Of a stretch of DNA of 64,000 nucleotides, positions 1 through 64,000 are shown piece by piece; within the stretch, counting starts at the first letter, position 1, and each line of letters begins with the position of its first letter. Origin of the DNA: Arenicola marina (lineage: Eukaryota > Annelida > Polychaeta > Arenicolidae); NCBI GenBank assembly GCA_964019135.1, contig OZ025255.1, positions 1,178,001 to 1,242,000 of the forward strand, read 5' to 3'. Made by a program: the position numbers and the translations under genes. The notes under the pieces are model-generated. The model searched no databases. It worked only from the letters and a program-made list of their open reading frames with translations, and was not told where the DNA came from.

Positions 1-3000
1 GTGTGAGTGGTACATAATGTGGTGGTGTGAGTGGCACATAATGTGATGGTGCGAGTGATACATAATGTGGTGGTGTGAGTGATACATAATGTGATGGTGT
101 GAGTGGTATATAATGTGGTGGTGTGAGTGGTACATAATGTGGTGGTGTAAGTGGTGTATAATGTGGTGGTGTGAGTGGTACATAATGTGGTGGTGTGAGT
201 GGTATATAATGTGGTGGTGTGAGTGGTGTGTAATGCGGTGGTGTAAGTGGTGTATAATGTGGTGGTGTGAGTGGTACATAATGTGGTGGTGTAAGTGGTA
301 TATAATGTGGTGGTGTGAGTGGTACATGATGTGGAGGTGTGAGTGATACATAATGTGGTGGTGTGAGTGATACATAATGTGGAGGTGTGAGTGGTACATA
401 ATGTGGTGGTGTGAGTGGTGCATAATGTGGTGGTGTGAGTGATACATAATGTGGAGGTGTGAGTGGTACATAATGTGGTGGTGTGAGTGGTATATAATGT
501 GGTGGTGTGAGTGTTGTATAATGTGGTGGTGTAAGTGGTGTATAATGTGATGGTGTGAGTGGTACATAATGCGGTGGTGTAAGTGGTATATAATGTGGTG
601 GTATGAGTGGTATATAATGTGGTGGTGTGAGTGGTGTATAATGTGGTGGTGTGAGTGGTGTATAATGTGTTGGTGTGAGTGGTATATAATGTGGTGGTGT
701 GAGTTGTATATAATGTGGTGGTGTGAGTGTTATATAATGTGGTGGTGTGAGTGATATATAATGTGGTGGTGTGAGTGGTACATAATGTGGTGGTGTGAGT
801 GGTACATAATGTGGTGGTGTGAGTGGTGTATAATAAGGTGGTGTGAGTGATACATAATGTGGTGGTGTGAGTGGTATATAATGTGGAGGTGTGAGTGGTA
901 CATAATGTGGTGGTGCGAGTGATACATAATGTGGTGGTGTGAGTGGTACATAATGTGGTGGTGTAAGAGGTGTATAATGTGGTGGTGTGAGTGGTACATA
1001 ACGTGGTGGTGTGAGTGGTGTATAATGTGGTGGTGTAAGTGGTGTATAATGTGGTGGCGTAAGTGGTGTATAATGTAGTGGTGTGAGTGGTACATAATGT
1101 GGTGGTGCAAGTGGTGTATAATGTGGTGCTGTAAGTGGTACATAATGTGGTGGTGTGAGTGGTACATAATGTGGTGGTGTAAGTGGTACATAATATGGTG
1201 CTGTAAGTGGTGTATAATATGGCGGTGTGAGTGGTACATAATGTGGTGGTGTGAGTGGTACATAATGTGGTGGTGTGAGTGGTATATATTGTGGTGGTGT
1301 GAGTGATACATAATGTGAAGGTGCGAGTGGTAAATAATGTGGTGGTGTAAGTGGTATATAATGTGGTGGTGTGAGTGTTGTATAATGTGGTGGTGTAGTG
1401 GTGTATAGTGTGGTGGTGTGAGTGGTACATAATGTGGTGGTGTAAGTGGTGTATAATGTGGTGCTGTAAGTGGTACATAATGTGGTGGTGTGAGTGGTAC
1501 ATAATGTGGTGGTGTAAGTGGTACATAATGTGGTGGTGTGAGTGGTGTATAATGTGGTGTTGTAAGTGGTGTATAATGTGGCGGTGTAAGTTGTGTATAA
1601 TGTGGTGGTGTAAGTGGTGGTGGTGTGAGTGATACATAATGTGGTGGTGTAAGTAGTGTATAATGTGGTGGCGTGAGTGATACATAATGTGGTGGTGTGA
1701 GTGGTACATAATGTGGTGGTGTAAGTGGTCTATAATGTGGCGGTGTAAGTGGTGTATAATGTGGTGGTGTGAGTGATACATAATGTGGTGGTGTAAGTTG
1801 TGTATAATGTGGTGGTGTGAGTGGTACATAATGTGGTGTTGTAAGTGGTGTATAATGTGGTGGTGTGAGTGGTATATAATGTGGTGGTGTAAGTGGTGTA
1901 TAATGTAGTGGTGTGAGTGGTGTATAATATGGTGGTGTAAGTGGTGTATAATATGGCGGTGTGAGTGGTACATAATGTGGTGGTGTAAGTGGTGTAAAAT
2001 GTGGTGGTGTAAGTGGTGTAAAATGTGGTGGTGTGAGTGGTACATAATGTGGAGGTGTGAGTGGTATATAATGTGGTGGTGTGAGTGGTACATAATGTGG
2101 TGGTGTGAGTGGTATATAATGTGGTGGTGTGAGTGGTGTGTAATGCGGTGGTGTAAGTGGTGTATAATGTGGTGGTGTGAGTGGTACATAATGTGGTGGT
2201 GTAAGTGGTGTATAATGTGGTTGTGTGAGTGGTACATAATGTGGAGGTGTGAGTGATACATAATGTGGTGGTGTGAGTGGTGTGTAATGCGGTGGTGTAA
2301 GTGGTGTATAATGTGGTGGTGTGAGTGGTACATAATGTGGTGGTGTAAGTGGTGTATAATGTGGTTGTGTGAGTGGTACATAATGTGGAGGTGTGAGTGA
2401 TACATAATGTGGTGGTGTGAGTGATACATAATGTGGAGGTGTGAGTGGTACATAATGTGGTGGTGTGAGTGGTGCATAATGTGGTGGGGCGAGTGGTACA
2501 TAATGTGGTGGTGTGAGTGATACATAATGTGGTGGTTTGAGTGATACATAATGTGGTGGTGTGAGTGGTATATAATGTGGTGGTGTGAGTGATACATAAT
2601 GTGGAGGTGTGAGTGGTACATAATGTGGTGGTGTGAGTGGTATATAATGTGGTGGTGTGAGTGTTGTATAATGTGGTGGTGTAAGTGGTGTATAATGTGG
2701 TGGTGTGAGTGGTACATAATGCGGTGGTGTAAGGGGTAAATAATGTGGTGGTGTGAGTGGTGTGTAATATGGTGGTGTGAGTGATACATAATGTGGTGGT
2801 GTGAGTGGTATATAATGTGGAGGTGTGAGTGGTACATAATGTGGTGGTGCGAGTGATACATAATGTGGTGGTGTGAGTGGTACATAATGTGGTGGTGTAA
2901 GAGGTGTGTAATGTGGTGGTGTGAGTGGTACATAATGTGGTGGTGTGAGTGGTGTATAATGTGGTGGTGTAAGTGGTGTATAATGTGGTGGCGTAAGTGG

Positions 3001-6000
3001 TGTATAATGTAGTGGTGTGAGTGGTACATAATGTGGTGGTGTAAGTGGTGTATAATGTGGTGCTGTAAGTGGTACATAATGTGGTGGTGTGAGTGGTACA
3101 TAATGTGGTGGTGTAAGTGGTACATAATATGGTGGTGTAAGTGGTGTATAATATGGCGGTGTGAGTGGTACATAATGTGGTGGTGTAAGTGGTGTAAAAT
3201 GTGGTGGTGTAACTGGTGTAAAATGTGGTGGTGTGAGTGGTAAATAATGTGGAGGTGTGAGTGGTATATAATGTGGTGGTGTGAGTGGTACATAATGTGG
3301 TGGTGTGAGTGGTACATAATGTGGTGGTGTGAGTGATACATTATGTCGTGGTGTGAGTAGTGTGTAATGTGGTGGTGTGAGTGGTACATAATGTGGTGGT
3401 GTGAGCGGTACATAATGTGGTGGTGTGAGTGGTACATAATGTGATGGTGCGAGTGACACATAATGTGGTGGTGTGAGTGATACATAATGTGATGGTGTGA
3501 GTGGTATATAATGTGGTGGTGTGAGTGGTACATAATGTGGTGGTGTAAGTGGTGTATAATGTGGTGGTGTGAGTGATACATAATGTGGTGGTGTGAGTGG
3601 TATATCATGTGGTGGTGTGTGTAATGTGGTGGTGTAAGTGGTGTATAATGTGGTGGTGTGAGTGGTACATAATGTGGTGGTGTACGTGGTATGTAATGTG
3701 GTGGTGTGAGTCGTACATAATGTGGAGGTGTGAGTGATACATAATGTGGTGGTGTGAGTGATACATAATGTGGAGGTGTGAGTGGTACATAATGTGGTGG
3801 TGTGAGTGGTGCATAATGTGGCGGTGCGAGTGGTACATAATGTGGTGGTGTGAGTGATACATAATGTAGTGGTTTGAGTGATACATAATGTGGTGGTGTG
3901 AGTGGTATATAATGTGGTGGTGTGAGTGATACATAATGTGAAGGTGTGAGTGGTAAATAATGTGGTGGTGTAAGTGGTATATAATGTGGTGGTGTGAGTG
4001 TTGTATAATGTGGTGGTGTAGTGGTGTATAATGCGGTGGTGTGAATGGTACATAATGCGGTGGTGTAAGTGGTATGTAATGTGGTGGTATGAGTGGTATA
4101 TAATGCGGTGGTGTGAGTGGTGTATAATGTGGTGGTGTGAGTGGTGTATAATGTGGTGGTGTGAGTGGTATATAATGTGGTGGTGTGAGTGGTATATAAT
4201 GTGGTGGTGTGAGTGATATATAATGTGGTGGTGTGAGTGGTACATAATGTGGTGGTGTGAGTGGTACATAATGTGGTGGTGTGAGTGGTGTATAATATGG
4301 TGGGGTGAGTGATACATAATTTGGTGGTGTGAGTGGTATATAATGTGGAGGTGTGAGTGGTACATAATGTGGTGGTGCGAGTGATACATAATGTGGTGGT
4401 GTGAGTTTTATATAATGTGGAGGTGTGAGTGGTACATAATGTGGTGGTGTGAGTGGTATACAATGTGGAGGTGTGAGTGGTACATAATGTGGTGATGTGA
4501 GTGATACATAATGTGGTGGTGTGAGTGGTATATAATGTGGAGGTGTGAGTGGTACATAATGTGGTTTTGTGAGTGGTACATAATGTGGTGGTGTGAGTGG
4601 TATATAATGTGGTGGTGTGAGTGATACATAGCGTGGTGGTGTGAGTGGTACATAATGTGGTGGTGTGAGTGGTACATGATGTGGAGGAGTGAGTGGTATA
4701 TAATGTGGTGGTGTGAGTGGTACATAATGTGGTGGTGTGAGTGGTATATAATGTGGTGGTGTGAGTGGTACATAATGTGGTGGTGTGAGTGGTACATAAT
4801 GTGGTGGTGTGAGTGATATATAATGTGGTGGTGTGAGTGGTATGTAATGTGGTGGTGTAAGAGGTGTATAATGTGGTGGTGTGAGTGGTATATAATGTGG
4901 TGGTGTGACTGGTATATAATGTGGTGGGGTGAGTGTTACATAATGTGGTGGCGTGAGTGGTACATAATGTGGTGCTGTGAGTGGTGTAAAATGTGGTGGT
5001 GTAAGTGGTGTATAATATGGCGGTGTGAGTGGTACATAATGTGGTGGTGTAAGTGGTGTAAAATGTGGTGGTGTAAGTGGTGTAAAATGTGGTGGTGTGA
5101 GTGGTACATAATGTGGAGGTGTGAGTGGTATATAATGTGGTGGTGTGAGTGGTACATAATGTGGTGGTGTGAGTGGTACATAATGTGGTGCTGTGAGTGA
5201 TACATTATGTGGTGGTGTGAGTGGTGTATAATGTGGTGGTGTGAGTGGTACATATTGTGGTGGTGTGAGCGGTACATAATGTGGTGGTGTGAGTGGTACA
5301 TAATGTGATGGTGCGAGTGATACATAATGTGGTGGTGTGAGTGATACATAATGTGATGGTGTGAGTGGTATATGATGTGGTGGTGTGAGTGGTACATAAT
5401 GTGGTGGTGTAAGTGGTGTATAATGTGGTGGTGTGAGTGGTACATAATGTGGTGGTGTGAGTGGTATATAATGTGGTGGTGTGAGAGGTGTGTAATGTGG
5501 TGGTGTAAGTGGTGTATAATGTGGTGGTGTGAGTGGTACATAATGTGGTGGTGTACGTTGTATGTAATGTGGTGGTGTGAGTGGTACATAATGTGGAGGT
5601 GTGAGTGATACATAATGTGGTGGTGTGAGTGATACATAATGTGGAGGTGTGAGTGGTACATAATGTGGTGGTGTGAGTGGTGCATAATGTGGTGGTGCGA
5701 GTGGTACATAATGTGGTGGTGTGAGTGATACATAATGTAGTGGTTTGAGTGATACATAATGTGGTGGTGTGAGTGGCATATAATGTGGTGGTGTGAGTGA
5801 TACATAATGTGAAGGTGCGAGTGGTAAATAATGTGGTGGTGTAAGTGGTATATAATGTGGTGGTGTGAGTGTTGTATAATGTGGTGGTGTAGTGGTGTAT
5901 AGTGTGGTGGTGTGAGTGGTACATAATGTGGTGGCGTGAGTGGTGTATAATGTGGTGGTGTGAGTGGTACATAATGTGGTGGTGTAAGTGGTGTATAATG

Positions 6001-6708
6001 TGGTGCTGTAAGTGGTACATAATGTGGTGGTGTGAGTGGTACATAATGTGGTGGTGTAAGTGGTAAATAATGTGGTGGTGTGAGTGGTGTATAATGTGGT
6101 GTTGTAAGTGGTGTATAATGTGGCGGTGTAAGTTGTGTATAATGTGGTGGTGTAAGTGGTGGTGGTGTGAGTGATACATAATGTGGTGGTGTAAGTAGTG
6201 TATAATGTGGTGGTGTGAGTGATACATAATGTGGTGGTGTGAGTGGTACATAATGTGGTGGTGTAAGTGGTCTATAATGTGGCGGTGTAAGTGGTGTATA
6301 ATGTGGTGGTGTGAGTGATACATAATGTGGTGGTGTAAGTTGTGTATAATGTGGTGGTGTGAGTGGTACATAATGTGGTGTTGTAAGTGGTGTATAATGT
6401 GGTGGTGTGAGTGGTATATAATGTGGTGGTGTAAGTGGTGTATAATGTAGTGGTGTGAGTGGTGTATAATATGGTGGTGTAAGTGGTGTATAATATGGCG
6501 GTGTGAGTGGTACATAATGTGGTGGTGTAAGTGGTGTAAAATGTGGTGGTGTAAGTGGTGTAAAATGTGGTGGTGTGAGTGGTACATAATGTGGAGGTGT
6601 GAGTGGTATATAATGTGGTGGTGTGAGTGATACATAATGTGAAGGTGTGAGTGGTAAATAATGTGGTGGTGTAAGTGGTATATAATGTGGTGGTGTGAGT
6701 GTTGTATA
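1..6708 (+). repeat. Long composite repeat, block A copy 1 (A1)
   Basis: This stretch recurs with the same order of variant monomers in A2 (shift 30,642, then 30,426), A3 (shift 42,381, then 42,405) and A4 (shift 51,650, then 51,674/51,681). Diagnostic landmarks include 23-bp monomers at 1,385, 4,008 and 5,879, a 17-bp monomer at 3,607, and the TACATAGCG variant near 4,625. Relative to A2, A1 has 9 extra monomers between about 1,630 and 3,030. Part of this is a visible local duplication of the stretch ending in the GTGGTTGTGTGAG variant, near 2,220 and again near 2,360. The left edge is cut by the window. Confidence 0.88.
3607..3623 (+). repeat. 17-bp monomer (7-bp loss) in A1
   Basis: Reads ATGTGGTGGTGTGTGTA and follows a TATATC monomer end. 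Compared with the intact 24-bp monomer at 55,281-55,304 in A4, the 7 bases TGGTGTG are missing between two GTGTG direct repeats, as expected for slippage or short-repeat recombination. Confidence 0.92.
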
Positions 6709-7290
6709 ATGTGGTGGTGTAGTGGTGTATAGTGTGGTGGTGTGAGTGGTACATAATGTGGTGGCGTAAGTGGTGTATAATGTGGTGGTGTGAGTGGTAC
6801 ATAATGTGGTGGTGTAAGTGGTGCATAATGTGGTGCTGTAAGTGGTACATAATGTGGTGGTGTGAGTGGTACATAATGTGGTGGTGTAAGTGGTACATAA
6901 TGTGGTGGTGTGAGTGGTGTATAATGTGGTGTTGTAAGTGGTGTATAATGTGGCGGTGTAAGTTGTGTATAATGTGGTGGTGTAAGTGGTGGTGGTGTGA
7001 GTGATACATAATGTGGTGGTGTAAGTAGTGTATAATGTGGTGGTGTGAGTGATACATAATGTGGTGGTGTGAGTGGTACATAATGTGGTGATGTAAGTGG
7101 TCTATAATGTGGCGGTGTAAGTGGTGTATAATGTGGTGGTGTGAGTGATACATAATGTGGTGGTGTAAGTTGTGTATAATGTGGTGGTGTGAGTGGTACA
7201 TAATGTGGTGTGGTAAGTGGTGTATAATGTGGTGGTGTGAGTGGTATATAATGTGGTGGTGTAAGTGGTATATAATGTGGTGGTGTAAGT
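6709..7290 (+). repeat. Start of block B, truncated (B1)
   Basis: From the 23-bp monomer at 6,709 the sequence matches the start of B4 at 49,114 with an unchanged 42,405-bp shift. It also matches the start of B2 (27,818) and B3 (39,605). It contains a fused monomer ending near 7,004. The match to B4 breaks at about 7,280, where one monomer is missing in B4 and the following variants differ, so B1 is a truncated copy that runs into the mosaic domain. Confidence 0.75.
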
Positions 7291-7682
7291 GGTGTATAAT
7301 GTAGTGGTGTGAGTGGTGTATAATATGGTGGTGTAAGTGGTGTATAATATGGCGGTGTGAGTGGTACATAATGTGGTGGTGTAAGTGGTGTAAAATGTGG
7401 TGGTGTAAGTGGTGTAAAATGTGGTGGTGTGAGTGGTACATAATGTGGAGGTGTGAGTGGTATATAATATGGTGGTGTGAGTGGTACATAATGTGGTGGT
7501 GTGAGTGGTACATAATGTGGTGGTGTGAGTGATACATTATGTGGTGGTGTGAGTGGTGTATAATGTGGTGGTGTGAGTGGTACATAATGTGGTGGTGTGA
7601 GCGGTACATAATGTGGTGGTGTGAGTGGTACATAATGTGATGGTGCGAGTGATACATAATGTGGTGGTGTGAGTGATACATA

Positions 7683-8740
7683 ATGTGATGGTGTGAGTGG
7701 TATATAATGTGGTGGTGTGAGTGGTACATAATGTGGTGGTGTAAGTGGTGTATAATGTGGTGGTGTGAGTGGTACATAATGTGGTGGTGTGAGTGGTATA
7801 TAATGTGGTGGTGTGAGTGGTGTGTAATGTGGTGGTGTAAGTGGTGTATAATGTGGTGGTGTGAGTGGTACATAATGTGGTGGTGTGAGTGGTGCATAAT
7901 GTGGTGGTGCGAGTGGTACATAATGTGCTGGTGTGAGTGGTACATAATGTGGTGGTGTGAGTGGTACATAATGTGGTGGTGTGAGCGGTACATAATGTGG
8001 TGGTGTGAGTGGTACATAATGTGATGGTGCGAGTGATACATAATGTGGTATGGGGAGTGATACATAATGTGATGGTGTGAGTGGTATATAATGTGGTGGT
8101 GTGAGTGGGACATAATGTGGTGGTGTAAGTGGTGTATAATGTGGTGGCGTGAGTGGTACATAATGTGGTGGTGTGAGTGGTATATAATGTGGTGGTGTGA
8201 GTGGTGTGTAATGTGGTGGTGTAAGTGGTGTATAATGTGGTGGTGTGAGTGGTACATAATGTGGTGGTGTGAGTGGTACATAATGTGGTGGTGTGAGTGG
8301 TGCATAATGTGGTGGTGCGAGTGGTACATAATGTGCTGGTGTGAGTGGTACATAATGTGGTGGTGTGAGTGGTACATAATGTGGTGGTGTGAGCGGTACA
8401 TAATGTGGTGGTGTGAGTGGTACATAATGTGATGGTGCGAGTGATACATAATGTGGTATGGGGAGTGATACATAATGTGATGGTGTGAGTGGTATATAAT
8501 GTGGTGGTGTGAGTGGGACATAATGTGGTGGTGTAAGTGGTGTATAATGTGGTGGTGTGAGTGGTACATAATGTGGTGGTGTGAGTGGTATATAATGTGG
8601 TGGTGTGAGTGGTGTGTAATGTGGTGGTGTAAGTGGTGTATAATGTGGTGGTGTGAGTGGTACATAATGTGGTGGTGTAAGTGGTATATAATGTGGTGGT
8701 GTGAGTGGTACATAATGTGGAGGTGTGAGTGATACATAAT
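7683..8740 (+). repeat. Tandem triplication with 384/408-bp period
   Basis: Three successive runs with the same variant order begin near 7,707, 8,091 and 8,499. The first spacing is 384 bp (16 monomers) and the second 408 bp (17 monomers, one GAG/TAC unit added). The unusual GTGGTATGGGGAG monomer occurs at 8,045 and again exactly 408 bp later at 8,453, and the GTGCTGGTG variant recurs the same way. The third copy loses the pattern after about 8,740. Confidence 0.85.
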
Positions 8741-8762
8741 GTGGTGGTGTGAGTGATACATA

Positions 8763-10778
8763 ATGTGGAGGTGTGAGTGGTACATAATGTGGTGGTGTGA
8801 GTGGTGCATAATGTGGTGGTGCGAGTGGTACATAATGTGGTGGTGTGAGTGGTACATAATGCGGTGGTGTAAGTGGTGTATAATGTGGTGTTGTAAGTGG
8901 TGTATAATGTGGCGGTGTAAGTTGTGTATAATGTGGTGGTGTAAGTGGTGGTGGTGTGAGTGATACATAATGTGGTGGTGTAAGTAGTGTATAATGTGGT
9001 GGTGTGAGTGATACATAATGTGGTGGTGTGAGTGGTACATAATGTGGTGGTGTAAGTGGTCTATAATATGGTGGTGTAAGTGGTGTATAATGTGGTGGTG
9101 TGAGTGATACATAATGTGGTGGTGTAAGTTGTGTATAATGTGGTGGTGTGAGTGGTACATAATGTGGTGGTGCAAGTGGTGTATAATGTGGTGGTGTGAG
9201 TGGTATATAATGTGGTGGTGTAAGTGGTATATAATGTGGTGGTGTAAGTGGTGTATAATGTGGTGGTGTGAGTGGTGTATAATATGGTGGTGTAAGTGGT
9301 GTATAATATGGCGGTGTGAGTGGTACATAATGTGGTGGTGTAAGTGGTGTAAAATGTGGTGGTGTAAGTGGTGTAAAATGTGGTGGTGTGAGTGGTACAT
9401 AATGTGGTGGTGTGAGTGGTACATAATGTGGTGGTGTGAGCGGTACATAATGTGGTGGTGTGAGTGGTACATAATGTGATGGTGCGAGTGATACATAATG
9501 TGATGGTGTGAGTGGTATATAATGTGGTGGTGTGAGTGGTACATAATGTGGTGGTGTAAGTGGTGTATAATGTGGTGGTGTGAGTGGTACATAATGTGGT
9601 GGTGTGAGTGGTATATAATGTGGTGGTGTGAGTGGTGTGTAATGTGGTGGTGTAAGTGGTGTATAATGTGGTGGTGTGAGTGGTACATAATGTGGTGGTG
9701 TAAGTGATATATAATGTGGTGGTGTGAGTGGTACATAATGTGGAGGTGTGAGTGATACGTAATGTGGTGGTGTGAGTGATACATAATGTGGAGGTGTGAG
9801 TGGTACATAATGTGGTGGTGTGAGTGGTGCATAATGTGGTGGTGCGAGTGGTACATAATGTGGTGGTGTGAGTGATACATAATGTGGTGGTTTGAGTGAT
9901 ACATAATGTGATGGTGTGAGTGGTATATAATGTGGTGGTGTGAGTGATACATAATGTGGAGGTGTGAGTGGGACATAATGTGGTGGTGTGAGTGGTATAT
10001 AATGTGGTGGTGTGAGTGTTGTATAATGTGGTGGTGTAAGTGGTGTATAATGTGGTGGTGTGAGTGGTACATAATGCGGTGGTGTAAGTGGTATATAATG
10101 TGGTGGTATGAGTGGTATATAATGTGGTGGTGTGAGTGGTGTATAATGTGGTGGTGTGAGTGGTGTATAATGTGTTGGTGTGAGTGGTATATAATGTGGT
10201 GGTGTGAGTTGTATATAATGTAGTGGTGTGAGTGGTATATAATGTGGTGGTGTGAGTGATATATAATGTGGAGGTGTGAGTGGTACATAATGTGGTGGTG
10301 TGAGTGGTACATAATGTGGTGGTGTGAGTGGTGTATAATATGGTGGTGTGAGTGATACATAATGTGGTGGTGTGAGTGGTATATAATGTGGAGGTGTGAG
10401 TGGTACATAATGTGGTGGTGCGAGTGATACATAATGTGGTGGTGTGAGTGGTGTATAATGTGGTGGTGTAAGTGGTGTATAATGTGGTGGCGTAAGTGGT
10501 GTATAATGTGGTGGTGTAAGTGGTGTATAATGTGGTGGCGTAAGTGGTGTATAATGTGGTGGTGTGAGTGGTACATAATGTGGTGGTGTAAGTGGTGTAT
10601 AATGTGGTGCTGTAAGTGGCACATAATGTGGTGATGTGAGTGGTACATAATGTGGTGGTGTAAGTGGTACATAATGTGGTGGTGTGAGTGGTGTATAATG
10701 TGGTGTTGTAAGTGGTGTATAATGTGGCGGTGTAAGTTGTTTATAATGTGGTGGTGTAAGTGGTGGTGGTGTGAGTGG
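8763..10778 (+). repeat. C-type segment, copy 1
   Basis: Matches the 14,740-16,755 stretch at a constant shift of 5,977 bp (equivalent landmarks 8,763/14,740, 9,114/15,091, 9,522/15,499, 9,954/15,931). The shift is 251 monomers once the indels between the copies are counted. It begins after a GTGGAGGTG pair and ends at the fused monomer near 10,778. Unlike later copies, the fused monomer is followed by GAGTGG rather than GAGTGA. Confidence 0.8.
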
Positions 10779-13040
10779 TACATAATGTGGTGGTGTAAGT
10801 GGTCTATAATGTGGCGGTGTAAGTGGTGTATAATGTGGTGGTGTGAGTGATACATAATGTGGTGGTGTAAGTTGTGTATAATGTGGTGGTGTGAGTGGTT
10901 CATAATGTGGTGTGGTAAGTGGTGTATAATGTGGTGGTGTGAGTGGTATATAATGTGGTGGTGTAAGTGGTATATAATGTGGTGGTGTAAGTGGTGTATA
11001 ATGTAGTGGTGTGAGTGGTGTATAATATGGTGGTGTAAGTGGTGTATAATATGGCGGTGTGAGTGTTACATAATGTGGTGGTGTAAGTGGTGTAAAATGT
11101 GGTGGTGTAAGTGGTGTAAAATGTGGTGGTGTGAGTGGTACATAATGTGGAGGTGTGAGTGGTATATAATGTGGTGGTGTGAGAGGTACATAATGTGGTG
11201 GTGTGAGTGGTACATAATGTGGTGGTGTGAGTGATACATTATGTGGTGGTGTGAGTGGTGTATAATGTGGTGGTGTGAGTGGTACATAATGTGGTGGTGT
11301 GAGCGGTACATAATGTGGTGGTGTGAGTGGTACATAATGTGATAGTGCGAGTGATACATAATGTGGTGGTGTGAGTGATACATAATGTGATGGTGTGAGT
11401 GGTATATAATGTGGTGGTGTGAGTGGTACATAATGTGGTGGTGTAAGTGGTGTATAATGTGGTGGTGTGAGTGGTGCATAATGTGGTGGTGTGAGTGGTA
11501 TATAATGTGGTGGTGTGAGTGGTGTGTAATGTGGTGGTGTAAGTGGTGTATAATGTGGTGGTGTGAGTGGTACATAATGTGGTGGTGTACGTTGTATGTA
11601 ATGTGGTGGTGTGAGTGGTACATAATGTGGAGGTGTGAGTGATACATAATGTGGTGGTGTGAGTGATACATAATGTGGAGGTGTGAGTGGTACATAATGT
11701 GGTGGTGTGAGTGGTGCATAATGTGGTGGTGCGAGTGGTACATAATGTGGTGGTGTGAGTGGTACATAATGTGGTGGTGTGAGTGATACATAATGTGGTG
11801 GTGTGAGTGATACATAATGTGATGGTGTGAGTGGTATATAATGTGGTGGTGTGAGTGGTACATAATGTGGTGGTGTAAGTGGTGTATAATGTGGTGGTGT
11901 GAGTGGTACATAATGTGGTGGTGTGAGTGGCATATAATGTGGTGGTGTGAGTGGTGTGTAATGTGGTGGTGTAAGTGGTGTATAATGTGGTGGTGTGAGT
12001 GGTACATAATGTGGTGGTGTAAGTGGTATATAATGTGGTGGTGTGAGTGGTACATAATGTGGAGGTGTGAGTGATACATAATGTGGTGGTGTGAGTGATA
12101 CATAATGTGGAGGTGTGAGTGGTACATAATGTGGTGGTGTGAGTGGTGCATAATGTGGTGGGGCGAGTGGTACATAATGTGGTGGTGTGAGTGGTACATA
12201 ATGCGGTGGTGTAAGTGGTATATAATGTGGTGGTATGAGTGGTATATAATGTGGTGGTGTGAGTGGTGTATAATGTGGTGGTGTGAGTGGTGTATAATGT
12301 GTTGGTGTAAGTGGTGTATAATGTGGTGGTGTGAGTGGTACATAATGCGGTGGTGTAAGTGGTATATAATGTGGTGGCATGAGTGGTATATAATGTGGTG
12401 GTGTGAGTGGTGTATAATGTGGTGGTGTGAGTGGTTTATAATGTGTTGGTGTGAGTGGTATATAATGTGGTGGTGTGAGTTGTATATACTGTGGTGGTGT
12501 GAGTGGTATATAATGTGGTGGTGTGAGTGATATATAATGTGGTGGTGTGAGTGGTACATAATGTGGTGGTGTAAGTGGTGTATAATGTGGTGGTGTGAGT
12601 GGTACATAATGTGGTGGTGTGAGTGGTATATAATGTGGTGGTGTGAGTGGTGTGTAATGTGGTGGTGTAAGTGGTGTATAATGTGGTGGTGTGAGTGGTA
12701 CATAATGTGGTGGTGTACGTGGTATGTAATGTGGTGGTGTGAGTGGTACATAATGTGGAGGTGTGAGTGATACATAATGTGGTGGTGTGAGTGATACATA
12801 ATGTGGAGGTGTGAGTGGTACATAATGTGGTGGTGTGAGTGGTGCATAATGTGGTGGTGCGAGTGGTACATAATGTGGTGGTGTGAGTGATACATAATGT
12901 AGTGGTTTGAGTGATACATAATGTGGTGGTGTGAGTGGTATATAATGTGGTGGCGTGAGTGATACATAATGTGAAAGTGTGAGTGGTAAATAATGTGGTG
13001 GTGTAAGTGGTATATAATGTGGTGGTGTGAGTGTTGTATA
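10779..13040 (+). repeat. D-type segment, copy 1, with related blocks repeated
   Basis: The first part resembles 16,756-17,650, with equivalent landmarks 11,409 and 17,434. Runs with nearly the same monomer order begin at 11,409, 11,841 (18 monomers later) and 12,537 (29 monomers after that). This suggests repeated local duplication followed by divergence: the GTACGTTGTATG variant is at 11,586, while the third copy has GTACGTGGTATG near 12,715. A further local repeat of the GTATGAG/GCATGAG monomer lies near 12,230 and 12,375. Confidence 0.65.
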
Positions 13041-13690
13041 ATGTGGTGGTGTAGTGGTGTATAGTGTGGTGGTGTGAGTGGTACATAATGTGGTGGCGTA
13101 AGTGGTGTATAATGTGGTGGTGTGAGTGGTACATAATGTGGTGGTGTAAGTGGTATATAATGTGGTGGTGTGAGTGTTGTATAATGTGGTGGTGTAGTGG
13201 TGTATAGTGTGGTGGTGTGAGTGGTACATAATGTGGTGGCGTAAGTGGTGTATAATGTGGTGGTGTGAGTGGTACATAATGTGGTGGTGTAAGTGGTACA
13301 TAATGTGGTGGTGTGAGTGGTGTATAATGTGGTGTTGTAAGTGGTGTATAATGTGGCGGTGTAAGTTGTGTATAATGTGGTGGTGTAAGTGGTGGTGGTG
13401 TGAGTGATACATAATGTGGTGGTGTAAGTAGTGTATAATGTGGTGGTGTGAGTGATACATAATGTGGTGGTGTGAGTGGTACATAATGTGGTGGTGTAAG
13501 TGGTGTATAATGTGGTGCTGTAAGTGGTACATAATGTGGTGGTGTGAGTGGTACATAATGTGGTGGTGTAAGTGGTACATAATGTGGTGGTGTGAGTGGT
13601 GTATAATGTGGTGTTGTAAGTGGTGTATAATGTGGCGGTGTGAGTTATGTATAATGTGGTGGTGTAAGTGGTGGTGGTGTGAGTGATACA
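13041..13690 (+). repeat. Doubled indel landmarks (local duplication)
   Basis: Two 23-bp monomers occur at 13,041-13,063 and 13,184-13,206, separated by 143 bp (6 monomers minus one base). Two fused 9-bp-loss monomers end at 13,407 and 13,686, separated by 279 bp (12 monomers minus nine bases). Elsewhere in the window each normally occurs once per block, so this is a small duplication of the landmark-bearing segment. A GCGGTGTGAGTTATG variant marks the second copy. Confidence 0.8.
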
Positions 13691-14331
13691 TAATGTGGTG
13701 GTGTAAGTAGTGTATAATGTGGTGGTGTGAGTGATACATAATGTGGTGGTGTGAGTGGTACATAATGTGGTGGTGTAAGTGGTCTTTAATGTGGTGGTGT
13801 AAGTAGTGTATAATGTGGTGGTGTGAGTTATACATAATGTGGTGGTGTAAGTGGTGTAAAATGTGGTGGTGTAAGTGGTGTAAAATGTGGTGGTGTGAGT
13901 GGTACATAATGTGGAGGTGTGAGTGGTATATAATGTGGTGGTGTGAGTGGTACATAATGTGATGGTGTGAGTGGTATATAATGTGGTGGTGTGAGTGGTA
14001 CATAATGTGGTGGTGTAAGTGGTGTATAATGTGGTGGTGTGAGTGGTACATAATGTGGTGGCGTAAGTGGTGTATAATGTGGTGGTGTGAGTGGTACATA
14101 ATGTGGTGGTGTAAGTGGTGTATAATGTGGTGCTGTAAGTGGTACATAATGTGGTGGTGTGAGTGGTACATAATGTGGTGGTGTAAGTGGTACATAATGT
14201 GGTGGTGTGAGTGGTGTATAATGTGGTGTTGTAAGTGGTGTATAATGTGGCGGTGTAAGTTGTGTATAATGTGGTGGTGTAAGTGGTGGTGGTGTGAGTG
14301 ATACATAATGTGGTGGTGTAAGTAGTGTATA

Positions 14332-16755
14332 ATGTGGTGGTGTAAGTGGTGTATAATGTGGTGGTGTGAGTGGTACATAATGTGGTGGTGTGAGTGGTAT
14401 ATAATGTGGTGGTGTGAGTGGTGTGTAATGTGGTGGTGTAAGTGGTGCATAATGTGGTGGTGTGAGTGGTACATAATGTGGTGGTGTACGTTGTATGTAA
14501 TGTGGTGGTGTGAGTGGTACATAATGTGGAGGTGTGAGTGATACATAATGTGGTGGTGTGAGTGGTATATAATGTGGTGGTGTGAGTGGTGTGTAATGTG
14601 GTGGTGTAAGTGGTGTATAATGTGGTGGTGTGAGTGGTACATAATGCGGTGGTGTAAGTGGTATATAATGTGGTGGTGTGAGTGGTACATAATGTGGAGG
14701 TGTGAGTGATACATAATGTGGTGGTGTGAGTGATACATAATGTGGAGGTGTGAGTGGTACATAATGTGGTGGTGTGAGTGGTGCATAATGTGGTGGTGCG
14801 AGTGGTACATAATGTGGTGGTGTGAGTGGTACATAATGCGGTGGTGTAAGTGGTGTATAATGTGGTGTTGTAAGTGGTGTATAATGTGGCGGTGTAAGTT
14901 GTGTATAATGTGGTGGTGTAAGTGGTGGTGGTGTGAGTGATACATAATGTGGTGGTGTAAGTAGTGTATAATGTGGTGGTGTGAGTGATACATAATGTGG
15001 TGGTGTGAGTGGTACATAATGTGGTGGTGTAAGTGGTCTATAATGTGGTGGTGTAAGTGGTGTATAATGTGGTGGTGTGAGTGATACATAATGTGGTGGT
15101 GTAAGTTGTGTATATTGTGGTGGTGTGAGTGGTACATAATGTGGTGGTGCAAGTGGTGTATAATGTGGTGGTGTGAGTGGTATATAATGTGGTGGTGTAA
15201 GTGGTATATAATGTGGTGGTGTAAGTGGTGTATAATGTGGTGGTGTGAGTGGTGTATAATATGGTGGTGTAAGTGGTGTATAATATGGCGGTGTGAGTGG
15301 TACATAATGTGGTGGTGTAAGTGGTGTAAAATGTGGTGGTGTAAGTGGTGTAAAATGTGGTGGTGTGAGTGGTACATAATGTGGTGGTGTGAGTGGTACA
15401 TAATGTGGTGGTGTGAGCGGTACATAATGTGGTGGTGTGAGTGGTACATAATGTGATGGTGCGAGTGATACATAATGTGATGGTGTGAGTGGTATATAAT
15501 GTGGTGGTGTGAGTGGTACATAATGTGGTGGTGTAAGTGGTGTATAATGTGGTGGTGTGAGTGGTACATAATGTGGTGGTGTGAGTGGTATATAATGTGG
15601 TGGTGTGAGTGGTGTGTAATGTGGTGGTGTAAGTGGTGTATAATGTGGTGGTGTGAGTGGTACATAATGTGGTGGTGTAAGTGATATATAATGTGGTGCT
15701 GTGAGTGGTACATAATGTGGAGGTGTGAGTGATACGTAATGTGGTGGTGTGAGTGATACATAATGTGGAGGTGTGAGTGGTACATAATGTGGTGGTGTGA
15801 GTGGTGCATAATGTGGTGGTGCGAGTGGTACATAATGTGGTGGTGTGAGTGATACATAATGTGGTGGTTTGAGTGATACATAATGTGGTGGTGTGAGTGG
15901 TATATAATGTGGTGGTGTGAGTGATACATAATGTGGAGGTGTGAGTGGGACATAATGTGGTGGTGTGAGTGGTATATAATGTGGTGGTGTGAGTGTTGTA
16001 TAATGTGGTGGTGTAAGTGGTGTATAATGTGGTGGTGTGAGTGGTACATAATGCGGTGGTGTAAGTGGTATATAATGTGGTGGTATGAGTGGTATATAAT
16101 GTGGTGGTGTGAGTGGTGTATAATGTGGTGGTGTGAGTGGTGTATAATGTGTTGGTGTGAGTGGTATATAATGTGGTGGTGTGAGTTGTATATAATGTAG
16201 TGGTGTGAGTGGTATATAATGTGGTGGTGTGAGTGATATATAATGTGGAGGTGTGAGTGGTACATAATGTGGTGGTGTGAGTGGTACATAATGTGGTGGT
16301 GTGAGTGGTGTATAATATGGTGGTGTGAGTGATACATAATGTGGTGGTGTGTGTGGTATATAATGTGGAGGTGTGAGTGGTACATAATGTGGTGGTGCGA
16401 GTGATACATAATGTGGTGGTGTGAGTGGTGTATAATGTGGTGGAGTAAGTGGTGTATAATGTGGTTGCGTAAGTGGTGTATAATGTGGTGGTGTAAGTGG
16501 TGTATAATGTGGTGGCGTAAGTGGTGTATAATGTGGTAGTGTGAGTGGTACATAATGTGGTGGTGTAAGTGGTGTATAATGTGGTGCTGTAAGTGGCACA
16601 TAATGTGGTGATGTGAGTGGTACATAATGGGGTGGTGTAAGTGGTACATAATGTGGTGGTGTGAGTGGTGTATAATGTGGTGTTGTAAGTGGTGTATAAT
16701 GTGGCGGTGTAAGTTGTTTATAATGTGGTGGTGTAAGTGGTGGTGGTGTGAGTGA
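14332..16755 (+). repeat. C-type segment, copy 2
   Basis: From 14,740 on it matches copy 3 at a constant shift of 4,508 bp (189 monomers after counting one 1-bp and three 9-bp losses in between). The upstream part, 14,332-14,541, matches 18,672 at a shift of 4,340 bp; the 168-bp difference is an extra 7 monomers in copy 3. It shares private variants with copies 3 and 4, such as GTATATTGTGG near 15,111, GTGTGTGGTAT near 16,347 and GTGGTTGCGTAAG near 16,463. Confidence 0.83.
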
Positions 16756-18345
16756 TACATAGTGTGGTGGTGTAAGTAGTGTATAATGTGGTGGTGTGAG
16801 TGATACATAATGTGGTGGTGTGAGTGGTACATAATGTGGTGGTGTAAGTGGTCTATAATGTGGCGGTGTAAGTGGTGTATAATGTGGTGGTGTGAGTGAT
16901 ACATAATGTGGTGGTGTAAGTTGTGTATAATGTGGTGGTGTGAGTGGTACATAATGTGGTGGTGTAAGTGGTATATAATGTGGTGGTGTAAGTGGTGTAT
17001 AATGTAGTGGTGTGAGTGGCGTATAATATGGTGGTGTAAGTGGTGTATAATATGGCGGTGTGAGTGGTACATAATGTGGTGGTGTAAGTGGTGTAAAATG
17101 TGGTGGTGTAAGTGGTGTAAAATGTGGTGGTGTGAGTGGTACATAATGTGGAGGTGTGAGTGGTATATAATGTGGTGGTGTGAGAGGTACATAATGTGGT
17201 TGTGTGAGTGGTACATAATGTGGTGGTGTGAGTGATACATTATGTGGTGGTGTGAGTGGTGTATAATGTGGTGGTGTGAGTGGTACATAATGTGGTGGTG
17301 TGAGCGGTACATAATGTGGTGGTGTGAGTGGTACATAATGTGATGGTGCGAGTGATACATAATGTGGTGGTGTGAGTGATACATAATGTGATGGTGTGAG
17401 TGGTATATAATATGGTGGTGTGAGTGGTACATAATGTGGTGGTGTAAGTGGTGTATAATGTGGTGGTGTGAGTGGTGCATAATGTGGTGGTGTGAGTGGT
17501 ATATAATGTGGTGGTGTGAGTGGTGTGTAATGTGGTGGTGTAAGTGGTGTATAATGTGGTGGTGTGAGTGGTACATAATGTGGTGGTGTACGTTGTATGT
17601 AATGTGGTGGTGTGAGTGGTACATAATGTGGAGGTGTGAGTGATACATAATGTGGTGGTGTGAGTGGTACATAATGTGGTGGTGTGAGCGGTACATAATG
17701 TGGTGGTGTGAGTGGTACATAATGTGATGGTGCGAGTGATACATAATGTGGTGGTGTGAGTGATACATAATGTGATGGTGTGAGTGGTATATAATGTGGT
17801 GGTGTGAGTGGTACATAATGTGGTGGTGTAAGTGGTGTATAATGTGGTGGTGCGAGTGGTACATAATGTGGTGGTGTGAGTGGTATATAATGTGGTGGTG
17901 TGAGTGGTGTGTAATGTGGTGGTGTAAGTGGTGTATAATGTGGTGGTGTGAGTGGTACATAATGTGGTGGTGTAAGTGGTATATAATGTGGTGGTGTGAG
18001 TGGTACATAATGTGGAGGTGTGAGTGATACATAATGTGGTGGTGTGAGTGATACATAATGTGGAGGTGTGAGTGGTACATAATGTGGTGGTGTGAGTGGT
18101 GCATAATGTGGTGGTGCGAGTGGTACATAATGTGGTGGTGTGAGTGGTGCATAATGTGATGGTGCGAGTGATACATAATGTGGTGGTGTGAGTGATACAT
18201 AATGTGATGGTGTGAGCGGTATATGATGTGGTGGTGTGAGTGATACATAATGTAGTGGTTTGAGTGATACATAATGTGAAGGTGCGAGTGGTAAATAATG
18301 TGGTGGTGTAAGTGGTATATAATGTGGTGGTGTGAGTGTTGTATA
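16756..18345 (+). repeat. D-type segment, copy 2
   Basis: Matches 23,982 onward with a shift of 7,226 bp (landmarks 17,434/24,660). The shift rises to 7,346 bp by 17,794/25,140, so copy 3 has five extra monomers in between. Shared private variants include GTGGCGTATAATATGG near 17,018/24,244 and a GTGGTTGTGTGAG monomer near 17,199/24,425. The end near 18,220 carries GAGCGGTATATGATG, also found in B blocks near 30,033, 41,820 and 51,306. Confidence 0.78.
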
Positions 18346-18671
18346 ATGTGGTGGTGTAGTGGTGTATAGTGTGGTGGTGTGAGTGGTGCATAATGTGGTG
18401 GCGTAAGTGGTGTATAATGTGGTGGTGTGAGTGGTACATAATGTGGTGGTGTAAGTGGTGTATAATGTGGTGCTGTAAGTGGTACATAATGTGGTGGTGT
18501 GAGTGGTACATAATGTGGTGGTGTAAGTGGTACATAATGTGGTGGTGTGAGTGGTGTATAATGTGGTGTTGTAAGTGGTGTATAATGTGGCGGTGTAAGT
18601 TGTGTATAATGTGGTGGTGTAAGTGGTGGTGGTGTGAGTGATACATAATGTGGTGGTGTAAGTAGTGTATA

Positions 18672-21389
18672 ATGTGGTGGTGTAAGTGGTGTATAATGTG
18701 GTGGTGTGAGTGGTACATAATGTGGTGGTGTGAGTGGTATATAATGTGGTGGTGTGAGTGGTGTGTAATGTGGTGGTGTAAGTGGTGCATAATGTGGTGG
18801 TGTGAGTGGTACATAATGTGGTGGTGTACGTTGTATGTAATGTGGTGGTGTGAGTGGTACATAATGTGGAGGTGTGAGTGGTACATAATGTGGTGGTGTG
18901 AGTGGTATATAATGTGGTGGTGTGAGTGGTGTGTAATGTGGTGGTGTAAGTGGTGCATAATGTGGTGGTGTGAGTGGTACATAATGTGGTGGTGTACGTT
19001 GTATGTAATGTGGTGGTGTGAGTGGTACATAATGTGGAGGTGTGAGTGATACATAATGTGGTGGTGTGAGTGGTATATAATGTGGTGGTGTGAGTGGTGT
19101 GTAATGTGGTGGTGTAAGTGGTGTATAATGTGGTGGTGTGAGTGGTACATAATGTGGTGGTGTAAGTGGTATATAATGTGGTGGTGTGAGTGGTACATAA
19201 TGTGGAGGTGTGAGTGATACATAATGTGGTGGTGTGAGTGATACATAATGTGGAGGTGTGAGTGGTACATAATGTGGTGGTGTGAGTGGTGCATAATGTG
19301 GTGGTGCGAGTGGTACATAATGTGGTGGTGTGAGTGGTACATAATGCGGTGGTGTAAGTGGTGTATAATGTGGTGTTGTAAGTGGTGTATAATGTGGCGG
19401 TGTAAGTTGTGTATAATGTGGTGGTGTAAGTGGTGGTGGTGTGAGTGATACATAATGTGGTGGTGTAAGTAGTGTATAATGTGGTGGTGTGAGTGATACA
19501 TAATGTGGTGGTGTGAGTGGTACATAATGTGGTGGTGTAAGTGGTCTATAATGTGGTGGTGTAAGTGGTGTATAATGTGGTGGTGTGAGTGATACATAAT
19601 GTGGTGGTGTAAGTTGTGTATATTGTGGTGGTGTGAGTGGTACATAATGTGGTGGTGCAAGTGGTGTATAATGTGGTGGTGTGAGTGGTATATAATGTGG
19701 TGGTGTAAGTGGTATATAATGTGGTGGTGTAAGTGGTGTATAATGTGGTGGTGTGAGTGGTGTATAATATGGTGGTGTAAGTGGTGTATAATATGGCGGT
19801 GTGAGTGGTACATAATGTGGTGGTGTAAGTGGTGTAAAATGTGGTGGTGTAAGTGGTGTAAAATGTGGTGGTGTGAGTGGTACATAATGTGGTGGTGTGA
19901 GTGGTACATAATGTGGTGGTGTGAGCGGTACATAATGTGGTGGTGTGAGTGGTACATAATGTGATGGTGCGAGTGATACATAATGTGATGGTGTGAGTGG
20001 TATATAATGTGGTGGTGTGAGTGGTACATAATGTGGTGGTGTAAGTGGTGTATAATGTGGTGGTGTGAGTGGTACATAATGTGGTGGTGTGAGTGGTATA
20101 TAATGTGGTGGTGTGAGTGGTGTGTAATGTGGTGGTGTAAGTGGTGTATAATGTGGTGGTGTGAGTGGTACATAATGTGGTGGTGTAAGTGATATATAAT
20201 GTGGTGCTGTGAGTGGTACATAATGTGGAGGTGTGAGTGATACGTAATGTGGTGGTGTGAGTGATACATAATGTGGAGGTGTGAGTGGTACATAATGTGG
20301 TGGTGTGAGTGGTGCATAATGTGGTGGTGCGAGTGGTACATAATGTGGTGGTGTGAGTGATACATAATGTGGTGGTTTGAGTGATACATAATGTGGTGGT
20401 GTGAGTGGTATATAATGTGGTGGTGTGAGTGATACATAATGTGGAGGTGTGAGTGGGACATAATGTGGTGGTGTGAGTGGTATATAATGTGGTGGTGTGA
20501 GTGTTGTATAATGTGGTGGTGTAAGTGGTGTATAATGTGGTGGTGTGAGTGGTACATAATGCGGTGGTGTAAGTGGTATATAATGTGGTGGTATGAGTGG
20601 TATATAATGTGGTGGTGTGAGTGGTGTATAATGTGGTGGTGTGAGTGGTGTATAATGTGTTGGTGTGAGTGGTATATAATGTGGTGGTGTGAGTTGTATA
20701 TAATGTAGTGGTGTGAGTGGTATATAATGTGGTGGTGTGAGTGATATATAATGTGGAGGTGTGAGTGGTACATAATGTGGTGGTGTGAGTGGTACATAAT
20801 GTGGTGGTGTGAGTGGTGTATAATATGGTGGTGTGAGTGATACATAATGTGGTGGTGTGTGTGGTATATAATGTGGAGGTGTGAGTGGTACATAATGTGG
20901 TGGTGCGAGTGATACATAATGTGGTGGTGTGAGTGGTGTATAATGTGGTGGAGTAAGTGGTGTATAATGTGGTTGCGTAAGTGGTGTATAATGTGGTGGT
21001 GTAAGTGGTGTATAATGTGGTGGCGTAAGTGGTGTATAATGTGGTAGTGTGAGTGGTACATAATGTGGTGGTGTAAGTGGTGTATAATGTGGTGCTGTAA
21101 GTGGCACATAATGTGGTGATGTGAGTGGTACATAATGTGGTGCTGTAAGTGGCACATAATGTGGTGATGTGAGTGGTACATAATGGGGTGGTGTAAGTGG
21201 TACATAATGTGGTGGTGTGAGTGGTACATAATGTGGTGGTGTAAGTGGTACATAATGTGGTGGTGTGAGTGGTGTATAATGTGGTGTTGTAAGTGGTGTA
21301 TAATGTGGCGGTGTAAGTTGTGTATAATGTGGTGGTGTAAGTGGTGGTGGTGTGAGTGATACATAATGTGGTGGTGTAAGTAGTGTATA
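18672..21389 (+). repeat. 2,718-bp tandem repeat, first copy (C copy 3)
   Basis: Landmarks at 18,672, 19,248, 19,599, 20,007 and 20,439 recur exactly 2,718 bp later. The period equals 114 monomers minus two 9-bp losses (fused monomers ending at 19,448 and 21,359). By eye the two copies are nearly identical over most of their length. An internal 7-monomer (168-bp) duplication carrying the GTACGTTGTATG variant (18,826 and 18,994) is present in both copies. Near the right end a 48-bp pair of monomers is doubled (GCTGTAAGTGGCAC at 21,093 and 21,141). Confidence 0.9.
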
Positions 21390-23981
21390 ATGTGGTGGTG
21401 TAAGTGGTGTATAATGTGGTGGTGTGAGTGGTACATAATGTGGTGGTGTGAGTGGTATATAATGTGGTGGTGTGAGTGGTGTGTAATGTGGTGGTGTAAG
21501 TGGTGCATAATGTGGTGGTGTGAGTGGTACATAATGTGGTGGTGTACGTTGTATGTAATGTGGTGGTGTGAGTGGTACATAATGTGGAGGTGTGAGTGGT
21601 ACATAATGTGGTGGTGTGAGTGGTATATAATGTGGTGGTGTGAGTGGTGTGTAATGTGGTGGTGTAAGTGGTGCATAATGTGGTGGTGTGAGTGGTACAT
21701 AATGTGGTGGTGTACGTTGTATGTAATGTGGTGGTGTGAGTGGTACATAATGTGGAGGTGTGAGTGATACATAATGTGGTGGTGTGAGTGGTATATAATG
21801 TGGTGGTGTGAGTGGTGTGTAATGTGGTGGTGTAAGTGGTGTATAATGTGGTGGTGTGAGTGGTACATAATGTGGTGGTGTAAGTGGTATATAATGTGGT
21901 GGTGTGAGTGGTACATAATGTGGAGGTGTGAGTGATACATAATGTGGTGGTGTGAGTGATACATAATGTGGAGGTGTGAGTGGTACATAATGTGGTGGTG
22001 TGAGTGGTGCATAATGTGGTGGTGCGAGTGGTACATAATGTGGTGGTGTGAGTGGTACATAATGCGGTGGTGTAAGTGGTGTATAATGTGGTGTTGTAAG
22101 TGGTGTATAATGTGGCGGTGTAAGTTGTGTATAATGTGGTGGTGTAAGTGGTGGTGGTGTGAGTGATACATAATGTGGTGGTGTAAGTAGTGTATAATGT
22201 GGTGGTGTGAGTGATACATAATGTGGTGGTGTGAGTGGTACATAATGTGGTGGTGTAAGTGGTCTATAATGTGGTGGTGTAAGTGGTGTATAATGTGGTG
22301 GTGTGAGTGATACATAATGTGGTGGTGTAAGTTGTGTATATTGTGGTGGTGTGAGTGGTACATAATGTGGTGGTGCAAGTGGTGTATAATGTGGTGGTGT
22401 GAGTGGTATATAATGTGGTGGTGTAAGTGGTATATAATGTGGTGGTGTAAGTGGTGTATAATGTGGTGGTGTGAGTGGTGTATAATATGGTGGTGTAAGT
22501 GGTGTATAATATGGCGGTGTGAGTGGTACATAATGTGGTGGTGTAAGTGGTGTAAAATGTGGTGGTGTAAGTGGTGTAAAATGTGGTGGTGTGAGTGGTA
22601 CATAATGTGGTGGTGTGAGTGGTACATAATGTGGTGGTGTGAGCGGTACATAATGTGGTGGTGTGAGTGGTACATAATGTGATGGTGCGAGTGATACATA
22701 ATGTGATGGTGTGAGTGGTATATAATGTGGTGGTGTGAGTGGTACATAATGTGGTGGTGTAAGTGGTGTATAATGTGGTGGTGTGAGTGGTACATAATGT
22801 GGTGGTGTGAGTGGTATATAATGTGGTGGTGTGAGTGGTGTGTAATGTGGTGGTGTAAGTGGTGTATAATGTGGTGGTGTGAGTGGTACATAATGTGGTG
22901 GTGTAAGTGATATATAATGTGGTGCTGTGAGTGGTACATAATGTGGAGGTGTGAGTGATACGTAATGTGGTGGTGTGAGTGATACATAATGTGGAGGTGT
23001 GAGTGGTACATAATGTGGTGGTGTGAGTGGTGCATAATGTGGTGGTGCGAGTGGTACATAATGTGGTGGTGTGAGTGATACATAATGTGGTGGTTTGAGT
23101 GATACATAATGTGGTGGTGTGAGTGGTATATAATGTGGTGGTGTGAGTGATACATAATGTGGAGGTGTGAGTGGGACATAATGTGGTGGTGTGAGTGGTA
23201 TATAATGTGGTGGTGTGAGTGTTGTATAATGTGGTGGTGTAAGTGGTGTATAATGTGGTGGTGTGAGTGGTACATAATGCGGTGGTGTAAGTGGTATATA
23301 ATGTGGTGGTATGAGTGGTATATAATGTGGTGGTGTGAGTGGTGTATAATGTGGTGGTGTGAGTGGTGTATAATGTGTTGGTGTGAGTGGTATATAATGT
23401 GGTGGTGTGAGTTGTATATAATGTAGTGGTGTGAGTGGTATATAATGTGGTGGTGTGAGTGATATATAATGTGGAGGTGTGAGTGGTACATAATGTGGTG
23501 GTGTGAGTGGTACATAATGTGGTGGTGTGAGTGGTGTATAATATGGTGGTGTGAGTGATACATAATGTGGTGGTGTGTGTGGTATATAATGTGGAGGTGT
23601 GAGTGGTACATAATGTGGTGGTGCGAGTGATACATAATGTGGTGGTGTGAGTGGTGTATAATGTGGTGGAGTAAGTGGTGTATAATGTGGTTGCGTAAGT
23701 GGTGTATAATGTGGTGGTGTAAGTGGTGTATAATGTGGTGGCGTAAGTGGTGTATAATGTGGTAGTGTGAGTGGTACATAATGTGGTGGTGTAAGTGGTG
23801 TATAATGTGGTGCTGTAAGTGGCACATAATGTGGTGATGTGAGTGGTACATAATGGGGTGGTGTAAGTGGTACATAATGTGGTGGTGTGAGTGGTGTATA
23901 ATGTGGTGTTGTAAGTGGTGTATAATGTGGCGGTGTAAGTTGTTTATAATGTGGTGGTGTAAGTGGTGGTGGTGTGAGTGA
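21390..23981 (+). repeat. 2,718-bp tandem repeat, second copy (C copy 4)
   Basis: Second copy of the preceding unit, carrying the same 168-bp internal duplication (GTACGTTGTATG at 21,544 and 21,712) and the same fused monomer near 22,166. It lacks the 48-bp doubling at its right end. After the TAATGGGGTGG monomer it continues into a fused monomer ending at 23,981 and then the D-type segment. C copy 2 at 16,755 does the same, so copy 3 looks like the inserted one. Confidence 0.88.
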
Positions 23982-25403
23982 TACATAGTGTGGTGGTGTA
24001 AGTAGTGTATAATGTGGTGGTGTGAGTGATACATAATGTGGTGGTGTGAGTGGTACATAATGTGGTGGTGTAAGTGGTCTATAATGTGGCGGTGTAAGTG
24101 GTGTATAATGTGGTGGTGTGAGTGATACATAATGTGGTGGTGTAAGTTGTGTATAATGTGGTGGTGTGAGTGGTACATAATGTGGTGGTGTAAGTGGTAT
24201 ATAATGTGGTGGTGTAAGTGGTGTATAATGTAGTGGTGTGAGTGGCGTATAATATGGTGGTGTAAGTGGTGTATAATATGGCGGTGTGAGTGGTACATAA
24301 TGTGGTGGTGTAAGTGGTGTAAAATGTGGTGGTGTAAGTGGTGTAAAATGTGGTGGTGTGAGTGGTACATAATGTGGAGGTGTGAGTGGTATATAATGTG
24401 GTGGTGTGAGAGGTACATAATGTGGTTGTGTGAGTGGTACATAATGTGGTGGTGTGAGTGATACATTATGTGGTGGTGTGAGTGGTGTATAATGTGGTGG
24501 TGTGAGTGGTACATAATGTGGTGGTGTGAGCGGTACATAATGTGGTGGTGTGAGTGGTACATAATGTGATGGTGCGAGTGATACATAATGTGGTGGTGTG
24601 AGTGATACATAATGTGATGGTGTGAGTGGTATATAATATGGTGGTGTGAGTGGTACATAATGTGGTGGTGTAAGTGGTGTATAATGTGGTGGTGTGAGTG
24701 GTGCATAATGTGGTGGTGTGAGTGGTATATAATGTGGTGGTGTGAGTGGTGTGTAATGTGGTGGTGTAAGTGGTGTATAATGTGGTGGTGTGAGTGGTAC
24801 ATAATGTGGTGGTGTACGTTGTATGTAATGTGGTGGTGTGAGTGGTACATAATGTGGAGGTGTGAGTGATACATAATGTGGTGGTGTGAGTGATACATAA
24901 TGTGGAGGTGTGAGTGGTACATAATGTGGTGGTGTGAGTGGTGCATAATGTGGAGGTGCGAGTGGTACATAATGTGGTGGTGTGAGTGGTACATAATGTG
25001 GTGGTGTGAGTGGTACATAATGTGGTGGTGTGAGCGGTACATAATGTGGTGGTGTGAGTGGTACATAATGTGATGGTGCGAGTGATACATAATGTGGTGG
25101 TGTGAGTGATACATAATGTGATGGTGTGAGTGGTATATAATGTGGTGGTGTGAGTGGTACATAATGTGGTGGTGTAAGTGGTGTATAATGTGGTGGTGCG
25201 AGTGGTACATAATGTGGTGGTGTGAGTGGTATATAATGTGGTGGTGTGAGTGGTGTGTAATGTGGTGGTGTAAGTGGTGTATAATGTGGTGGTGTGAGTG
25301 GTACATAATGTGGTGGTGTAAGTGGTATATAATGTGGTGGTGTGAGTGGTACATAATGTGGAGGTGTGAGTGATACATAATGTGGTGGTGTGAGTGATAC
25401 ATA
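23982..25403 (+). repeat. D-type segment, copy 3
   Basis: Follows C copy 4 exactly as D copy 2 follows C copy 2 (shift 7,226 bp), so C plus D was copied as a unit. It has five more monomers than copy 2 between the landmarks at 24,660 and 25,140, and a GGAGGTGCGAG variant near 24,951 not seen in copy 2. It ends in the GTGGAGGTG pair typical of C-segment starts. Confidence 0.78.
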
Positions 25404-26899
25404 ATGTGGAGGTGTGAGTGGTACATAATGTGGTGGTGTGAGTGGTGCATAATGTGGTGGTGCGAGTGGTACATAATGTGGTGGTGTGAGTGGTACATAA
25501 TGCGGTGGTGTAAGTGGCATATAATGTGGTGGTATGAGTGGTATATAATGTGGTGGTGTGAGTGGTGTATAATGTGGTGGTGTGAGTGGTACATAATGTG
25601 GTGGTGTAAGTGGTGTATAATGTGGTGGTGTGAGTGGTCTATAATGTGGTGGTCTAAGTGGTATATAATGTGGTGGTGTAAGTGGTGTATAATGTAGTGG
25701 TGTGAGTGGTGTATAATATGGTGGTGTAAGTGGTGTATAATATGGCGGTGTGAGTGGTACATAATGTGGTGGTGTAAGTGGTGTAAAATGTGGTGGTGTA
25801 AGTGGTGTAAAATGTGGTGGTGTGAGTGGTACATAATGTGGAGGTGTGAGTGGTATATAATGTGGTGGTGTGAGTGGTACATAATGTGGTGGTGTGAGTG
25901 GTACATAATGTGGTGGTGTGAGTGATACATTATGTGGTGGTGTGAGTAGTGTATAATGTGGTGGTGTGAGTGGTACATAATGTGGTGGTGTGAGCGGTAC
26001 ATAATGTGGTGGTCTGAGTGGTACATAATGTGATGGTGCGAGTGATACATAATGTGGTGGTGTGAGTGATACATAATGTGATGGTGTGAGTGGTATATAA
26101 TGTGGTGGTGTGAGTGGTACATAATGTGGTGGTGTAAGTGGTGTATAATGTGGTGGTGTGAGTGGTACATAATGTGGTGGTGTGAGTGGTATATAATGTG
26201 GTGGTGTGAGTGGTGTGTAATGTGCTGGTGTAAGTGGTGTATAATGTGGTGGTGTGAGTGGTACATAATGTGGAGGTGTGAGTGGTACATAATGTGGTGG
26301 TGTGAGTGGTGCATAATGTGGTGGTGCGAGTGGTACATAATGTGGTGGTGTGAGTGATACATAATGTAGTGGTTTGAGTGATACATAATGTGGTGGTGTG
26401 AGTGGTATATAATGTGGTGGTGTGAGTGATACATAATGTGAAGGTGTGAGTGGTAAATAATGTGGTGGTGTAAGTGGTATATAATGTGGTGGTGTGAGTG
26501 TTGTATAATGTGGTGGTGTAGTGGTGTATAGTGTGGTGGTGTGAGTGGTACATAATGTGGTGGCGTAAGTGGTGTATAATGTGGTGGTGTGAGTGGTACA
26601 TAATGTGGTTGTGTAAGTGGTGTATAATGTGGTGCTGTAAGTGGTACATAATGTGGTGGTGTGAGTGGTACATAATGTGGTGGTGTAAGTGGTACATAAT
26701 GTGGTGGTGTGAGTGGTGTATAATGTGGTGTTGTAAGTGGTGTATAATGTGGCGGTGTAAGTTGTGTATAATGTGGTGGTGTAAGTGGTGGTGGTGTGAG
26801 TGATACATAATGTGGTGGTGTAAGTGGTGTATAATGTGGTGGTGTGAGTGGTATATAATGTGGTGGTGTAAGTGGTATATAATGTGGTGGTGTAAGTGG
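25404..26899 (+). repeat. Satellite linker between mosaic domain and A-B series
   Basis: Ordinary monomers with a 23-bp monomer at 26,508-26,530 and a fused monomer ending near 26,803. The order 23-bp monomer, eleven or so units, fused monomer is the same as at the start of each B block, so this includes a B-like piece. A GGTCTAAGTGG variant (near 25,652) and GTGCTGGTGTAAG (near 26,224) are local. No gene or unique sequence was seen. Confidence 0.6.
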
Positions 26900-27817
26900 T
26901 GTATAATGTAGTGGTGTGAGTGGTGTATAATATGGTGGTGTAAGTGGTGTATAATATGGCGGTGTGAGTGGTACATAATGTGGTGGTGTAAGTGGTGTAA
27001 AATGTGGTTCTGTAAGTGGTGTAAAATGTGGTGGTGTGAGTGGTACATAATGTGGAGGTGTGAGTGGTATATAATGTGGTGGTGTGAGTGGTACATAATG
27101 TGGTGGTGTGAGTGGTACATAATGTGGTGCTGTGAGTGATACATTATGTGGTGGTGTGAGTGGTGTATAATGTGGTGGTGTGAGTGGTACATATTGTGGT
27201 GGTGTGAGCGGTACATAATGTGGTGGTGTGAGTGGTACATAATGTGATGGTGCGAGTGATACATAATGTGGTGGTGTGAGTGATACATAATGTGATGGTG
27301 TGAGTGGTATATGATGTGGTGGTGTGAGTGGTACATAATGTGGTGGTGTAAGTGGTGTATAATGTGGTGGTGTGAGTGGTACATAATGTGGTGGTGTGAG
27401 TGGTATATAATGTGGTGGTGTGAGAGGTGTGTAATGTGGTGGTGTAAGTGGTGTATAATGTGGTGGTGTGAGTGGTACATAATGTGGTGGTGTACGTTGT
27501 ATGTAATGTGGTGGTGTGAGTGGTACATAATGTGGAGGTGTGAGTGATACATAATGTGGTGGTGTGAGTGATACATAATGTGGAGGTGTGAGTGGTACAT
27601 AATGTGGTGGTGTGAGTGGTGCATAATGTGGTGGTGCGAGTGGTACATAATGTGGTGGTGTGAGTGATACATAATGTAGTGGTTTGAGTGATACATAATG
27701 TGGTGGTGTGAGTGGCATATAATGTGGTGGTGTGAGTGATACATAATGTGAAGGTGCGAGTGGTAAATAATGTGGTGGTGTAAGTGGTATATAATGTGGT
27801 GGTGTGAGCGTTGTATA
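26900..27817 (+). repeat. Partial block A ending
   Basis: Matches the end of A1 at a constant shift of 21,939 bp (5,372/27,311, 5,879/27,818). It includes GTACATATTGTGG near 27,188, GTATATGATG near 27,308, GAGAGGTGTG near 27,423 and GTACGTTGTATG near 27,492. Only the last part of block A is present, directly followed by B2, so the A-then-B order is kept. A GTGGTTCTGTAAG variant near 27,006 is private to this copy. Confidence 0.8.
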
Positions 27818-30642
27818 ATGTGGTGGTGTAGTGGTGTATAGTGTGGTGGTGTGAGTGGTACATAATGTGGTGGCGTGAGTGGTGTATAATGTGGTGGTGT
27901 GAGTGGTACATAATGTGGTGGTGTAAGTGGTGTATAATGTGGTGCTGTAAGTGGTACATAATGTGGTGGTGTGAGTGGTACATAATGTGGTGGTGTAAGT
28001 GGTACATAATGTGGTGGTGTGAGTGGTGTATAATGTGGTGTTGTAAGTGGTGTATAATGTGGCGGTGTAAGTTGTGTATAATGTGGTGGTGTAAGTGGTG
28101 GTGGTGTGAGTGATACATAATGTGGTGGTGTAAGTAGTGTATAATGTGGTGGTGTGAGTGATACATAATGTGGTGGTGTGAGTGGTACATAATGTGGTGG
28201 TGTAAGTGGTCTATAATGTGGCGGTGTAAGTGGTGTATAATGTGGTGGTGTGAGTGATACATAATGTGGTGGTGTAAGTTGTGTATAATGTGGTGGTGTG
28301 AGTGGTACATAATGTGGTGTTGTAAGTGGTGTATAATGTGGTGGTGTGAGTGGTATATAATGTGGTGGTGTAAGTGGTATATAATGTGGTGGTGTAAGTG
28401 GTGTATAATGTAGTGGTGTGAGTGGTGTATAATATGGTGGTGTAAGTGGTGTATAATATGGCGGTGTGAGTGGTACATAATGTGGTGGTGTAAGTGGTAC
28501 ATAATGTGGTGGTGTGAGTGGTGTATAATGTGGTGTTGTAAGTGGTGTATAATGTGGCGGTGTAAGTTGTGTATAATGTGGTGGTGTAAGTGGTGGTGGT
28601 GTGAGTGATACATAATGTGGTGGTGTAAGTATTGTATAATGTGGTGGTGTGAGTGATACGTAATGTGGTGGTGTGAGTGGTACATAATGTGGTGGTGTAA
28701 GTGGTCTATACTGTGGCGGTGTAAGTGGTGTATAATGTGGTGGTGTGAGTGATACATAATGTGGTGGTGTAAGTTGTGTATAATGTAGTGGTGTGAGTGG
28801 TGTATAATATGGTGGTGTAAGTGGTGTATAATATGGCGGTGTGAGTGGTACATAATGTGGTGGTGTAAGTGGTGTAAAATGTGGTGGTGTAAGTGGTGTA
28901 AAATGTGGTGGTGTGAGTGGTACATAATGTGGAGGTGTGAGTGGTATATAATGTGGTGGTGTGAGTGATACATAATGTGAAGGTGTGAGTGGTAAATAAT
29001 GTGGTGGTGTAAGTGGTATATAATGTGGTGGTGTGAGTGTTGTATAATGTGGTGGTGTAGTGGTGTATAGTGTGGTGGTGTGAGTGGTACATAATGTGGT
29101 GGCGTAAGTGGTGTATAATGTGGTGGTGTGAGTGGTACATAATGTGGTGGTGTAAGTGGTGTATAATGTGGTGCTGTAAGTGGTACATAATGTGGTGGTG
29201 TGAGTGGTACATAATGTGGTGGTGTAAGTGGTACATAATGTGGTGGTGTGAGTGGTGTATAATGTGGTGTTGTAAGTGGTGTATAATGTGGCGGTGTAAG
29301 TTGTGTATAATGTGGTGGTGTAAGTGGTGGTGGTGTGAGTGATACATAATGTGGTGGTGTAAGTAGTGTATAATGTGGTGGTGTGAGTGATACATAATGT
29401 GGTGGTGTGAGTGGTACATAATGTGGTGGTGTAAGTGGTCTATAATGTGGCGGTGTAAGTGGTGTATAATGTGGTGGTGTGAATGATACATAATGTGGTG
29501 GTGTAAGTTGTGTATAATGTGGTGGTGTGAGTGGTACATAATGTGGTGTTGTAAGTGGTGTATAATGTGGTGGTGTGAGTGGTATATAATGTGGTGGTGT
29601 GAGTGGTATATAATGTGGTGGTGTAAGTGGTGTATAATGTAGTGGTGTGAGTGGTGTATAATATGGTGGTGTAAGTGGTGTATAATATGGCGGTGTGAGT
29701 GGTACATAATGTGGTGGTGTAAGTGGTGTAAAATGTGGTGTTGTAAGTGGTGTAAAATGTGGTGGTGTGAGTGGTACATAATGTGGAGGTGTGAGTGGTA
29801 TATAATGTGGTGGTGTGAGTGGTACATAATGTGGTGGTGTGAGTGGTACATAATGTGGTGGTGTGAGTGATACATTATGTGGTGGTGTGAGTGGTGTATA
29901 ATGTGGGGGTGTGAGTGGTACATAATGTGGTGGTGTGAGCGGTACATAATGTGGTGGTGTGAGTGGTGCATAATGTGATGGTGCGAGTGATACATAATGT
30001 GGTGGTGTGAGTGATACATAATGTGATGGTGTGAGCGGTATATGATGTGGTGGTGTGAGTGATACATAATGTAGTGGTTTGAGTGATACATAATGTGAAG
30101 GTGCGAGTGGTAAATAATGTGGTGGTGTAAGTGGTATATAATGTGGTGGTGTGAGTGTTGTATAATGTGGTGGTGTAGTGGTGTATAGTGTGGTGGTGTG
30201 AGTGGTGCATAATGTGGTGGCGTAAGTGGTGTATAATGTGGTGGTGTGAGTGGTACATAATGTGGTGGTGTAAGTGGTGTATAATGTGGTGCTGTAAGTG
30301 GTACATAATGTGGTGGTGTGAGTGGTACATAATGTGGTGGTGTAAGTGGTACATAATGTGGTGGTGTGAGTGGTGTATAATGTGGTGTTGTAAGTGGTGT
30401 ATAATGTGGCGGTGTAAGTTGTGTATAATGTGGTGGTGTAAGTGGTGGTGGTGTGAGTGATACATAATGTGGTGGTGTAAGTAGTGTATAATGTGGTGGT
30501 GTGAGTGATACATAATGTGGTGGTGTGAGTGGTACATAATGTGGTGGTGTAAGTGGTCTATAATGTGGCGGTGTAAGTGGTGTAAAATGTGGTGGTGTGA
30601 GTGGTACATAATGTGGAGGTGTGAGTGGTATATAATGTGGTG
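27818..30642 (+). repeat. Block B copy 2 (B2)
   Basis: Matches B3 at a constant shift of 11,787 bp (27,818/39,605, 28,608/40,395, 29,047/40,834, 30,165/41,952). It matches B4 at 21,296 and then 21,272 bp, the change reflecting one monomer missing in B4. It has three 23-bp monomers (27,818, 29,047, 30,165) and four fused monomers (ends 28,113, 28,608, 29,342, 30,460). Diagnostic variants are GTAAGTATTGTATAATG near 28,624, GTCTATACTG near 28,704, GTGAATGATAC near 29,481 and GTGGGGGTGTGAG near 29,904. Confidence 0.87.
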
Positions 30643-33600
30643 GTGTGAGTGGTACATAATGTGGTGGTGTGAGTGGCACATAATGTGATGGTGCGAGTGA
30701 TACATAATGTGGTGGTGTGAGTGATACATAATGTGATGGTGTGAGTGGTATATAATGTGGTGGTGTGAGTGGTACATAATGTGGTGGTGTAAGTGGTGTA
30801 TAATGTGGTGGTGTGAGTGGTACATAATGTGGTGGTGTGAGTGGTATATAATGTGGTGGTGTGAGTGGTGTGTAATGCGGTGGTGTAAGTGGTGTATAAT
30901 GTGGTGGTGTGAGTGGTACATAATGTGGTGGTGTAAGTGGTATATAATGTGGTGGTGTGAGTGGTACATGATGTGGAGGTGTGAGTGATACATAATGTGG
31001 TGGTGTGAGTGATACATAATGTGGAGGTGTGAGTGGTACATAATGTGGTGGTGTGAGTGGTGCATAATGTGGTGGTGTGAGTGATACATAATGTGGAGGT
31101 GTGAGTGGTACATAATGTGGTGGTGTGAGTGGTATATAATGTGGTGGTGTGAGTGTTGTATAATGTGGTGGTGTAAGTGGTGTATAATGTGATGGTGTGA
31201 GTGGTACATAATGCGGTGGTGTAAGTGGTATATAATGTGGTGGTATGAGTGGTATATAATGTGGTGGTGTGAGTGGTGTATAATGTGGTGGTGTGAGTGG
31301 TGTATAATGTGTTGGTGTGAGTGGTATATAATGTGGTGGTGTGAGTTGTATATAATGTGGTGGTGTGAGTGTTATATAATGTGGTGGTGTGAGTGATATA
31401 TAATGTGGTGGTGTGAGTGGTACATAATGTGGTGGTGTGAGTGGTACATAATGTGGTGGTGTGAGTGGTGTATAATAAGGTGGTGTGAGTGATACATAAT
31501 GTGGTGGTGTGAGTGGTATATAATGTGGAGGTGTGAGTGGTACATAATGTGGTGGTGCGAGTGATACATAATGTGGTGGTGTGAGTGGTACATAATGTGG
31601 TGGTGTAAGAGGTGTATAATGTGGTGGTGTGAGTGGTACATAATGTGGTGGTGTGAGTGGTGTATAATGTGGTGGTGTAAGTGGTGTATAATGTGGTGGC
31701 GTAAGTGGTGTATAATGTAGTGGTGTGAGTGGTACATAATGTGGTGGTGCAAGTGGTGTATAATGTGGTGCTGTAAGTGGTACATAATGTGGTGGTGTGA
31801 GTGGTACATAATGTGGTGGTGTAAGTGGTACATAATATGGTGCTGTAAGTGGTGTATAATATGGCGGTGTGAGTGGTACATAATGTGGTGGTGTGAGTGG
31901 TACATAATGTGGTGGTGTGAGTGGTATATAATGTGGTGGTGTGAGTGATACATAATGTGAAGGTGCGAGTGGTAAATAATGTGGTGGTGTAAGTGGTATA
32001 TAATGTGGTGGTGTGAGTGTTGTATAATGTGGTGGTGTAGTGGTGTATAGTGTGGTGGTGTGAGTGGTACATAATGTGGTGGTGTAAGTGGTGTATAATG
32101 TGGTGCTGTAAGTGGTACATAATGTGGTGGTGTGAGTGGTACATAATGTGGTGGTGTAAGTGGTACATAATGTGGTGGTGTGAGTGGTGTATAATGTGGT
32201 GTTGTAAGTGGTGTATAATGTGGCGGTGTAAGTTGTGTATAATGTGGTGGTGTAAGTGGTGGTGGTGTGAGTGATACATAATGTGGTGGTGTAAGTAGTG
32301 TATAATGTGGTGGTGTGAGTGATACATAATGTGGTGGTGTGAGTGGTACATAATGTGGTGGTGTAAGTGGTCTATAATGTGGCGGTGTAAGTGGTGTATA
32401 ATGTGGTGGTGTGAGTGATACATAATGTGGTGGTGTAAGTTGTGTATAATGTGGTGGTGTGAGTGGTACATAATGTGGTGTTGTAAGTGGTGTATAATGT
32501 GGTGGTGTGAGTGGTATATAATGTGGTGGTGTAAGTGGTGTATAATGTAGTGGTGTGAGTGGTGTATAATATGGTGGTGTAAGTGGTGTATAATATGGCG
32601 GTGTGAGTGGTACATAATGTGGTGGTGTAAGTGGTGTAAAATGTGGTGGTGTAAGTGGTGTAAAATGTGGTGGTGTGAGTGGTACATAATGTGGAGGTGT
32701 GAGTGGTATATAATGTGGTGGTGTGAGTGGTACATAATGTGGTGGTGTGAGTGGTACATAATGTGACGGTGCGAGTGATACATAATGTGGTGGTGTGAGT
32801 GATACATAATGTGATGGTGTGAGTGGTATATAATGTGGTGGTGTGAGTGGTACATAATGTGGTGGTGTAAGTGGTGTATAATGTGGTGGTGTGAGTGGTA
32901 CATAATGTGGTGGTGTGAGTGGTATATAATGTGGTGGTGTGAGTGATACATAATGTGGTGGTTTGAGTGATACATAATGTGGTGGTGTGAGTGGTATATA
33001 ATGTGGTGGTGTGAGTGATACATAAGGTGGAGGTGTGAGTGGTACATAATGTGGTGGTGTGAGTGGTATATAATGTGGTGGTGTGAGTGTTGTATAATGT
33101 GGTGGTGTAAGTGGTGTATAATGTGGTGGTGTGAGTGGTACATAATGCGGTGGTGTAAGTGGTAAATAATGTGGTGGTGTGAGTGGTGTGTAATATGGTG
33201 GTGTGAGTGATACATAATGTGGTGGTGTGAGTGGTATATAATGTGGAGGTGTGAGTGGTACATAATGTGGTGGTGCGAGTGATACATAATGTGGTGGTGT
33301 GAGTGGTACATAATGTGGTGGTGTAAGAGGTGTGTAATGTGGTGGTGTGAGTGGTACATAATGTGGTGGTGTGAGTGGTGTATAATGTGGTGGTGTAAGT
33401 GGTGTATAATGTGGTGGCGTAAGTGGTGTATAATGTAGTGGTGTGAGTGGTACATAATGTGGTGGTGTAAGTGGTGTATAATGTGGTGCTGTAAGTGGTA
33501 CATAATGTGGTGGTGTGAGTGGTGCATAATGTGGTGGTGTAAGTGGTACATAATATGGTGGTGTAAGTGGTGTATAATATGGCGGTGTGAGTGGTACATA

Positions 33601-34032
33601 ATGTGGTGGTGTAAGTGGTGTAAAATGTGGTGGTGTAACTGGTGTAAAATGTGGTGGTGTGAGTGGTAAATAATGTGGAGGTGTGAGTGGTATATAATGT
33701 GGTGGTGTGAGTGGTACATAATGTGGTGGTGTGAGTGGTACATAATGTGGTGGTGTGAGTGATACATTATGTCGTGGTGTGAGTAGTGTGTAATGTGGTG
33801 GTGTGAGTGGTCCATAATGTGGTGGTGTGAGCGGTACATAATGTGGTGGTGTGAGTGGTACATAATGTGATGGTGCGAGTGACACATAATGTGGTGGTGT
33901 GAGTGATACATAATGTGATGGTGTGAGTGGTATATAATGTGGTGGTGTGAGTGGTACATAATGTGGTGGTGTAAGTGGTGTATAATGTGGTGGTGTGAGT
34001 GATACATAATGTGGTGGTGTGAGTGGTATATC

Positions 34033-34049
34033 ATGTGGTGGTGTGTGTA
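34033..34049 (+). repeat. 17-bp monomer (7-bp loss) in A2
   Basis: Same 17-bp monomer in the same variant context as at 3,607 (shift 30,426), so it was inherited through block duplication or conversion and is not an independent event. Confidence 0.92.
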
Positions 34050-34940
34050 ATGTGGTGGTGTAAGTGGTGTATAATGTGGTGGTGTGAGTGGTACATAATG
34101 TGGTGGTGTACGTGGTATGTAATGTGGTGGTGTGAGTCGTACATAATGTGGAGGTGTGAGTGATACATAATGTGGTGGTGTGAGTGATACATAATGTGGA
34201 GGTGTGAGTGGTACATAATGTGGTGGTGTGAGTGGTGCATAATGTGGCGGTGCGAGTGGTACATAATGTGGTGGTGTGAGTGATACATAATGTAGTGGTT
34301 TGAGTGATACATAATGTGGTGGTGTGAGTGGTATATAATGTGGTGGTGTGAGTGATACATAATGTGAAGGTGTGAGTGGTAAATAATGTGGTGGTGTAAG
34401 TGGTATATAATGTGGTGGTGTGAGTGTTGTATAATGTGGTGGTGTAGTGGTGTATAATGCGGTGGTGTGAATGGTACATAATGCGGTGGTGTAAGTGGTA
34501 TGTAATGTGGTGGTATGAGTGGTATATAATGCGGTGGTGTGAGTGGTGTATAATGTGGTGGTGTGAGTGGTGTATAATGTGGTGGTGTGAGTGGTATATA
34601 ATGTGGTGGTGTGAGTGGTATATAATGTGGTGGTGTGAGTGATATATAATGTGGTGGTGTGAGTGGTACATAATGTGGTGGTGTGAGTGGTACATAATGT
34701 GGTGGTGTGAGTGGTGTATAATATGGTGGGGTGAGTGATACATAATTTGGTGGTGTGAGTGGTATATAATGTGGAGGTGTGAGTGGTACATAATGTGGTG
34801 GTGCGAGTGATACATAATGTGGTGGTGTGAGTTTTATATAATGTGGAGGTGTGAGTGGTACATAATGTGGTGGTGTGAGTGGTATACAATGTGGAGGTGT
34901 GAGTGGTACATAATGTGGTGATGTGAGTGATACATAATGT

Positions 34941-37292
34941 GATGGTGTGAGTGGTATATAATGTGGAGGTGTGAGTGGTACATAATGTGGTTTTGTGAGT
35001 GGTACATAATGTGGTGGTGTGAGTGGTATATAATGTGGTGGTGTGAGTGATACATAGCGTGGTGGTGTGAGTGGTACATAATGTGGTGGTGTGAGTGGTA
35101 CATGATGTGGAGGAGTGAGTGGTATATAATGTGGTGGTGTGAGTGGTACATAATGTGGTGGTGTGAGTGGTATATAATGTGGTGGTGTGAGTGGTACATA
35201 ATGTGGTGGTGTGAGTGGTACATAATGTGGTGGTGTGAGTGATATATAATGTGGTGGTGTGAGTGGTATGTAATGTGGTGGTGTAAGAGGTGTATAATGT
35301 GGTGGTGTGAGTGGTATATAATGTGGTGGTGTGACTGGTATATAATGTGGTGGGGTGAGTGTTACATAATGTGGTGGCGTGAGTGGTACATAATGTGGTG
35401 CTGTGAGTGGTGTAAAATGTGGTGGTGTAAGTGGTGTATAATATGGCGGTGTGAGTGGTACATAATGTGGTGGTGTAAGTGGTGTAAAATGTGGTGGTGT
35501 AAGTGGTGTAAAATGTGGTGGTGTGAGTGGTACATAATGTGGAGGTGTGAGTGGTATATAATGTGGTGGTGTGAGTGGTACATAATGTGGTGGTGTGAGT
35601 GGTACATAATGTGGTGCTGTGAGTGATACATTATGTGGTGGTGTGAGTGGTGTATAATGTGGTGGTGTGAGTGGTACATATTGTGGTGGTGTGAGCGGTA
35701 CATAATGTGGTGGTGTGAGTGGTACATAATGTGATGGTGCGAGTGATACATAATGTGGTGGTGTGAGTGATACATAATGTGATGGTGTGAGTGGTATATG
35801 ATGTGGTGGTGTGAGTGGTACATAATGTGGTGGTGTAAGTGGTGTATAATGTGGTGGTGTGAGTGGTACATAATGTGGTGGTGTGAGTGGTATATAATGT
35901 GGTGGTGTGAGAGGTGTGTAATGTGGTGGTGTAAGTGGTGTATAATGTGGTGGTGTGAGTGGTACATAATGTGGTGGTGTACGTTGTATGTAATGTGGTG
36001 GTGTGAGTGGTACATAATGTGGAGGTGTGAGTGATACATAATGTGGTGGTGTGAGTGATACATAATGTGGAGGTGTGAGTGGTACATAATGTGGTGGTGT
36101 GAGTGGTGCATAATGTGATGGTGTGAGTGGTATATAATGTGGAGGTGTGAGTGGTACATAATGTGGTTTTGTGAGTGGTACATAATGTGGTGGTGTGAGT
36201 GGTATATAATGTGGTGGTGTGAGTGATACATAGCGTGGTGGTGTGAGTGGTACATAATGTGGTGGTGTGAGTGGTACATGATGTGGAGGAGTGAGTGGTA
36301 TATAATGTGGTGGTGTGAGTGGTACATAATGTGGTGGTGTGAGTGGTATATAATGTGGTGGTGTGAGTGGTACATAATGTGGTGGTGTGAGTGGTACATA
36401 ATGTGGTGGTGTGAGTGATATATAATGTGGTGGTGTGAGTGGTATGTAATGTGGTGGTGTAAGAGGTGTATAATGTGGTGGTGTGAGTGGTATATAATGT
36501 GGTGGTGTGACTGGTATATAATGTGGTGGGGTGAGTGTTACATAATGTGGTGGCGTGAGTGGTACATAATGTGGTGCTGTGAGTGGTGTAAAATGTGGTG
36601 GTGTAAGTGGTGTATAATATGGCGGTGTGAGTGGTACATAATGTGGTGGTGTAAGTGGTGTAAAATGTGGTGGTGTAAGTGGTGTAAAATGTGGTGGTGT
36701 GAGTGGTACATAATGTGGAGGTGTGAGTGGTATATAATGTGGTGGTGTGAGTGGTACATAATGTGGTGGTGTGAGTGGTACATAATGTGGTGCTGTGAGT
36801 GATACATTATGTGGTGGTGTGAGTGGTGTATAATGTGGTGGTGTGAGTGGTACATATTGTGGTGGTGTGAGCGGTACATAATGTGGTGGTGTGAGTGGTA
36901 CATAATGTGATGGTGCGAGTGATACATAATGTGGTGGTGTGAGTGATACATAATGTGATGGTGTGAGTGGTATATGATGTGGTGGTGTGAGTGGTACATA
37001 ATGTGGTGGTGTAAGTGGTGTATAATGTGGTGGTGTGAGTGGTACATAATGTGGTGGTGTGAGTGGTATATAATGTGGTGGTGTGAGAGGTGTGTAATGT
37101 GGTGGTGTAAGTGGTGTATAATGTGGTGGTGTGAGTGGTACATAATGTGGTGGTGTACGTTGTATGTAATGTGGTGGTGTGAGTGGTACATAATGTGGAG
37201 GTGTGAGTGATACATAATGTGGTGGTGTGAGTGATACATAATGTGGAGGTGTGAGTGGTACATAATGTGGTGGTGTGAGTGGTGCATAATGT
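34941..37292 (+). repeat. 1,176-bp (49-monomer) tandem duplication inside A2
   Basis: The segment starting at 34,941 is repeated from 36,117. The TACATAGCG variant occurs at 35,051 and 36,227, the AAGAGGTGT variant at 35,284 and 36,460, and further landmarks at 35,798 and 36,974, all 1,176 bp apart. No length-variant monomer lies inside, so the period is exactly 49 x 24. The junction reads GTGCATAATG then GATGGTGTG. The first copy also starts with GATGGTGTG, where A1, A3 and A4 have GTGGTGTG, so both ends carry the same junction variant. Confidence 0.9.
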
Positions 37293-39052
37293 GGTGGTGC
37301 GAGTGGTACATAATGTGGTGGTGTGAGTGATACATAATGTAGTGGTTTGAGTGATACATAATGTGGTGGTGTGAGTGGCATATAATGTGGTGGTGTGAGT
37401 GATACATAATGTGAAGGTGCGAGTGGTAAATAATGTGGTGGTGTAAGTGGTATATAATGTGGTGGTGTGAGTGTTGTATAATGTGGTGGTGTAGTGGTGT
37501 ATAGTGTGGTGGTGTGAGTGGTACATAATGTGGTGGCGTGAGTGGTGTATAATGTGGTGGTGTGAGTGGTACATAATGTGGTGGTGTAAGTGGTGTATAA
37601 TGTGGTGCTGTAAGTGGTACATAATGTGGTGGTGTGAGTGGTACATAATGTGGTGGTGTAAGTGGTAAATAATGTGGTGGTGTGAGTGGTGTATAATGTG
37701 GTGTTGTAAGTGGTGTATAATGTGGCGGTGTAAGTTGTGTATAATGTGGTGGTGTAAGTGGTGGTGGTGTGAGTGATACATAATGTGGTGGTGTAAGTAG
37801 TGTATAATGTGGTGGTGTGAGTGATACATAATGTGGTGGTGTGAGTGGTACATAATGTGGTGGTGTAAGTGGTCTATAATGTGGCGGTGTAAGTGGTGTA
37901 TAATGTGGTGGTGTGAGTGATACATAATGTGGTGGTGTAAGTTGTGTATAATGTGGTGGTGTGAGTGGTACATAATGTGGTGTTGTAAGTGGTGTATAAT
38001 GTGGTGGTGTGAGTGGTATATAATGTGGTGGTGTAAGTGGTGTATAATGTAGTGGTGTGAGTGGTGTATAATATGGTGGTGTAAGTGGTGTATAATATGG
38101 CGGTGTGAGTGGTACATAATGTGGTGGTGAAAGTGGTGTAAAATGTGGTGGTGTAAGTGGTGTAAAATGTGGTGGTGTGAGTGGTACATAATGTGGAGGT
38201 GTGAGTGGTATATAATGTGGTGGTGTGAGTGATACATAATGTGAAGGTGTGAGTGGTAAATAATGTGGTGGTGTAAGTGGTATATAATGTGGTGGTGTGA
38301 GTGTTGTATAATGTGGTGGTGTAGTGGTGTATAGTGTGGTGGTGTGAGTGGTACATAATGTGGTGGCGTAAGTGGTGTATAATGTGGTGGTGTGAGTGGT
38401 ACATAATGTGGTGGTGTAAGTGGTGCATAATGTGGTGCTGTAAGTTGTACATAATGTGGTGGTGTGAGTGGTACATAATGTGGTGGTGTAAGTGGTACAT
38501 AATGTGGTGGTGTGAGTGGTGTATGATGTGGTGGTGTGAGTGGTACATAATGTGGTGGTGTAAGTGGTGTATAATGTGGTGGTGTGAGTGGTACATAATG
38601 TGGTGGTGTGAGTGGTATATAATGTGGTGGTGTGAGAGGTGTGTAATGTGGTGGTGTAAGTGGTGTATAATGTGGTGGTGTGAGTGGTACATAATGTGGT
38701 GGTGTACGTTGTATGTAATGTGGTGGTGTGAGTGGTACATAATGTGGAGGTGTGAGTGATACATAATGTGGTGGTGTGAGTGATACATAATGTGGAGGTG
38801 TGAGTGGTACATAATGTGGTGGTGTGAGTGGTGCATAATGTGGTGGTGCGAGTGGTACATAATGTGGTGGTGTGAGTGATACATAATGTAGTGGTTTGAG
38901 TGATACATAATGTGGTGGTGTGAGTGGCATATAATGTGGTGGTGTGAGTGATACATAATGTGAAGGTGCGAGTGGTAAATAATGTGGTGGTGTAAGTGGT
39001 ATATAATGTGGTGGTGTGAGTGTTGTATAATGTGGTGGTGTAGTGGTGTATA
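36972..39052 (+). repeat. 1,549-bp direct duplication inside A2 (second copy partial)
   Basis: From about 38,521 the sequence jumps back to the variant order seen from 36,972: GTATATGATG or GTGTATGATG start, GAGAGGTGTG, GTACGTTGTATG at 37,154/38,703, GTGGCATATAATG at 37,376/38,925, and the 23-bp monomer at 37,481/39,030. The spacing of 1,549 bp equals 65 monomers minus 11 bases, the two 1-bp losses and one 9-bp loss in the first copy. The second copy ends at 39,052, where about 11 monomers including a fused one are absent. Confidence 0.85.
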
Positions 39053-39604
39053 GTGTGGTGGTGTGAGTGATACATAATGTGGTGGTGTAAGTAGTGTATA
39101 ATGTGGTGGTGTGAGTGATACATAATGTGGTGGTGTGAGTGGTACATAATGTGGTGGTGTAAGTGGTCTATAATGTGGCGGTGTAAGTGGTGTATAATGT
39201 GGTGGTGTGAGTGATACATAATGTGGTGGTGTAAGTTGTGTATAATGTGGTGGTGTGAGTGGTACATAATGTGGTGTTGTAAGTGGTGTATAATGTGGTG
39301 GTGTGAGTGGTATATAATGTGGTGGTGTAAGTGGTGTATAATGTAGTGGTGTGAGTGGTGTATAATATGGTGGTGTAAGTGGTGTATAATATGGCGGTGT
39401 GAGTGGTACATAATGTGGTGGTGTAAGTGGTGTAAAATGTGGTGGTGTAAGTGGTGTAAAATGTGGTGGTGTGAGTGGTACATAATGTGGAGGTGTGAGT
39501 GGTATATAATGTGGTGGTGTGAGTGATACATAATGTGAAGGTGTGAGTGGTAAATAATGTGGTGGTGTAAGTGGTATATAATGTGGTGGTGTGAGTGTTG
39601 TATA

Positions 39605-42381
39605 ATGTGGTGGTGTAGTGGTGTATAGTGTGGTGGTGTGAGTGGTACATAATGTGGTGGCGTAAGTGGTGTATAATGTGGTGGTGTGAGTGGTACATAA
39701 TGTGGTGGTGTAAGTGGTGCATAATGTGGTGCTGTAAGTGGTACATAATGTGGTGGTGTGAGTGGTACATAATGTGGTGGTGTAAGTGGTACATAATGTG
39801 GTGGTGTGAGTGGTGTATAATGTGGTGTTGTAAGTGGTGTATAATGTGGCGGTGTAAGTTGTGTATAATGTGGTGGTGTAAGTGGTGGTGGTGTGAGTGA
39901 TACATAATGTGGTGGTGTAAGTAGTGTATAATGTGGTGGTGTGAGTGATACATAATGTGGTGGTGTGAGTGGTACATAATGTGGTGGTGTAAGTGGTCTA
40001 TAATGTGGCGGTGTAAGTGGTGTATAATGTGGTGGTGTGAGTGATACATAATGTGGTGGTGTAAGTTGTGTATAATGTGGTGGTGTGAGTGGTACATAAT
40101 GTGGTGTTGTAAGTGGTGTATAATGTGGTGGTGTGAGTGGTATATAATGTGGTGGTGTAAGTGGTATATAATGTGGTGGTGTAAGTGGTGTATAATGTAG
40201 TGGTGTGAGTGGTGTATAATATGGTGGTGTAAGTGGTGTATAATATGGCGGTGTGAGTGGTACATAATGTGGTGGTGTAAGTGGTACATAATGTGGTGGT
40301 GTGAGTGGTGTATAATGTGGTGTTGTAAGTGGTGTATAATGTGGCGGTGTAAGTTGTGTATAATGTGGTGGTGTAAGTGGTGGTGGTGTGAGTGATACAT
40401 AATGTGGTGGTGTAAGTATTGTATAATGTGGTGGTGTGAGTGATACGTAATGTGGTGGTGTGAGTGGTACATAATGTGGTGGTGTAAGTGGTCTATACTG
40501 TGGCGGTGTAAGTGGTGTATAATGTGGTGGTGTGAGTGATACATAATGTGGTGGTGTAAGTTGTGTATAATGTAGTGGTGTGAGTGGTGTATAATATGGT
40601 GGTGTAAGTGGTGTATAATATGGCGGTGTGAGTGGTACATAATGTGGTGGTGTAAGTGGTGTAAAATGTGGTGGTGTAAGTGGTGTAAAATGTGGTGGTG
40701 TGAGTGGTACATAATGTGGAGGTGTGAGTGGTATATAATGTGGTGGTGTGAGTGATACATAATGTGAAGGTGTGAGTGGTAAATAATGTGGTGGTGTAAG
40801 TGGTATGTAATGTGGTGGTGTGAGTGTTGTATAATGTGGTGGTGTAGTGGTGTATAGTGTGGTGGTGTGAGTGGTACATAATGTGGTGGCGTAAGTGGTG
40901 TATAATGTGGTGGTGTGAGTGGTACATAATGTGGTGGTGTAAGTGGTGTATAATGTGGTGCTGTAAGTGGTACATAATGTGGTGGTGTGAGTGGTACATA
41001 ATGTGGTGGTGTAAGTGGTACATAATGTGGTGGTGTGAGTGGTGTATAATGTGGTGTTGTAAGTGGTGTATAATGTGGCGGTGTAAGTTGTGTATAATGT
41101 GGTGGTGTAAGTGGTGGTGGTGTGAGTGATACATAATGTGGTGGTGTAAGTAGTGTATAATGTGGTGGTGTGAGTGATACATAATGTGGTGGTGTGAGTG
41201 GTACATAATGTGGTGGTGTAAGTGGTCTATAATGTGGCGGTGTAAGTGGTGTATAATGTGGTGGTGTGAATGATACATAATGTGGTGGTGTAAGTTGTGT
41301 ATAATGTGGTGGTGTGAGTGGTACATAATGTGGTGTTGTAAGTGGTGTATAATGTGGTGGTGTGAGTGGTATATAATGTGGTGGTGTGAGTGGTATATAA
41401 TGTGGTGGTGTAAGTGGTGTATAATGTAGTGGTGTGAGTGGTGTATAATATGGTGGTGTAAGTGGTGTATAATATGGCGGTGTGAGTGGTACATAATGTG
41501 GTGGTGTAAGTGGTGTAAAATGTGGTGTTGTAAGTGGTGTAAAATGTGGTGGTGTGAGTGGTACATAATGTGGAGGTGTGAGTGGTATATAATGTGGTGG
41601 TGTGAGTGGTACATAATGTGGTGGTGTGAGTGGTACATAATGTGGTGGTGTGAGTGATACATTATGTGGTGGTGTGAGTGGTGTATAATGTGGGGGTGTG
41701 AGTGGTACATAATGTGGTGGTGTGAGCGGTACATAATGTGGTGGTGTGAGTGGTGCATAATGTGATGGTGCGAGTGATACATAATGTGGTGGTGTGAGTG
41801 ATACATAATGTGATGGTGTGAGCGGTATATGATGTGGTGGTGTGAGTGATACATAATGTAGTGGTTTGAGTGATACATAATGTGAAGGTGCGAGTGGTAA
41901 ATAATGTGGTGGTGTAAGTGGTATATAATGTGGTGGTGTGAGTGTTGTATAATGTGGTGGTGTAGTGGTGTATAGTGTGGTGGTGTGAGTGGTGCATAAT
42001 GTGGTGGCGTAAGTGGTGTATAATGTGGTGGTGTGAGTGGTACATAATGTGGTGGTGTGAGTGGTACATAATGTGGTGGTGTAAGTGGTACATAATGTGG
42101 TGGTGTGAGTGGTGTATAATGTGGTGTTGTAAGTGGTGTATAATGTGGCGGTGTAAGTTGTGTATAATGTGGTGGTGTAAGTGGTGGTGGTGTGAGTGAT
42201 ACATAATGTGGTGGTGTAAGTAGTGTATAATGTGGTGGTGTGAGTGATACATAATGTGGTGGTGTGAGTGGTACATAATGTGGGGGTGTAAGTGGTCTAT
42301 AATGTGGCGGTGTAAGTGGTGTAAAATGTGGTGGTGTGAGTGGTACATAATGTGGAGGTGTGAGTGGTATATAATGTGGTG
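39605..42381 (+). repeat. Block B copy 3 (B3)
   Basis: Matches B2 at 11,787 bp throughout until the last part, where two monomers (48 bp, including the GTGCTGTAAG variant) are missing between 41,975 and 42,199; the shift then becomes 11,739 bp. It has 23-bp monomers at 39,605, 40,834 and 41,952 and fused monomers ending at 39,900, 40,395, 41,129 and 42,199. Private variants are GTATGTAATG near 40,803 and GTGGGGGTGTAAG near 42,281. Confidence 0.87.
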
Positions 42382-45300
42382 GTGTGAGTGGTACATAATG
42401 TGGTGGTGTGAGTGGCACATAATGTGATGGTGCGAGTGATACATAATGTGGTGGTGTGAGTGATACATAATGTGATGGTGTGAGTGGTATATAATGTGGT
42501 GGTGTGAGTGGTACATAATGTGGTGGTGTAAGTGGTGTATAATGTGGTGGTGTGAGTGGTACATAATGTGGTGGTGTGAGTGGTATATAATGTGGTGGTG
42601 TGAGTGGTGTGTAATGCGGTGGTGTAAGTGGTGTATAATGTGGTGGTGTGAGTGGTACATAATGTGGTGGTGTAAGTGGTATATAATGTGGTGGTGTGAG
42701 TGGTACATGATGTGGAGGTGTGAGTGATACATAATGTGGTGGTGTGAGTGATACATAATGTGGAGGTGTGAGTGGTACATAATGTGGTGGTGTGAGTGGT
42801 GCATAATGTGGTGGTGTGAGTGATACATAATGTGGAGGTGTGAGTGGTACATAATGTGGTGGTGTGAGTGGTATATAATGTGGTGGTGTGAGTGTTGTAT
42901 AATGTGGTGGTGTAAGTGGTGTATAATGTGATGGTGTGAGTGGTACATAATGCGGTGGTGTAAGTGGTATATAATGTGGTGGTATGAGTGGTATATAATG
43001 TGGTGGTGTGAGTGGTGTATAATGTGGTGGTGTGAGTGGTGTATAATGTGTTGGTGTGAGTGGTATATAATGTGGTGGTGTGAGTTGTATATAATGTGGT
43101 GGTGTGAGTGTTATATAATGTGGTGGTGTGAGTGATATATAATGTGGTGGTGTGAGTGGTACATAATGTGGTGGTGTGAGTGGTACATAATGTGGTGGTG
43201 TGAGTGGTGTATAATAAGGTGGTGTGAGTGATACATAATGTGGTGGTGTGAGTGGTATATAATGTGGAGGTGTGAGTGGTACATAATGTGGTGGTGCGAG
43301 TGATACATAATGTGGTGGTGTGAGTGGTACATAATGTGGTGGTGTAAGAGGTGTATAATGTGGTGGTGTGAGTGGTACATAACGTGGTGGTGTGAGTGGT
43401 GTATAATGTGGTGGTGTAAGTGGTGTATAATGTGGTGGCGTAAGTGGTGTATAATGTAGTGGTGTGAGTGGTACATAATGTGGTGGTGCAAGTGGTGTAT
43501 AATGTGGTGCTGTAAGTGGTACATAATGTGGTGGTGTGAGTGGTACATAATGTGGTGGTGTAAGTGGTACATAATATGGTGCTGTAAGTGGTGTATAATA
43601 TGGCGGTGTGAGTGGTACATAATGTGGTGGTGTGAGTGGTACATAATGTGGTGGTGTGAGTGGTATATATTGTGGTGGTGTGAGTGATACATAATGTGAA
43701 GGTGCGAGTGGTAAATAATGTGGTGGTGTAAGTGGTATATAATGTGGTGGTGTGAGTGTTGTATAATGTGGTGGTGTAGTGGTGTATAGTGTGGTGGTGT
43801 GAGTGGTACATAATGTGGTGGTGTAAGTGGTGTATAATGTGGTGCTGTAAGTGGTACATAATGTGGTGGTGTGAGTGGTACATAATGTGGTGGTGTAAGT
43901 GGTACATAATGTGGTGGTGTGAGTGGTGTATAATGTGGTGTTGTAAGTGGTGTATAATGTGGCGGTGTAAGTTGTGTATAATGTGGTGGTGTAAGTGGTG
44001 GTGGTGTGAGTGATACATAATGTGGTGGTGTAAGTAGTGTATAATGTGGTGGCGTGAGTGATACATAATGTGGTGGTGTGAGTGGTACATAATGTGGTGG
44101 TGTAAGTGGTCTATAATGTGGCGGTGTAAGTGGTGTATAATGTGGTGGTGTGAGTGATACATAATGTGGTGGTGTAAGTTGTGTATAATGTGGTGGTGTG
44201 AGTGGTACATAATGTGGTGTTGTAAGTGGTGTATAATGTGGTGGTGTGAGTGGTATATAATGTGGTGGTGTAAGTGGTGTATAATGTAGTGGTGTGAGTG
44301 GTGTATAATATGGTGGTGTAAGTGGTGTATAATATGGCGGTGTGAGTGGTACATAATGTGGTGGTGTAAGTGGTGTAAAATGTGGTGGTGTAAGTGGTGT
44401 AAAATGTGGTGGTGTGAGTGGTACATAATGTGGAGGTGTGAGTGGTATATAATGTGGTGGTGTGAGTGGTACATAATGTGGTGGTGTGAGTGGTACATAA
44501 TGTGACGGTGCGAGTGATACATAATGTGGTGGTGTGAGTGATACATAATGTGATGGTGTGAGTGGTATATAATGTGGTGGTGTGAGTGGTACATAATGTG
44601 GTGGTGTAAGTGGTGTATAATGTGGTGGTGTGAGTGGTACATAATGTGGTGGTGTGAGTGGTATATAATGTGGTGGTGTGAGTGGTGTGTAATGCGGTGG
44701 TGTAAGTGGTGTATAATGTGGTGGTGTGAGTGGTACATAATGTGGTGGTGTAAGTGGTGTATAATGTGGTTGTGTGAGTGGTACATAATGTGGAGGTGTG
44801 AGTGATACATAATGTGGTGGTGTGAGTGATACATAATGTGGAGGTGTGAGTGGTACATAATGTGGTGGTGTGAGTGGTGCATAATGTGGTGGGGCGAGTG
44901 GTACATAATGTGGTGGTGTGAGTGATACATAATGTGGTGGTTTGAGTGATACATAATGTGGTGGTGTGAGTGGTATATAATGTGGTGGTGTGAGTGATAC
45001 ATAATGTGGAGGTGTGAGTGGTACATAATGTGGTGGTGTGAGTGGTATATAATGTGGTGGTGTGAGTGTTGTATAATGTGGTGGTGTAAGTGGTGTATAA
45101 TGTGGTGGTGTGAGTGGTACATAATGCGGTGGTGTAAGGGGTAAATAATGTGGTGGTGTGAGTGGTGTGTAATATGGTGGTGTGAGTGATACATAATGTG
45201 GTGGTGTGAGTGGTATATAATGTGGAGGTGTGAGTGGTACATAATGTGGTGGTGCGAGTGATACATAATGTGGTGGTGTGAGTGGTACATAATGTGGTGG

Positions 45301-48300
45301 TGTAAGAGGTGTGTAATGTGGTGGTGTGAGTGGTACATAATGTGGTGGTGTGAGTGGTGTATAATGTGGTGGTGTAAGTGGTGTATAATGTGGTGGCGTA
45401 AGTGGTGTATAATGTAGTGGTGTGAGTGGTACATAATGTGGTGGTGTAAGTGGTGTATAATGTGGTGCTGTAAGTGGTACATAATGTGGTGGTGTGAGTG
45501 GTACATAATGTGGTGGTGTAAGTGGTACATAATATGGTGGTGTAAGTGGTGTATAATATGGCGGTGTGAGTGGTACATAATGTGGTGGTGTAAGTGGTGT
45601 AAAATGTGGTGGTGTAACTGGTGTAAAATGTGGTGGTGTGAGTGGTAAATAATGTGGAGGTGTGAGTGGTATATAATGTGGTGGTGTGAGTGGTACATAA
45701 TGTGGTGGTGTGAGTGGTACATAATGTGGTGGTGTGAGTGATACATTATGTCGTGGTGTGAGTAGTGTGTAATGTGGTGGTGTGAGTGGTACATAATGTG
45801 GTGGTGTGAGCGGTACATAATGTGGTGGTGTGAGTGGTACATAATGTGATGGTGCGAGTGACACATAATGTGGTGGTGTGAGTGATACATAATGTGATGG
45901 TGTGAGTGGTATATAATGTGGTGGTGTGAGTGGTACATAATGTGGTGGTGTAAGTGGTGTATAATGTGGTGGTGTGAGTGATACATAATGTGGTGGTGTG
46001 AGTGGTATATCATGTGGTGGTGTGTGTAATGTGGTGGTGTAAGTGGTGTATAATGTGGTGGTGTGAGTGGTACATAATGTGGTGGTGTACGTGGTATGTA
46101 ATGTGGTGGTGTGAGTCGTACATAATGTGGAGGTGTGAGTGATACATAATGTGGTGGTGTGAGTGATACATAATGTGGAGGTGTGAGTGGTACATAATGT
46201 GGTGGTGTGAGTGGTGCATAATGTGGCGGTGCGAGTGGTACATAATGTGGTGGTGTGAGTGATACATAATGTAGTGGTTTGAGTGATACATAATGTGGTG
46301 GTGTGAGTGGTATATAATGTGGTGGTGTGAGTGATACATAATGTGAAGGTGTGAGTGGTAAATAATGTGGTGGTGTAAGTGGTATATAATGTGGTGGTGT
46401 GAGTGTTGTATAATGTGGTGGTGTAGTGGTGTATAATGCGGTGGTGTGAATGGTACATAATGCGGTGGTGTAAGTGGTATGTAATGTGGTGGTATGAGTG
46501 GTATATAATGCGGTGGTGTGAGTGGTGTATAATGTGGTGGTGTGAGTGGTGTATAATGTGGTGGTGTGAGTGGTATATAATGTGGTGGTGTGAGTGGTAT
46601 ATAATGTGGTGGTGTGAGTGATATATAATGTGGTGGTGTGAGTGGTACATAATGTGGTGGTGTGAGTGGTACATAATGTGGTGGTGTGAGTGGTGTATAA
46701 TATGGTGGGGTGAGTGATACATAATTTGGTGGTGTGAGTGGTATATAATGTGGAGGTGTGAGTGGTACATAATGTGGTGGTGCGAGTGATACATAATGTG
46801 GTGGTGTGAGTTTTATATAATGTGGAGGTGTGAGTGGTACATAATGTGGTGGTGTGAGTGGTATACAATGTGGAGGTGTGAGTGGTACATAATGTGGTGA
46901 TGTGAGTGATACATAATGTGGTGGTGTGAGTGGTATATAATGTGGAGGTGTGAGTGGTACATAATGTGGTTTTGTGAGTGGTACATAATGTGGTGGTGTG
47001 AGTGGTATATAATGTGGTGGTGTGAGTGATACATAGCGTGGTGGTGTGAGTGGTACATAATGTGGTGGTGTGAGTGGTACATGATGTGGAGGAGTGAGTG
47101 GTATATAATGTGGTGGTGTGAGTGGTACATAATGTGGTGGTGTGAGTGGTATATAATGTGGTGGTGTGAGTGGTACATAATGTGGTGGTGTGAGTGGTAC
47201 ATAATGTGGTGGTGTGAGTGATATATAATGTGGTGGTGTGAGTGGTATGTAATGTGGTGGTGTAAGAGGTGTATAATGTGGTGGTGTGAGTGGTATATAA
47301 TGTGGTGGTGTGACTGGTATATAATGTGGTGGGGTGAGTGTTACATAATGTGGTGGCGTGAGTGGTACATAATGTGGTGCTGTGAGTGGTGTAAAATGTG
47401 GTGGTGTAAGTGGTGTATAATATGGCGGTGTGAGTGGTACATAATGTGGTGGTGTAAGTGGTGTAAAATGTGGTGGTGTAAGTGGTGTAAAATGTGGTGG
47501 TGTGAGTGGTACATAATGTGGAGGTGTGAGTGGTATATAATGTGGTGGTGTGAGTGGTACATAATGTGGTGGTGTGAGTGGTACATAATGTGGTGCTGTG
47601 AGTGATACATTATGTGGTGGTGTGAGTGGTGTATAATGTGGTGGTGTGAGTGGTACATATTGTGGTGGTGTGAGCGGTACATAATGTGGTGGTGTGAGTG
47701 GTACATAATGTGATGGTGCGAGTGATACATAATGTGGTGGTGTGAGTGATACATAATGTGATGGTGTGAGTGGTATATGATGTGGTGGTGTGAGTGGTAC
47801 ATAATGTGGTGGTGTAAGTGGTGTATAATGTGGTGGTGTGAGTGGTACATAATGTGGTGGTGTGAGTGGTATATAATGTGGTGGTGTGAGAGGTGTGTAA
47901 TGTGGTGGTGTAAGTGGTGTATAATGTGGTGGTGTGAGTGGTACATAATGTGGTGGTGTACGTTGTATGTAATGTGGTGGTGTGAGTGGTACATAATGTG
48001 GAGGTGTGAGTGATACATAATGTGGTGGTGTGAGTGATACATAATGTGGAGGTGTGAGTGGTACATAATGTGGTGGTGTGAGTGGTGCATAATGTGGTGG
48101 TGCGAGTGGTACATAATGTGGTGGTGTGAGTGATACATAATGTAGTGGTTTGAGTGATACATAATGTGGTGGTGTGAGTGGCATATAATGTGGTGGTGTG
48201 AGTGATACATAATGTGAAGGTGCGAGTGGTAAATAATGTGGTGGTGTAAGTGGTATATAATGTGGTGGTGTGAGTGTTGTATAATGTGGTGGTGTAGTGG

Positions 48301-49113
48301 TGTATAGTGTGGTGGTGTGAGTGGTACATAATGTGGTGGCGTGAGTGGTGTATAATGTGGTGGTGTGAGTGGTACATAATGTGGTGGTGTAAGTGGTGTA
48401 TAATGTGGTGCTGTAAGTGGTACATAATGTGGTGGTGTGAGTGGTACATAATGTGGTGGTGTAAGTGGTAAATAATGTGGTGGTGTGAGTGGTGTATAAT
48501 GTGGTGTTGTAAGTGGTGTATAATGTGGCGGTGTAAGTTGTGTATAATGTGGTGGTGTAAGTGGTGGTGGTGTGAGTGATACATAATGTGGTGGTGTAAG
48601 TAGTGTATAATGTGGTGGTGTGAGTGATACATAATGTGGTGGTGTGAGTGGTACATAATGTGGTGGTGTAAGTGGTCTATAATGTGGCGGTGTAAGTGGT
48701 GTATAATGTGGTGGTGTGAGTGATACATAATGTGGTGGTGTAAGTTGTGTATAATGTGGTGGTGTGAGTGGTACATAATGTGGTGTTGTAAGTGGTGTAT
48801 AATGTGGTGGTGTGAGTGGTATATAATGTGGTGGTGTAAGTGGTGTATAATGTAGTGGTGTGAGTGGTGTATAATATGGTGGTGTAAGTGGTGTATAATA
48901 TGGCGGTGTGAGTGGTACATAATGTGGTGGTGTAAGTGGTGTAAAATGTGGTGGTGTAAGTGGTGTAAAATGTGGTGGTGTGAGTGGTACATAATGTGGA
49001 GGTGTGAGTGGTATATAATGTGGTGGTGTGAGTGATACATAATGTGAAGGTGTGAGTGGTAAATAATGTGGTGGTGTAAGTGGTATATAATGTGGTGGTG
49101 TGAGTGTTGTATA
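42382..49113 (+). repeat. Block A copy 3 (A3)
   Basis: Matches A1 at shifts of 42,381 and then 42,405 bp over its full length without the extra duplications of A2. It shares with A1 several variants absent from A2 and A4: AACGTGG near 43,382 (A1 1,001), GGCGTGAGTGATAC near 44,051 (A1 1,671), and AAGGGGTAAATAATG near 45,136 (A1 2,732). It also shares the 17-bp monomer at 46,012. It is the least rearranged full copy of the A block and a good reference for it. Confidence 0.9.
46012..46028 (+). repeat. 17-bp monomer (7-bp loss) in A3
   Basis: Same 17-bp monomer in the same context as at 3,607 (shift 42,405). It shares the TATATCATG lead-in seen in all four A copies. Confidence 0.92.
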
Positions 49114-51945
49114 ATGTGGTGGTGTAGTGGTGTATAGTGTGGTGGTGTGAGTGGTACATAATGTGGTGGCGTAAGTGGTGTATAATGTGGTGGTGTGAGT
49201 GGTACATAATGTGGTGGTGTAAGTGGTGCATAATGTGGTGCTGTAAGTGGTACATAATGTGGTGGTGTGAGTGGTACATAATGTGGTGGTGTAAGTGGTA
49301 CATAATGTGGTGGTGTGAGTGGTGTATAATGTGGTGTTGTAAGTGGTGTATAATGTGGCGGTGTAAGTTGTGTATAATGTGGTGGTGTAAGTGGTGGTGG
49401 TGTGAGTGATACATAATGTGGTGGTGTAAGTAGTGTATAATGTGGTGGTGTGAGTGATACATAATGTGGTGGTGTGAGTGGTACATAATGTGGTGGTGTA
49501 AGTGGTCTATAATGTGGCGGTGTAAGTGGTGTATAATGTGGTGGTGTGAGTGATACATAATGTGGTGGTGTAAGTTGTGTATAATGTGGTGGTGTGAGTG
49601 GTACATAATGTGGTGTTGTAAGTGGTGTATAATGTGGTGGTGTGAGTGGTATATAATGTGGTGGTGTAAGTGGTATATAATGTGGTGGTGTGAGTGGTGT
49701 ATAATATGGTGGTGTAAGTGGTGTATAATATGGCGGTGTGAGTGGTACATAATGTGGTGGTGTAAGTGGTACATAATGTGGTGGTGTGAGTGGTGTATAA
49801 TGTGGTGTTGTAAGTGGTGTATAATGTGGCGGTGTAAGTTGTGTATAATGTGGTGGTGTAAGTGGTGGTGGTGTGAGTGATACATAATGTGGTGGTGTAA
49901 GTATTGTATAATGTGGTGGTGTGAGTGATACGTAATGTGGTGGTGTGAGTGGTACATAATGTGGTGGTGTAAGTGGTCTATACTGTGGCGGTGTAAGTGG
50001 TGTATAATGTGGTGGTGTGAGTGATACATAATGTGGTGGTGTAAGTTGTGTATAATGTAGTGGTGTGAGTGGTGTATAATATGGTGGTGTAAGTGGTGTA
50101 TAATATGGCGGTGTGAGTGGTACATAATGTGGTGGTGTAAGTGGTGTAAAATGTGGTGGTGTAAGTGGTGTAAAATGTGGTGGTGTGAGTGGTACATAAT
50201 GTGGAGGTGTGAGTGGTATATAATGTGGTGGTGTGAGTGATACATAATGTGAAGGTGTGAGTGGTAAATAATGTGGTGGTGTAAGTGGTATATAATGTGG
50301 TGGTGTGAGTGTTGTATAATGTGGTGGTGTAGTGGTGTATAGTGTGGTGGTGTGAGTGGTACATAATGTGGTGGCGTAAGTGGTGTATAATGTGGTGGTG
50401 TGAGTGGTACATAATGTGGTGGTGTAAGTGGTGTATAATGTGGTGCTGTAAGTGGTACATAATGTGGTGGTGTGAGTGGTACATAATGTGGTGGTGTAAG
50501 TGGTACATAATGTGGTGGTGTGAGTGGTGTATAATGTGGTGTTGTAAGTGGTGTATAATGTGGCGGTGTAAGTTGTGTATAATGTGGTGGTGTAAGTGGT
50601 GGTGGTGTGAGTGATACATAATGTGGTGGTGTAAGTAGTGTATAATGTGGTGGTGTGAGTGATACATAATGTGGTGGTGTGAGTGGTACATAATGTGGTG
50701 GTGTAAGTGGTCTATAATGTGGCGGTGTAAGTGGTGTATAATGTGGTGGTGTGAATGATACATAATGTGGTGGTGTAAGTTGTGTATAATGTGGTGGTGT
50801 GAGTGGTACATAATGTGGTGTTGTAAGTGGTGTATAATGTGGTGGTGTGAGTGGTATATAATGTGGTGGTGTGAGTGGTATATAATGTGGTGGTGTAAGT
50901 GGTGTATAATGTAGTGGTGTGAGTGGTGTATAATATGGTGGTGTAAGTGGTGTATAATATGGCGGTGTGAGTGGTACATAATGTGGTGGTGTAAGTGGTG
51001 TAAAATGTGGTGTTGTAAGTGGTGTAAAATGTGGTGGTGTGAGTGGTACATAATGTGGAGGTGTGAGTGGTATATAATGTGGTGGTGTGAGTGGTACATA
51101 ATGTGGTGGTGTGAGTGGTACATAATGTGGTGGTGTGAGTGATACATTATGTGGTGGTGTGAGTGGTGTATAATGTGGGGGTGTGAGTGGTACATAATGT
51201 GGTGGTGTGAGCGGTACATAATGTGGTGGTGTGAGTGGTGCATAATGTGATGGTGCGAGTGATACATAATGTGGTGGTGTGAGTGATACATAATGTGATG
51301 GTGTGAGCGGTATATGATGTGGTGGTGTGAGTGATACATAATGTAGTGGTTTGAGTGATACATAATGTGAAGGTGCGAGTGGTAAATAATGTGGTGGTGT
51401 AAGTTGTATATAATGTGGTGGTGTGAGTGTTGTATAATGTGGTGGTGTAGTGGTGTATAGTGTGGTGGTGTGAGTGGTGCATAATGTGGTGGCGTAAGTG
51501 GTGTATAATGTGGTGGTGTGAGTGGTACATAATGTGGTGGTGTAAGTGGTGTATAATGTGGTGCTGTAAGTGGTACATAATGTGGTGGTGTGAGTGGTAC
51601 ATAATGTGGTGGTGTAAGTGGTACATAATGTGGTGGTGTGAGTGGTGTATAATGTGGTGTTGTAAGTGGTGTATAATGTGGCGGTGTAAGTTGTGTATAA
51701 TGTGGTGGTGTAAGTGGTGGTGGTGTGAGTGATACATAATGTGGTGGTGTAAGTAGTGTATAATGTGGTGGTGTGAGTGATACATAATGTGGTGGTGTGA
51801 GTGGTACATAATGTGGTGGTGTAAGTGGTCTATAATGTGGCGGTGTAAGTGGTGTAAAATGTGGTGGTGTGAGTGGTACATAATGTGGAGGTGTGAGTGG
51901 TATATAATGTGGTGGTGTGAGTGGTACATAATGTGGTGGTGTGAG
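49114..51945 (+). repeat. Block B copy 4 (B4)
   Basis: Matches B2 at 21,296/21,272 bp and B3 at 9,485 bp (40,493/49,978). One monomer is absent near 49,700, which removes the GTAGTGGTG unit present in B2 and B3. It has 23-bp monomers at 49,114, 50,319 and 51,437 and fused monomers ending at 49,409, 49,880, 50,614 and 51,732. It contains the same diagnostic variants as B2 (GTAAGTATTG near 49,898, GTCTATACTG near 49,976). Confidence 0.87.
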
Positions 51946-54900
51946 TGGCACATAATGTGATGGTGCGAGTGATACATAATGTGGTGGTGTGAGTGATACA
52001 TAATGTGATGGTGTGAGTGGTATATAATGTGGAGGTGTGAGTGGTACATAATGTGGTGGTGTGAGTGGTGCATAATGTGGTGGTGTGAGTGATACATAAT
52101 GTGGAGGTGTGAGTGGTACATAATGTGGTGGTGTGAGTGGTATATAATGTGGTGGTGTGAGTGTTGTATAATGTGGTGGTGTAAGTGGTGTATAATGTGA
52201 TGGTGTGAGTGGTACATAATGCGGTGGTGTAAGTGGTATATAATGTGGTGGTATGAGTGGTATATAATGTGGTGGTGTGAGTGGTGTATAATGTGGTGGT
52301 GTGAGTGGTGTATAATGTGTTGGTGTGAGTGGTATATAATGTGGTGGTGTGAGTTGTATATAATGTGGTGGTGTGAGTGTTATATAATGTGGTGGTGTGA
52401 GTGATATATAATGTGGTGGTGTGAGTGGTACATAATGTGATGGTGTGAGTGGTACATAATGTGGTGGTGTGAGTGGTGTATAATAAGGTGGTGTGAGTGA
52501 TACATAATGTGGTGGTGTGAGTGGTATATAATGTGGAGGTGTGAGTGGTACATAATGTGGTGGTGCGAGTGATACATAATGTGGTGGTGTGAGTGGTACA
52601 TAATGTGGTGGTGTAAGAGGTGTATAATGTGGTGGTGTGAGTGGTACATAATGTGGTGGTGTGAGTGGTGTATAATGTGGTGGTGTAAGTGGTGTATAAT
52701 GTGGTGGCGTAAGTGGTGTATAATGTAGTGGTGTGAGTGGTACATAATGTGGTGGTGCAAGTGGTGTATAATGTGGTGCTGTAAGTGGTACATAATGTGG
52801 TGGTGTGAGTGGTACATAATGTGGTGGTGTAAGTGGTACATAATATGGTGCTGTAAGTGGTGTATAATATGGCGGTGTGAGTGGTACATAATGTGGTGGT
52901 GTGAGTGGTACATAATGTGGTGGTGTGAGTGGTATATATTGTGGTGGTGTGAGTGATACATAATGTGAAGGTGCGAGTGGTAAATAATGTGGTGGTGTAA
53001 GTGGTATATAATGTGGTGGTGTGAGTGTTGTATAATGTGGTGGTGTAGTGGTGTATAGTGTGGTGGTGTGAGTGATACATAATGTGGTGGTGTAAGTGGT
53101 GTATAATGTGGTGCTGTAAGTGGTACATAATGTGGTGGTGTGAGTGGTACATAATGTGGTGGTGTAAGTGGTACATAATGTGGTGGTGTGAGTGGTGTAT
53201 AATGTGGTGTTGTAAGTGGTGTATAATGTGGCGGTGTAAGTTGTGTATAATGTGGTGGTGTAAGTGGTGGTGGTGTGAGTGATACATAATGTGGTGGTGT
53301 AAGTAGTGTATAATGTGGTGGTGTGAGTGATACATAATGTGGTGGTGTGAGTGGTACATAATGTGGTGGTGTAAGTGGTCTATAATGTGGCGGTGTAAGT
53401 GGTGTATAATGTGGTGGTGTGAGTGATACATAATGTGGTGGTGTAAGTTGTGTATAATGTGGTGGTGTGAGTGGTACATAATGTGGTGTTGTAAGTGGTG
53501 TATAATGTGGTGGTGTGAGTGGTATATAATGTGGTGGTGTAAGTGGTGTATAATGTAGTGGTGTGAGTGGTGTATAATATGGTGGTGTAAGTGGTGTATA
53601 ATATGGCGGTGTGAGTGGTACATAATGTGGTGGTGTAAGTGGTGTAAAATGTGGTGGTGTAAGTGGTGTAAAATGTGGTGGTGTGAGTGGTACATAATGT
53701 GGAGGTGTGAGTGGTATATAATGTGGTGGTGTGAGTGGTACATAATGTGGTGGTGTGAGTGGTACATAATGTGACGGTGCGAGTGATACATAATGTGGTG
53801 GTGTGAGTGATACATAATGTGATGGTGTGAGTGGTATATAATGTGGTGGTGTGAGTGGTACATAATGTGGTGGTGTAAGTGGTGTATAATGTGGTGGTGT
53901 GAGTGGTACATAATGTGGTGGTGTGAGTGGTATATAATGTGGTGGTGTGAGTGGTGTGTAATGCGGTGGTGTAAGTGGTGTATAATGTGGTGGTGTGAGT
54001 GGTACATAATGTGGTGGTGTAAGTGGTGTATAATGTGGTTGTGTGAGTGGTACATAATGTGGAGGTGTGAGTGATACATAATGTGGTGGTGTGAGTGATA
54101 CATAATGTGGAGGTGTGAGTGGTACATAATGTGGTGGTGTGAGTGGTGCATAATGTGGTGGGGCGAGTGGTACATAATGTGGTGGTGTGAGTGATACATA
54201 ATGTGGTGGTTTGAGTGATACATAATGTGGTGGTGTGAGTGGTATATAATGTGGTGGTGTGAGTGATACATAATGTGGAGGTGTGAGTGGTACATAATGT
54301 GGTGGTGTGAGTGGTATATAATGTGGTGGTGTGAGTGTTGTATAATGTGGTGGTGTAAGTGGTGTATAATGTGGTGGTGTGAGTGGTACATAATGCGGTG
54401 GTGTAAGTGGTAAATAATGTGGTGGTGTGAGTGGTGTGTAATATGGTGGTGTGAGTGATACATAATGTGGTGGTGTGAGTGGTATATAATGTGGAGGTGT
54501 GAGTGGTACATAATGTGGTGGTGCGAGTGATACATAATGTGGTGGTGTGAGTGGTACATAATGTGGTGGTGTAAGAGGTGTGTAATGTGGTGGTGTGAGT
54601 GGTACATAATGTGGTGGTGTGAGTGGTGTATAATGTGGTGGTGTAAGTGGTGTATAATGTGGTGGCGTAAGTGGTGTATAATGTAGTGGTGTGAGTGGTA
54701 CATAATGTGGTGGTGTAAGTGGTGTATAATGTGGTGCTGTAAGTGGTACATAATGTGGTGGTGTGAGTGGTACATAATGTGGTGGTGTAAGTGGTACATA
54801 ATATGGTGGTGTAAGTGGTGTATAATATGGCGGTGTGAGTGGTACATAATGTGGTGGTGTAAGTGGTGTAAAATGTGGTGGTGTAACTGGTGTAAAATGT

Positions 54901-56655
54901 GGTGGTGTGAGTGGTAAATAATGTGGAGGTGTGAGTGGTATATAATGTGGTGGTGTGAGTGGTACATAATGTGGTGGTGTGAGTGGTACATAATGTGGTG
55001 GTGTGAGTGATACATTATGTCGTGGTGTGAGTAGTGTGTAATGTGGTGGTGTGAGTGGTACATAATGTGGTGGTGTGAGCGGTACATAATGTGGTGGTGT
55101 GAGTGGTACATAATGTGATGGTGCGAGTGACACATAATGTGGTGGTGTGAGTGATACATAATGTGATGGTGTGAGTGGTATATAATGTGGTGGTGTGAGT
55201 GGTACATAATGTGGTGGTGTAAGTGGTGTATAATGTGGTGGTGTGAGTGATACATAATGTGGTGGTGTGAGTGGTATATCATGTGGTGGTGTGTGTGGTG
55301 TGTAATGTGGTGGTGTAAGTGGTGTATAATGTGGTGGTGTGAGTGGTACATAATGTGGTGGTGTACGTGGTATGTAATGTGGTGGTGTGAGTCGTACATA
55401 ATGTGGAGGTGTGAGTGATACATAATGTGGTGGTGTGAGTGATACATAATGTGGAGGTGTGAGTGGTACATAATGTGGTGGTGTGAGTGGTGCATAATGT
55501 GGCGGTGCGAGTGGTACATAATGTGGTGGTGTGAGTGATACATAATGTAGTGGTTTGAGTGATACATAATGTGGTGGTGTGAGTGGTATATAATGTGGTG
55601 GTGTGAGTGATACATAATGTGAAGGTGTGAGTGGTAAATAATGTGGTGGTGTAAGTGGTATATAATGTGGTGGTGTGAGTGTTGTATAATGTGGTGGTGT
55701 AGTGGTGTATAATGCGGTGGTGTGAATGGTACATAATGCGGTGGTGTAAGTGGTATGTAATGTGGTGGTATGAGTGGTATATAATGCGGTGGTGTGAGTG
55801 GTGTATAATGTGGTGGTGTGAGTGGTGTATAATGTGGTGGTGTGAGTGGTATATAATGTGGTGGTGTGAGTGGTATATAATGTGGTGGTGTGAGTGATAT
55901 ATAATGTGGTGGTGTGAGTGGTACATAATGTGGTGGTGTGAGTGGTACATAATGTGGTGGTGTGAGTGGTGTATAATATGGTGGGGTGAGTGATACATAA
56001 TTTGGTGGTGTGAGTGGTATATAATGTGGAGGTGTGAGTGGTACATAATGTGGTGGTGCGAGTGATACATAATGTGGTGGTGTGAGTTTTATATAATGTG
56101 GAGGTGTGAGTGGTACATAATGTGGTGGTGTGAGTGGTATACAATGTGGAGGTGTGAGTGGTACATAATGTGGTGATGTGAGTGATACATAATGTGGTGG
56201 TGTGAGTGGTATATAATGTGGAGGTGTGAGTGGTACATAATGTGGTTTTGTGAGTGGTACATAATGTGGTGGTGTGAGTGGTATATAATGTGGTGGTGTG
56301 AGTGATACATAGCGTGGTGGTGTGAGTGGTACATAATGTGGTGGTGTGAGTGGTACATGATGTGGAGGAGTGAGTGGTATATAATGTGGTGGTGTGAGTG
56401 GTACATAATGTGGTGGTGTGAGTGGTATATAATGTGGTGGTGTGAGTGGTACATAATGTGGTGGTGTGAGTGGTACATAATGTGGTGGTGTGAGTGATAT
56501 ATAATGTGGTGGTGTGAGTGGTATGTAATGTGGTGGTGTAAGAGGTGTATAATGTGGTGGTGTGAGTGGTATATAATGTGGTGGTGTGACTGGTATATAA
56601 TGTGGTGGGGTGAGTGTTACATAATGTGGTGGCGTGAGTGGTACATAATGTGGTG
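51946..56655 (+). repeat. Block A copy 4 (A4), missing both ends
   Basis: Matches A1 at 51,650 bp, then 51,674 and 51,681. At its left end 11 monomers (264 bp) are missing at about 52,030, between GATGGTGTGAGTGGTATATAATG and the next GTGGAGGTG unit. This is the only A copy with a full 24-bp monomer at 55,281-55,304, where A1, A2 and A3 have 17 bp. The match stops at about 56,655, where other copies have GTGCTGTGAGTGGTGTAAAATG and A4 passes into the distal domain. Confidence 0.87.
55281..55304 (+). repeat. Intact 24-bp counterpart of the 17-bp monomer, in A4
   Basis: Reads GTGGTGTGTGTGGTGTGTAATG around the site where A1, A2 and A3 have lost 7 bases. The flanks (TATATCATG on the left, GTAAGTGGTGTATAATG on the right) are the same. 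A4 therefore keeps the presumably ancestral length. Confidence 0.92.
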
Positions 56656-57749
56656 GTGTGAGTGGTACATAATGTGGTGGTGTAAGTGATACATAATGTG
56701 GTGGTGTGAGCGGTACATAATGTGGTGGTGTGAGTGATACATAACGTGGTAGTGTAAGAGGTGTATAATGTGGTGGTGTGAGTGGTACATAATGTGGTGG
56801 TGTGAGTGATACATAATGTGATGGTGTGAGTGGCATATAATGTGGAGGTGTGAGTGGTACATAATGTGGAGGTGTGAGTGGTATATAATGTGGTGGTGTA
56901 AGTGGTATATAACGTGATGGTGTGAGTGGTACATAATGTGGTGGTGTGAGTGGTATATAATGTGGTGGTGTAAGAGGTGTATAATGTTGTTGTGTGAGTG
57001 GTACATAATGTGGGGGTGTGAGTGGTACATAATGTGGTGGTGTGAGTGGTATATAATGTGGTTTTGTGAGTGGTACATAATGTGGTGGTGTGAGTGGCAC
57101 ATAATGTAGAGGTGTGAGTGGTACATAATGTGGTGGTGTGAGTGATACAAAATGTGGTAGTGTGAATGGTATATAATGTGGTGGGGTGAGTGGTACATAA
57201 TGTGGTGGTGTGAGTGGTACATAATGTGGTGGTGTGAGTGGCATATAATGTGGTGGTGTGAGTGGTACATAATGTGGTGGTGTGAGTAGTGTATAATGTG
57301 GTGGTGTGAGTGGTACATAATGTGGTGGTGTGAGTGGTACATAATGTGGTGGTGTGAGTGGTACATAATGTGGAGGTGTGAGTGGTACATAATGTGGTGG
57401 TGCGAGTGATACATAATGTGGTGGTGTGAGTGGTACATAATGTGGTGGTGTGAGTGGTATATAATGTGGTGGTGTAAGAGGTGTATAATGTGGTGGTGTG
57501 AGTGGTACATAATGTGGTGGTGTGAGTGATACATAATGTGATGGTGTGAGTGGCATATAATGTGGAGGTGTGAGTGGTACATAATGTGGAGGTGTGAGTG
57601 GTATATAATGTGGTGGTGTAAGTGGTATATAACGTGGTGGTGTGAGTGGTACATAATGTGGTGGTGCGTGTGGTATATAATGTGGTGGTGTAAGAGGTGT
57701 ATAATGTGGTTGCGTGAGTGGTACAAAATGTGGGGGTGTGAGTGATACA

Positions 57750-58380
57750 TAATGTGGTGGTGTGAGTGGTATATAATGTGGAGGTGTGAGTGGTACATAA
57801 TGTGGTGGTGCGAGTGATACATAATGTGGTGGTGTGAGTGGTATATAATGTGGAGGTGTGAGTGGTACATAATGTGGTGGTGTGAGTGGTATACAATGTG
57901 GAGGTGTGAGTGGTACATAATGTGGTGATGTGAGTGATACATAATGTGGTGGTGTGAGTGGTATATAATGTGGAGGTGTGAGTGGTACATAATGTGGTTT
58001 TGTGAGTGGTACATCATGTGGTGGTGTGAGTGGTATATAATGTGTTGGTGTGAGCGATACATAGCGTGGTGGTGTGAGTGGTACATAATGTGGTGGTGTG
58101 AGTGGTACATGATGTGGAGGAGTGAGTGGTATATAATGTGGTGGTGTGAGTGGTACATAATGTGGTGGTGTGAGTGGTATATAATGTGGCGGTGTGAGTG
58201 GTACATAATGTGGTGGTGTGAGTGGTACATAATGTGGTGGTGTGAGTGATATATAATGTGGTGGTGTGAGTGGTATATAATGTGGTGGTGTAAGAGGTGT
58301 ATAATGTGGTGGTGTGAGTGGTATATAATGTGGTGGTGTGAGTGGTATATAATGTGGTGGGGTGAGTGTTACATAATGTG
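57750..58380 (+). repeat. Fragment of block A inside the distal domain
   Basis: The order of variants from about 57,760 follows A1 from about 4,340: GTATACAATG, GTGGTGATGTGAG, GTGGTTTTGTGAG, TACATAGCG (near 58,062), GTACATGATGTGGAGGAG and GTGGGGTGAGTGTTAC. Private changes include GTACATCATG near 58,011, GTGTTGGTGTGAGCG near 58,043 and GGCGGTGTGAG near 58,188. This is a diverged copy of the last part of A4, placed about 1.7 kb beyond it and flanked by distal-domain monomers. Confidence 0.78.
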
Positions 58381-60430
58381 GTGGCGTGAGTGGTACATAA
58401 TGTGGTGGTGTGAGTGGTACATAATGTGGTGGTGTGAGTGATACATAATGTGGTGGTGTGAGTGGTACATAATGTGGTGGTGTGAGTGATACATAATGTG
58501 GTGGTGTGAGTCGTACATAATGTGGTGGTGTAAGTGGTGTATAATGGGGTGGTGTGAGTGGTACATAATGTGGTGGTGTAAGTGGTATATAATGTGGTGG
58601 TGTAAGAGGTGTATAATGTGGTGGTGTGAGTGGTACATAATGTGGTGGTGTGAGTGATACATAATGTGATGGTGTGAGTGGCATATAATGTGGAGGTGTG
58701 AGTGGTACATAATGTGGAGGTGTGAGTGGTATATAATGTGGTGGTGTGAGTGGTACATAATGTGGTGGTGTGAGTGGTATATAATGTGGCGGTGTGAGTG
58801 GTACATAATGTGGTGGTGTGAGTGGTACATAATGTGGTGGTGTGAGTGATATATTATGTGGTGGTGTGAGTGGTATATAATGTGGAGGTGTAAGAGGTGT
58901 ATAATGTGGTGGTGTGAGTGGTATATAATGTGGTGGTGTGAGTGGTATATAATGTGGTGGGGTGAGTGGTATATAATGTGGTGGTGTGAGTGGTATATAA
59001 TGTGGTGGGGTGAGTGTTACATAATGTGGTGGCGTGAGTGGTACATAATGTGGTGGTGTGAGTGGTACATAATGTGGTGGTGTGAGTGCTACATAATGTG
59101 GTGGTGTGAGTGGTACATAATGTGGTGGTGTGAGTGATACATAATGTGGTGGTGTGAGTCGTACATAATGTGGTGGTGTAAGTGGTGTATAATGGGGTGG
59201 TGTGAGTGGTACATAATGTGGTGGTGTAAGTGGTATATAATGTGGTGGTGTAAGAGGTGTATAATGTGGTGGTGTGAGTGGTACATAATGTGGTGGTGTG
59301 AGTGATACATAATGTGATGGTGTGAGTGGCATATAATGTGGAGGTGTGAGTGGTACATAATGTGGAGGTGTGAGTGGTATATAATGTGGTGGTGTAAGTG
59401 GTATATAACGTGGTGGTGTGAGTGGTACATAATGTGGTGGTGTGAGTGGTATATAATGTGTTGGTGTAAGAGGTGTATAATGTGGTTGTGTAAGTGGTAC
59501 ATAATGTGGGGGTGTGAGTGGTACATAATGTGGTGCTGTGAGTGGCATATAATGTGGTGGTGTGAGTGGTACATAATGTGGTGGTGTGAGTGGTGTATAA
59601 TGTGGTGGTGTGAGTGGTACATAATGTGGTGGTGTGAGTGGTACATAATGTGGTGGTGTGAGTGGTACATAATGTGGAGGTGTGAGTGGTACATAATGTG
59701 GTGGCGTGAGTGGTATATAATGTGGTGGTGTAGGTGGTATATAATATGGTGGTGTGAGTGGTACATAATGTGGTGGTGTGAGTGGTACATAATGTGGTGG
59801 TGTGAGTGGTGTATAATGTGGTGGTGTGAGTGGTATATAATGTGGTGGTGTAAGAGGTGTATAATGTGGTGGTGTGAGTGGTACATAATGTGGTGGTGTG
59901 AGTGGTACATAATGTGGTGGTGTGAGTGGTACATAATGTGGAGGTGTGAGTGGTACATAATGTGGTGGTGCGAGTGATACATAATGTGGTGGTGTGAGTG
60001 GTATATAATGTGGTGGAGTGAGTGGCACATAACTTGGTGGTGTGAGTGGTGTATAATGTGGTGGTGTGTATGGTATATAATGTGGTGGGGTGAGTGGTAC
60101 ATAATGTGGTGGTGTGAGTGGTACATAATGTGGTGGTGTGAGTGGTATATAATGTGGTGGTGTGAGTGATACATAATGTGGTGGTGTGAGTATTACATAA
60201 TGTGGTGGTGTGAGTGGTACATAATGTGGTGGTGTGAGTGATGTATAATGTGGTGGTGTAAGTGGTGTATAATGTGGTGGCGTAAGTGGTGTATAATGTG
60301 GTGGTGTAAGTGGTGTATAATGTGGTGGCGTAAGTGGTGTATAATGTGGTGGTGTGAGTGGTACATAATGTGTTGGTGTAAGTGGTGTATAATGTGGTGC
60401 TGTAAGTGGTACATAATGTGGTGGTGTGAG

Positions 60431-61438
60431 TCGTACATAATGTGGTGGTGTAAGTGGTGTATAATGGGGTGGTGTGAGTGGTACATAATGTGGTGGTGTA
60501 AGTGGTATATAATGTGGTGGTGTAAGAGGTGTATAATGTGGTGGTGTGAGTGGTACATAATGTGGTGGTGTGAGTGATACATAATGTGATGGTGTGAGTG
60601 GCATATAATGTGGAGGTGTGAGTGGTACATAATGTGGAGGTGTGAGTGGTATATAATGTGGTGGTGTAAGTGGTATATAACGTGGTGGTGTGAGTGGTAC
60701 ATAATGTGGTGGTGTGAGTGGTATATAATGTGGTGGTGTAAGAGGTGTATAATGTGGTTGTGTAAGTGGTACATAATGTGGGGGTGTGAGTGGTACATAA
60801 TGTGGTGGTGTGAGTGGTATATAATGTGGTTTTGTGAGTGGTACATAATGTGGTGGTGTGAGTGGCACATAACGTAGAGGTGTGAGTGGTACATAATGTG
60901 GTGGTGTGAGTGATACAAAATGTGGTAGTGTGAATGGTATATAATGTGGTGGGGTGAGTGGTACATAATGTGGTGGTGTGAGTGGTACATAATGTGGTGG
61001 TGTGAGTGGCATATAATGTGGTGGTGTGAGTGGTACATAATGTGGTGGTGTGAGTGGTGTATAATGTGGTGGTGTGAGTGGTACATAATGTGGTGGTGTG
61101 AGTGGTACATAATGTGGTGGTGTGAGTGGTACATAATGTGGAGGTGTGAGTGGTACATAATGTGGTGGCGTGAGTGGTATATAATGTGGTGGTGTAGGTG
61201 GTATATAATGTGGTGGTGTGAGTGGTACATAATGTGGTGGTGTGAGTGGTACATAATGTGGTGGTGTGAGTGGTGTATAATGTGGTGGTGTGAGTGGTAT
61301 ATAATGTGGTGGTGTAAGAGTTGTATAATGTGGTGGTGTGAGTGGTACATAATGTGGTGTTGTGAGTGGTACATAATGTGGTGGTGTGAGTGGTACATAA
61401 TGTGGTGGTGTGAGTGATACATAATGTGGTGGTGTGAG
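60431..61438 (+). repeat. 1,008-bp (42-monomer) higher-order repeat, copy 1
   Basis: Measured from GAGTCGTACATAATG to the next occurrence. Within it the landmarks GGCATATAATGTGGAGG (60,599), TAACGTAGAGG (near 60,869), GATACAAAATGTGGTAG (60,912) and GTAGGTGGTAT recur exactly 1,008 bp later. It has no length-variant monomer. It ends with a private GTAAGAGTTGTATAATG near 61,315 where copy 2 has GTAAGAGGTGT. Confidence 0.92.
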
Positions 61439-62446
61439 TCGTACATAAGGTGGTGGTGTAAGTGGTGTATAATGGGGTGGTGTGAGTGGTACATAATGTG
61501 GTGGTGTAAGTGGTATATAATGTGGTGGTGTAAGAGGTGTATAATGTGGTGGTGTGAGTGGTACATAATGTGGTGGTGTGAGTGATACATAATGTGATGG
61601 TGTGAGTGGCATATAATGTGGAGGTGTGAGTGGTACATAATGTGGAGGTGTGAGTGGTATATAATGTGGTGGTGTAAGTGGTATATAACGTGGTGGTGTG
61701 AGTGGTACATAATGTGGTGGTGTGAGTGGTATATAATGTGGTGGTGTAAGAGGTGTATAATGTGGTTGTGTAAGTGGTACATAATGTGGGGGTGTGAGTG
61801 GTACATAATGTGGTGGTGTGAGTGGTCTATAATGTGGTTTTGTGAGTGGGACATAATGTGGTGGTGTGAGTGGCACATAACGTAGAGGTGTGAGTGGTAC
61901 ATAATGTGGTGGTGTGAGTGATACAAAATGTGGTAGTGTGAATGGTATATAATGTGGTGGGGTGAGTGGTACATAATGTGGTGGTGTGAGTGGTACATAA
62001 TGTGGTGGTGTGAGTGGCATATAATGTGGTGGTGTGAGTGGTACATAATGTGGTGGTGTGAGTGGTGTATAATGTGGTGGTGTGAGTGGTACATAATGTG
62101 GTGGTGTGAGTGGTACATAATGTGGTGGTGTGAGTGGTACATAATGTGGAGGTGTGAGTGGTAGATAATGTGGTGGCGTGAGTGGTATATAATGTGGTGG
62201 TGTAGGTGGTATATAATGTGGTGGTGTGAGTGGTACATAATGTGGTGGTGTGAGTGGTACATAATGTGGTGGTGTGAGTGGTGTATAATGTGGTGGTGTG
62301 AGTGGTATATAATGTGGTGGTGTAAGAGGTGTATAATGTGGTGGTGTGAGTGGTACATAATGTGGTGTTGTGAGTGGTACATAATGTGGTGGTGTGAGTG
62401 GTACATAATGTGGTGGTGTGAGTGATACATAATGTGGTGGTGTGAG
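61439..62446 (+). repeat. 1,008-bp (42-monomer) higher-order repeat, copy 2
   Basis: Nearly identical to copy 1 by eye. Private changes are GTACATAAGGTGG near 61,441, GTCTATAATGTGGTTTTG near 61,827, GTGGGACATAATG near 61,847 and GTAGATAATG near 62,161. It shares GTGTTGTGAGTGG with copy 1 (61,358/62,366). Confidence 0.92.
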
Positions 62447-63400
62447 TCGTACATCATGTGGTGGTGTAAGTGGTGTATAATGGGGTGGTGTGAGTGGTAC
62501 ATAATGTGGTGGTGTAAGTGGTATATAATGTGGTGGTGTAAGAGGTGTATAATGTGGTGGTGTGAGTGGTACATAATGTGGTGGTGTGAGTGATACATAA
62601 TGTGATGGTGTGAGTGGCATATAATGTGGAGCTGTGAGTGGTACATAATGTGGAGGTGTGAGTGGTATATAATGTGGTGGTGTAAGTGGTATATAACGTG
62701 GTGGTGTGAGTGGTACATAATGTGGTGGTGTGAGTGGTATATAATGTGGTGGTGTAAGAGGTGTATAATGTGGTTGTGTAAGTGGTACATAATGTGGGGG
62801 TGTGAGTGGTACATAATGTGGTGGTGTGAGTGGTATATAATGTGGTTTTGTGAGTGGTACATAATGTGGTGGGGTGAGTGGCACATAACGTAGAGGTGTG
62901 AGTGGTACATAATGTGGTGGTGTGAGTGATACAAAATGTGGTAGTGTGAATGGTATATAATGTGGTGGGGTGAGTGGTACATAATGTGGTGGTGTGAGTG
63001 GTACATAATGTGGTGGTGTGAGTGGCATATAATGTGGTGGTGTGAGTGGTACATAATGTGGTGGTGTGAGTGTGTATAATGTGGTGGTGTGAGTGGTACA
63101 TAATGTGGTGGTGTGAGTGGTACATAATGTGGTGGTGTGAGTGGTACATAATGTGGAGGTGTGAGTGGTACATAATGTGGTGGCGTGAGTGGTATATAAT
63201 GTGGTGGTGTAGGTGGTATATAATGTGGTGGTGTGAGTGGTACATAATGTGGTGGTGTGAGTGGTACATAATGTGGTGGTGTGAGTGGTGTATAATGTGG
63301 TGGTGTGAGTGGTATATAATGTGGTGGTGTAAGAGGTGTATAATGTGGTGGTGTGAGTGGTACATAATGTGGTGGTGTGAGTGGTACATAATGTGGTGGT
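62447..63400 (+). repeat. 1,008-bp higher-order repeat, copy 3 (right end diverges)
   Basis: Follows copies 1 and 2 until about 63,380, then continues differently, with extra GAG/TAC monomers, a GTGGAGGTG unit and a GTAAGAGGTGT unit, instead of returning to GAGTCGTAC after 1,008 bp. Private changes are GTACATCATG near 62,449, GGAGCTGTGAG near 62,629, GGGGTGAGTGGCAC near 62,872, and a one-base loss that makes the monomer 63,056-63,078 only 23 bp. Confidence 0.87.
63056..63078 (+). repeat. Private 23-bp monomer in the distal domain
   Basis: Reads GAGTGTGTATAATG where the two preceding 1,008-bp copies have GAGTGGTGTATAATG, so one G is missing. The base differs from that lost in the 27-member family, and the change is found once, so it is an independent and probably recent event or a sequencing error. 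Confidence 0.9.
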
Positions 63401-63478
63401 GTGAGTGGTACATAATGTGGAGGTGTGAGTGGTACATAATGTGGTGGTGTAAGAGGTGTATAATGTGGTGGTGTGAGT

Positions 63479-64000
63479 GGTACATAATGTGGTGGTGTGA
63501 GTGATGTATAATGTGGTGGTGTAAGTGGTGTATAATGTGGTGGCGTAAGTGGTGTATAATGTGGTGGTGTAAGTGGTGTATAATGTGGTGGCGTAAGTGG
63601 TGTATAATGTGGTGGTGTGAGTGGTACATAATGTGTTGGTGTAAGTGGTGTATAATGTGGTGCTGTAAGTGGTACATAATGTGGTGGTGTGAGTCGTACA
63701 TAATGTGGTGGTGTAAGTGGTGTATAATGGGGTGGTGTGAGTGGTACATAATCTGGTGGTGTAAGTGGTATATAATGTGGTGGTGTAAGAGGTGTATAAT
63801 GTGGTGGTGTGAGTGGTACATAATGTGGTGGTGTGAGTGATACATAATGTGATGGTGTGAGTGGCATATAATGTGGAGGTGTGAGTGGTACATAATGTGG
63901 AGATGTGAGTGGTATATAATGTGGTGGTGTAAGTGGTATATAACGTGGTGGTGTGAGTGGTACATAATGTGGTGGTGTGAGTGGTATATAATGTGGTGGT
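63479..64000 (+). repeat. Second copy of the 60.2-kb lead-in, cut by window end
   Basis: From about 63,490 the sequence repeats 60,227 onward at a shift of 3,263 bp (136 monomers minus the one-base loss at 63,056). It includes the GAGTGATGTATAATG start, paired GGCGTAAG monomers, GTGTTGGTGTAAG and GAGTCGTACATAATG (60,431/63,694). This implies a larger unit containing three 1,008-bp repeats. Private changes are TAATCTGG near 63,750 and GGAGATGTGAG near 63,899. Confidence 0.87.

Follow-up and report, generated by a model that had tools for sequence, protein, structure and literature searches.

Monomer variants in higher-order repeats of the alpha satellite type spread by the duplication of multi-monomer blocks. 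The terminal short tandem repeats of the dipteran Rhynchosciara are built from units of 14-22 bp (PMC12051294). The 24-bp array of the polychaete Arenicola marina described here belongs with short-unit satellite and minisatellite arrays by its tandem head-to-tail arrangement, its strand asymmetry, the lack of a protein-coding signature in six frames, its recent duplication blocks and a copy pattern that suggests whole-unit exchange and local homogenisation, but it is in our judgement very long for a 24-bp unit. As in the alpha type, its monomer variants were spread by the duplication of multi-monomer blocks; unlike those repeats, it has no constant multimer period and the shifts between duplicated blocks are irregular. 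Its self-similarity is 0.868 at 24 bp and declines steadily to 0.686 at 360 bp. In approximate unit size it is similar to the Rhynchosciara repeats (PMC12051294), but unlike dipteran terminal repeats, or telomeric repeats at a chromosome end, it begins 1.15 Mb away from the end of the contig, whose first 10 kb (C8:1-10000) contained no matching 12-mers.

The analysed stretch of 64,000 bp, here called the window (C8:1178001-1242000), lies on the 44.4-Mb contig C8 of an 867-Mb assembly with 762 contigs. It is a head-to-tail 24-bp array from end to end (positions 1..64000) with both ends open, and 2,678 copies at period 24 cover 64,000 of its 64,000 bases. The consensus unit is ATGTGGTGGTGTGAGTGGTACATA. 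The G/T-rich strand is the plus strand, with 40% G, 35% T, 22% A and 3% C. The left edge of the array was located at about C8:1,148.6 kb, next to other repeats and unique-looking DNA. From there it was sampled as array up to 1,502 kb; it persists at C8:1,492,001-1,502,000 and is absent from C8:1,642,001-1,652,000. A pattern query found the consensus word 4,079 times in the genome, always on one strand and, among the matches listed, always on C8. If all 4,079 matches belong to one array, it would span about 470 kb at the sampled density, a figure that presupposes and does not prove a single locus.

The array is an ordinary sequence of a known kind, and the array itself is new. No description of it was found in the accessible portions of the literature on 24-bp satellites, strand asymmetry and chromosome ends, monomer length with indels, and higher-order repeats, and the sole match to 14-base monomer words in searchable text was a paper on Daphnia nitric oxide synthase. 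A blastn search of window positions 113-4112 against plasmids and phages gave no match, although its low-complexity filter may hide such DNA. The exact monomer had 0 matches in viral and genome contig collections. A DNA query against the worm's own genome likewise returned 0 despite the presence of the array, so this query mode is blind to it.

Unit lengths were determined by two segmentations. A cyclic profile alignment over all 64,000 bases yielded 2,682 monomer slots, two of them clipped by the window ends. Plain 24-bp units occupied 2,583 of the 2,682 slots; the remainder included 33 fused 39-bp units (seen as 17+22 pairs, 9 bp short), three true 17-bp units, each 7 bp short, and 28 units of 23 bp, of which 27 were of one kind and 1 of another. 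The second, alignment-free segmentation cut wherever the sequence matched TATAATGTGGTGGTG with 4 mismatches or fewer. Its sole spacings were 24 (2,615), 15 (33), 23 (28) and 17 (3), the fused unit appearing as 15+24. Two shorter anchors again gave 39 (33), 23 (28) and 17 (3), along with 52 or 48 pairs of 3+21 that are split 24s. The length variants of the window are the following:

1600..1638, plus strand: first F39, a fused 39-bp unit with a 9-bp deletion spanning the monomer joint; 33 starts at 1600, 6142, 6972, 8931, 10746, 13375, 13654, 14269, 14908, 16723, 18609, 19416, 21327, 22134, 23949, 26771, 28081, 28576, 29310, 30428, 32242, 37744, 39868, 40363, 41097, 42167, 43981, 48547, 49377, 49848, 50582, 51700 and 53250
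1385..1407, plus strand: first M23a, a 23-bp unit with one A lost from AA; 27 starts at 1385, 4008, 5879, 6709, 13041, 13184, 18346, 26508, 27818, 29047, 30165, 32027, 34434, 37481, 38311, 39030, 39605, 40834, 41952, 43766, 46413, 48284, 49114, 50319, 51437, 53035 and 55689
3607..3623, plus strand: S17, a 17-bp unit with a 7-bp deletion
34033..34049, plus strand: S17 copy
46012..46028, plus strand: S17 copy
63056..63078, plus strand: M23b, a private 23-bp unit with one G lost from GG

The first-pass annotation had listed 24, 23, 17 and 15 bp as the only unit lengths, and for the window both segmentations agree with this list. Its landmark spacings also came out as whole numbers of units once the missing bases were added back (113-30,755, 1285.0; 30,755-42,494, 492.0; 42,950-52,219, 389.0; 52,219-63,511, 471.0), and other lengths that might cancel in these spacings were looked for in the window and are absent. 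The net number of missing bases is 346, with no offsetting insertion. Plain 24-bp monomers differ from the consensus by at most 6 mismatches, a value reached by 2 of 2,581. The longest stretch free of length variants runs from 55689 to 63056; positions 56656-64000 lie largely outside long exact copies and hold neither F39 nor M23a. One length-neutral monomer stands apart by 4 changes within 5 bp at a length of 24 and occurs twice in the window:

8043..8066, plus strand: complex monomer with a clustered change; its ordinary counterpart stands in the monomer-type context '27 1 21'
8451..8474, plus strand: the complex monomer again, 17 units further along

It was also found at C8:1151650 and 1152058, giving 4 copies in the larger sample, and is either a clustered substitution or mutation event or a balanced indel.

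The length variants recur in shared surroundings. F39 follows monomer type 22 in 29 cases, type 113 in 3 and type 156 in 1, the variants being one to two changes away; M23a follows type 11 in 26 cases and type 166, one change away, in 1. At least two identical neighbours on at least one side were found in 81% of 528 pairs of F39 sites and 83% of 351 pairs of M23a sites, against 8.7% for pairs of plain parental monomers by the same measure. S17 is present in three copies of one block, of which a fourth copy carries the uncut unit:

55281..55304, plus strand: 24-bp unit without the deletion, standing in the place of S17 in the block's fourth copy (start calculated from the 9,269-bp shift)

All three pairs of S17 and this counterpart differ cleanly by 7 bp, with 192-bp flanks that match exactly. 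Uncut counterparts of M23b lie at about 61040 and 62048 (derived starts), about 1 and 2 kb upstream, and an uncut parental monomer follows the left neighbour of M23a at 12 places with differing outer flanks. For F39, no uncut counterpart within the same flanks was found in the window. Given the shared flanks and neighbours together with these uncut counterparts, one origin for each length type is the simplest reading of the sequence. The contrast between 81% or 83% and 8.7% bears out the earlier claim of about four independent length changes in the window, the rest being copies. Such indels are rare, seemingly single-origin markers with which the duplications of a satellite array can be ordered.

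Copying is evident well beyond the length variants: exact 200-mers present at least twice cover 88.9% of the window, again in keeping with the view that the rest are copies. Block pairs of at least 900 bp were 99.4-100% identical in 35 of 36 cases and 97.7% identical in one. Two blocks serve as examples:

2260..7211, plus strand: duplicated block that differs from 44665-49616 by 1 mismatch in 4,952 (99.98% identity)
14363..17666, plus strand: duplicated block, 99.97% identical to 21589-24892

Differences between copies were counted at clean junctions with exact 192-bp flanks, as distinct signatures that are not proven independent events. The count comprised 19 SNP and 2 multi-base signatures, 24 whole-unit signatures (8 direct and 16 after adding back known indels contained in them), 2 sub-unit signatures and 1 unclassified length difference. 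With 144-bp flanks there were 25 SNP, 4 multi-base, 23+28 whole-unit and 2 small sub-unit signatures; with 96-bp flanks, 51 SNP, 20 multi-base, 50+44 whole-unit and 3 sub-unit signatures, two of the 3 at the M23b site. In this young layer, then, 2 sub-unit signatures face 21 substitution signatures at 192 bp, and 2 sites face 71 at 96 bp. The 24 whole-unit against 2 sub-unit signatures indicate that the array changes length often, but in whole units; several of the sub-unit changes follow the internal repeats of the unit. A count by resynchronisation was dropped, as it merged large skips containing known indels with real sub-unit changes and left 188 of 509 pairs without resolution at 192-bp flanks.

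Indels were fairly rare and point variants far more diverse, as the first-pass annotation had stated. A minimum spanning tree joining the window's 198 types of plain monomer contains 208 substitution steps, compared with 4 length changes; the step count is rough, since recombination between monomers would inflate it, and its floor is the 63 non-consensus column states. The larger sample gave about 10 length changes for 325 substitution steps, a ratio of roughly 1:32. Human DNA outside indel hotspots is even poorer in indels than the genome at large, at about 1:16. PMC6543879 gives 1 short indel per 8 SNPs for humans, a bias of indel mutation towards deletions, and a share of slippage of about 75% of indel events in hotspots and about 50% elsewhere. 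By Poisson expectation, 10 length types are too few for a ratio of 1:8 (P = 1e-8) or 1:16 (P = 0.009), and are the expected number at 1:32 (P = 0.56). A neutral simulation with segment duplication and deletion (400 runs per ratio, kept only with 160-240 monomer types) produced at most 4 length types in 0 of 23 runs at 1:8, 0 of 139 at 1:16, 7 of 224 at 1:32 and 34 of 248 at 1:50. Since 1:32 so rarely gives four or fewer, indels are scarcer in the window than in the array on average. The rarity of indels is partly what a homopolymer-poor unit should show; the window contains 137 homopolymer runs of at least 4, compared with a mean of 1,730 in 20 shuffles.

The low ratios in the window and the larger sample, both under the human 1:8 of PMC6543879, are also what would be seen if a length-sensitive process such as a protein lattice or nucleosome phasing removed or forbade units other than 24 bp. 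The first-pass annotation had suggested such a process, or a purging of indels. The copy numbers lend support to neither. The length types of the window occur in 33, 27, 3 and 1 copies, while the median for the 198 substitution types is 4, and only 7.6% and 11.1% of the latter reach the copy numbers of the two most abundant deletions. Tests for a lower copy number of indels gave P = 0.74 in the window (P = 0.64 for types with at most 4 copies versus more) and P = 0.40 in the larger sample with 10 length and 315 substitution types, although with 4 and 10 length types all of them have little power. Within that power, register-breaking variants were not kept rarer than substitutions, as they would be in a phased or length-constrained array. 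Purging thus finds no support, as indel types and substitution types have similar copy numbers. The same holds for the length-sensitive process, which we regard as very unlikely: the 1-, 7- and 9-bp deletions are not compensated by insertions and leave the 346 bp missing, two of them rank with the more highly amplified variants, and elsewhere the same array contains six additional length types, including one insertion.

A different loss of indels might act earlier, if gene conversion against unpaired loops restored the 24-bp majority before a variant spreads. Such a loss would cut the number of distinct indels and not the copy number of those that escape, and the window does hold fewer length types than expected at 1:32. 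No direct trace of it was seen; the uncut counterpart of S17 at 55281 could be a restoration, but the plain order of duplications also explains it. We consider this loss unlikely. Equally doubtful is the broader proposition that repair or homogenisation within the array acts against register-breaking alleles, making sub-unit indels several times less frequent than in compositionally equal unique DNA, with a strictness differing by sub-region (1158-1282 versus 1322-1352 and 1492-1502 kb). If an active bias of this kind were proved, it would bear on the constancy of satellite unit lengths.

As 24 bp equal 8 codons, indels could also be limited by the reading frame of a protein with an 8-residue repeat on the minus strand. 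Stops are scarce in the minus frames (22, 44 and 15 over the 64 kb), and the longest open stretch extends over 7,312 codons (window 5208-27143, minus strand). However, all three minus frames are open from base composition, because the plus strand has so little C and the consensus lacks TTA, CTA and TCA. Among 186 one-base substitution steps (11 two-base edges excluded), neither a synonymous excess nor a significant stop deficit was found in 6 frames (all P > 0.14), and the length variants include 28 losses of 1 bp and 3 of 7 bp. A coding function is hardly credible. We further regard it as highly improbable that copies or 1-bp variants are errors of assembly or consensus. M23b, a single 1-bp loss in GG in the assembled sequence, would fit such an error, but the recurrent types reappear with partly diverged flanks over about 350 kb, and consensus errors should add indels rather than take them away.

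Beyond the window, the six sampled pieces comprised 7,894 slots (end slots of each piece dropped), 2,681 of them in the window and 5,213 outside. F39 followed the same monomer as in the window in 39 of 42 outside copies, a one-step variant in 1 and another F39 in 2; M23a followed the same monomer in 37 of 42 and a one-step variant in 5. These counts exclude one F39 and one M23a with an extra substitution; the copies of F39 were taken to include a fused unit at 1493079 in which one base is changed. An 8-bp spacing in one outside piece presumably belongs to the 23-bp unit that carries an additional substitution at 1248668. S17 recurred once.

Six further length types were detected outside the window: +2 (4 copies), -2 (4), -3 (4), -12 (2), -15 (2) and a separate -15 (1). 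The annotated list of lengths thus holds for the window and fails for the same array outside it, where units of 26, 22, 21 and 12 bp and 33-bp fusions occur. All six sit in the pieces at 1322-1352 kb and 1492-1502 kb; those at 1148-1153, 1382-1392 and 1442-1452 kb had no new length types. The distribution is uneven: the core piece has 4 types among 5,192 slots, two other pieces have 6 among 1,670, and the remaining 1,032 slots add none. A supposed compensated +1/-1 pair (C8:1340496 and two more places) proved on reading the letters to be two substitutions in ATAATG and was dropped from the length count. The single -15 has the left neighbour that S17 has in the window. The -7 (window 3607, 34033 and 46012) and -15 (C8:1336218) deletions share this rare preceding monomer, which ends in TATATC and is possibly a local deletion hot spot. 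An in-array duplication in C8:1332001-1342000, at a distance of 4,182 bp, holds the +2 and -2 units together.

The unit is internally repetitive, with its longest direct repeats at shifts of 3, 9, 12, 15 and 21 bp. Five of nine deletion sizes match these spacings (3, 9, 12, 15 and 15 bp) and four do not (1, 1, 2 and 7). The breakpoint ambiguities of the nine deletions were 1, 1, 6, 3, 0, 6, 8, 8 and 5 bp, thus at least 5 bp in 5 of 9 (P 0.0004-0.0006). Their total of 38 compares with 12.5 and 11.7 for random deletions of 1-15 and 1-23 bp (P 0.00035 and 0.0002), under a crude null of uniform deletion length and with deletion parents that are assumed except for S17 and M23b. With the deletion length held fixed the effect was gone, breakpoint homology being unremarkable (per-event values combine to about P 0.4 in a hand calculation), so the homology signal lies mostly in the deletion sizes. 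The -2 deletion had zero breakpoint homology; the +2 insertion lengthens a GT run.

Sub-unit length changes would arise by rare strand slippage or by short-homology deletion between repeats inside the unit, in homopolymer-poor DNA. The resulting length variants would then behave as any other variant, and unequal exchange together with kilobase duplication could copy some of them dozens of times, in whole units because homology is in register. The window would seem to hold only four length changes because it consists mostly of recent copies of a few haplotypes. Ordinary satellite evolution of this kind, with slippage and unequal exchange as processes read from their products, is in our view the probable explanation, and an outside ruler or a length-measuring process is not needed to explain the length table.

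Other tandem repeats crowd the surrounding region of the contig. In sampled 10-kb stretches of C8:0.78-2.01 Mb, periods of 50, 51 and 51 bp were found with a self-match of 0.78-0.93, and weaker repeats with periods of 27, 46 and 72 bp had a self-match of 0.48-0.50.
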